Assembly: GCA_030323885.1 (NCBI GenBank)
Contig: CM059188.1
Location: 112,126,763 to 112,190,762, forward strand
DNA length: 64,000 nucleotides
Reading direction: 5' to 3'
Origin: Branchipolynoe longqiensis
Lineage: Eukaryota > Annelida > Polychaeta > Phyllodocida > Polynoidae
Shown: positions 1-64,000 of the stretch, piece by piece
How positions within the stretch are numbered: position 1 is the first letter of the stretch
How the letters are laid out: every line of letters starts with the position of its first letter
Translations under genes and position numbers: made by a program
The notes under the pieces: generated by a model
The model's database searches: none
Seen by the model: the letters and a program-made list of their open reading frames with translations, nothing else
Told to the model about the DNA's origin: nothing

Positions 1-1203
1 CTCTCTAGGGTCTCTTGGCTCCCTAGGCTCTCTAGGCTCTCCGGGCTATCTAGGTTATCTAGGCTATCCAGGCTCTCTAGGCTCTCTGGGCTCTCTAGGC
101 TCTCCAGGCTCTCTAGGCTCTCTAGGGTCTCTAGGCTCTCCAGGCTCTCTAGGCTCTCCGGGCTATCTAGGCTCTCTAGGCTCTCTAGGCTCTCCGGGCT
201 ATCTAGGTTATCTAGGCTATCCAGGCTCTCTAGGCTCTCCATGCTCTCGAGGCTCTCCAGGCTCTCCAGACTCTCCAGGCTCTCTAGGCTCTCTAGGCTA
301 TCTAGGCTATCCAGGCTCTCTAAGCTCTCTATGCTCTCCAGGCTCTCTAAGCTCTCCAGGCTCTCTAGGCTCTCCAGGCTATCCAGGCTCTCTCTGCTCT
401 CCAGGCTCTCTAAGCTCTCTATGCTCTCCAGGCTCTCTATGCTCTCCAGGATCTCTAGACTCTCTAGGTTCTCCAGGCTCTGTATGCTCTCCAGGCTCTC
501 TAGGCTCTCCTGGCTCTGTATGCTCTCCAGGCTCTCTATGCTCTCTATGCTCTCTATGTGCACTAGGCTCTCTAGGCTCTCTAGGGTCTCTATGCTCTCC
601 AGGCTCTCTAGGCAATCCAGGCTCTCTAGGCTCTCTAGGCTCTCTAGGCTCGCTAGGTTCTCTAGGCTCTCTAGGCTCTCTAGGCTCTCCGGGCTATCTA
701 GGTTCTCTAGGATATCCAGGCTCTCTAGGCTCTCTGGGCTCTCTAGGCTTTCCAGGCTATCCAGGCTCTATAGGCTCTCCATGTTCTCTAGGCTCTCCAG
801 GCTCTCCAGACTCTCCAGGCTATCTAGGCTATCTAGGCTCTTTAGGCTCTCCATGCTCTCTAGGCTCTCCAGGTTCTCTATGCCCTCCGGGCTCTCTAGG
901 CTCTCTAGGCTATCCAGACTCTCTATGCTTTACAGGCTCTCCAGGCTCTCTAAGCTCTCTAGGCTCTCCGCGCTCTCTAGGCTCTCCAGGTTCTCTATGC
1001 CATCCAGGCTCTCTAGGCTCTCTATGCTCTCCAGGCTCTCCTGGCTCTGTATGCTCTCCACGCTCTCTATGCTCTCCATGCTCTCTAGGCTCCCCAGACT
1101 CTCTATATTCTCTCGGCTCTCTAAGCTCTCTAAGCTCTCTATTCTCTCCAGGTTCTCCAGGCTATCTATTCTCTTCAGCCCCTTAGGCTCTCTAGGCTCT
1201 GAT
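1..1203. repeat. 9-bp minisatellite, CTCTCTAGG type
   Basis: Uninterrupted array of CTCTCTAGG with CTCCAGGCT, CTATCTAGG and CTCTATG variants. It begins before the window. The unit is three codons long, so one frame stays open for about 320 codons (Leu-Ser-Arg repeated) and the other strand for about 80. This is low-complexity satellite, not a protein gene: there is no non-repeat N-terminus and no stop-flanked domain. Confidence 0.95.
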
Positions 1204-1671
1204 TAGTGCACGCACGCGGTTCCTTTACTTAAGTCTAGTTGGTGCCCAGAATAATGAATATCACCACTTTAACGTGAACGCGTTAATTATTAATCATTCC
1301 GTACACGCACATACCCCTCCCCCTCACACACACACGTACACACGTACACACACCCCAGCCTCATCCAGTAACGAGTAACTTAAAACCCGCCTTCTCCAAT
1401 GATCATTAGAGAGACAAGATCAGAGGAAATGGAGCACTGTCAATTCCACCCTGATTTTTGTATCGCTTTTATTGTGTTTTTGTGTGGTTTTTTTTTATCA
1501 CCCCTCCCACTCCCCGAGTGAATGCGCTCAGATTTGTGCGTCGCTTGTTTAGTTTGTGTTACATTATCGGGCCTCTCTAGTGACTTCCACCCCGACACGT
1601 GTTGAGGCGGGGTTGGGGGTGGGGTGGGGTGGGGGTGGGGGGGTGGAGGTGAGGTGGGGGATGCTATCTTA
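1204..1671. other. Spacer with short CA tract
   Basis: Mostly unique-looking sequence. A (CA)n-like stretch with CGTA interruptions lies at about 1324-1365, and a G-rich stretch at 1610-1660 precedes the pyrimidine tract. No gene or mobile element recognised. Confidence 0.5.
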
Positions 1672-2550
1672 TCTTTTCTCTACCCGTCCAAATCCGCCCA
1701 CTTCCCCGCTCCTCTCCTCAACCCCCCCCCCCCCCTTACCCTCACGATCTCCCTCCGCCTCCTCCCTCTCCACTCTCCTCTCTCCCCTCTCCTCTCTCCT
1801 CTTTCCTCTGCCTCCTCCCCTTCCCCTCCCTCTCCACCTCCGCTCCCCCCTCTCCCCCTCCCACCCTTCTCTCCCATCATCCCCTTTCCATCCCCGTCTC
1901 TTCCTCCTCCTCCCCTTCTCCCCTCTCCTCCTCCCCTCTCCTCCGCTCATCCCTCTCCCATCCTCCCTCTCCCCTTCCTTTCGTCACTGCCCTCTTCTCC
2001 TCCCCTCCCCTTCCCCATCTCCCTCTTCCGTCCCCCCCCCTCCCATCCCCTCTTCCCCCTCCTCCCTTCTCCCCCTCCCCCCCTCCTCCCCTCTATCGCT
2101 CTCTCCCCTTCCCTCCTCCCCTCCTCCCTTTCCCCTTCCCTTCTTCACTGCCATCTTCTCCTCCACTCCCCCTCCTTCCTCCTCCCTCCCCCCTCCCCCT
2201 CCCCCTTTCTCCCCCCCCTCTTCCCCTCCCCTTCTCCCTCACCCTCTGCCACTCCCCTCCCCCTTTCTCCTCCCCTCCCCTATCCTCTTCCCCTCCCCCT
2301 GCCCCTCTTCCCTCTTCTCTTCCCCTTTCTCCCCCTCCCTTCCCCTTTCTCCGTTCCGCTCTTCCATTCTCCTCCCCCTTCCTTCCCCATCTCCCCCTCC
2401 TCTACCCCCCCCCCCTGCTCCCCTCCTCCCCCCATTACCTCACCCATTCACCTCACCTCCTCCATCCCCCCCCCCCACTCACCCATCCATTCCCTCTACT
2501 CACTACCACTCACCCCCACCCCCCTCCCACCCTTCCCACCCCACCCACAG
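1672..2550. repeat. Long polypyrimidine tract (C/T about 95%)
   Basis: About 880 bp that is almost purely C and T on the + strand (poly-purine on the other). Words such as CCCCTCTCC and CTTCCCC vary without a fixed period. It creates artefactual Pro/Ser/Leu-rich frames on + and Gly/Arg/Glu-rich frames on -. Mirror-repeat polypurine DNA of this kind can form triplex (H-DNA). Confidence 0.93.
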
Positions 2551-2760
2551 TTCCCCCTAGGGTTGGCACCAGAGACACAACCTTTGACCGGCGCGCGTTC
2601 TCAGCGGGGGATGCGCAAAGACAACGCGGTACCTCGCGAGACAAGGCGGGATCTCGTGAGAGTTGACGTCAGCTGTGATCGTCGTAGCGTCACTGATATA
2701 TCGCAGTACGGGCCCGTGGCGGTATTCTGCGATTAAGAAGCCAGCTCCCACGACAAAAAC

Positions 2761-3099
2761 CGGGTGCAGTGGCCGAATCGGTAAAGCGCAGGCCTCACTT
2801 GCAGGAGATCGGGAGTTCAGTTCCCGGTCGAGTGAAACCGATGACTTATAAAATTGATACTTGTCGCTTCCTAGCCTGGCACTCAGCATTAATAGGATAG
2901 GGCAAGGACTGGTTGGTGAGCTCAGTGTCGGGATAATGTGACTGAGTGGGAAATTGGATCATGGTGCCAGTGACCTGATTTCCCAGTGGGGGCTGCACTA
3001 TAAAGTTGCCATCAGTGCGCAATGTCACAAGTCGGAACCTGTCCTGATATGACCTTAGAAGTTGCCAGGACATAAAACTCCAACAACCAACCAACAACC
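2761..3099 (+). mobile_element. SINE-A, head type 1, full length
   Basis: Starts with a tRNA-like head: A-box region GGCCGAATCGGTAAAGCGC, then a B-box-like GAGTTCAGTTCCCGG. The family body follows: ACTTGTCGCTTCCTAGCC, AGGATAGGGCAAGGACTGG, GATAATGTGACTGAGTGGG, CACTATAAAGTTGCC, CCTGATATGACCTTAGA. The tail is AACTCCAACAACCAACC. Repeated more than 20 times elsewhere in the window in both orientations. Confidence 0.93.
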
Positions 3100-3207
3100 T
3101 AGGACGAAAAGTAAAATAAAACCGAGCGGTTTCACTTTAACTGTTTACAAAGTATGCAAACCCTCGGTGTAGATACAAGTTGTTATAGTACAGAGTGGTT
3201 GTTGATA

Positions 3208-4395
3208 AATATCTATAGATATCTATAAATATCTAAGAATATCTATGAATATCTATAAATATCTATAAATATCTATAAATATCTATAAATATCTATAAAT
3301 ATCTATAAATATCTATGAATATCTATAAATATCTATAAATATCTATAAATATCTATGAATATCTATAAATATCTATAACTATCTGTAAATATCTATAAAT
3401 ATCTATGAATATCTATAAATATCTATAAATATCTATAAGCTCTCTATTCTTGGTCCTGGCGCCTGGACCTATTCTTGGTCCTGGCGCCTGAATATCTATA
3501 AATAGCTATGAATATATATGAATATCTATAAATAACTATAAATAGCTATACATATCTATAAATATCTATAAACATCTACAAATATCTATAGATATATACA
3601 CATTTCTGTAAATATCTATAAATATCTATAAATATATATAAATATCTATAGATATATACACATTTCTGTAAATATCTATAAATATCTATAAATATCTATG
3701 AATATCTATGAATATCTATAGATATCTATAAATATCTATAAATATCTATATATATACACATATTTCTGTAAATAGCTATAAATATCTATAAATATCTAGA
3801 AATGTCTATAAATATCTATTAATATCTATAAATATCTATAAATAGCTATAAATATATATGAATATCGATGAATATTCATAAATATCTATTAATATTTATA
3901 CATATCTATTAATATGTATTAATATCCATAAATATATCAAAAGTTCTGCAAATATCTATAAAATCTATAAATATCTATAAATATCTATAAATATTTATAA
4001 ATATCTATAAATATATGTAATATCTATAAATATATCGAAGGTTCTGTAAATATCTATAAAATCTATAAATATCTGTATATATCTAAGGATATTTATAAAT
4101 ATCTATGAATATCTATAAATATATATAAGTATCCATGAATAGCTATAACTATCTATGAATATCTATGGATATCTATAAATATTGATAAATATCTAAGAAT
4201 ATTTATAAATATCTTTACATATGTATGAATATCTATAAATTTCTATAAATATCTATGAATATCTATAAATATCTATAAATATCTATAAACATCTATATAT
4301 ATCTATAAATATCTATAAATATTTACAAATATCCATAATTATATATAAATATATATGAATATATATGAATATCTAGAGATATTTAAGAATATATA
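3208..4395. repeat. 10-bp AT-rich minisatellite (AATATCTATA)
   Basis: About 115 imperfect copies of AATATCTATA with ATATGAATAT, TATATACACA and AAATCTATAA variants. Longer sub-repeats occur, for example the phrase GATATATACACATTTCTGTA at about 3590 and 3650. Interrupted once by a GC-rich insert at 3439-3490. Confidence 0.95.
3446..3490. repeat. Direct repeat inside the AT array
   Basis: ATTCTTGGTCCTGGCGCCTG occurs at 3446-3465 and again at 3471-3490, separated by GACCT. It is the only GC-rich text within 1.2 kb of AT repeat. The core CTTGGTCCTGGC recurs near 9491. Confidence 0.85.
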
Positions 4396-5032
4396 CATTC
4401 AACTTTAGGCCTACACATATTACATATGACATATATGAGCCTGTCTCAAAAAGTGATACCTCTTCTTTTTTTTGCCCATTTCAAAGATTGACAGAAAACA
4501 GCACAGAAACAGTTACACTGAAAACACAAGGACATTTGCTTCAAATCAATATGTATTCTATTGGGATTATTAAACACCATGTAAAAAACAAAGGAGTTTA
4601 TCCTGACCAAATGCAGAAGCAGATAGTATGTTGATCATTACAATGGAGAAAGTTTTGTCCCATATTGCTTAGCGCCTTTTGAGGCAGTCTCATATATATA
4701 TATGTGTATATATATACAACGCCCCATTGCGCGTGTGTGCGCCCAGTTCTAAATTCTGTTCCAGACACGTGTGTTTTTGTGTCCGTGTTCCCTGCGTACA
4801 CTCAGCCTCCAGATGCTGCTGATTAATGCCCCCGTTGCTGCATCTAGAAGTCAGCAGGTCTGCGCACTGCTGCACTCTTCTGCTGCCCTGTTGGCTGCAC
4901 ACAACTGAGTCGCCATATCGGCCCTTGACTGCTCAGGGCACTGCCAGACCAGGCCGGGCTCGCCCCTGATTCCACACCATTAAATAGGTCGGTTTGTGTT
5001 TCCACATTCATTTAGTTGACTCGCAAATAAAG
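4396..5032. other. Unannotated spacer
   Basis: No gene recognised. Contains GCCTGTCTCAAAAAGTGATA at about 4439 and a short TA/TG microsatellite at 4693-4718. The open frames here are under 75 codons and resemble nothing I know. Confidence 0.4.
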
Positions 5033-5335
5033 GTTGGTTCGTTGGTCGTTGGAGCTTTCCATCCTGGCAACATATCAGGACAGGTACCGACTTGTGACAG
5101 TGCACACTCGCGGTGATTTTATACTGCTGCCCCACTGGGAGACCAGACCACCAGCACCATGACATGATATCCCACTCGGTCACATTATCCTGACGCTGAG
5201 CCAACTAATCCTTGCCCTATCCTAATAATGGCGAGCGCCTGGCTAGGAAGTGACAAGTATAAATTTTTAAGTCATTGGTTTGACTTGACTAAAATTGGAG
5301 AGGGACGCTCAACTCATTCGGCCATCCCATCTGGT
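5033..5335 (-). mobile_element. SINE-A, head type 2, minus strand
   Basis: Same body as the copy at 2761, inverted. Its tRNA-like head is different: read on the minus strand it starts GGCCGAATGAGTTGAGCGTC after ACCAGATGGGAT. The poly-CAAC tail is at 5033-5055. Frames crossing it (for example 5295-5729) are not genes. Confidence 0.92.
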
Positions 5336-5950
5336 CCTCCCAAATATAGGCCTCCCCCGAGTGACCCTTCCTGCAGGCTGCTGTACACTATACAACATGA
5401 TTGCACTTGGAACCCAAATAATTGAGAATCAGGAATCACTCAGCCTTAAAGCCACAGTAACCGACCTGCCTTTTCTTCTTCTTCTAACCAATTACTTGAA
5501 ATTGGCGAATAATTCAGCCTTCAGACAAACCCTGGTTACTTGTGTTCAATTGGGTTCGACTGCAAGACATTCTAGGATTAATAGACATTTTGTTCCGAAA
5601 ACATTTATCGAAAATAAATATATGCATAAATATTGGATCTGCAAAGAGGAGGAACAACTAGACGAGGCGTGGGTGGAAGCCATTTTATTTAGGCTCTGGC
5701 CGAGCGAAAAAGGCCCTACCTTGCAATAAAGCTAAAAATTGGTGGCACATGTTGAATCTGCGTGCAAGATGTGCCCAGAGGTAGACGGATGGCACCACCA
5801 CCATTGAATCCACAGCACTGACCCGCAGCGAATGTGCGGCACCCATCACACTCAAAATGCATAGTATGATCAATGTCAATTAATATATAATATAATATAA
5901 CAATATAGCCAGCACCACACATTTATATTCATGTAATAAATTATATTACA
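5336..5950. other. Unannotated spacer
   Basis: Unique-looking sequence. A 144-codon frame (5295-5729) begins inside the SINE head and extends here, but shows no family resemblance. The end (about 5880-5950) is very AT rich. Confidence 0.4.
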
Positions 5951-5952
5951 TA

Positions 5953-6061
5953 TACAGTATAACCCCGTTAAACCAAACTCGACTTTGACTTTGAGTAAGC
6001 GTGTACTGCAGATGAAATATACAATGTATGTGGACACTTTGATTATTGTTTTTTATGTACA
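5953..6061 (+). mobile_element. Partial pogo/Tigger-like MITE end
   Basis: Begins CAGTATAACCCCGTTAAACC, the same terminus as the neighbouring element at 6064. It then runs into a linker with GTATGTGGACACTTTGATTA. The same linker occurs, inverted, beside the second MITE copy (about 24710-24745). Confidence 0.75.
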
Positions 6062-6063
6062 TA

Positions 6064-6398
6064 CAGTATAACCCCGTTAAACCAAGCTCGGTTAAACCAA
6101 ATGATCGGTTAGTCCAAACAAATTTCTAGGGTCCCTTAAAAATACTACTATTTATCAAATAAAAAAGTCGGTGGGATCTCAGATGACGTTATAAGCACAT
6201 GAAAGTTTAGTTTAACTGTACCGGAAGTGGCCTAAGGTCCGAACATTTAGTTTGGATTAACCGATAATTTGGATTTACCGACTTTGGTTTAACTAATTTT
6301 TTATGTGATAAATGGTAGTATTTTGCCGGGCTGCCGAAAAAAGTTTGGATTAACCGATCGTTCGGTTTAACCGAACTTGGTTTAACGTTGTTATACTG
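6064..6398 (+). mobile_element. Pogo/Tigger-like MITE, copy 1 (335 bp)
   Basis: Ends are CAGTATAACCCCGTTAAACC and its near reverse complement finishing GTTATACTG. Subterminal words GGTTAAACC and GGTTAATCC are repeated in both orientations. CAGT..ACTG termini and TA at the left boundary fit non-autonomous pogo/Tigger (Tc1/mariner superfamily) elements. No transposase is present. Confidence 0.85.
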
Positions 6399-6454
6399 TC
6401 ATATAAATATTTACGTCGGAAAAAGAAGAAAAATGGTTAATGGATGGATGTATG

Positions 6455-7145
6455 TCTCAACTTCGTAGACACCTTAGCACCCATACTGAAACAGCCAGGA
6501 CCCAAAGCCCACTTCCTAGTCACATTTGCGCCCAGACTGAAACAGCCAGGACCCAAAGCCCATTTCCTAGACACATTTGCGCCCATACTGAAACACACAG
6601 TACCCAAAGCCGACTTCCTAGACACATTTGCACCCATAATGAAACACCCAGAATCCCAATGCCCTCTTCCTAGACACAGTTGTACCCATAATGAAACACC
6701 CAGCACCCAATGCCCACTTCCTAGACACATTTGCACCCATGATGAAACAGCCAGCACCCAATGCCCACTTCCTAAACAAATTTGCACTCACACTGAAACA
6801 CCCAGAATCCCAAGCCAACTTCCTAGACACATTTAAGCCCATATTGAAACACCCAGGACCCAAATCGCAATTCCTAGGCACATTTACGCCCATAATGAAA
6901 CACCCAGGATCCAAAGCCCACTTCCTAGTCACATTTGCACCCATAATGAAACACCCAGCCCCCAATGCCCACTTCCTAGACACATTTGCACTCACACTGA
7001 AACACCCAGGACCCAAATCCCACTTCCTAGACACATTTGCGCCCATACTGAAACACCCAGGACCCAAATCCCACTTCCTAGACACATTTACGCCCATAAT
7101 GAAACACCCAGGACCCAAAGCCCACTTCCTAGACACATTTGCATG
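6455..7145. repeat. 51-bp minisatellite, 17-codon period
   Basis: About 13 units built on CACTTCCTAGACACATTTGC followed by CCATACTGAAACACCCAGGA. The period is 51 bp with occasional one-base slips. As 51 is divisible by three, frames stay open on both strands (17-residue repeats HFLDTFAPIMKHP.. on +, MGANVSRKWALGPGCF. on -). No flanking exon-like sequence supports translation. Confidence 0.92.
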
Positions 7146-7377
7146 CGTCCTAGTAACAGTATTTATGCTTATCGCTACCTCACCAAAAAGACGTCTTAAT
7201 TATAATCACAAACCAGCTAATTCCGCCTTCACCTGCTCGACGTGAATAAGGTGTGAATTAATAATCGTCCTCTTCACAATAAATCTCCATTGAGGGAGTC
7301 TCAGATAAATCACTCAAAAATCAAATTAATGCCTAGGAAATTAATTGAGGAAATTATCTACTCATTTCCTTCATTAA

Positions 7378-7690
7378 ATGGATGTGGTGGCCGAATCGCT
7401 AGAGCGCGGGCCTCTTGTGCGGGAGATCGGGAGTTTGGTTCCCGGTCGAGTCAAACCAATGACTTATAAAATTGATACTTGTCACTTCCTAGCCTGGCGC
7501 TCAGCATTAATAGGATAGGGCAAGGACTGGATAGCTCGGTGTCAGGATAATGTGACTAAGTGGCATATCGAGTCATGGTGCTGGCGGCCTGGGGCAGCAC
7601 CATAAGGTTTGGCATAAATGCACACTGTCACAAGTGAGTGCCCGTCCGGATATGACATTAGATGTTGCTAGGACATAAAACAACAACAAC
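7378..7690 (+). mobile_element. SINE-A, head type 1, with 9-bp TSD
   Basis: Head GGCCGAATCGCTAGAGCGCG, complete body with a short deletion near the GGGGCAGC block, and tail ending AACAACAACAAC. It is bracketed by CTTCATTAA at 7369-7377 and 7691-7699, a direct target-site duplication marking it as a discrete retroposition event. Confidence 0.92.
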
Positions 7691-7699
7691 CTTCATTAA

Positions 7700-8308
7700 C
7701 TAAAAATAAAATAAAACGATAAATATAATAATAACAAATAATACAACCTAGAAAAACAGATTAAATGGTTTAACACAAAGTATAGTGAAAGCTGGATGTT
7801 GGACTGTTTGCAATCCATAAACAAGAAGCAAGAAAATCCAAAATTATTACTAAAAACTAAATTCTAAAGATTTGAATCAAATTGGATTAGCGCTGCCCAG
7901 CAATGAAAACAAGTGTTAACACACGTATCCATCATGAGCAGGATAAATAAATTCATTTAAAAAAACCCACAAAAATAAGTGCTACCAAATGTGTGTATGC
8001 ATATTCAACGTGACCAATCACTGCTAGCCTCGCTTTCATAATATACAGCCACTAGCTGTTCTTTTTAGCTAAGCTTCCGGTGGGTTTATCTCCCAACTAT
8101 TGCTCGTGAGCTCATTATGAGCAGTTAAATATTAACATGTAGACAGATTCCACACGACACTTTTATCTCGGTTGCTGTAGTTGATGGGCCCTTCCACCTC
8201 GTATTAACGGTTATGAACACTAAAAATGGGCATTGTATTTCTATTTATGAAGTGATTCACCTCGTAACTATATACCCCTTTCAATGTTTATAAACATTGT
8301 GTATGGGC
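7700..8308. other. Spacer with a dispersed repeat
   Basis: AT-rich spacer. Positions 7884-7960 (GCTGCCCAGCAATGAAAACA.. then CATCATGAGCAGG) match 40106-40183 at roughly 80-85%, so they belong to an unnamed dispersed repeat. Nothing else recognised. Confidence 0.55.
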
Positions 8309-8792
8309 GTGCAGCTTGGCTGCAGAACGAATGCACACTGCCATTGAGTTTGCCGGTACGCACAGTGCAAAACGTTTATTTTATTCAAAATTAATAGGAA
8401 TACAGAACCCTAACCATATAAATTTAATATAATCTGTTCGGTGAATATGTTTACTATATGTGTTCCAAGCGGTTTGTTTCTAAGTGGTGTGGTTTTAGAG
8501 ATATTTGACTTTTTCTGAATGAAGATTGCTCACGGCCATTGACAATGCATTGAGTTTGCCGGTACGCACACTGCAAAACTTCTATTTTATTCAAAATTAA
8601 TAGAAATACACACCACAAACCTGATAAATTTAATATAATCTGTTTGTTGAATATGTTTTCTATATGTGTACCAGGCGGTTTCTTTCGAAGTGGTGTGGTT
8701 TTAGAGATATTTCACATTTTTTGTATGAAGATTGCTCATAGCCATTGAGTTTGCAGTGTGACCGTGCTTCGTCCTGCAGCCAAACAACACGT
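8309..8792. mobile_element. TIR element with internal 206-bp tandem duplication
   Basis: The left end has TTGGCTGCAGAACGAA (8316-8331). The right end has the matching inverted TTCGTCCTGCAGCCAA (8768-8783). Inside, CATTGAGTTTGCCGGTACGC starts at 8342 and again at 8548 (period 206), and CATTGAGTTTGC starts again at 8743. The copies share TTTATTTTATTCAAAATTAA-like text but have diverged by several percent. No transposase; probably a non-autonomous DNA transposon. Confidence 0.8.
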
Positions 8793-9060
8793 GCACTGAC
8801 CTAGATACGTATGCTGACGTCATATGAAATAGGTCTATAATATACGGGATGTAATATTTTATTATCTACTTGGAGAGTAAAACATGCAGTGTACTTAGTT
8901 CTTTTGTTTTCTTTTTAGAGGGTGTTATTTTAAAAATCAAACCAATGCAAATCTCTTTCTATTATGGACATTTAAATATGCGCATCAATATCTAAACTCG
9001 TTGGTTCCCCTTTGTTTCGATTTAAAAAACGAAATAACATTATTCACTGTTAAGAATCGA

Positions 9061-9690
9061 TACTTGTTGCTTCCTAGCCAGGCGCTCGGCATTATTAGGA
9101 TAGGGCAAGGACTGGTTGGCTGAGTGTCAGGATAATATGACTGAGTGGGATACCAGATCTTTTTTTTTTTTTTTTTTTTTTTTTTGGTCCATTAGTTATT
9201 TAAGCAGGGGAAATTTCAGTCATAGACAACAGGTCTTCCTCATTCGACTACTGGTCGATAGAAAGCCCGAGCCTAAACTTTTAGCGACCCAAGGATTTTT
9301 AACCTCCCACACCACATAGACATGGTATGAGAGCAACCGGCCTTTGATGATGCTGTAAGTTATACACAGCGGTGGAAATCCAAATTGGCAGAGCTGGGGG
9401 CACGGGGAATTCAACCACCGACCCTCAGATTAGGAGTCTGACCTAGAAAAAAGTCAGACACTCTAACCACTCCGCCACAGAGAACGCCATCTTGGTCCTG
9501 GCCCGTCCTGATATGGTATTAAATGTTGCTAGGACGTAAAACAACACCAAACAAACATCATGGTGCTGGCAGCCTGATTTCCCAGTGGGGCAGCACTATG
9601 AAGTTGTGCATGACTGTGCACTGTCACAAGTCGTTACTCGTCCTGATATGACCGTAGCTGTTGCCAGGAAGTAAAACTCCAACAACCAAC
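9061..9690 (+). mobile_element. SINE-A interrupted by a SINE-B
   Basis: Body text ACTTGTTGCTTCCTAGCC through GACTGAGTGGGATACCAGAT (9061-9160) resumes at about 9560 with CATGGTGCTGGCAGCC and ends in AACTCCAACAACCAACC. The interruption is the inverted SINE-B plus an extra SINE-A tail fragment (9505-9557). The head is missing. Confidence 0.85.
9162..9489 (-). mobile_element. SINE-B, minus strand, with long poly-A
   Basis: The T-run at 9163-9185 is the poly-A tail on the minus strand. The body contains the complement of GATAGAAAGCCCGAGCC, CACCACATAGACATGG and TACACAGCGGTGGAAATCC. The tRNA-like head lies at 9400-9482: GTGGCGGAGTGGTTAGAGTG on the minus strand, then GACTTTTTTCTAGG and CTCCTAATCTGA. 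Confidence 0.9.
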
Positions 9691-9876
9691 CCCATGTCTT
9701 ATGCCCACATCACACAATCGTCTTATCCCATTGACCTTAACGTCCATATCTAGTGAAGCATTACCTATAGCAGCTTCAGCCGATTATTCTCAACCGGGAA
9801 CTTTCAACTTCGCGGAAATACTACTTCCGTTAGAATGGCGAGGTTTCCATGGTTACACGTATAGGCCACCTAACGC

Positions 9877-9885
<9 letters not shown>

Positions 9886-9909
<24 letters not shown>

Positions 9910-11335
9910 CACACGCCTGTACAGATACACTGCTACTGCTTGTAGGATGCTTAACACTACACACAAACCACACACACCTTTAAGAATAATACACTAATAC
10001 TGCTTATAGGATGCTTAACACTACACACACCACACACCTGTATATAATAATACACTAATACCGCTTATAGGATGCTTAACACTACACATACACCACATAC
10101 ACCTGTACATAATGATACAATGATACCGCTTATAGGTTGTTTAACACTACACACACCACATACACCTGTACAGAATGATAGTGATACACTGACACTGCTT
10201 ATAGGTTGCTTAAAACTACACACACACCACATACACCTGTACATAATGATACACTGATACCGCTTATAGGTTGCTTAAAACTACACACACACCACATACA
10301 CCTGTACAGAATGATACACTGACACTGCTTATAGGATGCTTAACACTACACACACACCCCATACACCTGTACATAATAATACACTAATACCGCTTATAGG
10401 ATGCTTAACACTACACACACGCCACATACACCTGTACATAATGATACACTGACACTGCTTATAGGTTGCTTAAAACTACACACACACCACATACACCTGT
10501 ACATAATGATACACTGACACTGCTTATAGGTTGCTTAAAACTACACACACCACACACACCTTTACAGAATAATACACTGATACTGCTTATGTTATAGGTT
10601 GCTTAGCAAAGCATACACAACACACGCATGTACAGATACACTGATATTGTTTACAGGCCACTTAACACTGCACACACACTACACTACACACGCCTGTACA
10701 GATACACTGATACTGCTTATAGACTGCTTAGCACACCACACACCACACACCACACACACCTGTACAAATACACTGATATTGTTTACAGGCCACTTAACAC
10801 TGCACACACACTACACTACACTACACACACCTGTACAGATACACTGATATTGTTTATAGATCACTTAACCCTGCAGACACACTACACTACACACACCTGT
10901 ACAGATACACTGATACCGCTTATAGACTGCTTAGCACAGCACACTGATCCTATACTGCACAGACACTACACTACACATGCCTGTATAGATACACTGATAC
11001 TATACTCCACACACACTACGCAACACACGCCTTTACAGATATACTGATACTATACTACCCACACACTACACTACACACGCCTATACAGATACACTGATAC
11101 TATAATGCACACACTACACTACACACGCCAGTACAGATACACTTATACTATGCTGCACACACTACACCACACACGCATGTACAGATACACTGATACTATA
11201 CTGCCCACACACTACACTACACACGCCTGTACAGATACACTGATACTATACTGCACACACACTACACTACACACGCCTGTACAGATACACTGATACTATG
11301 CTGCACACACACTACACACGCCTGTACAGATACAA
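9886..11335. repeat. Complex CA-rich minisatellite (about 61-bp, then 48-bp units)
   Basis: Starts as a (CA)n run, then units of about 61 bp: CACACCACATACACCTGTAC, ATAATGATACACTGA, ACTGCTTATAGGTTGCTTAA. From about 10600 the unit shifts to TGTTTACAGGCCACTTAACA types. From about 10930 it is a 48-bp unit with CACGCCTGTACAGATACACT and GATACTATACTGCACAC. A gradient of related units points to unequal exchange. Confidence 0.93.
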
Positions 11336-11877
11336 CGACACCGCCCCTGAACAGAGAAACTCCACCACTTCCGGCTCCATCAGCCATGCGCTGAGGGTTT
11401 AGTTAGTTAGATATCTGGTTTCCGCTTGTTATAAAAGGTCGCCACAGTCGCTCACAGACGCCAGCAAAGATCCCTTTTCACTCGGCAGACATCGTCTCTC
11501 ATCACTATAAAGATGCCAAGCCTTGTGGGGCACCAGCTGACCCAGCCTGACCTCTGAACCCCTCACAAAAATCAACCCTTCATCAGCGGCTCCATGTATT
11601 ATGCATGCTAATCACCCTGTGATGGGTGATGCTGGCCTCTCTCTTATGAGGCCGGGTCCACTCCTGGTGTGCCCCGACGCTGTAATTACCTCCTCGCACA
11701 TGGGGTGGGGTCATGACCCCGAGGGCTGTTAGCTCAAATAGACACGGGCACTTCCGGATCCGGTCAGCGCGCATGCGCGTCCGTCTGAATCCCAACACAC
11801 AATGTAGGTAGGCAGGTAGGTCTCCTCCCCCCTCCCCCTCCGTGTAATATATACATTCACAATGCGCTCTTCCAGGC
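11336..11877. other. Unique GC-richer spacer
   Basis: One of the few stretches that looks like single-copy DNA. A TATAAAAG sits at 11430-11437, and an ATG in reasonable context at 11513 opens only a 14-codon frame. No gene can be supported. Confidence 0.4.
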
Positions 11878-12607
11878 TTAAGCCCCACTCACACATAGCC
11901 GGACGAGCCCCGGATTTTGAGCCGGACCACCCATGGATCAACGGCCCGGACTGTCCCGGACCGCCATGGATAAAATCACTGTTTTCGTCGATTTTTGCCT
12001 CGCAGTCACACTTTCCCGGACGAGCCCCGGACGAGCCCCTGACCACCCGTACCACCGCCGGACTGCCCCCAGTCTGGGGCGGACCGCCCCCGGACGAGGC
12101 CGGACCACCCCCGGACTGCCCCGGACCACCCCCGGACTATCCTAGATCACCCCCGGACTTTCCCGGATCACCCCCGGTCTTACGGGGGCAGTCCGGGAGT
12201 GGTCCATGGCTAGGCCGGGGGTAGTCCTAGATAGTCCGGGGATGGTCCGGGTCAAACCATTGCTCAAAATTACCTCGGACCACCCCCGGACAGACCCGGT
12301 CCACCCCGGACCACCCCCGAAATACCCGGACCACCCCCGGACCACCCCCAGATCAGGCCGGATCAGGCCGGATTGAGCCCAGATCGCAAAATCCCCCAGA
12401 CCACCCCTGATGTTTTAAACATTTTAAAACATCCAGGGCTGAGCCCGGACGGCGCCGGACGAGCCATGGATCAGGCCGGATCAGGGGGTGTCGGCACAGA
12501 TGAGCCACGGACGAGTCATGGATCACCCCGGATCTCCCCGGACCACCCCGGATGGCGGTCCGGGGCTCGTCCGGCCCCTGAACCGGGTATGTGTGACTTG
12601 GGCTTTA
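11878..12607 (-). mobile_element. PAL element 1 (CCGGACCACCCC words)
   Basis: Inverted ends TTAAGCCCCACTCACAC (11878-11894) and GTGTGACTTGGGCTTTA. The interior is made of CCGGACCACCCC, CCGGACGAGCCC and CATGGATCA words, with the strand of the words switching several times. The near-palindromic centre is at 12409-12433 (GATGTTTTAAA on each side). Same subfamily as 16412 and 42013 but inverted relative to them. A second internal terminus-like CAGTCACACTTTCCCGG sits at about 12004. Confidence 0.85.
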
Positions 12608-12934
12608 GTATCCCACAATGCATCCTTAAAGTTGCACAGTCTGAAGGTTTTGAGTTTGTGTCATTATTCTGGGACAAATATATTAGATTGATATATTGTA
12701 ATCTGCCTTACTTCAGTTTGAAGTAACTTTTATTTTAAATGGTGGCTAATTTTGAAGATATTTGAAGTGCAAAAGTGTGAAATTAATTTTAGCAAGCATG
12801 CCAAAACTCTGACGCCATAGGCTTCTGCAGTAACAGATTCTATTGGATTGATTTAGTGTTCCCTTGTATGTAGCAGCAAATGCGTAATAAGTGCATCAGT
12901 ATCTAAGTTAGATATGTAGAATCAAATTTAGATA

Positions 12935-13391
12935 CAGTCTGCTCTGGCTATAATGGAGCCCCATGGGACTGGAGCAAGATGTCGCTATAGAGAGATCTGT
13001 TATAGGCAGAGACTGACTGACGGAATGGGTTGAAACCAATGTTTTTCTATTATACTTGACTGGCTAGGATGGTCCTGATAAAGTCATTTGTACAATTTGT
13101 CATTTGTACAATTAGTCATTTCTACTATTCATCACTTGTACAATTTGTCATTTCTACAAATTGTCATTTGTACAATCGGTCATTTGTACAATTAGACATT
13201 TCTAATATATTATAACTATACAGCATGTCGCTATTGACAGAGAATATTGATCAAATAGGTGAAAAGACGGCTCGTTGTCCGCATAAGACAATGATATTAA
13301 ATTAAAGGGGTGCCGTGATGGGACCAGCACTTTTTGCCGTTATTGACAGAGATTCGTTATTGACAGAGGCTGTTATTGACAGAGTAGATTG
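12935..13391. mobile_element. Pogo-like MITE inside MITE-D (457 bp)
   Basis: Ends CAGTCTGCTCTGGCTATAAT and the inverted TTATTGACAGAGTAGATTG, flanked on both sides by TA (12933-12934 and 13392-13393). Removing it rejoins the MITE-D text. Inside is GTCATTTGTACAATT repeated about eight times. The right end repeats TTATTGACAGAG three times. Confidence 0.82.
13083..13205. repeat. 15-bp tandem repeat (GTCATTTGTACAATT)
   Basis: About eight imperfect copies within the pogo-like MITE. Variants include GTCATTTCTACAA and ATCACTTGTACAATT. Confidence 0.88.
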
Positions 13392-13688
13392 TAATTGTTT
13401 TGAAAATGTGAAGCTTTACGGGATTATGCAGCTTTAATGCTTACGGCATATCTGTTACTAGCAGATGAGACGGTTTTCTTTAGTCTGCTCGCACTACCCA
13501 TTACGGTGCTAAATTCCAAAGGCCACATTAATCATTCATCGTTAAGCATCGGGTTCCGACAATCTGTGAAAATAACTCTTCCAGAATTCCTGATCAGGAA
13601 TTGCCAGGAATGTTGGTTTTCAACATTTATAAGAACCAAGTCAACATAGAGAGACTGCATACTATTGTACTAAACCTGCGCAAAGTAA

Positions 13689-14022
13689 AGCTTGTTTTAT
13701 TTAACGACGCCTCTAGAGCACATTGATTTTCATCATCGGCTATTGGATGTCAAACATATATGGTCACTCTGACATATTTCTCTGGAGGAAACCTGCTGCC
13801 ACCTCATAGGCTATACTTTCCGATAAGCAGCAAGGGGTCTTTTATATGCACTTTCCCACAAACAGGACAGCACATGCCACAGCCTTTGAGGAACCAGTTG
13901 TGGACCACTGGTTGGAACAGAAAATAGCCCAAACTGTAAATGTGTCCACTGAGCAGGATTGATAGGATGACCCACACATTCACAGGTGAACACTCTACCG
14001 CCTGAGCTACGTCCCGCTCCTA
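13689..14022 (-). mobile_element. SINE-E, minus strand, full length
   Basis: The tRNA-like head on the minus strand (14022 downward) reads GGGACGTAGCTCAGGCGGTA, then GAGTGTTCACCTGTGAATG. The conserved core includes CAGTTGTGGACCACTGG, CTTTTATATGCACTTTCCCA (as complement) and GCTATTGGATGTCAAACAT, and ends in TTTTATTTAACGACGCC. A second copy lies at 62078-62950. To my knowledge this SINE type is widespread in mollusc genomes. Confidence 0.9.
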
Positions 14023-14162
14023 AAACTGCACAGAAACTTTGCATGTTCACAAGTACTATGCTTGAACATAGTGTATTTATTCCTTTAACTAACTATTCGC
14101 TGGTATTAAGTTATACCCTATTCTGGCCAGAGGGTATCTGAGTCATGCTCAAATTCTATCTT

Positions 14163-14400
14163 GAAGATTTAAAGATTTATACTGCCTATCATGGATAAGT
14201 CTGAATAGACTTGTTTTCACCATTAGACAGTTTATTGAAAGGAAGCCAGAGCCTACGCTTTTGCTGACTCAAAGGATTTTTAACCTCTCACACCACATAG
14301 ACATGATATGAGAGCAACCAGCCTTTGATGACACTGTAAGTTATACACAGCGGTGGAAATACAAATTGGCAGATGTTGGGGGGGGGGGGGCATGGGGAAT
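14163..14400 (-). mobile_element. SINE-B, minus strand, head-truncated
   Basis: Contains TTCACCATTAGACAGTTTAT, CACACCACATAGACATG, AGTTATACACAGCGGTGG and AATTGGCAGA in the same order as 26003-26272. A G-run at 14378-14390 replaces the usual start of the head. No tRNA-like part remains. Confidence 0.88.
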
Positions 14401-14402
14401 TC

Positions 14403-15235
14403 TTAAAACTGCATAGTCCGATGAAAACAAGGAAATATTCAAAACCGACGCAATTATCTAGATTTGATTCTACATAACCAACTTAAGATACCGGTGCACT
14501 TATTAAGCATTTGTCACCCCACAGAAGTGTCAAATTTCTGACACCATAGTGTAAAGTTGACGGCTGGCGGTATGAGTGGTGTGGACAGGCTAATGAGAAA
14601 TCAATACAGGTAATGAAGGAAAGTAGATAAAGAGTGAAAGGTAAGAGAGAGAGACTCTCTCATTTATTACTTTTATAGGTTCCAGAACAAGATGGTGGTG
14701 ACCACATGATCCAATCTTCCAATCCCTAACAAGCATTCCTCTAACCACCAATGAGGGTTCAATAGCCCTGTCACCAAGGCATGGTTAGGTCTGTCTCTGG
14801 GACAGGGATCCATAAATAACTCTAGAGGGGAGGGAGTATGTGAGGCAACTTCTCAAAGACTGTCCATCTAAGAAGTGACACTCTTTCTCTATACTATTTT
14901 ACTATACACTTTCTATCTTTATGAGTAATAGTTTACCAACTCCACATATCCCTCATATGCCTTGGGTTTTATTTATTACCATTTACCATTTTATAGACAA
15001 GTTGCAATTTATTATAGTAGAGTTCATATATCCCTCATATGTCATAATATCGGAAGATTTTACAATAGGCTTCAGCCGTGACAGGTCTTATTAAATTGGC
15101 TTAGTATGCCCTTCTATGCAGCACCAAATACTGAATAAGCCCATTAGTATATAACTAGGACATGTAAGATCAAATCTTGGTAAATGTTTTGGTTTGAAAA
15201 TGTGATGCTTGCTTCAAACTATGCAGCTTTAATCA
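14403..15235. mobile_element. MITE-D copy 2, split by a solo LTR
   Basis: The left end TTAAAACTGCATAGTCCGAT (14403) and right end ACTATGCAGCTTTAA (15235) are inverted repeats of each other. The internal text matches the copy at 28395. An inverted LTR at 14550-15064 splits the word CACCATAG/GCTTC. Confidence 0.88.
14550..15064 (-). mobile_element. Solo LTR, minus strand, TSD ATAG
   Basis: Ends TGTAAAGTTGACG and GAAGATTTTACA, flanked by ATAG at 14546-14549 and 15065-15068. It matches the copy at 62152-62677 (inverted): CCTCATATGCC, TTACTCATAAAG-like and AGTCTCTCTCTCTTACC-type text. TG..CA ends, length of about 515 bp and a 4-bp TSD support a solo LTR. Confidence 0.87.
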
Positions 15236-15256
15236 TTGAATGACACCAGTTCCAAT

Positions 15257-15746
15257 TTAAGCCCCTGTCAGACCTTGCCGGACTGGGGAACCGGACACTG
15301 TCCGGTACTGTACGGCGATGTTTGGGTACCGTCCGGTACCCATCCGGCGGTGTCCGGTGGTGTCCGGCGGTCTCCGGTACAAGTTTTGAACATGTTCAAA
15401 ACTTCTACCGGACTGACGTGTCCGGTTGGTGTCCGGTATGTCCGGTACCCATCCGGTACCCATCATTACATGTCCGGTACCCATCCGTTGGTGTACGGTT
15501 TGTCCGTTTTTGTCTGGTATATGTCCGGTACCCATCTGTTACGTGTCCGGTTCTTGTCCGGTTCTCGTCCAGTACATGTACGGTACATGTACGGTACTTA
15601 TCCGGTTGTCCGGCGGCAATTAACCCAATTTTAGTCTCCATTTCGATACATTTCGATAGATTTCTTCACCGGACAACACCGGACTAGAAAATTCTTTGTC
15701 CGGTGGTCTCCGGTACTCAGTCCGGTACGGTGTGACAATGACTTTA
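15257..15746. mobile_element. PAL element 2 (CCGGTACC words)
   Basis: Ends TTTAAGCCCCTGTCAGACC and CGGTGTGACAATGACTTTA. The arms consist of CCGGTACCCATCCGG, TGTCCGGTGG and GTACATGTACGG words. At 15381-15404 lies an exact 24-bp palindrome (AAGTTTTGAACA followed by its reverse complement), the cleanest form of the family centre. The centre sits 125 bp from the left end and 340 bp from the right. Confidence 0.88.
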
Positions 15747-15945
15747 GGCACATGTGGTGGGATTGGTCAAACAAGACTCAGTTTGTCAATCTTTGATGAC
15801 CGAAAAAAAAATCACCATTAAATTTGCGTGCGAACGGTAATTAACGGGCGAAAGAAAGGTATTTTTTTTAGACAAATTTTACCTGACATGATTTCCAATA
15901 AGTGAGCTTGACCGCTCCACCGTGGATGGACTTTTTCTCATTCTT

Positions 15946-16257
15946 GTTGTTGTTGTTGGTTGTTGTTTTACATCCTAGCAACATCTAAGGTCATATCAGG
16001 ACGTGTACCGTCTTGTGACAGTCGTACTCATGCCAGCACAAGTCAGGCCGGCAGCACAATGACCCAATATCCGATTCAGTCACATTATCCTGACACTGAG
16101 CTAACCAGTCCTTGCCCTATCCTATTAATGCCAAGCACCAGGCTAGGAAGTGACAAGTATCAATTTAATAGGTTATTGGTTTGACTAGACCGGGAACCTA
16201 ACTCCCGACCTTCTGGACGCGAAGCTCGCGCTCTACCGATTAGGCCACCGTGCCCGG
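15946..16257 (-). mobile_element. SINE-A, head type 1, with 12-bp TSD
   Basis: Inverted copy with the head at its right end (complement of GGTGGCCTAATCGGTAGAGC) and a GTTGTTGTTG-type tail at the left. Bracketed by TTTCTCATTCTT at 15934-15945 and 16258-16269. The central block is damaged: the CAGTGGGGCAGCACTATAAA segment is missing. Confidence 0.92.
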
Positions 16258-16411
16258 TTTCTCATTCTTTTCAAATCACACCAAATACCTTTTGTGATCA
16301 ATGCTACTGCTATGTGTACTGTATGGTACTCTGTTATATACAGACTGTCATATACCGACCAATAAACAAATGTTCTTACTGATCATGAAACAGACATCTA
16401 ACGAGTCTTTA

Positions 16412-17084
16412 TTTAAAGCCCCAGTCACACTACCCGGATCAGGGGCCGGACCAGCCCCAGATGGTGATCCGGCGTGGTGCGTGGCGATGCGGCGTGATCC
16501 ATGGCTGGTCCTTGGTGATCCGTGGCTGGTCCAGCCTCATCCGGGGTCCCCCCGGATGTTTTAAACTGTTTAAAACATCCGGAGTGGTCCGGGGCATTTT
16601 GCAATTCCTGGCTCGATCCGGCATCGTCTTGGATGATCCGGGGGTAATCCGGGGGTGGTCCGGGTCGTCTGGGGGTGCCCCGGGGGTAGTCCGTGTACCA
16701 TCCGGGGCCACGGTTTAACCCGGACCAGCCCCGGACTAGCCCCGACATAGCCACGGACAACTCCCGGACTGCCCGGATAAGACCCGGACAAGCCGGATGA
16801 GCACGGATTAGCCATGGATCGCCACAGAGCAAGTCCACTTCAAATCCGCGACTACTCCGTGGACACACTGAGTAGTCTGGGGGGTGGTCCGGCTCAGTCC
16901 GGGGGCGATCCGGCCTCTGGTATGGGGCTAGTCCGTGGCTCATCTGGGTAGGTGTGACCGCGAGGCCAAAAACGACCAAAATGGTGATTTTATCCTGGGC
17001 TGTCCGGGACAGTCCAGGCGACTGGTCCGGGGGTGGTCCGGCTAAAAATCCGGGGCTCATCCGGGTAGGTGTGACTTGGGCTTA
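16412..17084 (+). mobile_element. PAL element 3 (CCGGGGGTGGTCC words)
   Basis: Ends TTTAAAGCCCCAGTCACAC and GTGTGACTTGGGCTTAAA. The centre at 16554-16580 has 13-bp perfect arms (GGATGTTTTAAAC on each side) around one base. Words include CGGGGGTGGTCCGG, GATCCGTGGCTGG and CATCCGGGG. Near the right, GGTAGGTGTGACCGCGAGG (about 16949) is an internal copy of the element's own end. Confidence 0.87.
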
Positions 17085-17309
17085 AAAAGTAATACATATT
17101 AAAGCTGTATAATCCGATTAAACAGTTAAACCCTGTATTAGATATGGGTTTCCTCTGTGTTGATGCCCAAGTATTATTATTATACTGGAATATATTGAAA
17201 CCAACGCCTAGCATAATTACAATACGGCCAGATTCCCACGGCTGTAAACCCAACATTGCTTCGGGTTGAAGGTTAATGGTCTTTAATAATGCATTACTGC
17301 TCTTCATTG

Positions 17310-17668
17310 AGAGACCAGACGGGGTGGCCGAATGAGTTGAGCATCCGTCTCCTGTTTTGGGGGATCGGGGGATCTGAACCCATGGGATCATCTGTTCAAA
17401 CCCTTGTCAAGTCAAACCAAACACTTAAAATTGTATACTTGTCGCTTCCTAGCCAGGCGCTCGGCATTATTAGGATAGGGCAAGGACTGGTTGGCTCAGT
17501 GTCAGGATAATATGACTGAGTGGGATATCAATCAGGTCATGGTGCTGGTGGCCTGGTCTCCCAGTGCGGCAGCAATATAAAGTTGCCATGAGTGCGCACT
17601 GTCACACATTGATACCCGTCCTGATATGACATTAGATGTTTCTAGGACGTAAAACAACAACAAACAAA
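17310..17668 (+). mobile_element. SINE-A, head type 2, with 10-bp TSD
   Basis: Head GGCCGAATGAGTTGAGCATC, followed by an expanded GGGATCGGGGGATCTGAACC region. Full body, and tail AACAACAACAAACAAA. CTCTTCATTG at 17300-17309 and 17669-17678 is the target-site duplication. Confidence 0.93.
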
Positions 17669-17972
17669 CTCTTCATTGGTCTTGTTGGGAATAGAGTTAT
17701 GTCTAACCACATTCATTGTCATACACTCACTTAGACTAGGCTCTTTAACTCATTTATAATGTATATCAACGACCAGCATTACAATACTTGAGAGACCAAG
17801 ATGGACCGCTCTTTACCATAAAAGAAGAAGAAAAAAGATTATACTGGTTAAGACATTGAATATAATCCGACGTTGTCCTGATATATTAGACATATATACG
17901 ACGGACACTGGTCAACATCTGGTGGAGGCGAGCTGGGCCGAGATGACGCCATCGGTAGAGTGTCTTACGGAG

Positions 17973-18032
17973 TATAATAATGATAATGATAATGATAATT
18001 ATTATGATAATGATAATAATAATAAATATTCC
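17973..18032. repeat. (AATGAT)n / (AAT)n microsatellite
   Basis: AT-rich microsatellite followed by ATTCCCTTCCGTGAGATTAT and ACTCGCATAATACGTTAT. Nearly the same post-repeat sequence follows the AAT run at about 51749-51785, so this is the 3' end of a dispersed repeat rather than an isolated microsatellite. Confidence 0.75.
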
Positions 18033-18068
18033 CTTCCGTGAGATTATACTCGCATAATACGTTATTCA

Positions 18069-18394
18069 TTAAACCCCAGTCACACTATGGCTTGTGACCA
18101 CTTGCGACCACTTTGCGACCACTTTGAACCACAGTCGCCAGCGACCTCCTTGCGACTAAAGCAATGGTGACTGACCTCTGGCCGACCAGATTGGTCGCAA
18201 AGAGTTTTTAGTGCAGTAGCTGCAACCTCCTTGTGACCATTCTGATCGCAAGGAGGTCAGCGACAACTGGGGACCACTTTGCAACCATTTTGCAACCACT
18301 TTGTGACCACTTTGCGACCAATTGCGACCTCTTTGCGACCAATCCTTTTTGGTGGTCGTAAAGAGGTCGCAAGCAGTAGTGTGACTGGGGCATA
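18069..18394. mobile_element. PAL element 4 (GCGACCACTTT words)
   Basis: Ends TTAAACCCCAGTCACACT and AGTGTGACTGGGGCATAA are inverted repeats. Arms are built from TTGCGACCACTTTGCGACC and TTGCGACCTCTTTGCGACC, switching strand near 18195-18260 (GGTCGCAAAG, GCAAGGAGGTC). Smallest member (326 bp). The usual TTTTGAACATGTTC centre is not evident. Confidence 0.82.
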
Positions 18395-18616
18395 ATTTGT
18401 TAATTTCAATTATAAGATACTTTTGTAAACCTATAATTTCAAATGTCAGAAAAGGCCGGAGGGTGGGAAAAATTCACGTGACGTGAAGACCAGGACAGAG
18501 TGGTGGCCGGGTAAGTGTGGGCCTGCGTATATATGAATAAGAGAATGGCCACCGTGGGGTAGGGGTGATGGCGAGGTTGATTGTTGAAGAGCAATACAAG
18601 GGCCGGATATTTGTCG

Positions 18617-18918
18617 AGTGTTCTCTGTGGCAGAGTGGTTAGAGTGTCTGACTTTTTTCTAGGTTGGACTCCTAATCTGAAGGTCGGTGGTTCAATCCAC
18701 CAAGCCATCACCTCTGCCAATATGGACGTCCACCGATGTGCATAATTTACAGCATCATTAAAGGTTGTTTGCTCTTAGACCATATCTATTTGGTGGGGGA
18801 GGTAAATTTTCCCTTGGGTTGGTAAAAGTGTAGGTTCTAGCTTTCTATCGACTAACTGTCTAATGGTGAAAACAAGACTATTCAGACTTATCAATAATAG
18901 GCAGGATAAATCTTCAAG
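18617..18918 (+). mobile_element. SINE-B, plus strand, full length
   Basis: Head GTGGCAGAGTGGTTAGAGTG, TCTGACTTTTTTCTAGG, GGACTCCTAATCTGAAGG, GGTGGTTCAATCC. The body has CCACCGATGTGCATAATTTA, CAGCATCATTAAAGG and CTGTCTAATGGTGAAAACAA. The CTCCTAA loop with CAGA/TCTG-like flanks resembles tRNA-Arg(CCU), which is an inference. A T6 run lies between the A and B boxes. Confidence 0.9.
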
Positions 18919-19010
18919 AGAGAGAGACACACTCGAGCATGTCTGCGGGTATGGTCAGCTGGTCTCTGTCAGTCTCAGGCACTGTGACCTGGAGCGGTGA
19001 TGGTCGGATT

Positions 19011-19380
19011 GGGTTGGTTAGTTGTTGGAGTTTTCCATCCTGACAACATCTAAGGTCATATCAGGACAGGTACCGACATCTGACAGTGTGCGCTCACGGC
19101 GACTTTATAGTGCTGCCCCAACGGGAGACCAGGCCACCAGCAGCATGACCTGATATCCCACTCAGTCACATTATCCTGAGACTGAGCCAACCAGTCCTTG
19201 CCATATCCTAATAATGCCGAGCGCCTAGCTAGGAAGTGACAAGTATACAAGTTTAAGTCTTTGGTTTGACTCGACCAGGTTTGACTCGACCAGGTTTGTT
19301 CGAACCCATACGTTCGAATCCCATGATCAACAAAAACGGGAGACGGACGCTCAACTCATTCGGCCATCCCGTCTGGTCTG
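19011..19380 (-). mobile_element. SINE-A, head type 2, minus strand
   Basis: Full inverted copy. The segment TTTGACTCGACCAGG is duplicated in tandem at 19264-19293. Head complement ACTCATTCGGCCATCCCGTC at about 19352-19371. Imperfect flanks GGTCGGATTGGGTT (19002) and GGTCGGGTTCGGGTT (19380) may be the TSD. Confidence 0.9.
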
Positions 19381-19639
19381 GTCGGGTTCGGGTTCACACT
19401 GAAAGATTGTCAGTCAGCGGCAGAGAATGGCCATTTCAAACCCGGGTACTGCAGTCAAGGTCTTCCTTGGAACAGTTGGCCCAACACTCTGCTGGTGGCC
19501 CCACCAGTGGCTGTTGAAGGCACTAAATGCTTGGTTCAGAAGAAAGCTGCTAAATGAGGCCAACAAACACCAAGTGGCCTTATGCTAGTATGTCCTCTGA
19601 TCATTCTCGCTGATATTCATCTTACCATGTGACCAGAGC

Positions 19640-21000
19640 ACAACCAATAGGCTAACATAGAGGACAGCAAACAGGCCAATATAGAGGAGAGCAAACAGGC
19701 CAGGATAGAACACAAGAATCAGGCCAGCAAAGAGCGCAGCAGACAGGCCAGCATATATCACAGCAAACAGGCCAACATAGAGCACAGTAATCAGGTCAAC
19801 ATAGCACAGCAAACATGTCAGGATAGAGCACAGCAAACATGTCAGGATAGAGCACAGCAAACAGGCCAACACACAGCACAGCAAACAGGCCAACACACAG
19901 CACAGCAAACAGGCCAACACACAGTACAGCAAACAGGCCAACACACAGCACAGCAAACATACCAACACACAGCACAGCAAACAGGCCAACACACAGCACA
20001 GCAAACAGGCCAACACACAGCACAGCAAACAGGCCTACACACAGCACAGCAAACATGCCAACACACAGCAGAGCAAACATACCAATACACAGCACAGCAA
20101 ACAGGCCAACACACAACACAGCAAACAGGCCAACACACAGCACAGCGAACATGCCAACACACAGCACACCAAACAGGCCAACACACAGCACACCAAACAG
20201 GCCAACACAAAGCACACCAAACAAGCCAACACACAGCCCAAGAAACATGACACCACAGAGCACAGGGAGCAGGCCAACACAGAGCACAGCAAACAGGCCA
20301 ACACAGAGCAAACCAACACAGGCCAATATAAAGCACACCAATCAGGCCAATACACAGCACAGGAAACAGGCCACTACAGGGCACAGGAAACAGCCCAACA
20401 GAGAGCACAGCAAACAGGCCAACAAAGCACAGAAAACAGGCCAGCACAGAGCACAGTGAACAGGCCAGGATAGAGCATAGCAAACATGCCAACATAAAGG
20501 CAGAAAACAGCCAACACAGCACAGCAAACAGGCCAATATAGAGCACAGCAAACAGGCCGAAATACAGCACAGCAAACAGGCCAACACAGCACAGCAAACA
20601 AACAGGCCAACATGCAGCACAACAAACAGGCCAACACACAGCACAGAAAAAGCCCATCACAGCACAGCAAACAGGGCAACACACAGCACAGCAAACAGGC
20701 CAAAACAGCACAGCAAACAGGCCAACACACAGCACAGCAGACAGGCCAACATACAACACAACAAACAGGCCAACACAGCACAACAAACAGGACAACACAC
20801 AGCACACCAAATAGGCCAACACACAGCACAGCAAACAGGCCAGCAGACAGCTAGCAAACAGGCCAGTACATGGCATAGGAAACAGGCCAGTACAGAGCAT
20901 AGCAAACAGGCCAACACAGCACAGCAAACAGACAAGCCAGAAGGGAAGCCGCGTCAATCCTTATCTGAAGAGACAAGTACATTATAACCGAATAGACAGA
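19640..21000. repeat. 24-bp minisatellite (8-codon period)
   Basis: About 50 units of ACACAGCACAGCAAACAGGC with CAAC joining them. The unit is almost invariant at 19860-20170 and decays outwards; traces (CAGACCAGC, GAACAGG) continue to about 21380. The 24-bp unit keeps all three minus-strand frames open (AVLCVGLF, PVCCAVCW and similar), which explains the frames of up to 371 codons. Not a gene. Confidence 0.95.
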
Positions 21001-21916
21001 GACCATCACAGAAGAGAACAGGCATACTAGTACAAAACAGAGCACAAGAAAAGAAAATACATTTAAGCAGAGCAGACCAGCATAAAACAGAATGTAGGAG
21101 ACAGCCCAGAGACCAGCAGACCAGCATCGAACAAAGCCAGAAGACAAACAGATTGTCTTATCTGATCAAGATAAATCAGAGCAGCACAGCACAGACCAGG
21201 CGATAGACCAAGGGACTTGAGTTTATCTGAACAAACTAGAACATGATTTCACCAACCAAAAGAAACAGCAAACCAAAGGAGACAAGTGTAGACATGAACA
21301 GGTAGGAGACTAGAACATACCAGTTCGGAACAGAGCAGATCGTGCGGAACAGGCCAGAGCATATGTGACGAGTAGTACAGGCCCTTACGCAGGAAATGGG
21401 GTGGTTTCGTGCAGATTTGTCTACAAGCATTAAATTTGGCACATTTGTAGACGTGAACTTACTAAGTTGATTGTTGGAGGGTGCCAAAGCCGGCCCTTAT
21501 TGGGGCTTCAATATTGGCTAAATCCAAGATGGCTGCCAGTCACTATTTGATTTTGTCGTAACTTCACAACCGAAAGTCATAGGATCCTGAGTGAAACCTC
21601 TTTTTATATGGTTTTGACTTCAAGGATTCCAAATCTGAAATCTGTTTTGAACTAGAAAATGGGTTATTTTCCAAAACGCATTACAATAAGATTACAAAAG
21701 TTGTGTTACCACTACATTGCCAATGGACCACAATTCAGTCAGTGCATATTCAAGTTTTGATGTGTGCCATGAATCTATGCAGCCTGCTGTGTATCTTCAC
21801 GCATATGCTCTAGGGGCAGACAAAAATAAAAGTTTTCTTGAACAAAGAAAATAATTCATTGCACTTTGAATAAGACTATGTGCTGTCCAGAGCAGAGACG
21901 ATTTGTTGGGGGGGGG
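21001..21916. other. Decayed array edge, then unannotated spacer
   Basis: To about 21380 degraded CAGAGCA/GACCAGCA words remain from the 24-bp array. From 21400 to 21900 the DNA looks unique (AGGATCCTGAGTGAAACCTC at about 21583) with no recognisable gene or element. Confidence 0.45.
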
Positions 21917-22137
21917 TAGATTAGTTGATTGAACAGGGGAAATTTCAATCGTAAACGATTGGTCTTCCTCATTCCACTGCTCCTTGCCACATCCTGCCGA
22001 GCGCTAGGCTAGGAAGCAACAAGTATCAATGTTTAAGTCATTGGTTTGACTCAATCAGGGTGTGCACGCACGATCCCACGATCTACCAGAATGGGTTAGG
22101 CTGCTCAACTCATTCGGTCATCCCATCTGGTTAAGAT
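21917..22137 (-). mobile_element. SINE-C (A body, different tail), minus strand
   Basis: Left end has AACAGGGGAAATTTCAATCG and TTGGTCTTCCTCATTCCAC, then CTGCTCCTTGCC joins the SINE-A text AGGCTAGGAAGCAACAAGTA. The head is type 2 (complement at 22085-22136). This short SINE ends where SINE-A continues, and the same junction recurs at 28853-29070. Confidence 0.85.
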
Positions 22138-22223
22138 TTACCAGAGCTGACTAAAGCAGACACGAACAGGCCCACGTATACCAGACCACACCAAAGTTAA
22201 GCACCACGGACCACACGATACAA

Positions 22224-22560
22224 GACAGGATGGCCGAATGAGTTGAGCAGTGTTGAGCGTCAGTCTCCCGTTTTGGTAGATCATGAGATTCGAAGCCATG
22301 GGTTCGAACTCTGGTCGAATCAAACCAATGAGTTAAATATTGATACTTGTCACTTCATAGCCAGACGCTCGGCATTATTAGGATAGGGCAAGGACTAGTT
22401 GGGTCAGTGTCAGGATAATGTGACTGAGTGGGATATCAGGTCATGGTACTGGTGGCCTGGTCTCCCATTGGAACAGCACTATAACGTCACCATAAGTGTG
22501 CACTGTCACAAGTCAGTAGTCGTCCTGATATGACCCTAGGTAAAACTCCAACAACCAACC
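22224..22560 (+). mobile_element. SINE-A, head type 2, plus strand
   Basis: Head GGCCGAATGAGTTGAGCAGT with TTGAGC duplicated, B-box-like GGTTCGAACTCTGG, full body and AACTCCAACAACCAACC tail. A small deletion removes the TTAGATGTTGCCAGGAC block before the tail. Confidence 0.92.
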
Positions 22561-23403
22561 AGCAGACCACACGCCAAAAAAACAACACCACAGACGCGTG
22601 TTGCTCGCGGAGTAACAGGTGCGGGGAGTCACGTGAGCAGTCACGTGGTGCGTTGTGTGTCCGCGAGACGCCGGTAGAGAATGCACATGCTGCCAGTATT
22701 GTTATAGCATTAGGCCAAATAAAGACAATTAATTAGTGATCGTCCCGGCCCGTTCTTGAAAAATCGCCAGCCCCTGATTTTTATTTGTTTAACTGTTAAA
22801 AATATGTTGGGCTAGCCGTAGCAGCAATTAAACTTTTGTAAGCACACAATTGAAACCTCTAGAACTGAACGATAAAATAATTCCAAAATGAGAATACAGT
22901 ATTTATTGTTTGACTGAAGACATTGCGACGTGTACCCGAATGACATGTAATCCTTTTATAAGTCTAAGGTGGTCCAATTTTAATTTTCTTTGTCAACACG
23001 GGAAACAAATATAAAAAAATATAAAAATTGCTCGCCCGACCCTGATTGGTGTGATTAAAAGGGGGATCATCAACCCTTTTTTTTTATACGTGGCCTTCGT
23101 GTGACGGTATGAGACGGTAGACTTTTGAAAGGTGGGTGTTGGGAACCCACCCAACTCGGGCGGGCATGTCAGCTAGTCGCGATGGGCACGCCGATAACGG
23201 ATGGAGAACTGATTCGGTCTGGCCGGCATCTGTGAGATATGAGAGACGATGTTATCTATTAGATTTATGAAGATGATCACTGCAGATACATACAGGGTGT
23301 ATGATGGAGCAAGGAGACAGGGCAGCAAACAGATAGAGCTACTAGACTAGTCATCTGACCACGCGGACCACACTAGACTCCTTCCGTCCAACCAGCAGCG
23401 CAC
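22561..23403. other. Unannotated spacer
   Basis: Mixed-composition, apparently single-copy DNA. No element ends or coding similarity recognised. A 68-codon frame at 22530-22736 starts inside the SINE tail and is not supported. Confidence 0.4.
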
Positions 23404-23732
23404 CGGACGTGGTGGCTAAATCGACAGAGTGCAGGCTTCCCGTGCGGAAGGTCGGGAGTTCGATTCCCAGTCGAGTCAAACCAATGAGTTATCAAATTGA
23501 TACTTGTCGCTTCCTAGCCAGGCGCTCGGCATTATCAGGATAGGGTAAGGACTGGTTGGCTCAGTGCCAGGATAATGTGACTGAGTGGGATATCGGGTCA
23601 TGGTGCTGGCAGCCTGGTGTCCCAGTGGGGCAGTGCTATAAAGTCGCCATGAGTGTGCACTGTCACAAGTCGGTAGCTGTCCCGATATGACCCTAGATGT
23701 TGCCAGGACGTAAAACTCCAACAACCAACCAA
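23404..23732 (+). mobile_element. SINE-A, head type 1, plus strand
   Basis: Head GGTGGCTAAATCGACAGAGT, B-box-like GGGAGTTCGATTCCCAG, complete body with GGGGCAGTGCTATAAAGTCG, and tail AACTCCAACAACCAACC. One of the best-preserved copies. Confidence 0.93.
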
Positions 23733-23860
23733 TCAGGATCGCCGACCAGAAAGAGTCAGACTCGGCGGAAGGATATCACACAAATGCTGCAAGCATTAAG
23801 TTGCCCTAATTAAATAGCAACATGGATGACATTAGCCTCACTGAATGGATACTCCTCTTG

Positions 23861-24168
23861 GTTAGTTGGTTGGTTGTTGGAGTTTTAGGTCCTAGCAACA
23901 TCTAAAGTCATATCAGGACGGGACCGACTTGTGACAGTGTGCACTCATGGCGACTTTATAGTGCTGCTCCACTGGGAGACCAGGACGCCAGCACCATGAC
24001 CTGATAATCCAACTCGGTTACATTATCCTGACACTGAACCAACCAGTCCTAGAAAGTGACAAGTATAAATTTAAGAAGTTATTAGTTTGACTCGACCAGG
24101 GTTCGAACCCGTGGGTTCGAATCCCACGATCTACCAAAACGGGAGACGGATGCTCAACCCTGTCTGGT
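23861..24168 (-). mobile_element. SINE-A, head type 2, minus strand
   Basis: Tail GTTGGTTGGTTGTTGGAG at the left. A deletion of about 35 bp removes the CTTGCCCTATCC..AGCGCC block. Head region at 24100-24168 (complement of ACGGGAGACGGATGCTCAAC). Confidence 0.9.
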
Positions 24169-24369
24169 AACTCGTATTGTTGAACAGATTAGAGCAGACA
24201 ACCCTTGAGCTCATGCATAGATGAAATCAGATCTACACAAATCTAAAGAGATTGGAAAACTAGTATGGGACCATTTTCTTGTCATGTCGTCATGCAACAA
24301 CAGATAGATTGCCACACTGCAATGTGATCCTGTTGGTTATCACAGACGTGGGGCTCTTGTATATATGTA

Positions 24370-24702
24370 CAGTACAACCCCGTGAAACCAAGCTTGGTAA
24401 ACTAAACGATTGGTTAATCCAACCTTTTGTCGGCGGCCAGGCAAAATACTACCATTTATCATATAAAAAAGTTGGTTAAACCAAAGTTGGTTAATCCAAA
24501 CTATTGGTTAATCCAAACAAAATTGTCAGGCCCCAGGCCACTTCCGGTATGGTTAAACCAAACTTTCATGTGGTTATAAGGTCATCCTAGACCCCACCAA
24601 CTTTTTATATGATAAATGGTAGTATATTTTCGGGTCGGCGAAAAAAGTTAGGATTAACCGATCGGTTGGTTTAACCGAGCTTGGTTTAATGGGATTATAC
24701 TG
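24370..24702. mobile_element. Pogo/Tigger-like MITE, copy 2, TA TSD
   Basis: CAGTACAACCCCGTGAAACC at the left and GGGATTATACTG at the right, flanked by TA at 24368-24369 and 24703-24704. Same length class as 6064-6398 and the same internal blocks (GGCCACTTCCGGTATGG, ATGATAAATGGTAGTAT, CGGCGAAAAAAGTTAGGATT). Confidence 0.87.
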
Positions 24703-24704
24703 TA

Positions 24705-24890
24705 TATACATAAAAAAAAACAATAATCAAAGTGTCCACATACATTGTAAATTACATTCATAATACACTCCTGTTTTTGCCAAAGCCAAGTCAAAGTTGA
24801 ATTCAAAGCTCGGTTAAACCAATGATCGGTTAATCCAAACTAATTTCTAGGGTCCCTTCAAGTTATACTATAGTATGGGGTTATACTATA
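24705..24890 (-). mobile_element. Partial pogo-like MITE plus linker, inverted
   Basis: Carries the linker complement ATAATCAAAGTGTCCACAT, CAAAGCCAAGTCAAAGT, then GGTTAAACCAATGATCGG and a degenerate terminus TATAGTATGGGGTTATACTA. This is the reverse of the arrangement at 5953-6061. Confidence 0.75.
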
Positions 24891-24891
24891 G

Positions 24892-24892
<1 letters not shown>

Positions 24893-24947
<55 letters not shown>

Positions 24948-24975
24948 AATATATATAAATATATATATATATGGG
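24893..24975. repeat. (TA)n microsatellite
   Basis: About 80 bp of TA dinucleotides with GT and AA interruptions. Adjoins the end of the pogo-like MITE piece, whose TA target preference fits such a site. Confidence 0.93.
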
Positions 24976-25148
24976 CTATATCATTTATTATGTGTATATA
25001 AATAAACAATAGCCCCAATATTTTCCGGTGTCCTTGTGCAGACAGCTCTCGCTTCCCAACACCCCTTATTCTCTGCAGGCTCCTCTCTAACCAGGCACTC
25101 TCTGCTTCCCTCTCTCTTCACTCACTTCAAACTACATGTCTATTCTAA

Positions 25149-25730
25149 TTTAAGCCCCAGTCACACCTTACCGGACTAAGTACCGGCCACCACCGGACAA
25201 AGGATTGTCTAATCCGTTGGTGTCTGGTGTCAAAATGTATCGAAAGGTGTCGAAATGTTGCGCTTTCAACGGACAAGGAACGTACATTAACGAAAAACCG
25301 AATGTCAAACGGACGGACCGGACACCAACCGGACACCAACCGGACACCAACCAGACACCTACCAGACTGATTACGGATGCGCCAAAAACAGATTTTAAAA
25401 AACGTCGGACCGAATAACCGCAGCACCATCAATGGACACACACTGCAGGAAGCAAACCGGGGATGTAACGGATGGGTAATGGACATGAAACGGACAAAAC
25501 GGACAAAACGGACTTAAACCGGACACTAACCGTACACGCCAGTCCGGCGGTGACCGGTACAAGTTTTGTGCATGTTCAAAACTTGCCACCGTACACACCG
25601 GACACCACCGGACACAGTACGGACACACCGGATGCCAACCATATATAAAGCGTACATTGCCGTATTTCACCGGACAGTGTCCGTTTTCTATCCGGTACCC
25701 CAATCCGGTGAGGTGTGACTGGGCCTTTAG
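25149..25730. mobile_element. PAL element 5 (CCGGACACCAAC words)
   Basis: Ends TTTAAGCCCCAGTCACACC and GGTGTGACTGGGCCTTTAG. The end similarity extends inward (CTTACCGGACT versus CTCACCGGATT). Arms contain ACCGGACACCAACCGGACAC, AACGGACAAAACGGAC and CACCGGAC words. The centre AAGTTTTGTGCA..TGTTCAAAACTT lies at 25561-25584, 146 bp from the right end. Confidence 0.87.
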
Positions 25731-25948
25731 CGAAAACCTCGGTGTATGAACTGGTGGGAATAAACGAGGCTGTAGACAAAGCAAATGGATTGGAAAGTAC
25801 AGGAAGTCAAGTCAAGCTGTCTCATAATATATGCTTTATCTAATTTAGCCTATTCACTGCTGGCCAGAAATACCGTTTCCATCCAGTATCCCGCCAAAAG
25901 TACTGGTCACCTGAGTCATTGCCAGTCATGGTTTCTGGGGTCACATCC

Positions 25949-26410
25949 TTAAAGCTGATAGGCCGATGAGAGTTGCATGCTTGCCAAAATTAATTTGACA
26001 TCGTTTTTTTTTCTTGACGATTTATACTGCGTATGATGGATAAGTCTGAATAGACTCATTTTCACCATTAGACAGTTTGTCGATAGAAAGCCCGAGCCTC
26101 CAATTTTACTGACCTAGGGGATTTTTAACCTCCCACACCATATAGACATGGTTTGAGAGCAACCGGTCTTTGATGACGCTGTAAGTTATACACAGCGGTG
26201 GAAATCCAAATTGGCAGAGGTGGGGGCACGGGGAATCGAACCACTGACATTCAGATTAGGAGTCCGACCCAGGACATCTTCGCACTTCAAATATCTCAAA
26301 ACTTAGCCATTTAAAATAAAAGTATCTTCAAGGTAAAGTGCGGTTGCTTATAGTTATAAGGATCAACCTAATACATTTATCTTTAAAAAATGACAAAAAC
26401 CCTAAGCGAC
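25949..26410. mobile_element. MITE-D copy, internally deleted, hosting a SINE-B
   Basis: Left end TTAAAGCTGATAGGCCGATG. Then GCATGCTTGCCAAAATTAAT up to the insertion, resuming as CACTTCAAATATCTCAAAAC and AATGACAAAAACCC. The right end is degenerate. Confidence 0.75.
26003..26272 (-). mobile_element. SINE-B, minus strand, TSD GACATC
   Basis: T-run and GACGATTTATACTGCGTATG at the left, then CACCATTAGACAGTTTGTCG, CACACCATATAGACATGG and CAGCGGTGGAAATCC. The head fragment ends near CAGATTAGGAGTCCGAC. Flanked by GACATC at 25997-26002 and 26273-26278, inside a MITE-D. Confidence 0.9.
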
Positions 26411-26480
26411 CAGACTAGGAAGGCTCGGGAAAGTTGTTACTCTTGCCGGTGTATGGAGTCCGACATTAGAATTGTTCTCA

Positions 26481-27174
26481 ATGCCTGCTCAAATACGCGT
26501 TAGTGAACGCAGTTGAATGTAGTGGAGGCTAACCTAGTTGAACGTGGTTGAACGTAGTTGAACATAGTTGAATGTAGTTGAACATACCGGCATCCATACT
26601 TCTCCATGATGAGAACGTGATAAGAAGGTGTGTGGGCCGTGAGTTCTGATTTAGGTTTTGGACATGTTCAAAAGAGAGATACGTTTGAGGCAGACATAGC
26701 CTCTGTGATCATAACGTATTCTAGCATATTCTAGCATACTCTAGCATACTCTAGCGTACTCTAGCATACTCTAGCATACTCTAGCATATTCTAGCATACT
26801 CTAGCATAATCTAGGATACTCTAGCGTAGTCTAGCATACTTTGACCCGCACAAAACCTTGGCCGGTCTGCCATTAGTGGACGAAGTTGAACATAGTTGAA
26901 CATAGTGGAGGGTAACATAGTTAAACATTGTTCAACGTAGTTCAATGTAGTTCAATGTAGTTCAACATAGTTGGATGTACCGGGATCCATACTGTAATGT
27001 ACCGGGATCCATACCATAACGTATTTGTCCGTACTATTAGGTGGGTGATCAACCAAAACCTGCCGTACCTTAACCTAGTTTAACGTAGTGATAGGACGTT
27101 TCACCCACGTCAATCTATCCTATGTTTAACGATGTTCAACTACATTCACTAACGTTTATGTGACCAGGGCTTCA
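26481..27174. mobile_element. PAL element 6 (AGTTGAACATAG and CTAGCATACT words)
   Basis: Left end ATGCCTGCTCAAATACGCGT TAGTGAACGC and right end inverted, GTTTATGTGACCAGGGCTTC. Read inward, both give ACGTTAGTGAA(T/C)G then AGTTGAA. The centre TTTTGGACATGTTCAAAAG is at 26656-26674. The arms use AGTTGAACGTAG on both strands plus a CTAGCATACT run (26715-26838). The ends are more diverged than in other members. Confidence 0.75.
26715..26838. repeat. 10-bp tandem repeat ACTCTAGCAT
   Basis: Twelve near-perfect copies (variants with CATATT, GGATAC, GCGTAG) inside PAL element 6, just right of its centre. This shows how arm words can expand as tandem repeats. Confidence 0.9.
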
Positions 27175-27624
27175 GTCTCCGAGTAACGACGTTACAACGT
27201 AGCATGTATATATATAATATATGCATAATGTATGTAAATGGTCCGGACAGTGCGTAGAGAGCCAATGGTAGTGAAAGCAACGAATAACAGGACCATATAA
27301 AAGGAGAAACGTACGTGGTCGAAATAGAATAAGAAAATATGTGTGCCTTTGCTATATTCATATTATTTATATTATATGGACAATCCGTGTTTGGTTGCAT
27401 CCTGAATAATATTTGCATAACAAGTTATACCTCAGATAATTATTTCCTACAAGATGAAAGAAAGACAAACAAGGTCAGTGGGATTGATCACTGTATTCTC
27501 TGGTAGGAGGTAAATGCCTCTTGCCGACAAATAACAAGATTTGGAGTGAGTGGTAAAGGCGTGAGGCGAGTGTCAGGTGAGGAGGACGCAGCAAGGTGGC
27601 ACCGCCAGGCGAGGCAGAAGGCCT
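27175..27624. other. Unannotated spacer
   Basis: Apparently unique DNA with a short TA-rich stretch at 27207-27230. An 89-codon minus frame (27149-27418) shows no recognisable family. Confidence 0.4.
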
Positions 27625-28365
27625 GGGGCCGTATGCATCAATCGGAGTTAGGGCTTTAACTGCGGTTTGGCTAGCTCCACACGGCTAAATGTGAGAAATC
27701 GGTATGCACCAATCGGTGCCAGTGCTAACCGCCGACCGTAGCCTCGGCTAAGCTAGCCCAGTTTCAAATCACCTTTAACTGCTAGCCGGGGCGGTTAGTG
27801 TGCGTGTATGGGTCTCAATCTATTAAATGCTATCATATTTAACAGAATTACATACGCAAGAAATGAAATTTCATCAAATTAACCCTAAATGCAAAGCGAT
27901 ATTAACGCTGCTGCCGCATCAGCAGCGATATTAAAATTTTCGAATCGACGAATGTAAAGTAAACAAATCGCCGCCACCGCAGCGACGTCGATATCCATAC
28001 TGTCCAAAGTCAACTAAACATGGCGTCCGCCGTCGCCGCCGTATCGGCTGGAATATATTAGGCCCAAATCTATTAAATGCTGTCATATTTAACAGAATTA
28101 CATACGCCATAAGTGAAATTTTATCAAATTAACCCTAATTTCGAACCAATATTAACGCCGCCGCATTGGTGTCATTATTCATATCGTCGACTGGAGGGAA
28201 TTCCTAAATCTATAAATAAACTCACGGTTAGCTATCCGCTCCGGCTAGTACATTGGTGCATACCGATTCACACATTTCTCCAACCCGCTGCTACCCTGAG
28301 GTAGCTAACCGGGGCTAGCGCCTTAACTCCGGCTAAGCCTATCACCGATTGGTGCAAACGGCTCC
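27625..28365. mobile_element. TIR element with GGCTAGC/GGTTAGC words (741 bp)
   Basis: Left GGGGCCGTATGCATCAATCG and right CGATTGGTGCAAACGGCTCC are inverted. GCTAACCG/CGGTTAGC and GGCTAGC words fill both subterminal zones. A block starting CTATTAAATGCT(A/G)TCATAT occurs twice in direct order (about 27819 and 28072). Resembles the PAL elements in using repeated words, but ends and centre differ. Confidence 0.78.
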
Positions 28366-28394
28366 AGATGAGTAGATGACTGGAGGATTGATAG

Positions 28395-28749
28395 TTAAAG
28401 TTGCATAGTCCGATGAAGCATCACATTTTCAAAACCAAAACATTGACCTAGATTTGATTCTACATATTTATCTTAGATACTGGTACAGTTACTAAGCATT
28501 TGTTATCACATAGAAGGGCATGGGGAGTCAATTTAATAGAACCTGTTACTGCATAAGCCTATGGCATCAGAGTTTTGGCGTGCTTGCAAAAATAATTTGG
28601 CACATTGTCACTTCAAATATCTCCAAAGTTAGCCATTTAAACTATATAAGTTACTTCAACCTAAAGTAAAGTAGCTTATAATGATCAATTTAATGTATTT
28701 ATCTCAGAAAATGACAGAACCTCAAAGTCATCGGACTATGCAGCTTTAA
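28395..28749. mobile_element. MITE-D, intact reference copy (355 bp)
   Basis: TTAAAGTTGCATAGTCCGAT at the left and CATCGGACTATGCAGCTTTAA-type text at the right form terminal inverted repeats of about 20 bp bounded by TTAA. Internal landmarks: CTAGATTTGATTCTACATA, AACCTGTTACTGCATAAGCC, TGTCACTTCAAATATCTCC. TTAA at both ends suggests piggyBac-type targeting, an inference. Confidence 0.88.
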
Positions 28750-28852
28750 TATGGAACAACCAGTAGAAGACTGTTGGGGTGTCAGACAAGATTAACTTAA
28801 TTGTACTTGCATAATTCCTTACACATCATATTATACAATACATAAATATTTT

Positions 28853-29070
28853 TCTCTTTTTTTGGTACATTAGTTGTTTAAGCAGGGAAAATTTCAATCA
28901 TGGACAATTGGTCTTCCTCATTCCACTGCTCCTTGCCCTATCCTAATAATGCCGAGTGCCTGTCTAGGAAACAACAAGTATCAATTTTTAAGTCGTTGGT
29001 TTGTCTCGACCAGGGTGCAAACCCACGACCCAACATTCTACGGTCGCTCTACCTCATTTGGTCATCCCGT
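28853..29070 (-). mobile_element. SINE-C, minus strand
   Basis: T-run, then TTAGTTGTTTAAGCAGGGAA, TGGACAATTGGTCTTCCTC, then SINE-A text CCTAATAATGCCGAGTGCC and TAGGAAACAACAAGTATC. The head is type 2 (complement at 29000-29070) but degraded. It abuts a LINE tail directly. Confidence 0.85.
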
Positions 29071-29465
29071 CTTCTTCTTCTTAGTTGTCCATCGGTGGCG
29101 ACGATGACAGCAGCTCATCATTTGTTGTCACCTTGTCGATGACTGATGAGTCCAATTTGTGCTCGGAATGTGCAGTGGCACATTGGACACGTGTGTGTAG
29201 CTGCTGTGTCAGAGAGTCCGGCAGATGAAGAAGACAATCTTTTCTCTGCTGACACTTTTGATTAGCTTGAGATATATACGATCACTTTCAAACTGTGTTA
29301 TCCCTTTATGAATAGAACTTTATAAGCACGCCGTGAACTCCTGTCCCTGACCACTATTTCCCAGGTTGTGGCGGTCGACATTTCATTTCTTCAGATTATA
29401 TTTAAGGCAATCCTTGAACCTTTTCTTCTGACTACCTTGATTTCTGCATCCTTTAAAAAGTTCAC
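29071..29465 (-). pseudogene. Decayed LINE 3' end (RTE-like C-terminus)
   Basis: Minus-strand reading gives SQKKRFKDCLKYNLKK near 29440-29400, resembling the GGQKKRFKDTLK.NLK motif of LINE ORF ends. A C2H2-like motif CPMCHCTFRAQIGLISHRQ follows near 29190-29130, then SSSPPMDN and a stop. The tail is AAG repeats (29071-29081 complement). Frames are broken between the motifs. Family assignment is from motif memory only. Confidence 0.75.
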
Positions 29466-29949
29466 ACTAGACGAGACATATAAATAAGATCATTATTCTC
29501 CTCTTTACGCGTCCATCTCCAGCATACAAACACTGACCACCCTGCTGTTGTTGATTGTGTAAATCTGACGTGTAGTTTAATTGACTCTTGTGCAAATCTC
29601 CGTGTAAGCCCCCATTGATGGCGGCAGTCTATCCAATTAGCGGTCAGTCCGCCTCCCCCTAATGGTACCTTGGAGGTGCACTTGACCCCCTGACCCCACC
29701 AATGGGTCGATCATTTATGATGACTCAGCATTAATTCATAACACCAGGGGGCGCCTGAGTGCTGCCACCTAGCGCAACATGACGGCTGCCACTCAAGCCG
29801 TCCAGCCTACAACCCACCTCAACCCTAGTGTGTCGACCCAGGGGAGGTGCGTGTGATTAATTAATAGACCGAGTGATTAATTAATTAATCGAATGAGTCC
29901 CACCCGTTGCTTTTATGTCTGTCGGTATAATAAGTACTATAACCTTCCA
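29466..29949. other. Unannotated spacer
   Basis: Single-copy-looking DNA. Short inverted AATTAATTAAT motifs occur around 29857-29887. No gene. Confidence 0.4.
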
Positions 29950-30353
29950 CCGGGCGCAGGGACCTCCCGTGCGGGAGATCGGGAGTCAGCTCCCAGTCGA
30001 ATCAAACCAATGACTTATAAAAATTGATACTTGTTGCTTCCTAGCCTAGCCTAGCGGGCCTCACGTGTGGGAGATCTGGAGTCAGCTCCCGGTAGAGTCA
30101 AACCGATGACTTATAAAATTGATACTTGTCGCTTCTTAGCCTGGCGCTTAGCAATAATAGGATAAGGCAAGGACTGGTTAGCTCAGTGTCAGGGTAATGT
30201 GACTGAGTGGGATATTGGGTCATGGTGCTAGCGACCTGATTTCCCAGTGGGGCAGCACTATAAAGTTGCCATGAGTGTGCACTGCCACAAGCCAGTACCT
30301 GTCCTGATATGACCTTAGATGTTGCCAGAACGTAAAACTCCAACAACCAACCA
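29950..30353 (+). mobile_element. SINE-A with duplicated 5' part
   Basis: A head fragment (CTCCCGTGCGGGAGATCGGG to ACTTGTTGCTTCCTAGCC, 29950-30048) is followed by a second, nearly complete SINE (30055-30353) whose head begins GGGCCTCACGTGTGGGAGAT. Either a second SINE inserted at the TAGCC word or the 5' 100 bp was duplicated. Confidence 0.88.
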
Positions 30354-30395
30354 ACGATATCCGTCGCGACAGGCCGATCGACGCATGCGCACTTG

Positions 30396-30414
30396 CCCCC
30401 CCCCCCCCCCCCCC
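30396..30414. repeat. Poly-C run
   Basis: About 19 consecutive C within CTTGCCCC..TGTATG. Assembly length here is uncertain because homopolymers are hard to call. Confidence 0.9.
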
Positions 30415-30589
30415 CTGTATGAAGCGCTCCGTGACCACTGGGTGGCGCTGTGCCCAGTGGAGCATGCGCAGAGGCACAGACGTGGTGGTGTAAAGAGTGC
30501 CTGGTGGGTACCACGGCAACAGGGTCTGGTTAGTTAGTACACAGGTGGGTTTCCATGGAAACAAGCCACCTGTTCGCCTCAATATTTCA

Positions 30590-30945
30590 CCCGAGGGAGA
30601 GAGCGAGAGAGATAGGGAAAGAGAGATGGAGCGAGATAGGGAAAGAGATAGGGAAAGATAGAGATGGGAGAGAGCGCGAGAGAGAGCGAGAAAGCGCGTG
30701 AGAGAGAGAGTGAGACAGAGAGCGAGACAGAGAGCGAGACAGCGCGAGACGGAGAACGAGAGGGAGAGGGAGCGGGAGAGGGAGAGCGAGAGTGAGAGCG
30801 AGAGCGAGAGGGAGAGCAAGAAGGAGAGGGATAGCGAGAGGGAGAGCGAGAGCTAAAGTGATAGCGAGAGCGAGAAGGAGAGTGAGAGCGAGAGCGAGAG
30901 TGAGAGCGAGAGCGAGAGTGAGAGCGAGAGCGAGAGCGAGCGTGT
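30590..30945. repeat. GA-rich polypurine array (GAGAGC, GAGAGT)
   Basis: About 350 bp of purine-rich hexamer repeats. In reverse it encodes Ser/Leu- or Ser/Arg-type repeats. No gene content. Confidence 0.94.
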
Positions 30946-31204
30946 GTCGGTTTGGGAGTGCTCATCTACATAGTATATGACACATGCTTTGGATCAGGTT
31001 TAGAGTTCGAAAATAAAAGATTCTGTAGTATTCTGCTTGTGAGATGGTATTAGTTTTAAATGCATCACGTGCCGTAGAAATTGTGTGGTTGGTTTGTGGT
31101 AAAGATTGTGGGTGATCCCTGCCCATGGTGCAACGGCTGCTGACGCACTTGTATGCTCGAGTTTGTGTAAACTTACAGGTGGCGCTAGTCCAAATCACAC
31201 CACC

Positions 31205-32165
31205 CAACATCTGGTCTTACGCGTCACAGCACCCTGTCTCACACCACCATTACTCGGTCCCACACCACTAGTACTCGGTCTCACACCACGCAACACCCTG
31301 TCTCACACCACCAGTCCTCGGTCTCACACCACGCAACACCCTGTCTCATACCACCAGTACTTGGTCTCACATCATGCAACACCCTGTCTCACACCATGCA
31401 ACACCCTGTCTCACACAACTAGTACTCGGTCTCAGACCACACAACACCCTATATCACACCATGCAACACCGTGTCTCACACCACACAACACCTTGACAAT
31501 ACCCTGTCTCACACCACCAGTACTCGGTCTCAAACAACCCAACACTCTGTCTCACACCACATGACACCCTGTCTCACAATATGTAACACCATGTCTCAGA
31601 CCACCCAAACCTTGTCTCACAGCATGTAACACACTGCTTCACACCATGCAACACCCTGTCTCACACCACACAACACCATGTCTCGCACCACACAACACCC
31701 TATCTCACACCACATAACACCCTGTCTCACCCCATTCAACACCCTGTCTCACACCACCCAACACTCTGTCTCACACCACCCAACACCATGTCGCACACCA
31801 CATAGCGCCCTATCTCACACCATACAATACCCTGGCTCACACCACACAACACTGTCTCACACCACACAACACCCTGTCTCACACCATGTAACACCCTCGG
31901 TTCACACCACACAACACCCTGTCTCACACCACGCAACACCATGTCTCACACCACACAACTCCCTGTCTCACACCACACAACACTCTGTATCACACCACAC
32001 AACACCATGACTCACACCACAAGTCACCATGACTCACACCACACAACACAACACCACACAACACCCCCGTCTTGATATGACCTTAGATGTTGCTAGGACG
32101 TAAAACAACAACAAACAAACAAACACAACACCCTGTCTCACACCACACAACACTATGTCTCACAC
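31205..32165. repeat. 20-bp CACACCACACAACACCCTGTCT minisatellite
   Basis: About 45 units of 20 bp (CACACAACACCCTGTCTCAC) with longer units near the start that include ACCAGTACTCGGTCTCAC. Frames of up to 152 codons across it are satellite artefacts. Confidence 0.94.
32069..32125 (+). mobile_element. SINE-A tail fragment inside the array
   Basis: GTCTTGATATGACCTTAGAT, GTTGCTAGGACGTAAAAC and the AACAACAAACAAACAAAC tail only. Array sequence resumes directly after it, so this is a severely 5'-truncated insertion. Confidence 0.88.
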
Positions 32166-32347
32166 TACACAATATATGAGTGATATAAAATCGTCCAAAT
32201 AGTGGTGATAAAAATAATTATTAAATGTGCACCAAAAAGAATATATTCCTAGAACTAAAACAGCGCGTTACCCACCAATCAGCACTCAGCATATGGCGCA
32301 TGCATTGCTACCGACCTTAGTGTGCTGTCTTACAATGTCACTGTTAT

Positions 32348-32783
32348 GGTTGGTTGTTGGAGTTTTACGTCCTGGAAACATGTAAGGTCATATCAGGACG
32401 GGTGCCGACTTGTGACAGTGTGCACTCATGGCAACATGTGTGTGGTCTGTTGGTTGGATGTTGGAGTTTGACATGGTGGTAACATCTATGGTCATATCAG
32501 GATGGTTACCAACTTGTGACAGTGTGTACTCATGGCAACTTTAATGTACTGCCCCACCTGGACACCAGGCCATGACGAGTACCATGACCCGATACCCCAC
32601 TCAGTCACATTATCCTGTCACTGAGGCAACCAGTCGTTGCCCTATCCTATTAATGCCGAGCATCAGGCTAGGAAGCGACAAGTATTGATTTTATAAGTCA
32701 TTGGTTTGACTTCAACGGGAACCAAACTTCTTATTTTCCCCGCACGTGAGGCCTGTGCTCTACTGAATCAGCCACTGCGTCCA
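32348..32783 (-). mobile_element. SINE-A, two overlapping minus copies
   Basis: A 3' piece (32348-32448, GGTTGGTTGTTGGAGTTTTA to ACTCATGGCAAC) is followed by a complete inverted copy (32449-32783) with a type 1 head (complement at 32715-32783). The outer piece is probably the older host. Confidence 0.88.
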
Positions 32784-32833
32784 GTGATTATTGGTGAATG
32801 ATGCACCAAATGATACACCAAGTGATACACAAA

Positions 32834-33281
32834 GGGCGTAATCGATTAATCGACTCTGGTCACCCGAGCCACTTTTTGGCGCATGCATACATCCTGCAGA
32901 CTCGGGTCGAATGATGAAATATGCTTCTCCACGCTCAGGGTGACAAAAATGGTGGCCCTTTTATTTGTTTTTTAATAGCCGATATAATTACAGCAAAGTA
33001 TGATTTAAATATTGTTATGATGGTATAGTTTAGTGATATTTCCATTTCATTAATCTATGTTATTACCATAAAAATATATGTATGACTGGTACCGGTGGCT
33101 GTACCAGCGCAAATGTGACGTCATCGCTCCTTGCAAACCCCAGCCATGAGGTGGGTTACTGGGGTCGAGTTCTTTTGCACACGGCACGTGTATTTGTCGA
33201 CTCCACTCGCGGTGTTCTATTTGAAATTCTGACGACTCGGGTGACCCGAGTCGCCCGGGTCATTTTAATCGATTACGGCCC
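32834..33281. mobile_element. TIR element, GGGCGTAATCGATTAA ends (448 bp)
   Basis: GGGCGTAATCGATTAATCGA at 32834 pairs with TTTTAATCGATTACGGCCC at 33263-33281. CACCCGAG/CTCGGGTGAC motifs occur inside both ends. It sits in a small AATGATACACCA tandem repeat that continues on both sides (32805-32833 and 33282-33305). No coding capacity. Confidence 0.8.
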
Positions 33282-33474
33282 AAATGATACAGGAAATGAT
33301 GCACAGCCCCTGGCATGCGCTTGGCGGGCAGAGTGGCGATTTCTGACTTGAGGTGACAAGTCTGCCACCGAGATCAATGCCGAGATGTCGCGCGCCGCGA
33401 CGGGAGGCTGCGGATCGGCAGCACGGAGCAGCACGGGCGGCCATGTTGGCAAAGAGCGTCCCGGCAGCACACCG

Positions 33475-33793
33475 ACTGGATGGCCGAATGATTTGAGCGT
33501 CCGTCTCCCGTTTTGGTAGATCGTGGGATTCAGTGAGTCAAACCAATGACTTTAAAATGTATACTTGTCGCTTCCTAGCCTGGCGCTCCACATTAATAGG
33601 ATAGTGCAAGGACTGGTTAGCTCGGTATCAGGATAATGTGACTGAGTGGGATATCAGGTCATGGTGCTGGTGGTTTGGTCTCCCAGTGGGGCAGCACTAT
33701 AAATTCGCCATGAGTGTGCACTGTCACAAATCGATACCCATCCTAGTATGACCTGAGATGTTGCCAGGATGTAAAACTCCAACAACCAACCAA
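33475..33793 (+). mobile_element. SINE-A, head type 2, plus strand
   Basis: Head GGCCGAATGATTTGAGCGTC, CCGTCTCCCGTTTTGGTAGA. About 30 bp of the B-box region are deleted, then full body and AACTCCAACAACCAACC tail. Confidence 0.92.
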
Positions 33794-33812
33794 CATTTGA
33801 GATCAACTGGAT

Positions 33813-34484
33813 CGGATGCGGTGGCCGAATTGGTAGAGCGCAGGCTTCCCATAAGGAAGGTCGGGAGTTGAAATCCCGGCAGAGTCAAAACCAATGATTA
33901 GCAAAATCTACTACCTAACCTCGCACTTGGCATTTCTACAATAAAGCAAGGACTGGTTGGCTCAGTATCAGGATAATGTGACTGAGTGCGATATCAGGTC
34001 ATGGTGCTGGCGGCCTGATTTCCCAGTGGGGCAGCACTATAAAGTCGCCATGAGTGCGCACGGTCACAAGTCGGTACGTTTGTTTGTTGTTGTTTTGCGT
34101 CCTAGCAATATCTACGGTCATATCAGGATGGGTACTGACTCGTGACAGTGCGCACTCATGGCAACTTTATAGTGCAACCCCACCAGGCCGCCAGCACCAT
34201 GACCTGATATCCTGCTCAGTCACATTATCCTGACACTGAGCCAACCAGTCCTTTCCCTATCCTAATAATGGCAAGTGCCTGGCTAGGAAGCGACAAGTAT
34301 CAATTTTAGAGTTATTGGTTTGACTCGACTACGGTTCGAACAAACTACCACATAGGTCCGGAGCCCCTGATCTCCGTAAACAGGAGACGGACGCTCAACT
34401 CATTCGGCTATCTCGTCTAGTCACACGTCGGTACCTCTCCTGATATGACCTGATATGTTGCCAGGATGTAAAACTCCAACAACC
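33813..34484 (+). mobile_element. SINE-A, head type 1, interrupted
   Basis: Head GGTGGCCGAATTGGTAGAGC through TCACAAGTCGGTAC (34077), then resumes at 34421 with TCACACGTCGGTAC and ends AACTCCAACAACC. The interruption is another SINE-A on the opposite strand. Confidence 0.92.
34078..34420 (-). mobile_element. SINE-A, head type 2, inside a SINE-A, 14-bp TSD
   Basis: Inverted copy with GTTTGTTGTTGTTTTGCG tail and the head complement at 34380-34420. The flanks TCACAAGTCGGTAC (34064-34077) and TCACACGTCGGTAC (34421-34434) are the duplicated target with one later substitution. This is the younger of the two SINEs. Confidence 0.93.
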
Positions 34485-34865
34485 ATCCTAGCGTCCAATG
34501 ACCTGCTTGGCGATCTGTCGAGCACAATGGCTGCTGGCGGCGACAATCGTGGATCACGGCTATGACAGCCGTGACCCACGAGTGTCTTCCTGAGGGTCCC
34601 TATCTGATCCGCCATCAATTTCAGCCAATTAGCGAGCATGCGCCTTAACCGCCTTCAGACTGACCCCGCAGTGACCCACGCTTTCTCCACCAGGGGGCGA
34701 ACCGGAAGGCGCCCCCTGGTGGGGTTCTCAGATTGTATTCACCCGGGGAACCCACCCCAGTCACCTTATCAGAATAACCACGGCGCATGCGCGGTGCAGA
34801 TGTCATGCAGTGTTGCAGGGGCTGGTTCATGAGGAGCGGGCGGTTTAGTAAGTCGGGCGGTTTGT
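34485..34865. other. Unique spacer
   Basis: Includes a short inverted repeat around CCACCAGGGGGCG / CGCCCCCTGGTGG (34688-34723). No gene. Confidence 0.5.
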
Positions 34866-35660
34866 GTGAGTGTGTGTGGGTGTGGGTGTTGGTGGGTGTT
34901 GGTGGGTGTTGGTGGGTGTTGGAGGGTGTTGGTGGATGTTGGTTGGTGTTGGTGGGTTTTGGTGGTTGTCAGTGCGTGTTGGAGGGTGGTGGAGGGTGTT
35001 GATGGGTGTTGGTGGGTGTTGGTGGGTGTTGGTTGGTTTTGGTGGGTGTTGGTGGGCGTTGGTAGGTGTTGAAGGGTGTTGTATGGTGTTGAAGGGTGTT
35101 CGAGGGTGTTGAAGAGTGTTTGTGGGTGTTGGTGGGCTTTCGTGGGCATTGGTGGGTGTTGGTGGGTGTTGAAGGGTGTTCGTGGGCGTTGGTTGGTGTT
35201 GGTGGGTGTTGGTGGGTGTTGGTAGGTGATGAAGGGTGTTGAAGGGTGTTGAAGGATGTTGGTGGGTGTTGGTGGGCGTTGGTGGGTGTTGGTGGGCGTT
35301 GGTAGGTATTGAAGAGCTTTGAAGGGTGTTGGTGGGTGGTGGTGGGTTTTTGTGGGTGTTGGTGGGTTTTGGTGGTTGTCAGTGGGTGTCGGAGGGTGGT
35401 GGAGGTGTTGGTGGATGTTGGTTGGTGTTGACGGGTATTGGTGAGTGTTGGTGGGTGTTGGTGGGTGTTGGTGGGTGTTGGTGGGTGTTGGTGAGTGTTG
35501 GTGGGTGTTGGTGGATGTTGGTTGGTGTTGGTGGGTGTTGGTGGGTGTTGGTGGGTGTTGGTGGGTGTTGGTGGATGTTGGTGGGTGTTGGTGGGTGTTG
35601 GTGGGTGTTGGTGGGTGTTGGTAGATGTTGGTTGGTGTTGGTGGGTGTTTGTGTGAGTGT
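34866..35660. repeat. 10-bp array GGTGGGTGTT
   Basis: About 79 units of 10 bp, T/G only on the + strand, with GAAGGGTGTT and GGTTGGTGTT variants. Encodes V/G/C/W repeats on + and H/Q/P/T/N repeats on -. Strong strand asymmetry. Confidence 0.95.
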
Positions 35661-36460
35661 TTGTTAGTGTATGTGAGAACATGTTGGTGGTGGTGTGTGC
35701 ATTGATGTGTGGGTGGGTCTGGTATGGGTATTGGTGTGAGTGTTTGTCAGTGTATGTGAGAACATGTTGGTGGTGGTGTGTGCATTGATGTGTGGGTGGG
35801 TCTGGTATGGATATTGGTGTGACTGTGAGTGTTTGTCAGTGTATGTGAGAGCATGTTGGTGGTGGGCTGTGCGTTGATGTGCATGTGTGTGCTGGTATGT
35901 GTGTTGGTGTGAGTGTTTGTTGGTGTACATGAGAGCATGTTGGTGGCAGTGTGTGCGTTGATGTGTGTGTGCCGGTATGTGTATTGGTGTGAGTGTTTGT
36001 TGGTGTATGTGAGAGCATGTTGGTGGTGGTCTGTGCTTTGATGTGCATGTGTGTGCTGGTATGTGTGTTGATGTGAGTGTGTGTTGGTGTACATGAGAGC
36101 TTGTTGGTGGTGGTCGGTGCATTGATGTGCATGTGTGTTGATGTGAGTGTTTGTTGCTGTACATGAGAGCATGTTGGTGGTGGTCTGTGCTTTGATGTGC
36201 ATGTGTGTGCTGGTATGTGTGTTGATGTGAGTGTGTGTTGGTGTACATGAGAGCATGTTGGTGGTGGTCGGTGCGTTGATGTGCATGTGTGTTGATGTGA
36301 GTGTTTGTTGCTGTACATGAGAGCATGTAGGTGGTGGTCGGTGCGTTGATGTGCATGTGTGTGCTGGTATGTGTATTGGTGTGAGTGTGTGTTGGTGTAC
36401 ATGAGAGCGTGTTGGTGGCGGTGTGCACGTCGATGTGCGTGCGTGTTCAGGTACGTTTGT
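35661..36460. repeat. About 84-bp TG-rich array, transitional
   Basis: Units contain GAGAGCATGTTGGTGGTGG, TGCGTTGATGTGCATGTGTG and CTGGTATGTGTGTTGATGTG. They share words with both the preceding 10-mer and the following 80-mer arrays, with variable unit length. Confidence 0.92.
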
Positions 36461-37730
36461 TGATGTGAGTGTTGGTGCACGTGAGTGCATGTTTGTGTTA
36501 GTATGTGCGTTGACGTGCGTGCGCGTTCAGGTATGTGTGTTGATGTGAGTGTTGGTGCACGTGAGTGCATGTTTGTGTTAGTATGTGCGTTGACGTGCGT
36601 GCGCGTTCAGGTACGTGTGTTGATGTGAGTGTTGGTGCACGTGAGTGCATGTTTGTGTTAGTATGTGCATTGACGTGCGTGCGTGTTCAGGTACGTGTGT
36701 TGATGTGAGTGTTGGTGCACTTGAGTGCATGTTTGTGTTAGTATTTGCGTTGACGTGCGTGCGCGTTCAGGTACATGTGTTGATGTGAGTGTTCATGCAC
36801 GTGAGTGCATGTTTGTGTTAGTATGTGCATTGACGTGCGTGCGTGTTCAGGTACGTGTGTTGATGTGAGTGTTGGTGCACGTGAGTGCATGTTTGTGTTA
36901 GTATGTGCATTGACGTGCGTGCGCGTTCAGGTATGTGTGTTGATGTGAGTGTTGGTGCACGTGAGTGCATGTTTGTGTTAGTATGTGCGTTGACGTGCGT
37001 GCGCATTCAGGTACGTGTGTTGATGTGAGTGTTGGTGCACGTGAGTGCATGTTTGTGTTAGTATGTGCGTTGACGTGCGTGCGCGTTCAGGTACGTGTGT
37101 TGATGTGAGTGTTGGTGCACGTGAGTGCATGTTTGTGTTAGTATGTGCGTTGACGTGCGTGCATGTTCAGGTATGTGTGTTGATGTGAGAGTTGGTGCAC
37201 GTGAGTGCATGTTTGTGTTAGTATGTGCGTTGACGTGCATGCGCGTTCAGGTATGTGTATTGATGTGAGTGTTGGTGCACGTGAGTGCATGTTTGTGTTA
37301 GTATGTGCGTTGACGTGCGTGCGCGTTCAGGTACGTGTGTTGATGTGAGTGTTGGTGCACGTGAGTGCATGTTTGTGTTAGTATGTGCGTTGACGTGCGT
37401 GCGTGTTCAGGTACATGTGTTGATGTGAGTGTTGGTGCACGTGAGTGCATGTTTGTGTTAGTATGTGCGTTGACGTGCGTGCGCGTTCAGGTACGTGTGT
37501 TGATGTGAGTGTTGGTGCACGTGAGTGCATGTTTGTGTTAGTATGTGTGTTGACGTGCGTGCGCGTTCAGGTATGTGTGTTGATGTGAGTGTTGGTGCGC
37601 GTGAGTGCATGTTTGTGTTAGTATGTGCGTTGACGTGCGTGCGTGTTCAGATACGTGTGTTGATGTGAGTGTTGGTGTACGTGAGTGCATGTTTGTGTTA
37701 GTATGTGCGTTGACGTGCGTGCGTGTGGAG
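36461..37730. repeat. 80-bp satellite, 16 units in perfect register
   Basis: TGATGTGAGTGTTGGTGCAC starts at 36461 and every 80 bp to 37661. Other unit words: GTGAGTGCATGTTTGTGTTA, GTATGTGCGTTGACGTGCGT, GCGCGTTCAGGTACGTGTGT. Only substitutions (mainly C/T at CpG-like sites) separate the units; I see no indel. Confidence 0.96.
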
Positions 37731-37954
37731 GCCCATGCGTCACTGTCGGAGGGTGGGTGCGGTGCGGTGACGTCACACGGCGTGCCCGAATTTTGGAACT
37801 AGATTGATGCTGTAAGCCCTAGCCCGCTTCCTCCCTACCCACACAATCAGCACTTGACGTCACCCCCACTTCAACACAGCCCCAACCCTAACCCCAACCC
37901 CAACCCCAGCCCCAACCAATTACAACCCCGCTTTTCCATTTGTTGCCTTCCATT

Positions 37955-38172
37955 TGGGGGTGGAGGTGGGTGGTGGGTGGTGGGGCGTGGTGGGGGGTGG
38001 GTGGGTGGTGGGTGGTGGGGCGTGGTGGGTGGTGGGTGGTGGTGAGGTGGGTGGTGGGTGTTGGGTGGTGGGTGTTGGTTGGTGGGTGGTGGGGCGTGGT
38101 GGGGGGTGGGTGGGTGGTGGTGGTGGTGGTGGTGGTGGTGGTGGTGGTGGGGGGGGGGGGGGGGGGGGGGCG
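37955..38172. repeat. GGTGGG / GGT array ending in a G21-type run
   Basis: GGTGGGTGGTGGGGCGTGG phrases, then (GGT)n, then a run of about 21 G ending at about 38170. On the + strand it has many closely spaced G-tracts, suitable for G-quadruplex formation. Confidence 0.93.
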
Positions 38173-38872
38173 TTTACTTGCGCATTGTCTCTGGGTGGCC
38201 ATTGTAAGCCTAGTTTATCAGTCTGACTGAGACCCAATTACAACCCCACTTTTAATATTTATTTTCTTTCTATCTTTGGGAGTTAGTTTTGTATTATCTG
38301 TGTTTATAGGCGTGGCTGAAGCAGCTGCTCAACTGATACTGAAATGTCCTATTTTCTCTTTTATTTGGGCAAGTCAGCGGGCAAGTGTGACTTTTGGGCA
38401 AAAGCGGGCAAGTCAGCGATTGGAGAATAACATTAGTCGAATACAGAGGAATAATAGTGATAATATTATGAGAGAGCTCCGCCCCTTTTATATACGTATA
38501 ATACATTATACTCTCTATATATATATATATACAACAGATGATAGATATATCGGTGGCGCTATCTAATGGCGGAGTTAACAACACTTGTGGTTATGTGACT
38601 CGAAATGGATGCCACTCTGATTGAAGTGACCAAAGTTAGTAAACAAATAATCAAAATTAATATGAAATGTGTATGGTAGGCACAAAACAATGTGGCAGGT
38701 AACGCCTGCTATTGCAAAAGGAAAATGCCATTGCCCTCCCACAGTCCCATACATGGCAAAGCTTCAGTGGAGCACGATGATGTGCATTGGCAGCGCCGAT
38801 TAACAGAGCAGTAGTGATCAGAACAACCTTAAAACTTAACCACCATTTGGTATTATATATCGATGTGTCTGG
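38173..38872. other. Spacer with a dispersed repeat
   Basis: Positions about 38693-38750 (CAGGTAACGCCTGCTATTGC, AATGCCATTGCCCTCCCACA) match about 46391-46440. A TA run lies at 38513-38532. Otherwise unique-looking. Confidence 0.5.
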
Positions 38873-39424
38873 AGCCATGTTTACACGGGCGAGTTAAAAG
38901 GCTTCATATAAAACCACTTGTCTAGATCGATTTACATTTGTCGTGTAAACGCGACACTGTGGCGTTTTAGGGCTGAATCGATTCATATAAATCGGTATAT
39001 GTAAACCACCTTACGAGGTAGTATAGATGAAGCGATCTAGCTTAAGCACGTCACACGCATGCGCAGTCAAGACCTTAGTTTGTTGACTTTCCGGTCAATC
39101 AAAAGTGCATATTATAGAATTTAGTCTATGAAACCGCTAGCTGTGCACAGATATTTTGTTCATCATTTATTTTTAGGGTTTCACTGCCCAGCAGAAGTTT
39201 TGACCATTCCAAACCAATACGATTCAGTCCATACAGATCTAGGTCAAACCCACCCTCTCGTGGTGACGTCGACGAACCCAAACTGGCGCTGGTTAGTCTG
39301 GACTTGCTCATGTACAGATATCGATTTCCGCCTTCAAACTAGTTGCGCGTAAACGCGCCACTACATCGCTTCATATAAATTGCTTTGTCTAGATCGTTTT
39401 ACAATTCCCCGTGTAAACACGGCT
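38873..39424. mobile_element. TIR element, AGCC(A/G)TGTTTACACGGG ends (552 bp)
   Basis: Left AGCCATGTTTACACGGGCGA pairs with the right end CCCCGTGTAAACACGGCT. The end similarity continues inward (CTTCATATAAA, TGTCTAGATCG). GTGTAAACGCG recurs inside both arms. The middle (39123-39312) is shared with 43762-43958. A 61- or 74-codon frame there is not independent evidence of coding. Confidence 0.82.
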
Positions 39425-39767
39425 TAGGTGTGTACTGACAGTGACAGTGCAATCCCCAGCGCGCGTCACTGAGTTGGCTATGTGGGTTGGGGACATTTGG
39501 AGGTGAGTGGTAGGAGGGGGCATTAGATCGCCACAATGAGTCACGGGTGGAGGGCAGTCAGGAGGCACTTCAAAGCAGCCAGTGCCAGTCAATACAGACT
39601 TGACCTTTACCCTTCTGGGTGCAGACCAAGATGGCCGCCGTAGCCTTTGAAACCCCTTCCCCCGGCCTCCGCAATACGCAACACCCTGAACATATACATT
39701 TACACACATCACTGACTGCATCACCACTGTACGGGATCAATCTATCAGTATTGAGTTATTCATCATC
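39425..39767. other. Unannotated spacer
   Basis: Unique-looking, moderately GC-rich. A 112-codon minus frame (39389-39727) has no recognisable domain. Confidence 0.4.
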
Positions 39768-40060
39768 ATCATGCTGTCGGTCGTGATGCGACAATGACTG
39801 CTTTCATTACTTGACTGCCGCTCTCCATTTAGCTCTTTGCTGTGAGAGTTGCGTCCATCAGTTGGTCTTAATGTCTCTCAGCTTCAGGTTTCTCTTGATG
39901 GTATCATTGCACCGGAGATGAGGGTGCCCTCTCTTTCTGTAGCCAGAAGACAGTTGAGAATAGAGGATCTGCTTTGGTAGCCTGTCTGATGACATCCTCT
40001 TCCATAGAGGGCAGCCCCATCCGTTTGAGTATTTCCTTATTTGTCACTTGAGTTATTAAT
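39768..40060 (-). pseudogene. Decayed LINE C-terminus and 3' tail
   Basis: The minus strand encodes VTNKEILKRMGLPSMEED near 40054-40001 (compare VTNEEIL.R.GLPS.E in LINE ends). A different frame gives KRGHPHLRCNDTIKRNLK, and WTQLSQQRAKWRAAVK precedes a (GAT)n tail at 39762-39773. Frame changes show it is dead. An RTE-like clade is an inference from these motifs. Confidence 0.75.
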
Positions 40061-40194
40061 GATGCATAATCAGATCAATTTAAAAAGCACCAAATTTTAA
40101 AAGTTGGACGAGTGCTGCCCAGCGGTGAAAACAAGTGTTAGCACACTTATCCGTTATGAGCAGGGTCAATAAATTCATCTCTAACAACAAAAAA

Positions 40195-41011
40195 GAATCG
40201 AAACCAAACAATTGTCTAGATTTGATCCTACATTTCTAACTTAGATACTGATGCACTTATTAAGCATGTTGTAAAATATTCTGATTTATGGCATCGGGAG
40301 GAATGAAAATGGTCTATTACTAAACAGGTGTACGTGACCAAGTGCATGTATGTATGTATATATATATAGGTGCTGGTGGTGCCTGAGTGGGATGTAAATA
40401 TACATAGTGGTGCTGGCAGGGCTGGGTGTAACCACACTCAGAGCCTGCCCCCTCCCCTCTGCTGGGTAGGATCACCACACTCAGGGTTAATGTTGGTGGT
40501 GGCCAGGGGGGGCCACACAGCTCGGTGGTGGTGGGCAGACCACTGGTAGCCATGGGGACTATTGGTAGGGCCAAGAATGCTTGTTTCCCATTGGGTGAAA
40601 GGGGTGGGGTAATACTCTACAATGAACCCATGTACCATATAAATAATAAACGAGAGGGTTTGACTCTCTCTCTTCCTTTACACTTTATACTCTTCCTTTG
40701 TGTTTGTCTGTATTGATTTCACTATAACCTGCCTACACAACCACAGATTCGAGTCCTAGTCTTTACAATGTGGTGCCACATAGGAGGGAATACTGTGTCA
40801 ATTTAATAGAACCTGTTAATGGTCAGGCCTTTGGTGTCAGAGTTTTGACATGCATGCTGAAACTAATTTTGCATGTTGTCACTTCAAATATCTCTAAAGT
40901 TTAAAATAAAAGTTGCTTCAAATTAAATTAAGGTAGATTATAACCATCAGCCTTGTATATTTATCTCAGGAAATTACAGAAACTCAAAACCATCAGACAA
41001 TACAATTTTAA
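40195..41011. mobile_element. MITE-D copy, split by a solo LTR
   Basis: Text AATTGTCTAGATTTGATCCT to ACTTATTAAGCATGT (40269) resumes at 40772 as GGTGCCACATAGGAGGG and runs to CATCAGACAATACAATTTTA. Both terminal repeats are degraded. Confidence 0.82.
40270..40767 (+). mobile_element. Solo LTR, plus strand, TSD ATGT
   Basis: TGTAAAATATTCTG at the left and CTAGTCTTTACA at the right, with ATGT at 40266-40269 and 40768-40771. Promoter-like CATATAAATAATAAACG (about 40636) is followed by a CT-rich leader TTTGACTCTCTCTCTTCC, the same layout as the LTR at 62152. Its sequence differs enough to be a separate subfamily. Confidence 0.87.
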
Positions 41012-41059
41012 ATGGCGCATTGTAATGGGTTTATTTTGGTTTAGTTGAGTTGAGTTTTA

Positions 41060-41420
41060 TTTAATCACATCATCATCATTATGCTGTCAGTCGCGATGTG
41101 ACAAAGACTGCTTTCATTACTTGACTGCCGCTCTCCATTTAGCTCTCTGCTGTGAGAGTTGCGTCCATGAGATATTTCATGAAAGCTGCCTGCAAAAGTG
41201 TTGAAGTGCTGCTGGCTTTTTGCAAGTTACCAGCAGCACTCTCTCAGGGAGCAAATAGAGGTTTCACACTGGCAAGAACATGTCAAGACAGGCGCAAAAC
41301 TATTTGTCCCTGCAGTGGCTGGTCTGGAGATGTTGGGAGTTCCATACATCAACCGCCCTTAATGCTGCCACAGTGACATGGTTTTCTGTTTAGGGTTTGC
41401 TCCCTTAGCCTTCGGTTCTA
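41060..41420 (-). mobile_element. Dispersed LINE-tail repeat, minus strand
   Basis: The first 105 bp match the LINE tail at 39768 (ACTTGACTGCCGCTCTCCAT and GAGAGTTGCGTCCAT). The rest (CAGCAGCACTCTCTCAGGGA, GCTGGTCTGGAGATGTTGGG, AATGCTGCCACAGTGACATG) matches 56280-56535 inverted. Likely a chimeric or alternative 3' end of the same LINE. Confidence 0.8.
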
Positions 41421-41534
41421 CACACACATCTCGTAAAGTCACTGTATGGCTTCGTCAAGGAGTCATCTTTCAGCCGAGCAATGAATGTGAAGCACAGATC
41501 GGTCTAGCATGAGAGATCCATGTGATATAATTAA

Positions 41535-41770
41535 GCTTGTTTGTTTGTTGTTGTCTTAGGTCCCAGTAACATCCAAAGTCATATCAGGACAGGTACCTAC
41601 TTGTGACAATGCGCACTCAATGCAACTCTATAGTGCTGTGACACTGAGAAACCTGGCCACAAGCACCATGACCAGATATCCCACACAATCTCATTATCCT
41701 CATTCTGTGCTAACCAGTCCTTGGCCTATCCTGTTAATGCCGAGTGCCAGGCTAGGTAGCGACAAGTATT
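41535..41770 (-). mobile_element. SINE-A, minus strand, head missing
   Basis: GTTTGTTTGTTGTTGTCTTA tail, body down to AGGCTAGGTAGCGACAAGTA, then unrelated DNA. Diverged more than most copies. Confidence 0.87.
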
Positions 41771-42012
41771 TTCGGTTGCACTCTGGGAGAACCTCAAACA
41801 GCCTCGCTTTGCCATCCTTATATATCTTCACCCCTCATTATTACAGCAGTCGTTTCTCTGTGCCAGAGGACAGGTCTTTTGGCCGTGAGTGGTACAGTTA
41901 GCTACACAATTTACATGATTTTGAAAGGATAATTAAAATGAATTTTAAATGATTTTTAAAGTATAATTAAAATACACATAATCCAATAAGTATGAGGATA
42001 TGAGGTACATCA

Positions 42013-42661
42013 TTTTAAGCCTTAGTCACACCTACCCGGTTCAGGGGCTGGACAAGGCCCGACCCGTGATCCGGCGTGGTCTGTGGCAATCCATGGCTCA
42101 TCCGTGGCTGGTCCTTGGTGGATCTTGGTGATCCTTGGTGATCCCTGGCTGGTCCGGCCTCATCCGGGGTCGGCCCCAGATGTTTCAAAATGTCTTAAAC
42201 ATCCGAGGCGATCCGGGGAATATTGCAATCCGGGCTCGATCTGGCATCATCCGGGTGTAATCTGGGGGTGGTCCGGGGGTACTCCGGGGGTGGTCCAGGG
42301 GTGGTCCGGGGGTGGTCCGGATGACCACAGATTAACCCCAGATCACCACGGATAGCCGCAGATGACCACATATTACTCACAGACTACCCCAGGATGAGTA
42401 CCGCATTTCAGGCTCTCATCCGGGGGTTAACCGGGGCTCATCCGGTGGTTGTCCGGGGCTCATCCAGGTAGTCGGGGGGTTGTCTAGGACTCATCCAGGG
42501 TGATCTGGGCTTGTAGTCCGTGGCTCGTCCGGGTAGGTGTGAGAGCGAGGCAAAAATAGCGATTTTATCTGGGGCTGTCCAGGACAGTCCAGGCGAGTGG
42601 TCCGGGGGTGGTCCGGCTAAAAATCCGGGGCTCGACCGGGTAGGTGTGACTTGGGCTTTAG
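42013..42661 (+). mobile_element. PAL element 7 (CCGGGGGTGGTCC words)
   Basis: Ends TTTAAGCCTTAGTCACACC and GGTGTGACTTGGGCTTTAG. Same subfamily and orientation as 16412: CACACCTACCCGGTTCAGGG at the left, GGTCCGGCTAAAAATCCGGG at the right. The centre at 42180-42204 (GATGTTTCAAAATGTCTTAAACATC in two halves, GATGTTT / AAACATC) is decayed. Internal end-like GGTAGGTGTGAGAGCGAGG at about 42532. Confidence 0.86.
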
Positions 42662-42796
42662 GATTACAACTCTTTAGCAAGGTTGTGAATTTGAAGCTTT
42701 TTTTCCCGCAAAGTTGTTTCATTATTATTATTGTCAGATATTACTACTACATGTCCCCGTGCCTAGTCTCAAATGATATGGCTATCATGGCTACTG

Positions 42797-43156
42797 TAAA
42801 CCCATGAGTTCGTGGGTTCGAATCCTCGTTGAGTCAAACCAATGGCTTAAAAAGTGACACTTGTCGCTTCCTAGCCTGACGCTCGGCATTATTACGATAG
42901 TGCAAGGACTGGTTGGTTCAGTGTCAGGATAATGTGACTGAGTGGGATATCAGTCTCATGGTGTTGGCGGCCTGGTTTCCCAGTTGGGCAGGACTATAAA
43001 GTGGCCATGAGTGCGCACTGTCACAAGTCGGTACCTGTCCTGATATGACCCTACATTTGTTTGTTTGTTGTTGTTTTATGTGCTAACAACATCTAAGGTC
43101 ATATCAGGACGGTATGACCTTAGATGTTGCTAGGACGTAAAACAACAACAAACAAA
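42797..43156 (+). mobile_element. SINE-A with palindromic double tail
   Basis: Partial head (GTGGGTTCGAATCCTCG) and body to 43054. A minus-strand tail (43057-43112, GTTTGTTTGTTGTTGTTTTA to CATATCAGGACGG) follows, then a plus-strand tail (43113-43156). The two tails form an inverted repeat of about 45 bp per arm. Confidence 0.88.
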
Positions 43157-43161
43157 CTGGC

Positions 43162-43290
43162 TTCTGTATTGCAGGTCCCACTTTATGGAATAGGTTACCA
43201 GAGGATGTAAGAAATGCAGTATGGCGTGATGAATTTTAATTTTCCCTCAAGACTCACTTGTCCTATTATAATATTACTGGATGCTCGGCC
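43162..43290 (+). pseudogene. LINE reverse-transcriptase C-terminal fragment
   Basis: Reads FCIAGPTLWNRLPEDVRNAV then WRDEF and a TAA at 43237. The same frame continues FSLKTHLSYYNITG. The AGPTLWN.LPE.VRN..SL..FK..LKTHL pattern is the usual end of Jockey/CR1/L2-type reverse transcriptase ORFs. The internal stop and short length mark it as dead. Confidence 0.75.
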
Positions 43291-43509
43291 ACATGAACAC
43301 CAGATAATACTATAAAACTCTTCCCCTTCATTTCACGTGTGATGCAATCATCCTAAATCAATATAACCAACTCTGGAACCAGTACTTAAAAGAGAAAGGA
43401 AAACAAGTCACACAGATGAACAGTGAATAAGTTGTGCTTTATTGGCATCAACCCCTGTCCACCTACATGTGACCTATCACCTTCACTCCTTACCTGTTGT
43501 CCACACTAT

Positions 43510-43960
43510 AGCCATGTTCACACGGGCGATTTAATCCGCCTCATATAAAGCGCCTTGCCTAGTTCGCCTCACATTTTGCTGTGTGAACGTGACGTCAAGG
43601 CGGATTAGGGCTGAATCGATTCATATGATTCGCTTTATATAAACCACCTAGCGAGGTAGTTTATATGAAGCGAACTAGCTTAGGTCGGCCCATCTCGCCC
43701 GTGTGAACGCAACCGACTTACTTGAGGTGGATTAAGGACGTCACACTATATAATATAATTTGGTTTATGAAACCGGTAGCTGTGCACAGATATTTTTTTC
43801 ATCATTTATTTTTAGGGTTTCACTGCCCAGCAGAAGCTTTGACCGTTTCAAACCAATACGATTCAGTCAATACATATCTAGGTCGAACCCACACTCTCTC
43901 GTGCCAACATCGACAAACCCAAAATGGCGCTGGTTAGTCTGGACTTGCCAGCAGAGTACG
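43510..43960. mobile_element. Relative of the 38873 TIR element, right end lost
   Basis: Left AGCCATGTTCACACGGGCGA has an inverted partner TCGCCCGTGTGAACGC at 43695-43710, giving a hairpin of about 200 bp. Beyond it, 43762-43958 matches 39123-39312 (GCTGTGCACAGATATTTT, TTTTTAGGGTTTCACTGCCC, ACCAATACGATTCAGTC). No right terminus is found. Confidence 0.72.
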
Positions 43961-45121
43961 TCAATGCTAGATTGCCATCTTCGCATTTATCGGCCTAAAG
44001 TGATTTATATTAGGTTATTTCAACTACGGCTGCCCCCTTCGTCTTTGGAGATACTTATGAATGTTACTAACTGAATCAAATATGCGCCATGTCCAGCACG
44101 AGTTTCTGCCCTGTCTCTACTATTTAGTTTACATTATATGTCGTGGTTCTAGCCTAAAAGTAACACTACGTTAATTCTGTGAATGCGTCAGTTATTAGAT
44201 TCCCGCAGATGGGTGTATTACTTGCAGAAGGCCGACTTGGCTTAAGGCCTCTCCGTTCATAGAAAGCAATCGAATATCAAGGTTCCATAGCGGTTAATCT
44301 ACAATAAGACTGGAGGATAGTAAAGAATGCAAGGAACGTCCTGATTCACCTTCACAAGAGCTCACGGTTTATTCTTAACCAAAGACTAACATTGACACCA
44401 TGAAATATATGTAGTTTACTATTACTAACTGTCTCCCATTCCCTCCCGTGTGGTTTATATAATTTAGTTTAGAATTTCGACCGAAAAAAGCCTAAATATC
44501 GGTGTAAAACGACGGAGCGTGTAGAAACACGTCCGCCGGGTCTGGCCCCGAACGCCCGACCTCCATCGTTGCCTGGCTAGTCGCCAAGCAACGCTTTACC
44601 ACCGGGAACCCTCGCGTGCACAAGTGTTAGCAATTTGCGCGCTCGCAAATCGCGCGCGCGCAAATTGCTCAAGGCGAGTAGACACGCCCACTTCACTTAT
44701 ATATTCAAAATGTCCTTTCTCTCCAATTGCACTCTTTATGAATACATAGAGAAACATTTCAATAATCATGTACTGTCTCTTTTATAGGAACATCTCTTCA
44801 TTAATCTCAGGCATAATATATGAACATATATTTCACACAGTTTATATCATGTCATCATGGGAGTGGGGTATTATGACTTTTAGTTTATATAACCTTGTCC
44901 CCACTCCATCGCCCAAGAATAATAATGCTCTCTGCCAATATATAATTCTTAACCGAAAATCCGTATATTTTTACACTATGTTGCTTTTTATGGTAAATGA
45001 TATTTTTTCTCTCCTTCAACCAAGTTGTAAATATGTCACATCATGGTTTTATTGGCAAATGTCTTAGAATGGCTACTGCTGGTGAGACTACACTATTAAA
45101 TTTATATTCCTATTATTATTA
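43961..45121. other. Unannotated spacer
   Basis: Unique-looking and mostly AT-rich. Contains the CG-rich hairpin at 44629-44669. A 99-codon frame (44768-45067) is AT-driven with no recognisable domain. Confidence 0.4.
44629..44669. repeat. CG-rich inverted repeat
   Basis: AGCAATTTGCGCGC (44629-44642) and its exact reverse complement (44656-44669) flank a 13-base loop that continues the alternating CG text. Cruciform- or Z-DNA-prone. Confidence 0.85.
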
Positions 45122-46378
45122 ATAGTAGTAGGGGAGAGTGCGGAACCTTGACCCAGGGGTTCAGTAGGCTCTAGTTTGGACATTTACAATTAGGTGACAG
45201 CATAAAAGGTTCCCCCTGACTGGTCCAAGGAGAACCAAAACATGAGTAGCCATATTGGAAAAGGAATCACCAACTCACACAGACTAACCAGATTTTACAC
45301 CCCTAAAGTAAATTTAGAGAGGTGAGTGACTTTTCTTTGGAGTCCCATTCAATAGTTTTCAGCGCATAGAATTTGAGGATACTTAAAAGTAAACGTATCA
45401 AGCAAGATGACTACAATTTGAGTTCTTTACTGTGACCTATATTAGAGTGATTCATGTCTTTGTAAAAATGGTGGGAATGGGGCACCTTGAGGCACTTTTT
45501 ATATGGCACCTTGAGCCATGACTCATGCTTCTCCACAACCTGGCTCAATGTACCCCATCGCAATAGATTATATAAAATCAATGTAAAACAATTTCAGTGA
45601 CAACAATACCTTGTATATTTGATTAAAACTATTTGTTAATGTATACCAGATGTCCCATGTCTAATTCTACCCTTGTGGAGGAAGTTGAGACAGATAAGGA
45701 CATTGATGTAGAGGATTTTGTTCTGATAAGGATGTCAACAGTCAACTCACAAAAGCTGATGTATTATGTGAAAAAAGTTCTTGCCATTGATGCGAGTGAC
45801 ATTGATGTTGACTTCTATAGGCAATCCTCAAAGGCAACAAATAGGTTTGTTCGCCCACTAGTAGATGACATATCTTCAGTGTCCCAAAAGCAAGTAGTGA
45901 TGTGCCTCCCAAAACCATTGTTCACAGATGGTACCAAATGGCTAACATCGATGCTTCAATTCCCCATAGACTCAAGACTATATAATTGTCAGTAATCCTG
46001 AGGCTAAACTATGAATAAAGCATTCTTAGCTAAAACTTGGATACTTGCCAGTTGTGTTTTAATGACTTTAAGCAAGGAAACCATCTCCATTTTGCATTAA
46101 GAAGGCCTAAAATGTCATGTTTCTATAATGTCTCAATGTGCTCCATTGGGCAGGTGAAGGTATCCCATATGTTGGGCACCATGACCCACTTACAATTTTG
46201 TTTAGACAAATTTGTTCAAGTATAAAGTATAGATCAAATTTAATTATTTTTGCAGCAACTATCTTTCATAGATAGAAACTGAGTATTAAATAACAGTCCA
46301 GAATAAAGATATTGTTTCTGGCACCACAAATAAATAAATTAGAAATAATGGCTCAAGGTGCCCCTCGGAGCTCTTAAG
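45122..46378 (+). mobile_element. Degraded DNA-transposon remnant, possibly pogo/Tigger-like
   Basis: Left text AGGGGAGAGTGCGGAACCTT GACCC resembles TIRs of pogo-type elements. The right end, inverted, reads GAGGGGCACCTTGAGCC (46354-46370 complement), a weak match. GGCACCTTGAGCC-like motifs also occur at about 45483 and 45510. The interior holds the frame at 45633. Confidence 0.45.
45633..45995 (+). CDS. C-terminal fragment of a transposon-encoded protein (tentative)
   Basis: 120 codons, start to stop intact. Residues 18-50 (VETDKDIDVEDFVLIRM.., YYVKKVL) and 58-100 (DVDFYRQ, RFVRPLVDDISSV, VVMCLPKPL) follow a pattern I associate with small barrel-like C-terminal domains of jerky/CENP-B-type or other DDE-transposon proteins in invertebrates: V.DFVLI, a YV.KVL strand, FVRP..DDIS.V, L P.P. 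No catalytic domain is present, so it would be a truncated ORF or a last exon. The start is simply the first ATG; the true exon may begin upstream at a splice acceptor. It lies inside a degraded element. It could instead be a host exon. Confidence 0.4.
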   Translation: MLMYTRCPMSNSTLVEEVETDKDIDVEDFVLIRMSTVNSQKLMYYVKKVLAIDASDIDVDFYRQSSKATNRFVRPLVDDISSVSQKQVVMCLPKPLFTDGTKWLTSMLQFPIDSRLYNCQ

Positions 46379-46498
46379 GGCAGTAAATAGCAGGTAATGC
46401 CTACTATTGAAAAGGGCAATGCCATTGCCATCCAACAGTCCCAGCTTCACCGGGTCGAAATACATGCCCTAACCTGCCCTTACCCTGTTACCTGCACA

Positions 46499-46655
46499 GT
46501 TTGTTAGTTATGTGTTGTTGTTTTAGGGCCTAGCAACATCTGAGGTCATATCAAGACTGGTACCGATCTGTAACAATGCACACTCATGGTGACTTTATAG
46601 TGCTGCAACAATAGGACACTAGGAGACCGGGCCGCCGACACCGTGACCTGATATA
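46499..46655 (-). mobile_element. SINE-A, minus strand, 3' half
   Basis: TGTTGTTGTTTTAGGGCCTA through GACTTTATAGTGCTGC to ACCGTGACCTGATAT. It stops where the 20-bp array begins. Confidence 0.87.
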
Positions 46656-46714
46656 GAGGCAGTTAAGGGCATGTAAGGGTAGTTAAAGATAGTTACGCGC
46701 ATATAAGGATAGTT

Positions 46715-47301
46715 TTTTTGTTTTTTTTTGTTGGTAAATATGTTTATTCTGCTGAATAAATCTTTTGTCAGTGCCGAAGCACTGGTCTTCCAGCCATTTT
46801 TCAATTCAGGGTTATTTACACAAAAGGTATATAGAATAAGGTGTACAATACCTGTTGAATAGACAATTTGCACCATGTAACACAATGAAATTCTAAAACC
46901 CAAAAGTTCCCTAACAATATGGTACAGTAGTGTCATATAACCAGATCAATATTAGTCAGATCAATGCAAGTATTTACATAGTATTTTAAATGTAAGCAGA
47001 AGTTATCTTCTGTATTCAGTTGGTAAATTTGTACTAAGTTTGAATGTTCAGTTGCAGTTAGGAAAGCGGTATATAAATGTTGGTTTGTTAGGAAAACTCT
47101 AGTGTAACTCTAATGTAGCTAGTTATGTGAGTTTATGAATTATGTTGTTGGGGTGGGGTTGTTAATAATACACTGGACCATCTGTGACCAGCGAAGCAGT
47201 GGGACCAATCCCAGTGCATTTAGGTCTTAAATTTTACATTTTTACCTGGGCTGTCTCTGTCATCGTATATGGTTGACTGGAGATAACAGAGGAACAGCAA
47301 C
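46715..47301 (-). mobile_element. Poly-A retroposon in the array, 14-bp TSD
   Basis: ATATAAGGATAGTT occurs at 46701-46714 and 47302-47315. The T-run at the left is the minus-strand poly-A, preceded by CAGAATAAACATATTTACC with an AATAAA signal. The 3' part (GGAAGACCAGTGCTTCGGCA on the minus strand) matches the sequence at 55930-56010. Could be a truncated LINE, a SINE or a processed transcript copy. Confidence 0.85.
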
Positions 47302-47676
47302 ATATAAGGATAGTTAAAGATAGTGACGGGCATGTAAGGGCAGTAAATGCTATGTAAGGGTAGTTAAAGATAGTTATGGGCATGTAGGGGCAGTTAAGGG
47401 CATGTAAGGGTAGTTAAAGATAGCTACAGGAATGTAAGGGCAGTTAATGGCGTGCATGGGTAGTTAAAGGTAGTTATGGGCATGTAAGGGCAGGTAAGGG
47501 CATGTAAGGGTAGTTAAATGTAGTTATGGGCATGTAAGGGCAGGTAAGGGCATGTAAGGGTAGTTAAAGGGAGTGATGGGCATGTAAGGGCAGTTAAGGG
47601 CATGTAAGGGTAGTTAAAGATAGCTACGGCCATGTAAGGGCAGTTAATGGCATGTATGGCCAGATAATGACATGTG

Positions 47677-47722
47677 TGAACTCCGGGTCAGTGTGCTAAC
47701 CATTATACCACCTAGGCTCCCA
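47677..47722 (-). mobile_element. tRNA-derived SINE head fragment
   Basis: Minus strand reads GGGAGCCTAGGTGGTATAAT GGTTAGCACACTGACCCGG, an A-box-type 5' half of a tRNA. Matches the fuller copy at 57343-57419. No 3' half, so not a functional gene. Confidence 0.75.
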
Positions 47723-48085
47723 GATGTCACCACACTACCCATGCCCAACTGTCTATGTGGCTCCTTGCCTGAGAGGTCAGTGCACACTACTACACATGTC
47801 AGGGCAACTAATGGCATGTAAGGGAAGTTAATGGCAGCAAAGGGTAAGTAAGGGCAATTAAGGGCTTGTTAGCGCAGTTAAGGACAAGTAAGGGTTTGTA
47901 AGGGCAGCTAAAGGCATGTAAGGGCAGCTAAGGGCGTGTAGCGTCAACTAAGGGTATGTAAGAGCAGCTAAAGGCATGTAAGGGCAGCTAAGGGCATGTA
48001 AGGGCAACTGAGGGCATCTAAGAGCAGCTAAAGGCATGTAAGGGCAACTAAGGGCATTTAAGGGCAGTCCGTGGCAACTCGATGT

Positions 48086-48699
48086 GGGTGGTTCAGGGCA
48101 GCTGAGCCTGAGTGGGGAGGGGGTGGTGGTGGAGGGGTGGGGTAGGGGTGGTGGGTGAGGGGCAGGTAGGGGGTGGGGGTGGAGGTGACACCTGAGAGCA
48201 GCCCTGGAACAGCACAAGCCCAAGGGGGAGGGGGGCTGCGTTCACTGGGCTGTCACCCCTCCCACACACACACACACCCCAGGCCTCGCGCCGCCATCCC
48301 CAGGCTCATTCTGATGACCTCTAATTGCTTCAGAGCGAGACATTTGATCCTAGAAAAAGCTAACACAATAATGCTCTGATTAGGCACGCTTGGACGAGGG
48401 ACGGGGGGGCCGACCGGGGCGCTGCCGGCTGACCCACGCCCGGGGTGCCGCCAACTGCCCGCCCGGCACTGCGCCCCCGTGCACCGCCGGCGCAATTATC
48501 AGCAGGTGTCGGGGCGATGCGAGTGCCTCCAATCTGAAGCGACTGTGATTATCATAATGGTGTCGGGGGGGGGGGGGGGGGGGGAGATCGTATCTCTGAC
48601 CATTGCCAGGGGCAGCGCGGGGCATTGTTGTGGGCAGGTGGAGAGTAAAGCCAGCCGCACAGAAGCCGACAATGTACATGGGAGGGGGGGGGGGGAGGG
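48086..48699. other. G-rich spacer
   Basis: GGGTGGTGG-type stretches at 48118-48185, a G-run at 48567-48583 and another at 48682-48698. Frames on either strand here are compositional. No gene. Confidence 0.5.
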
Positions 48700-48965
48700 C
48701 AAGGATCGGGAATCGCGGATTGCGGATCGCAGATCGGGGATCGGGGATCGCGGGTCGGGGATAGGGGGTCGCGGATCGGGGGTCGCGGATCGCGGATCGC
48801 GAATGGGGGAATCCTTTATTTGTTTACCAGTCGGGGATCGCGGATCGCGGATCGCGAATCGGGGATTGGGAATGGGGGAATCCTTTATTTGTTTACCAGT
48901 CGGGGATCGGGGATCGCGGATCGGGGATCGCGGATCGGGAATGGAGGAATCCCTCATTTGTTTAC
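48700..48965. repeat. GGGGATCGCGGATCG array with about 68-bp higher-order unit
   Basis: 7-bp words CGGGGAT and CGCGGAT. The phrase GGAATCCTTTATTTGTTTAC occurs near 48808 and 48876, with GGAATCCCTCATTTGTTTAC near 48946, each followed by a new GATCG block. The 7-bp repeats are thus nested in three longer units. Confidence 0.9.
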
Positions 48966-49032
48966 GAATGTGATTTAAAATAATGAGTGAGATCGACAAT
49001 GATGTCGCTTGTGACAAGTGGTGTCTGGGGAA

Positions 49033-49133
49033 TAGTTTGTTTTGGGGGGTTTTAGGTCCTACCAACATCTAATTAAGGTAATATCATCAGGACGGGTACC
49101 GACTTGTGACAGTGCGCAATCATGACGACTTTA
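49033..49133 (-). mobile_element. SINE-A tail fragment, minus strand
   Basis: TTTTAGGTCCTACCAACATC to GCGCAATCATGACGACTTTA only. A TAATTAAG insertion and a TCA duplication distinguish it. Confidence 0.82.
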
Positions 49134-49222
49134 TTATATTTGTGGTGTGTGAGGAATACATGCTGAAGTCGGTAAGCAAGGTTCAATAGGCTTCATGGCA
49201 AAGTATCGGCTAGTGTAACTAC

Positions 49223-49549
49223 AGGACACAGTGGCCAAATTGGTAGAGCGCAGGCCTCCCGCGCGGAAGGTCGGGAGTTCAATTCGCGGTCGAGTCAAAC
49301 CAATGACTTATAAAATGGATACTTGTCGCTTCCTAGCCTGGCGCTCGGCATTAATAGCATAGGGTGAGGACTGGTTGGCCCAGTGTTAGAATAATGTGAC
49401 TGAGTGGGATATCAGGTCATGGTGCTGGTGACCTAGTCTCCCAGTTGGACAGTATTTTAACGTCACCATGAGTGTGCACTGTCACAAGTCGGTATGCGTC
49501 CTGATATGACCTTGGATGTTGCCAGGGCATAAGACCCCAACAACTAACC
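49223..49549 (+). mobile_element. SINE-A, head type 1, TSD AGTGTAA
   Basis: Head CAGTGGCCAAATTGGTAGAG, B-box-like GGGAGTTCAATTCGCGG, full body and tail. AGTGTAA at 49212-49218 and 49558-49564. The right TSD copy touches the left end of PAL element 8. Confidence 0.92.
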
Positions 49550-49566
49550 AACCAGCAAGTGTAATG

Positions 49567-50020
49567 GTGCTGTCACATTACGACGTTTCGTCGGGAGACG
49601 TCTGGAAGCATTACGCGTGTGTTAGGTGCGCATTGGATTTTGTTGATGGACGGCGATGTTTTGTGCTTGCACAAAACTTTGGACGTGCGACGACGCGCGG
49701 GTGCCAACATTATGGCGACGTTAGGGGCATCGAGATACGTTAAACGCGCCTGAATAACATTATGCGAACGTTATGCACAAGCTGCGCGCGCATGAGGCTC
49801 GTTACCACACATTGCGCCAAATGGTTGCTTTTTGTTGTTTTATGTCCTACCAACATCTAAGGTCATATCAGGACGGCACGCCAAACTTTTACCACGTCGG
49901 CCACACACTACCAATACGTTGCGCTGATGCCAAAAAGTTTGACGTGTCTCGATGATTAAAAGTGATTTTGCGCATTGGCGGCATGCCGGCGAGATATGTG
50001 GTAGTGTGACAGGGCTATAA
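49567..50020. mobile_element. PAL element 8 (ACGTTATGCGACG words)
   Basis: Ends GTGCTGTCACATTACGACG and GTAGTGTGACAGGGCTATAA. The centre GTTTTGTGC-TT-GCACAAAAC is a perfect 9+9 inverted repeat at 49658-49677. Arm words include GACGTTAGG, GCGACGTT, AACGTTATGC and GCGCGC. A SINE-A tail piece has inserted in the right arm. Confidence 0.82.
49834..49878 (-). mobile_element. SINE-A tail fragment inside PAL element 8
   Basis: TTGTTGTTTTATGTCCTACC to GGTCATATCAGGACGG. Only about 45 bp of the 3' end are present, on the minus strand. The PAL-type word text continues on each side. Confidence 0.85.
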
Positions 50021-50032
50021 GTAACTGTAAGC

Positions 50033-50128
50033 TTCTTGTGAAGTAAGGTAGATTATAACAATCACCCTAATATGGTTATCTAAAACAAATGACAGAAAGT
50101 CAAAACCATCGGACTATGCTACTTTAAA
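50033..50128. mobile_element. MITE-D right-end fragment
   Basis: GAAGTAAGGTAGATTATAAC, AATCACCCTAATATGG, AATGACAGAAAGTCAAAACC and CATCGGACTATGCTACTTTA match the right third of the intact MITE-D. Confidence 0.82.
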
Positions 50129-50384
50129 GTCGACATGCAAAGATGTTCGGGTGATAATGACTGGGGCGTTTACGGTTTCTCTCGGGGCAATCGAACGTTG
50201 CACAACTTCCGCCCTGGCATAAGATGTCCCGAGTACAAACTAGCCGTTTATAGTTCTGTGGCGCCACCTGGAGAGAGTTGGAGCTACCATTCCCCAGACG
50301 CCGATTGTCACACCGACCAGGGCATGCATGCCTTCAACGCGCTGCATTCAAGACTGGTATGCCTATTTTTAATGAAACAGATTG

Positions 50385-50536
50385 GATGGTTGTTGGAGTT
50401 TTACATCCTTGCAACATCTAAGGTCATATCAGGATGGGTACCGACTTGTGACAGTGTGCACTCATGGGGACTTTATAGTTCTGACCCACTTGGAAAGCAG
50501 GCCCTCGGCACCATGGCCCGATATCACACTCAGTCA
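50385..50536 (-). mobile_element. SINE-A, minus strand, 3' half
   Basis: GGTTGTTGGAGTTTTACATC to CCCGATATCACACTCAGTCA, then replaced by GA-rich repeat. A 161-codon frame across this region begins in unannotated DNA and ends in the repeat; not a gene. Confidence 0.88.
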
Positions 50537-50700
50537 AGAGAGCGGAGAGGGGACAGAGAGAAGAGAGAGACGGAGATGAGAGAGGGAAAAGATAGACAGA
50601 GAGAGACAAAGAAAAAGTGAGAGAAGAGAGAGAAGAGAGGAAGAAAAGAGAGAGACGAACAGAGAGAACAGAGAGAGAACTGAGAGAGAGAGTTGGGGAA
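50537..50700. repeat. GAGA-rich microsatellite
   Basis: AGAGAGAGAACAGAGAG-type purine repeat of about 160 bp on the + strand. Confidence 0.9.
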
Positions 50701-51410
50701 AATGTTGGCTCTTATTCTGAAGCCGAAAATAAAACCCAACCGCAATAGACTACATCACCGTTCCAGCGGCACGGTGCATTGTGCAATGCGTCAAAGCAAA
50801 ACAAACCCACGAGAAACACATGGCACATACTAATACACTGGGTGCAGCTATGAAATGTGCTAGTTTCAGCTCATCTCAGCTCTTGTTTGAAACATGGAAT
50901 ACCAACTAAAAAAATATATATAATAAATTAAGATATTAATCTTTTATCCAGCATTGCATTTACATCAATATAATATGAACATCTTATGCCATGTTCATTT
51001 AGATTTAGACAAATCTGGGCACTCAGACTAGTGTTAGAGCCATAGCCAAAGTCAGTTTTACTTATTTTATTAATGTTTTTATTTATATCCTATGGTTAAT
51101 GACGTATGTAGAACTAGAAAATTAGTAGGGTTAATCAGATATTGGTTATATATGTCTCTGAAACAAGTGTATGTTGACACATTTGGCATTTTAATATTTA
51201 GAACAAGAATTAATAATGGTGATGTGGATATCACGGATTGTTTTGTGTGGAATTGTATGTTTCTAACTCAGAAAGTTTAACCATGGCTAGTTTTGTCTTA
51301 GCTATATTCATCAGATCATTATATTGCATGTGTGCATACATGTTTATGCCAAATTGTTATGTATTTCTATTCATTTTGAATAAAATTAAAGTTTTTCCCT
51401 ATGCGTATCG
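50701..51410. other. AT-rich spacer
   Basis: No repeat ends or coding similarity recognised. Two frames of 62 and 87 codons (51092-51280, 51238-51501) are unsupported. Confidence 0.4.
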
Positions 51411-51419
51411 ACAAACTCA

Positions 51420-51720
51420 ATGGCCATTCGCATTTGCTTTGCTGCCAGCGCCGTTTTCAGCGCATGTGCAGTCGGAACTTGTAGAATCACGGATCTTGTA
51501 GAATCACGCTATGTCAGCAGACAGTCACGGAAAGCACTTGGTGAGTCAGTAACTTTCGCTTTAAAACCCATGCATATATATGTATATATATATATTTATA
51601 TTTCCAGACGCGGGTGATGTATTCAGGGTAGGCGGGTACCGGGCGCAGCCGGGGGTGGCACCACCAGTCGCGAGATGGAGGAGGCAGTACAGTATGTATT
51701 GTAATAATAACAATAATTAG
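51420..51720 (+). CDS. Two-exon small-ORF candidate (speculative)
   Basis: ATG at 51420 opens MAIRICFAASAVFSACAVG, a hydrophobic, signal-peptide-like start. After 40 codons plus one base the text CACTTG/GTGAGT (51540/51541) is a consensus 5' splice site. TTATATTTCCAG ending at 51607 is a plausible acceptor. Joining them keeps the frame open for 37 more codons, through dibasic WRRQYS and an Asn run from an AAT microsatellite, to TAG at 51718-51720. The intron would be 67 bp. Exon 2 overlaps a dispersed repeat whose end recurs near 18030, and the -3 base is T, so chance is a serious alternative. No homologue recognised. Confidence 0.2.
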
Positions 51721-51920
51721 CACATAATAATAATTAAGAGGGGTTAATTCCCTTCCACGCCTTTATACTCGCATAATGCGTTATACATCACATAGTGTGT
51801 GTGGTGCATGTGTGTGAAACGTAAAGCGTTTTTAAATGACAACAGGCTGGCGGGAAAGCAGATATGCTATCCTCATTTTGCAGTGACGGCTGCTATATTA
51901 AGCGGTTAATACATGATATG

Positions 51921-52298
51921 GGGGTACCCGACTTGTGACACTGTGCACTCATGGAGGCATTATAGTGCTGCCCCACTGGGAAATCAGGCCACTGGCACCA
52001 TGACCTGATACCCCACTCAGTCACATTATCCTATCACTGAGCCAACCACTCCTTGCCCTATCCTATTAATGCCAAGCGCCTGGCTAGGAAGCGACAAATA
52101 TCAATTTTCTAAGTCATTGGTTTGACTCGACTGGGAATTTAACTGCCGATCTCTCGCATAGGAAGCCTGCGCTCTCCCGATTCGGCCAACACATCCGGTT
52201 TTAAAATATCGCGTACAGTGCAAAAACAGTCAATTCGCTACTCCCCGTCCTGACATGACCATAGATGTTGCTAGGACGTAAAACTCCAACAACCAACC
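51921..52298 (-). mobile_element. SINE-A, head type 1, minus strand, plus an opposed tail
   Basis: Inverted body and head (complement at 52130-52200, ending ACACATCCGG); its own tail is missing. A separate plus-strand tail (TCCTGACATGACCATAGATG to AACTCCAACAACCAACC) lies at 52247-52298. Confidence 0.88.
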
Positions 52299-52609
52299 TC
52301 TACTCCCACCAACCAAGTTTTCCCATAATAATTGACAATTACAATTAATTGATCATTAGAGTTAATTAGAACGGTTGGACTGCCTAGAACCGAGCATGTT
52401 TGCTGCTGATCACATTTCACAGCCTGAGTTCTATGGCATGTGTGATCATTTGCATTCATTTTGTATCCAACACACCCATAAAATAAACGCAAAGCCCATT
52501 CGTCACGTCAATAAAGCTGTAATAAATAGGATGCCCTTGTGTGAGAAACTGTAATAGTTGGAGAGCAGACGTGTTAATTATAATTAAACATATATAATGT
52601 ATGCATAGA
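52299..52609. other. Unannotated spacer
   Basis: AT-rich, no recognisable gene or element. Confidence 0.4.
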
Positions 52610-52745
52610 CGGTTCTGTTGTCCCCTTTTCCCCCTTTCTTTTCTCTCTCTTTTTTTTCTCTCTCTTTTCTCTCTTCTCTCGCTTCTCTCTCTTCCCTCTC
52701 TTCTCTCTCTCTGTGTCTACCTCTGCCTCTCTGCCTCTCCCCAAC
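52610..52745. repeat. CT-rich microsatellite
   Basis: CTCTCTTTTCTCTCTTC-type pyrimidine repeats of about 130 bp. Confidence 0.9.
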
Positions 52746-52799
52746 CTTTAATTCATTTGATCGAAAGGTTAAGCAACCTAGTCGATAATAAAACAGGGA

Positions 52800-53543
52800 A
52801 AAGGGGTGGAGGGATGGAGGGGTGGAGGAGGTGGGGGAGGGTGTGGAGGGGTGGAAGGGTGGAGGGATGGAGGGGGTGGAGGGGTGGAGGGGTGGAAGGG
52901 GTGGGAGGGTGGAGGGGTGAAGGTGGTGGAGGGGTGGAGGGGTGGAGGGGTGATGGGGTGAAGGTGGTGGAGGGGTGGAGGGGTGGAGGGGTGGTAGGGG
53001 TGGAAGGGTGGAGGGGTGGAGGGGTGAAGGTGGTGGAGGGGTGGAGGGGTGGATGGGTGGAGGGGTGATGGGGTGGATGGGGTGAAACGGTGGATGGGGG
53101 GTGACAGGGTGGAGGGTGGGTGGATGGGGTGAAGGGGGAGGGGGGTCGGGTGGAGGGGGGTCGGGTGGAGGAGGTGGAGGGGATGAAAGGGGTGGAGGGG
53201 TGGAGGGGGTGGAGGGGTGGAGGGGTGGAAGGGTGGATGGGTGGAAGGGGTGGAGAGGTGGGGGTGGAGGGATGGAGGGGGTGGAGGGGTGGAGGGGGTG
53301 GAGGGATGGAGGGGTGGACGGGTGGACGGGTGGACGGGTGGAGGGGTGGAGGGGTGGAGGGGGTGGAGGGGGTGGAGGGGTGGAAGGGTGTAGGGGTGGA
53401 CTGGTGGAGGGATGGAGGGGTGGATGGGGTGGAGGGGTGGATGGGGTGGAGGGGTGGAGGGTGGAGGGGTGGATTGGGTGGATGGGGTGACGGGGTGGAG
53501 GGGTGGAGGAGTGGAGGGGTGGAAGGGTGGAGGGGTGGAGGGG
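52800..53543. repeat. GGTGGAGG-type G-rich minisatellite
   Basis: About 745 bp of GTGGAGGG, GTGGAAGG, GTGGATGG and GTGAAGGTG words with no C apart from a few GGGTCG/GACGG units. It gives Gly/Trp/Glu-rich + frames and Pro/His/Ser/Thr-rich - frames (up to 275 codons), all artefactual. Confidence 0.95.
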
Positions 53544-53805
53544 TTTGTTTGTTTGTTGTTGTTTTACGTCCTAGCAACATCTAAGGTCATATCAGGACGG
53601 GTACCGACTTGTGACAGTGCGCACTCATGGCGACTTATAGTGCTGTCCCACTGGGAAACCAGGCCACCGGCACCATGACCTGGTATCCCACTCAGTCACA
53701 ATTTTAAAGTCATTGGTTTGACTCGACCGGGACTCGACCCCACGACCCCACGATCTACCAACACGGGAGACGGACGCTCTAACTCATTCGGCCATCCCGT
53801 CTGGT
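53544..53805 (-). mobile_element. SINE-A, head type 2, internally deleted
   Basis: Tail GTTTGTTTGTTGTTGTTTTA. The body jumps from ACTCAGTCACA to ATTTTAAAGTCATTGGTTTG, losing about 80 bp. Head complement at 53770-53805. Inserted at the edge of the G-rich array. Confidence 0.9.
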
Positions 53806-54205
53806 GGGGGGTGGGGGGGGGGGGGGGGTGGACACGTGTGTACGTGTAGTTGTGTTGGCTTTCCCAATGGCTGTGGATGACTTTAATTGGTTGGCCTGCT
53901 GCTTAATCATTGTGCTCGTTGTGACACGTCTCCGGGGGGGGGGGTGGCGGGAATGGGGGGGGGGGCGGGGGGGTGGGCGGGGGGGCGGGTTGACGGGGCG
54001 AAAGGTGGCCGGGGGCGGGAGGCGGTCGGCAGGGAGTGTTACTTTTATTTCGGCTACTCGGTAACCAACAATAAAACCTAAACATCCTGTCCGTAATGCA
54101 TGGTTTAGCATCACAAGCCTCCCCCTAACCCCACCCCAAGTTACAATCGAAAGCAGCTGGGTTCGAATCCCACTCCCATCATAGGCCCGGAGTCCGGCCT
54201 TGAAT
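53806..54205. other. G-run-rich spacer
   Basis: G-runs at 53811-53828 and 53934-53990 (GGGGGGCGGGGGGGTGGGCG) separated by ordinary sequence. No gene. Confidence 0.55.
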
Positions 54206-54560
54206 TGATGGCTTTTCTGCTCCCGCCCCACCCTACCTCCCGCCCTGCCTCTCCTCCCATCCCGCCTCACCTCCCGCCCGGCCTCGCCTCCCGCCTCGCC
54301 TCACCTCCTGCCCCGCCTCGCCTCCCATCCCGCCTCACCTCCCGCCCGGCCTCGCCTCCCGCCCCGCCCTACCTCCCGTCCCGCCTCACTGCCCGACCCA
54401 CCTCACATCCCTTCCGCCTCACCTCCCGCCTGGCATCACCTCCCTGCCCCACTTCACCTCACTCCCCCACACACACCCCTACCCCACCTCACCCTACCCC
54501 CCCCCCCCGCCCCACACACACACTCATACCGGCCTCACCTCCCGCCCCACTCGCCTCCCT
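54206..54560. repeat. CCTCACCTCCCGCC-type minisatellite
   Basis: C-rich array of CTCGCCTCCCGCC, CTCACCTCCCGCC and CCATCCCGC words with an approximate 15-20 bp period, trailing into CCCACACACAC text. Confidence 0.92.
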
Positions 54561-55056
54561 CCGCTACCTGGTATTTACAGGGATTCAGATCGGATAAAAC
54601 AGCCTCTTTTTGTTGCTGTGTTTTTGCTAGTCTTTAATCCGATCCGGTATTCTGTTTACGGCCGGGGTCCCCTCCATTGTTTTGTATGCAAGGAAACAAA
54701 AGCAAAACACATAAAAACGTCGTCCCAAGAATGGCCCTGTTACCTAATATTTATCTTCATGGTTTTAAGATAAAATTTCAAATGGCATTCGGTGTTTCTT
54801 TTTTGGAGCTGTTGACCTGCTTCTTCGCCGGGCAGTTATGTGAGCTCACAATCCTAACTGCTCAGGCCACTCCAGTCGTAGAATAATGTTGTTGGGAGTT
54901 TTACGTCACGCCAAAATCTAAGGTCATATCAGTGGGCCTGTATGCATGATGCGGTGTTAGCTTACACTCGGTGTGTTTGCGCTAACACCGCTCCTTGCGT
55001 ACTGAGTTTTCGCCCCTAACCTAGAAATTCCCGCCAAAACCAGTTTTGTCAGACTA
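54561..55056. other. Spacer with SINE tail scrap
   Basis: Unique-looking up to 54889. Then 54890-54932 is a SINE-A tail fragment (GTTGTTGGGAGTTTTACGTC, AAGGTCATATCAG), and 54934-54985 has GGCCTGTATGCATGATGCGG resembling the end of the TIR element at 27625. Confidence 0.5.
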
Positions 55057-55065
55057 GGAAGCGAC

Positions 55066-55473
55066 TAGATAAAAGATTCACCCGGTACTTGTAGTACACG
55101 GGTGAAGGACAACATCGTGTAAATACGGGCGAAAATAGGTTTAGTATGGAACATGAACTAGAAACTGTGGCTCCAGTATCAAATGGCTACCCATATAGGC
55201 ACAGAGTTGGTGAAATGGGCGAGAATGCAAAAAGACAAGATGGCGGCACTAGAACGGCGTCGATTTCACTTTTAAATCTTATTAAAATAGATATTTTATT
55301 ATATTTTTCAACTCAAAGGCAGCGGGTAAATATGAACACACCTACAAAGAATGAATGTTGCTTCTTAGATTGTGAAATTAGGCTCTCATTTCATTTCCCC
55401 GTATTTTCGACCATTTTTATATAGGGTTGGTATTCACCCGTGTACTGCGAGTACTGGGTGAATCCTTTATCTA
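55066..55473. mobile_element. Mutator-like MITE, 9-bp TSD (408 bp)
   Basis: TAGATAAAAGATTCACCCGG (55066) pairs with the inverted right end (GGGTGAATCCTTTATCTA to 55473). Each end is itself a hairpin (TTCACCCG..GTACT..AGTAC..CGGGTGAA). GGAAGCGAC flanks it at 55057-55065 and 55474-55482. A 9-bp TSD with long TIRs fits the Mutator superfamily. The 92-codon frame inside has no recognisable domain. Confidence 0.85.
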
Positions 55474-55533
55474 GGAAGCGACATGTATGAATTTTGAAAG
55501 CTGATTAGGTTATGTCCTCCTCTACCTGAACTA

Positions 55534-55862
55534 CCGGGCGAGGTGGCCGGATCGGTAGAGCGCCGGCCTCGCATGCGGAAGATTGGGAGTTCGGTTCCCG
55601 GTCAAGTCAACCCAATGATTTATAAAAATTGATACTTGTCGCTTCCTAGCCTGGCGCTTGGTATTAATAGGATAAGGCAAGGACTGGCTAGCTCAGTGTC
55701 AGAATAATGTGACTGAGTGGAATATCAGTCATGGAGCTGGTGGCCTTGTCTCACAGTGGGGCAGCACTATAAAGTAGCCATGAGTGTGCACTGTCACAAG
55801 TTGGTACCTTTCCTGATACGACCTTAGATGTTGCCAAGAGATAAAACTCCAACAACCAACCA
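55534..55862 (+). mobile_element. SINE-A, head type 1, plus strand
   Basis: Head GAGGTGGCCGGATCGGTAGA, GCGCCGGCCTCGCATGCGGA, B-box-like GGGAGTTCGGTTCCCGG, full body, tail AACTCCAACAACCAACC. Among the best-preserved type 1 copies. Confidence 0.94.
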
Positions 55863-55929
55863 ACCATGCTCTAAAAATGCATAGTCCCATGCTTTAGAGT
55901 TTCTACCCTAGTTTTCTGTATATATATAC

Positions 55930-56275
55930 ACATTGTTTGTTTGTTGGTAAAACAATTTATTCATCAGAACATACACTTGTTCACTGCCGAGGCACTGGTC
56001 TTCCGACCGTTTACATTGCATTGTAAATAGGTAGATCAGCGGGTATTTAGGTAGGGCATATTAGTAGAGTATAATGGTGGTTAGTGTGTTAGTGGGTTAG
56101 CCATAATATTATTAATAAGTTATGGGTTAAGCTGGTGGGTCGCAAAAACTGTGCTGCTATTATGGGTGTATGTGATGTGGGTGGGTGAGAGAGGTATGCA
56201 GGTATTGCAGGTATAGCAATACCTCAGGGAGGTTAACGCCCCTGCCCTGCAGAGTTGTAAACCACTGCCTTGTGG
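55930..56275 (-). mobile_element. Retroposon 3' end related to 46715-47301
   Basis: GTTTGTTTGTTGGTAAAACA, CATCAGAACATACACTTG and GCCGAGGCACTGGTCTTCCG correspond to the left end of the insertion at 46715. The remainder is unplaced. Probably the 3' end of a LINE- or SINE-type family. Confidence 0.7.
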
Positions 56276-56279
56276 TACA

Positions 56280-56640
56280 GGTTCTTGACAGAACCGAAGG
56301 CTAAGGGAGCAAACCCTAAACAGAAAACCATGTCACTGTGGCAGCATTAAGGGCGGTTGATGTATAGAACTCCCAACATCTCCCGACCAGCCACTGCAGG
56401 GACAAATAGTTTGCGCCTGTCTTGACATGTTCTTGCCGGTGTGAAACCTCTATTTGCTCCCCGAGAGAGTGCCGCTGGTAACTTGCAAAAGCCAGCAGCA
56501 CTTCAACACTTTTGCAGGCAGCTTCCATGGACGCAACTCTCACAGCAGAGAGCTAAATGGAGAGCAGCAGTCAAGTAATGAAAGCAGTCTTTGTCGCATC
56601 GCGACCGACAGCATGATGATGATGATGGATTGATAATTAT
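56280..56640 (+). mobile_element. Dispersed LINE-tail repeat, plus strand
   Basis: Inverted relative to 41060-41420, about 90% alike. The last 110 bp encode WTQLSQQRAKWRAAVK on + and a (GAT)n tail ends at about 56630, matching the LINE tail at 39768. It lacks the 10-bp AGATATTTCA segment of the 41-kb copy. Confidence 0.8.
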
Positions 56641-56689
56641 AATCTACCTTACTTTAGTTTGAAGGAGCTTATATCTGAATGTCTAAGTA

Positions 56690-56737
56690 GTAAATATGGA
56701 GTAAATATTTGTATGCCTAGCCAGGTGAGCTTGTACG

Positions 56738-56778
<41 letters not shown>

Positions 56779-57190
56779 TGCTTGGGTTATAGCCGAGTTC
56801 CATGTGGATGACATAGTGAGTGCTGGCAGGCTGAGTGCAGTGGAACTCAGGACCTCGCCCTTCTGCCTGAGTAGGGGTCAACACAATTCAGTAGGGGGTC
56901 AACACAATCAGGCTGTGAGGAGCAACCAGGTCAAGGTTGGTTGTGGCCAGGCAGCCGCTAGTCATGGGCAGACTACCAGTTGCCATGGGGGACTGGGAAT
57001 GCTGTTCTCCTATTGGGTAACTGGGGCGGCATGACACCCTACCAGGGAACCTGGGTACTAAAAAAAATAAAGATAGAAGGCTTGTCTTCCGTTACTCTCT
57101 TCACTCTTATTTTCTGTTTCTTCTTGTCTGTATCGTATTTCCCTACAGCCTACTTGCACGGCCACAGATCCGGGTACCAACTCTACACTA
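56690..57190 (+). mobile_element. LTR-like sequence, ends uncertain
   Basis: Parallels the LTR at 40270 in order: GTACGTATGTGTATATATAT run, CTGGCAGGCTGAGTG, AGTTGCCATGGGGGACTGG, CCTATTGGGTAACTGGGG, AATAAAG, a CT-rich leader and CCACAGATCCGGGTACC, ending near CTCTACA. No convincing TSD, so the boundaries are approximate. Confidence 0.6.
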
Positions 57191-57342
57191 TGTTCGAGTA
57201 TGGCAGCGTAGCACTGTAGCACAGGAGCATCAAACTACAATAAATACCCAATAATGAATAAAGCAGCTGGTCAATAATGAATACGAGACTATCTAAGTTC
57301 ATAATATAGGTTCAAACCTAGACAGGTTGGGTGGTGATACCA

Positions 57343-57419
57343 GGGAGCCTAGGTGGTGTAATGGTTAGCATACTGTCCCGGAATGCAAGAGATGTGGGTT
57401 TGATTCCCGCTCAAGGCAC
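57343..57419 (+). mobile_element. tRNA-derived sequence (SINE head or tRNA pseudogene)
   Basis: GGGAGCCTAGGTGGTGTAAT GGTTAGCAT supplies an A-box region, and GTGGGTTTGATTCCCGC a good B box. The putative acceptor ends (GGGAGCC and AAGGCAC) do not pair and the anticodon stem is unclear. A functional tRNA is therefore unlikely. Confidence 0.6.
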
Positions 57420-57526
57420 AATATTTCCCATTTTCATCCTCCCCTCCGCCCCACGACAATAGCTTTTTAAAGCGCGGGCGTGATAGGGGATCAATCCCGG
57501 GGGGTGGGGGGGAGGGTAGGGCACAT

Positions 57527-57656
57527 AGTCATAGCCATAGCCATAGCCATAGCCATAGCCATAGCCATAGCCATATAAATAGCCATATAAATAGCCATAG
57601 CCATAGCCATAGCCTAGCCATAGCCATAGCCATAGCCATAGCCATAGCCATATCTA
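57527..57656. repeat. (CCATAG)n hexanucleotide repeat
   Basis: About 20 copies of CCATAG with two CCATATAAATAG and one CCTAG interruption. The minus strand reads Ala-Met and Trp-Leu dipeptide repeats. Confidence 0.95.
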
Positions 57657-58009
57657 GACATTTCTTTTGGGGAATGGTCAAGAGAAATTCTTGTAACGGA
57701 CAAGTGCCGGCGAGGCATTTGGACGGCTGGGGGGGGGGGGGGTGCTCCCCAGGAAATTTATAATCCATAGGCTCTGAAATGCCACTTCCAGCTATTTCTG
57801 GGGAGTTTTTAACAGGGGAACTCTCCAACCCCTTTCCCTCCCCGCTAGCTATAGCCCTGTCCCCCATTTCGATTTCCACAAAGTCGATATTCGCCTCAGT
57901 CGCTCAGACCTCGAGCCGCATATCGCGTAATAACTGCTTTGAAGGGAGACAAATTGGAAGATGAGGGGAAGGTCGAGTCGAGAGATGCGTTTGTAATGTC
58001 CTGTTAGCA
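57657..58009. other. Unannotated spacer
   Basis: Contains a G-run at 57729-57742. No gene or element recognised. Confidence 0.4.
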
Positions 58010-58945
58010 GTTTGTCTGTGTGTATGTGTGTCTGTGTGTCTGTGTGTCTGGGTGTTTGGGTGTCTGGGTGTCTGGGTGTCTGGGTGTCTGTATTTATGTG
58101 TGTTTGTTGTCTGTGTGTCTGTCTGTCTGTGTGTCTGTGTGTCTCTGTGTATGTGTGTCCGTGTGTCTGTCTGGTTGTCTGGTTGTCTGGTGTGTCTGTG
58201 TTTCCATGTGTCTCTGTGTGTCTGCATGTCTGTGTGTATGTGTGTCCGTGTGTCCGTGTGGCTGTGTGTCCGTGTGTCTGTGTGTCTGTGTATGTGTGTC
58301 TGTGTGTATGTGTGGTTGTGTGTCTGTGTTTCTGTGTGTCTGTGTGTTTGTGTTTGCATGTGTCTCTGTCTCTGTGTGTCTGCATGTCTGTGTGTCCGTG
58401 TGTATGTGTGTCCGTGTGGTTGTGTGTCTGTGTGTCTGTGTGTATGTGTGCCTGTGTGTATGTGTGTATGTGTGTCTGTGTGTATGTATGTCCATGTGTC
58501 TGTGTGTCTGCATGTTTGTGTGTATGTGTGTCAGTGTGTATGTGTGTCCATGTGGTTGTATGTATGTGTGTATGTGTGTCCGTGTGGTTGTGTCTCTGTG
58601 TGTCTGTGTGTCTGTGTGTCTGTGTGTCTGTGTGTATGTGTTTCCATGTGTCTCTGTCTGTGTGTGTCTGCATGTATGTGTGTATGTGTGTCCGTGTGTC
58701 TGTGTGTCCGTGTGTATGTGTGTCTGTGTGTATGTGTGTCTGTGTGTCCGTGTGTATGTGTGTATATGTCTGTGTGTTTGTGTTTTCATGTGTCTCTGCC
58801 TCTGTGTGTCTGCATGTCTGTGTGTATGTGTGTCCGTGTGTCTGTGTGTCCATGTGGTTGTGTGTCTGTGTGTATGTGTGTCTGTATGTATGTGTGTCTG
58901 TGTGTCTGTGTGTATGTATGTCCATGTGTCTGTGTGTATGATGGT
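58010..58945. repeat. TGTGTGTCTG-type minisatellite
   Basis: About 930 bp of TGTGTCTG, TGTGTATG, TCCGTGTG and GTGGTTG words; almost no A or C outside fixed positions. Open in all + frames (V/C/S) and all - frames (H/T/Q), up to 378 codons; artefactual. Confidence 0.95.
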
Positions 58946-59334
58946 GCTGGTAGGGTGGGAGGGCGGGTCTCCACACCGTCATCAAAATGAATCAGAGAAT
59001 AATCGCACAGTTGACAAATATCGTATTAAAATCATGCGCATGTGCAGTGCACGGATACGTGAGAGAACTCCTTAAATGATGTATTCGCGCCCTATCGTCA
59101 TATTGCCGTGAGACAATGGCGCTGTAGACGCGAATATTACATGGTGTCCGTAAGTGGATGGCCCTGCAGGGCTAATGAGATTCCGTGGGGCGCATGCGCA
59201 CAGCACCCGGTCTGTAACACAAAAACAAATAGAGGGGGGTGGGAGGAGGGTAGGCGGACCACACTTTTGTGGCCTGGGAGTGGAAGCCAACATGGCGGCA
59301 GTTTGTGACATTGCGAGTAAGACCAGCCTTAAAC
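58946..59334. other. Unannotated spacer
   Basis: Moderate GC, apparently single copy. Includes GCCAACATGGCGGCAG at about 59287. No supported gene. Confidence 0.4.
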
Positions 59335-60081
59335 TTAAAGGGCCTGTCACACTACGACGTATGGCATCAGCGCGTGCCCAACGTACAACAATTTGCCAGT
59401 ACGTCAGCATTCGTCGAACTTTGCAGGGACGGGGGATAAAAATGGGCGTACACACAACATACAAACAACGTACACACAACATATGTAACGTATGCAGAAT
59501 GTATCTCTGACCTATTGATAATGTATGAGAACATTCAGGTGCCTCGCAAAACATTCGAAAACATTTGCAAAGCGTTCACAAAATGCTTGCATACACTCAT
59601 GGTATGCTGACCAATGTTACATACATTACTTCATCGCTAGAAGTATGGCATATACATTAAGTACGCTGGAGACACAGCAGGCATACGTTTGAAGTATGTT
59701 AGGAGTATGTTATGCATCCGTTGGCTGTACGCGGACTGCGCATTCCCAACCGGCTGAACGTATGGCTAACGTGTTCCAACCTATCCCGACCTACCCCTAA
59801 CATGTGCATAACATACGCCGATGTATTTCGAGTGTATGAAAAACGTATGAGCCATATGGTGACATACGTTGAAAACTTTGAACATGCACAAAATTTGTTT
59901 AGCGGCTCGACCTATGCCGACCTATGCTGACCTATGATGACCTATGATGCCGTATCCCAAGCATACTCGCCGTATGCCCAACATATATGCAACGTATGAC
60001 ACCGTATGCCGACGTGTTGGTAGAAAATCGCATACGTTGCCATACGGTAAGGCCATACGTCAAAGTGTGACAGCCCCTTAA
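59335..60081. mobile_element. PAL element 9 (CATACGT / CGTATGG words)
   Basis: TTAAAGGGCCTGTCACACT (59335) and AGTGTGACAGCCCCTTAA (to 60081). End similarity extends inward (ACGACGTATGGC versus TTGACGTATGGC). Arms: AACGTACACACAAC, GTATGTTAGGAG, CATACGTTG, CGACCTATG. The centre AACTTTGAACATGCACAAAATT is at 59874-59895. TTAA is present at both outer boundaries. Confidence 0.86.
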
Positions 60082-60231
60082 AGGTCGGCAAACAGGAACA
60101 AGAAAACTAGACATGAGGAGTAGTACCTGTCTGTATTGAATATTTCCTGGACAGTATTTTCTGTTGTTACACTCGTTGAATAAACAAGGGACTTATTTCA
60201 ATTGAGGACAATTGGATTTCCTCAGTAGGCC

Positions 60232-60281
60232 ATAATTAGGATAGGGCAAGGAACAATAGTTCCTTGCTCTATCCTAATTAT
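60232..60281. repeat. SINE-derived hairpin
   Basis: ATAATTAGGATAGGGCAAGG then AAC, loop AATA, then the inverted copy with one mismatch (60259-60281). The stem is the conserved SINE-A/C word AGGATAGGGCAAGGA, here facing itself. SINE-C-like TTTCAATTGAGGACAATTGG precedes it. Confidence 0.85.
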
Positions 60282-60283
60282 GC

Positions 60284-60612
60284 CCTTGGCCCTTGGCCCT
60301 TGGTCCTTGGCCCTTGGCCCTTGGCCCTCGGCCCTTGGTTCTTGGTTCTTGGCCCTTGGTTATTGGCCCTTGGTTCTTGGTCCTTGGCCCTTGGCCCTTG
60401 GTGCTTGGCCCTTGGCTCTTGGCTCTTGGCCCTTGGCCCTTGGCTCTTGGCTCCCGTCTCTTGGCTCACGGCTCTTGGCTCTCGACTCTCGGCTCTCAGC
60501 TATCGGCTCTCGGCTCTCGATTCTCAGCTCTCGGCTCTCGGCTCTCAGCTCTCGGCTCTCGGCTCTCGACTCTCGGCTCTCGACTCTCGGCTCTCGGCTA
60601 TCGGCTCTCGGC
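60284..60612. repeat. CCTTGGC then CTCTCGG minisatellite
   Basis: 7-bp CCCTTGG units grade into TTGGCTC and then GGCTCTCGACT units at about 60480. Three + frames stay open for 130-140 codons (Leu/Gly/Pro/Ser); artefact. Confidence 0.94.
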
Positions 60613-60774
60613 CATTCAGAGAGTACTTTTCCAAATATCCCTTTACCCCCCCCCCCCCAAAGTAGTACGCATCAACATTTTACTATTTTGCCTGTGTTAT
60701 TTAAGGTAGTATAGGCATTTTATTAAATGATCAAAGTTGTACTTGACTGACACCACTTCCCCCTGTGGCATGCA

Positions 60775-61296
60775 TTGTATGACTGTGACAATGGTGACAC
60801 CTTTGGCCGGCCTCTAAGTTGGATATGTAGAATCTTATCCCCCCCTAGGAAGCGTATTCTTCAGTGTTATGTGTGGTCTACTCTAATGTATGGGGCAGAG
60901 ACATGGACAATCTCTAAGAAAATGTACAAACGTTTAGCAGCATTTGAAATGTGGACTTATCGAAGGATGATGAAAATATCATGGACAAAGAAGATCACCA
61001 ACAAAGAAGTTCTCAGAAAAATTAAAAATAAGAAAAGCTTGTTTGTCACTATACAGACAAAGAAACTTATTTATTTTGGCCACATCATTCGTCAGAGTTC
61101 AATATACCGTACATTGTTGGAAGGGAAGGTGAATGGCAGCATATGGAGAGGGAGACCAAGAACATCATGGTTTACAAATATTTCACAGTGGACAGGCTTG
61201 AATTATTCACAGTCTATCAGAACAGCACACCATCAGGACAAGTGGAGAACCATTGCATCCAACCCTCGACTAGAGGACGGAACTATTGATGATTGA
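60775..61296 (+). CDS. LINE reverse-transcriptase C-terminal region (5'-truncated copy)
   Basis: 173-codon frame, intact to its stop. Recognised as the region after the polymerase core of non-LTR retrotransposon ORF2 proteins: RKRILQCYVWSTLMYGAETW (residues 25-44), KRLAAFEMWTYRRMMKISW (52-70), ITNKEVL (74-80), FGHIIR (101-106), LLEGKVNG (114-121), RGRPRTSW (125-132) and DKWRTIA (155-161). No YADD catalytic motif is present, so it is a 5'-truncated insertion and not active alone. The ATG is only the first in-frame one; LINE similarity probably begins near residue 20. A short TTGA repeat follows the stop (61290-61303) and looks like the LINE tail. The absence of frameshifts suggests a fairly recent insertion. 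Clade uncertain. Confidence 0.85.
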   Translation: MYDCDNGDTFGRPLSWICRILSPPRKRILQCYVWSTLMYGAETWTISKKMYKRLAAFEMWTYRRMMKISWTKKITNKEVLRKIKNKKSLFVTIQTKKLIYFGHIIRQSSIYRTLLEGKVNGSIWRGRPRTSWFTNISQWTGLNYSQSIRTAHHQDKWRTIASNPRLEDGTIDD

Positions 61297-61303
61297 TTGA
61301 TCC

Positions 61304-62077
61304 CCCCCTGGAAAAAAGAGTATAATAAATAGCAACAACCACCAAACCACCAAATTATAACCACCACCCTATAACACCTGACTGAACTAATAAAACATAT
61401 ACTAACCGCAAAACTATATATAGTTGACCAAGACAATTTAAATGAATCATGCAACCATTATCTGCATATCCACTACTAACGGTATCAGCAAATCATGCCC
61501 ATTGTATTAATGTCTCCTCACAGGTATGATCAGCAAATTAATGATATAGTCTAAACGTAAATGGCTATTCTCCAATCTACATGTACAAAACAAGATCCCT
61601 ATAATATTTGTAATGCCTGATTTCAACCTGGGCATGGATCGAGCGTACATTGTTTATACCATCTCATCATCTCAGTGCCTTGGTGCTGAAAAAAAAGAAG
61701 ATATTATTCAACTGGAAAAAAAGTTGAACAAAAAACAGTGTTTTGATTTTGAATAGGTGAATCATTCATTGGACTATGTAGGTTTATGTCAGGCAGGGTG
61801 ACCACAGCGTGTGCCCCCCGCCCTCTCTCACCCCCCCCCCCCCACCCCCTGCTTTTATTCTAAATTGAGCTGCTTTGTGTCAGTGCGCCTCGGGCAGATT
61901 TCCACATGTCATCACAGCAGTCATCTCAGGTTTCCGGTCTGTGGAGATTGCCTTTCAAAGGAATGCTTATTTTCACCCCTTTTGTTCTAGGTTATTATTT
62001 CTCTCAACTTTTTGCTAAGCTCAATTAATAGTTGGAACATGGATTTCAACAACTGATTTCTACACAACTATTTAAAG
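61304..62077. other. Unannotated spacer
   Basis: AT-rich with a C-run near 61831-61852. No gene or element ends recognised. Confidence 0.4.
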
Positions 62078-62950
62078 TGAAGCGTGTTTTATTTAATGAA
62101 GCCTCTAGAATATATTGATTTTTATCATTGGCTATTGGACATCAAACATATTGTAAAATTGTCCGATATAAGGACATGAGGATATATAAACTCTACTATA
62201 ATAAATTGCAACTTATCTATATAATGGTAAATGGTGATATATAAAATCCAAAGGCATATGAGGGATATGTGGAGTTGGTAAACTATTACTCATTAGGTAT
62301 AGAAATTGTATAGTAAAATAGTATAGAGGAGGAGTGTCACTTCTTAGATACAGTCTTTGGAGGAGTTGCCTCACATACCCCCTCCCCCCAGGTGTTATTT
62401 ATGGATCACTACACACCACAAGGCACTGTAGCCAGCATGACAAGGCCTTGGATACAAGAGATTGAACTCTGATTGGTGGATAGATAAATACCTGTTAGCG
62501 ATTGGGAGATCAACCCATGTGACCACCACCATCTTGGATTCTAGAAACCTATATAAGATAATAAACCAGGAGTCTCACTCTCCTACTTTTCACTCTTTCT
62601 CTACTTTCCTTCATTACCTGTATTGATTTCTCGTTAGCCTGTCCACACCACTCACAACACCAGCCGGTGACTTTACAATATGGTCATTCTAACATATTTC
62701 TTTGGAGAGTAGCACAAACCCGCTGCCACCAGATAGGCTACTCTTTCCTATAAGCAACAAGGGGTCTTTTATATGCACTTTCCCACAGACAGGACATCAC
62801 ATACCACAGCCCTTGATGAACCAGTTGTGGACCACTGCTTGGAATGGAAAATAGCCCAAACTGAAAATGGGTCCATTGAGCCGGATCAATACAATAACCA
62901 ACACCTTCACAGGTGGACACTCTACCGCCTGATCTACGTCCTACTCCACA
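62078..62950 (-). mobile_element. SINE-E, minus strand, split by a solo LTR
   Basis: GTGTTTTATTTAATGAAGCC to CATCAAACATAT (62151) resumes as GGTCATTCTAACATATTTC and runs to the head complement CTCTACCGCCTGATCTACGT (62920-62945). Same order as 13689-14022. Confidence 0.9.
62152..62677 (+). mobile_element. Solo LTR, plus strand, TSD ATAT (526 bp)
   Basis: TGTAAAATTGTCCG to GGTGACTTTACA, with ATAT at 62148-62151 and 62678-62681 in a SINE-E whose other copy shows the uninterrupted site. Promoter-like CTATATAAGATAATAAACC near 62550 is followed by a CT-rich leader. About 80% alike to the inverted copy at 14550-15064. No internal retrotransposon region flanks it. Confidence 0.9.
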
Positions 62951-63031
62951 CAACTATTTAAAGGATTATATTATGTCAGTATTTATGACAAATCAAGTTA
63001 TTCTATTGTATATCGATTTCCTGCCACCAAG

Positions 63032-63381
63032 AGACCCCGCCAGTTAAGCTAGTGACATCTGTTGGCAGAATCTGGAACTATTCTAGTCGGGTACATTCCC
63101 CAACTGCCTATGCTTTCACATGCTATATCTCCATGAAGAATGCTTGGAAAAATAATAAAATGCTCGGTTATATTCAGATATTCATATCATAGTCGGCATC
63201 AAGCTCTTATGCTTATAATATATATGTATAAAAAGACAACTATATATATTGTATTTCTCTTCTGGGTTTCACTTCCACTCTCTTCACATGTATTAAATCC
63301 CACCAGTGAAGCTAGTGACATCTGTCGGCAGAAGCTGGAACTACTCTAGTCGGGTAGTTTCCAGCTTAACTGGTGGGGTCT
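63032..63381. mobile_element. TIR element, AGACCCC.CCAGTTAAGCT ends (350 bp)
   Basis: AGACCCCGCCAGTTAAGCT at the left and AGCTTAACTGGTGGGGTCT at the right are inverted. AAGCTAGTGACATCTGT plus GGCAGAA occurs twice in direct order (about 63046 and 63311). Just inside the right end AGCTGGAACTAC / GTAGTTTCCAGCT forms a hairpin. No coding capacity. Confidence 0.78.
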
Positions 63382-63444
63382 ATTATACCAGCCATACAAC
63401 TAAGTAACCACTAGCGCCACCTGGTTGTTACTACTTAACCCTGT

Positions 63445-63756
63445 GTGTACTCAACCCTCGTTAATCCAGATTACTTTGTTCCCAATGTCGGATTAATGAA
63501 ACTGTCAAAAAAGGCGATTTTTGGTGATTTCTGGGATGCAACGATCTTGCAGAAACCTGTTTCACACATGTTTTGGTCAGACATCAAGATCTTCCAGATT
63601 AAATGGAGTCGAGTGAGGACAAACTTTCTCCTTGAGAGAGCGCTAAAGACATGGAATAAGTTTCCACATGGAATAGGCAAAGCTCCACCACTAAATGCAT
63701 TGGAAAACAGACTCGATAAATATTGGAGTCAGTATCGGTATAGTTACTACTCCTAG
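63445..63756 (+). CDS. LINE reverse-transcriptase C-terminal fragment
   Basis: 103-codon frame. Residues 57-94 contain RVRTNFLLERALKTWNKFP then PPLNALENRLDKYW, the V...NFF..R.V..WN.LP....AP.LN.F..RLDKYW ending typical of Jockey/CR1/L2-type LINE ORF2. The first 55 or so residues are not obviously LINE-derived. The short AAGCATAAGTATT array downstream, beginning about 110 bp after the stop, may be this LINE's 3' tail. Not active: no catalytic domain. Confidence 0.7.
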   Translation: MYSTLVNPDYFVPNVGLMKLSKKAIFGDFWDATILQKPVSHMFWSDIKIFQIKWSRVRTNFLLERALKTWNKFPHGIGKAPPLNALENRLDKYWSQYRYSYYS

Positions 63757-63867
63757 CTGCATGACCCCTATAATTGTGACAGATGATATATAGACAGGTT
63801 GAACTTGTTAACAGACAATTGTGCCTAAATATATAAACAGAAGAGGATAAATAAGCAGAAGTGTTGG

Positions 63868-64000
63868 TATCGAGCATTAAGCATAAGTATTAAGCATAAG
63901 CGTTAAGCATAAGTATTAAGCATAAATAATAAGCACATGTATTAAGCATGAGTATTAAGCATAAGTAATAAGCATAAGTATAAGTATTAAGCATAAGTAT
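63868..64000. repeat. 12-bp minisatellite AAGCATAAGTATT, leaves the window
   Basis: About eleven units of TTAAGCATAAGTA with CGTTAAG, AATAATAAG and GAGTATTAAG variants, truncated by the window edge. Confidence 0.92.

Follow-up and report, generated by a model that had tools for sequence, protein, structure and literature searches.

Phased word arrays in the arms of probable PIF/Harbinger MITEs of Branchipolynoe longqiensis

Introduction

Nine loci in a 64,000-nucleotide stretch of the Branchipolynoe longqiensis genome (contig CM059188.1, positions 112,126,763–112,190,762; hereafter the window) carry similar inverted ends around arms built of short words, and these words differ from one locus to the next. 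This raises the question of what kind of element keeps its ends while its arms vary, for which a first-pass annotation proposed an undescribed, foldback-like transposon class with rewritten arms. We consider it probable instead (roughly 0.7) that all nine are Tourist-like MITEs of PIF/Harbinger, non-autonomous and with arms that are phased arrays of putative sites for the elements' own Myb/MADF protein.

Results

The nine loci with inverted ends were recovered where the first-pass annotation had placed them (Table 1). Window elements carry 14-bp terminal inverted repeats (TIRs) of the N-GCCCC-W-GTCACAC type, degenerate in E6, and eight of the nine are flanked by identical TTA or TAA on both sides, the ninth having TCA/TCA; three of these boundaries (E2, E4 and E6) were set by eye. 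The end motif is enriched both in the window, with 14 copies of AGTCACAC (shuffled mean, 2.92), and genome-wide, where the 16-mer AAAGCCCCAGTCACAC occurs 4,243 times (reversed control, 1) and the GTCACACTACGACG end has 32,835 exact copies (control, 34). TWA lies directly outside the 14-bp TIR at 28,559 of the 32,835 GTCACACTACGACG (ACGACG-type) ends (87%). That the motif might be unpaired background is contradicted by these control counts and by the arrangement of 100 listed GTCACACTACGACG ends, whose neighbours within 1.5 kb were convergent in 23 cases (~0.5 expected), divergent in one and on the same strand in two.

Table 1. Elements in the window (positions counted from its first nucleotide).
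Element	Position	Strand	Target duplication	Words or lineage	Other features
E1	11881–12604	.	TTA, 11878–11880 and 12605–12607	CCGGAC-word lineage	Internal GTCACAC motif ~125 bp inside the left end; palindrome ~183 bp inside the right end
E2	15260–15743	.	TTA, 15257–15259 and 15744–15746 (boundary by eye)	CCGGTACC	Perfect core palindrome GTTTTGAACATGTTCAAAAC ~134 bp from left end; taken as 15259–15744 in element analyses
E3	16417–17082	.	TAA, 16414–16416 and 17083–17085	CCGGAC lineage	
E4	18073–18392	.	TAA, 18070–18072 and 18393–18395 (by eye)	GCGACCACTTT	11-bp spacing
E5	25153–25726	.	TTA, 25150–25152 and 25727–25729	CCGGACACC; lineage common with E2	Spacing 11 bp, partly 9 bp
E6	26481–27171	.	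TCA, 26478–26480 and 27172–27174 (boundary by eye)	AGTTGAACGT and TCTAGCATAC	TIR degenerate; 10-bp spacing; taken as 26485–27171 in element analyses
E7	42018–42657	.	TTA, 42015–42017 and 42658–42660	CCGGAC lineage	
E8	49565–50017	.	TAA, 49562–49564 and 50018–50020		ACGACG-type ends; phasing weak
E9	59339–60078	.	TAA, 59336–59338 and 60079–60081	CATACGT words	Arm common to the autonomous-type Harbinger that begins at C1:49,999,471; empty site for the nested TTA insertion there

The duplicated 3-bp TWA target beside the TIR is that of PIF/Harbinger elements, and short length, TIRs, lack of a transposase gene and high copy number are those of Tourist-like MITEs; in the window, tblastn with 12 transposases gave no match. 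The elements collected measure 215–1,097 bp, in a table compiled at a score of at least 24 with at most one mismatch between target duplications, plus two elements set by eye, which consequently favours matching duplications. E8 apparently holds a piece of sequence that recurs elsewhere in the window. Insertion could be followed at one empty site: from C1:49,998,801 onward, a 658-bp L016-type element sits between two TTA copies within an E9-type arm, and E9 itself has a single TTA at that point.

Before WGTCACAC, termini vary among those listed (N-GGCCC, N-GGGGC, N-ACCCC, N-GTAGC and similar). In nine of 25 pairs (adjacent, convergent, less than 2.5 kb apart with TWA at both ends, drawn from the 100 listed ends in the first 8 Mb of C1), one TWA copy differed from the other at its central base; L008 and L038 show such a difference too, and L002 has TAA/TGA. 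As a side reading, unequal copies could arise if an excised element brought its own TWA overhangs, with which an mPing insertion result in the available part of PMC4561436 is at odds.

A common centre, also claimed by the first-pass annotation, was not confirmed. Most elements do share a GTTTTGAACATGTTCAAAAC-like palindrome, but it is off-centre: among 20 full elements matching it with at most seven mismatches, it lay at 0.21–0.28 or 0.73–0.77 of the length in 14 and near the middle in only two, and a search of E4 (18073–18392) did not find it.

As had been described, short words recur along the arms and vary from locus to locus, with the exception of E8, which has little word repetition. In 13 representatives of the collected elements, identical 5-mer pairs at lag 10 or 11 numbered 621 when pooled, against ~21 expected (242 at lag 10, with E6 contributing 104, versus 11 expected; 379 at lag 11 versus 10), with only 9 at lag 12, counts near background for 12–18 bp and further peaks at 20–22, 30–33 and 40–44. 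This spacing was found in 11 of the 13 representatives, E8 and L038 being the exceptions, and the top lag was 10 or 11 in 21 of 26 stretches and 20 or 21 in three more. Eight elements fetched later gave a top lag of 11 in five cases and 21 in two, L052 being weak; the five are not independent, because they are relatives of L016, which was already represented. Spacing of 9 bp accounted for 43 pooled pairs, 16 in E5. Spectral peak periods were unstable, many lying near 5, and were set aside. Among 60 control windows, three of which overlap elements or a candidate element, 11 exceeded z 3.5 at a lag of 10 or 11 bp, mostly through simple repeats or element overlap. Words thus vary between subfamilies, and the 10–11 bp spacing is constant in most. 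This spacing is about one turn of DNA, which suggests rows of putative docking sites for a mobilising protein.

The same arrays could have grown as minisatellites, by slippage or unequal exchange of a 10–11 bp unit whose spacing is kept by descent and read by no protein. Near-exact tandems such as ATTTTGATAC in L015 (98% matches) and TCTAGCATAC in E6 (88%) fit this explanation, as do the abundance of minisatellites in the genome and an internal simple-repeat expansion of ~2.4 kb in L046. However, unlike words keep the 10–11 bp spacing, whereas the periods of tandem arrays outside detected elements are scattered over 1–99, with 18 arrays of period 10 and 11 of period 11. Moreover, one fixed unit does not give the mixture of 10 and 11 bp inside single elements (25/33 pairs in E2, 27/61 in L016 and 27/13 in E9), and a parent arm, J10armR, is also phased (lag 11, z 5.7). 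We therefore regard minisatellite growth as rather unlikely.

A decayed autonomous Harbinger, with pieces of a DDE transposase and a MADF gene, lies at the L045/L010 locus (C1:49,999,471 on), which came from a preset genome position. Its left end carries the TIR AGGGGCGGTCACAC after TAA, and its right end is lost. One frame matches PF13359 (DDE_Tnp_4) at 3.2e-6, and another reaches 5.7e-5, short of the cut-off; the third frame, an N-terminal one, had no profile match, and the MADF frame, in L010, matches PF10545 at 3.1e-5. Its left arm aligned with E9 at 73.6% over 397 columns (1.3e-69 in a two-sequence comparison; best value for shuffled E9, 0.67). DDE_Tnp_4 pieces inside an element with matching left end and arms were found for the CATACG word-type only. 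No parent locus was found for CCGGAC, GACCAC or GTTGAAC words.

Another autonomous element, L029+L032, is flanked by TAA at either end and has the TIR AGCCCCGTTCACAC, arms of repeated words and a transposase matching PF13359 at 3.3e-35. The complete L029 element has its own Myb_DNA-bind_4 frame (PF13837, 2.1e-9), and the element surrounding it matches PF13837 at 2.1e-7; the second, Myb/SANT/MADF gene typical of PIF/Harbinger is thus present in both L010 and L029. Since the L029 arms show a weak 14-bp spacing (z 3.2 and 2.2) and not one of 10–11 bp, not every member of the superfamily is helically phased. Comparison of the L010 MADF frame with the outer L029 Myb frame revealed no meaningful resemblance, and a search of PDB sequences with the MADF protein found nothing. 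At nine of 12 fetched transposase loci (L030, L031, L033, L035, L037–L041), no WGTCACAC-type end was tied to the locus's own transposase; eight of these nine group with L030 by blastp, and L039 is Harbinger-like. The L034 transposase locus had only a nearby MITE, L036 and its relatives L043 and L044 carry a short GCTGTCACATTACGACG remnant in an apparent intron that is not their own end, and L046, considered as a possible autonomous element, is a MITE swollen internally by its simple repeats.

At the parent locus, by our reading, one array directly precedes the MADF frame, and the other lies upstream of where the transposase starts. Together with a period equal to the helical repeat, this could mean that the phased words act as a signal in chromatin, such as one that positions nucleosomes (10-bp periodicity), or as a promoter array driving the element's own genes, and not as transposition sites. 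Against such a role, the arrays are kept in elements without a detected transposase, and the words are family-specific and varied in composition (G+C 0.64 in E1 and 0.42 in E6), making this explanation improbable.

The first-pass annotation rightly saw a family with common ends, a common palindromic motif, differing arm vocabulary and foldback-like inverted words. Its further claim, that arms are replaced wholesale by template switching along hairpins, found no support in alignments within lineages, whose members show ordinary divergence along the arms. E1, E3 and E7 form one lineage, at 75–81% identity over aligned, ungapped columns (68–70% for E1 and E7 against E3 as reference in gapped blastn), and E2 and E5 a second, at 75%; L013 and L020, at different sites, are 92.9% identical along their length, and L047 and L016 95.3%. 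Since copies inside a word-type differ by substitutions and indels, copy-by-copy rewriting is not needed. Between lineages, arm alignments, for which the parent and L029 arms were left out, outscored simple shuffles among the best 45 pairs; we do not rely on these, because shared periodic words may inflate the scores. As for the long inverted arms of internal repeats that mark Foldback elements, the arms are repetitive, but their inversion is partial, with words on opposite strands in modest excess (~1.6x expectation) and without phasing. Thirteen of 16 elements did fold better than shuffles (z ≤ −3.3), yet so did two of six random controls (z −8.7 and −4.1), so that folding energy is no clean discriminator. 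With target-duplication length and the Harbinger parent against it, a foldback-like class with template-switched arms is highly improbable. Finally, piggyBac (TTAA), suggested by TTAA-like flanks, was rejected on the TWA target, the 14-bp TIR and the occurrence of both TTA and TAA.

Discussion

PIF/Harbinger membership, and not the undescribed class first suggested, is indicated by the target duplication and the TIR; one word-type adds a parent that holds both DDE_Tnp_4 pieces and a MADF gene. The repeat-rich palindromic elements can be explained without a new transposition mechanism. In the mechanism we propose, the 14-bp TIR and long subterminal arms would be inherited, by subfamily, from an autonomous parent, and each word would be a recognition site for the element's own Myb/MADF protein. 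Sites on one face of the helix could let many copies of the protein load side by side, and these may recruit the transposase and bring both ends together. Word and DNA-binding protein would change jointly, so that subfamilies diverge while the TIR, where the transposase cuts, remains unchanged. That Harbinger transposase mobilises the MITEs in trans is something we infer from shared ends and arms only.

More tentatively, and with rather less than even confidence, we suggest that lock-and-key change between MADF/Myb protein and word has produced many incompatible Harbinger families under constant TIR and transposase chemistry. Each word would be re-amplified in helical register as a cooperative, one-faced landing strip, and the MITE word-types would form a fossil record of binding specificities. 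Should the words prove to be binding sites, this single genome would contain many helix-tuned arrays for related Myb/MADF proteins, each evolved separately; the independence of transposon families and protein–target co-evolution would then be testable largely from sequence.

Beyond the first-pass annotation, what is reported here is the 10–11 bp spacing kept across differing words in most subfamilies. A literature search at the level of titles and the beginnings of abstracts, with subscription journals mostly outside its scope, returned no work on helically phased Harbinger arms.

Among known systems, Foldback elements (Galileo, Tetris) likewise have long inverted arms with internal repeats, which in Galileo contain additional sites for transposase binding (cited in the accessible portion of PMC4079207). 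The same portion places Galileo in the P superfamily and Tetris, with target duplications of 8–10 bp, as a proposed Mutator member, whereas the elements described here have a 3-bp TWA target, not one of Tetris type, and a Harbinger affiliation. CACTA (En/Spm) elements are similar in that motifs specific to each family recur close to their termini and are read by a TNPA-type binding protein, and co-evolution of motif and protein has been raised (PMC2613891, in excerpt). They differ in an unrelated transposase and in the CACTA terminal motif, which was absent from the listed termini, and helical spacing is not mentioned in the excerpt. Closer are Tourist-like MITEs such as mPing, which according to the available parts of PMC2836001 and PMC4561436 are short, with TIRs and a 3-bp TTA/TAA target duplication. 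The window elements share these traits, but have long phased arms, a common off-centre palindrome, many word-types and an often unequal central base in TWA. PIF/Harbinger elements (Harbinger3_DR, Ping/Pong) likewise combine a TWA target, a short TIR and a DDE transposase with a separate Myb/MADF gene, and Harbinger3_DR has a Myb-like protein that binds subterminally, to a 9-bp motif (PMC9710019, as far as its available text goes); what sets the present elements apart is hundreds of base pairs of subterminal words, mostly 10–11 bp apart, with a word that differs by subfamily.

Element ends, flanks and copy number

The palindromic elements are Harbinger-type MITEs whose families carry subterminal word arrays of their own, phased with the DNA helix. 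All nine palindromic loci in the window have definable boundaries, consisting of a 14-bp terminal inverted repeat (TIR) and a 3-bp direct-repeat flank (TSD), with those at 15260, 18073 and 26481 placed by eye. Most TIRs follow N-GCCCC-W-GTCACAC or a variant of it; the one at 26481 is degenerate. Chance does not explain ends of this kind: in the 1.85-Gb assembly, whose contig C3 includes the 64-kb window, AAAGCCCCAGTCACAC has 4,243 exact occurrences and its reversed control one, and GTCACACTACGACG has 32,835 against 34. At 28,559 of these 32,835 ends (87%; chance expectation about 2–4% by our own arithmetic), TTA or TAA (TWA) directly abuts the TIR on its outer side and the core opens with A or T. 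Among 100 ends listed, adjacent GTCACACTACGACG-type ends at most 1.5 kb apart were convergent in 23 cases, divergent in one and same-strand in two. TIRs, flanks and convergent pairing thus bear out the first-pass annotation's proposal that nine loci share inverted ends. Because 20 blocks of 10 kb at preset round positions yielded at least six elements whose TIRs pair and whose TSDs agree (L013, L015, L016, L020, L024 and L026; L-numbers denote loci elsewhere in this genome), a rough copy number in the tens of thousands is likely.

Positions of elements and neighbouring features (window coordinates unless a locus or contig is named)
Feature	Position	Flank	Remark
E1, E2, E5, E7	11881, 15260, 25153, 42018	TTA	
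E3, E4, E8, E9	16417, 18073, 49565, 59339	TAA	
E6	26481	TCA	
L047–L054	C1:1.68–7.05 Mb	unequal TWA	eight of nine unequal pairs
Parent locus (L010, J10)	C1:49,998,801–50,010,000	TAA (left end)	autonomous type
Second autonomous element	L029:759 to L032:366 (C1)	TAA both sides	apparently complete, 5.6 kb
Minisatellites	3205–4375; 34882–35653		two, long, 10-bp unit, outside the nine elements
Palindromic stretch	43510–43750		resembles L029 Harbinger type (AGCCATGTTCACACGGGCGATTTAATCCGCCTCAT); boundaries approximate
Piece within E8	49835–49880		ACATCTAAGGTCATATCAGGACG, recurrent in window
Swollen MITE of this family	L046:77–3434	TAA	~2.4 kb internal simple repeats
Remnant in a Harbinger-like transposase gene	L036:1370–1420; L043; L044		short GCTGTCACATTACGACG remnant common to three copies of the gene, in same apparent intron
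Word array	L031:1–400		long, GACTTTACCTGACC type, both orientations, near transposase gene

The flanks show one anomaly. Among the ends listed, 25 convergent pairs are flanked by TWA on either side; both flanks read alike in 16 of them and differ at the central base in nine (seven TAA/TTA, two TTA/TAA), whereas in the window all eight elements with TWA flanks have matching copies. All eight fetched unequal-TWA elements have paired TIRs, and four can be aligned over most of their extent to L016 or its J10 relative, one at 95.3%; at least one is young. If plain mutation were the cause, T[CG]A flanks would be expected to be no rarer. For mPing, one study infers TSD-derived 5' overhangs at excision and reports that a TCA-flanked element went into TTA or TAA in 45 of 46 insertions, which there argues against carry-over of donor flanks (PMC4561436).

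Autonomous elements, a parent locus and an empty site

At the parent locus, an element of the L016 type (79% identical to L016 over 697 columns) lies between two TTA copies within an arm otherwise matching E9, which at the corresponding point reads ACATG-TTA-GGGGTAGG, a single TTA representing the empty site. The arm's owner has TIR AGGGGCGGTCACAC, CATACG-type words, DDE_Tnp_4-type transposase pieces (3.2e-6, and another at 5.7e-5 that misses the curated cut-off) and, on the opposite strand, a MADF frame (3.1e-5), followed by a second CATACG array. We read a frame without Pfam match as the transposase start and the interruption between it and the DDE_Tnp_4 pieces as LINE-like; what we take for an LTR-like element seems to truncate the right end beyond the second array. 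E9 matches the left arm at 73.6% over 397 columns (1.3e-69 in a two-sequence comparison; best 0.67 for shuffled E9), demonstrating parentage for one word-type. Since this arm is common to an element with DDE_Tnp_4 pieces, E9 is a Harbinger derivative; assignment of the other word-types rests on TIR and TSD and is probable.

The second autonomous element has TIR AGCCCCGTTCACAC, its own repeated-word arms, a 315-aa DDE_Tnp_4 frame (3.3e-35) and a Myb_DNA-bind_4 frame (2.1e-9). It is nested in another element whose end is similar and which carries a Myb frame of its own (2.1e-7), related to the inner one at 55% identity over 60 residues. Tblastn of the window with twelve transposases from this genome gave no match. 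Word-like repeats (GACGCATGGCAGACGC) also occur upstream of the L036 transposase gene.

Lineages of arms

The first-pass annotation had envisaged an undescribed foldback-like class with arms replaced wholesale. Global alignments trimmed by 30 bp per end (identity over aligned, ungapped columns) instead resolve lineages: E1, E3 and E7 (CCGGAC words) with L002, L005, L007 and L008 (75–90%), E2 and E5 with L015 and L024 (71–84%), and E4 with L006 (83% over 146). L013 sits at a TAA target and L020 at TTA on another contig; the two share 92.9% identity, and L047 matches L016 at 95.3% over 702 columns. Copy-by-copy rewriting is not borne out by these identities; the contrast arose from setting members of separate lineages side by side.

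Separately, the L046 repeats are of TGTGTC and CACTGTACTACTA types, and L012 appears similar; the E8 piece looks, on our reading, like part of a SINE.

Word spacing and the shared palindrome

The presence and spacing of the words are observed directly. Across 13 representatives of different word-types, identical 5-mers recurred 242 times at 10 bp and 379 times at 11 bp, where dinucleotide shuffles predict 11 and 10; a further 43 pairs lay at 9 bp and 9 at 12 bp. E6 alone supplies 104 of the lag-10 pairs. Lags 12–18 were near background, with further peaks at 20–22, 30–33, 40–44 and 50–55. The top lag was 10 or 11 in 11 of the 13, the exceptions being L038 and E8, and both spacings are mixed within several single elements. 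In a separate autocorrelation of 26 stretches, the top lag was 10 or 11 in 21 and 20 or 21 in three; the two L029 arms had neither, 14 bp ranking first in one and second in the other, weakly in both. Eight later elements, picked for differing TSDs and then spacing-tested, gave 11 in five, 21 in two and 5 then 10 in L052, a check only partly independent because the five are L016 relatives.

Of the control windows, 11/60 cleared the z 3.5 threshold for a lag of 10 or 11; most of these hits came from simple repeats, from a 10-bp minisatellite or from three windows that overlap elements or a candidate element. Tandem arrays had period 10 or 11 in 12/19 cases inside elements; outside detected elements periods ran from 1 to 99, with 29 arrays at 10 or 11, four of them (L027) E6-like and missed by the element detector. 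Because lags 10 and 11 dominate and opposite-strand words show a modest excess without phasing, the regularity of the arms lies in a spacing that equals one turn of the DNA helix rather than in hairpin symmetry.

A GTTTTGAACATGTTCAAAAC-like palindrome, which E2 carries in perfect form, recurs with up to six mismatches in 20 of the 26 stretches and in 5/80 random 550-bp windows; seven-mismatch matches (22/26) mean little because 22/80 random windows reach that level. E4, L006 and the L029 arms gave no such palindrome. The later elements carry it 153–203 bp from an end (1–5 mismatches in seven, 7 in one). The motif proposed as a shared centre is common to most elements and mostly off-centre, lying in full elements 93–218 bp from one end.

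Proposed mechanism and comparison with known systems

If the words are binding sites, their placement one helical turn apart would allow many copies of the protein to sit side by side on a single face of the DNA, probably cooperatively, and the loaded row could recruit transposase to both element ends. The two autonomous types differ in DNA-binding protein, MADF at the parent locus and Myb_DNA-bind_4 at L029, with no meaningful similarity between the L010 MADF frame and the outer L029 Myb frame; they also differ in spacing (10–11 against a weak 14). That protein type and spacing change together is suggestive at n=2. Subfamily-specific words may reflect co-divergence of site and DNA-binding protein.

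PIF/Harbinger elements encode a transposase and a Myb-like protein (PMC9710019; PMC2836001), which in zebrafish Harbinger binds a 9-bp subterminal motif (PMC9710019); the words here would be putative counterparts of such subterminal sites. Similarly, the subfamily-specific subterminal words parallel CACTA subterminal repeats, for which co-divergence of site and protein has been raised (PMC2613891).
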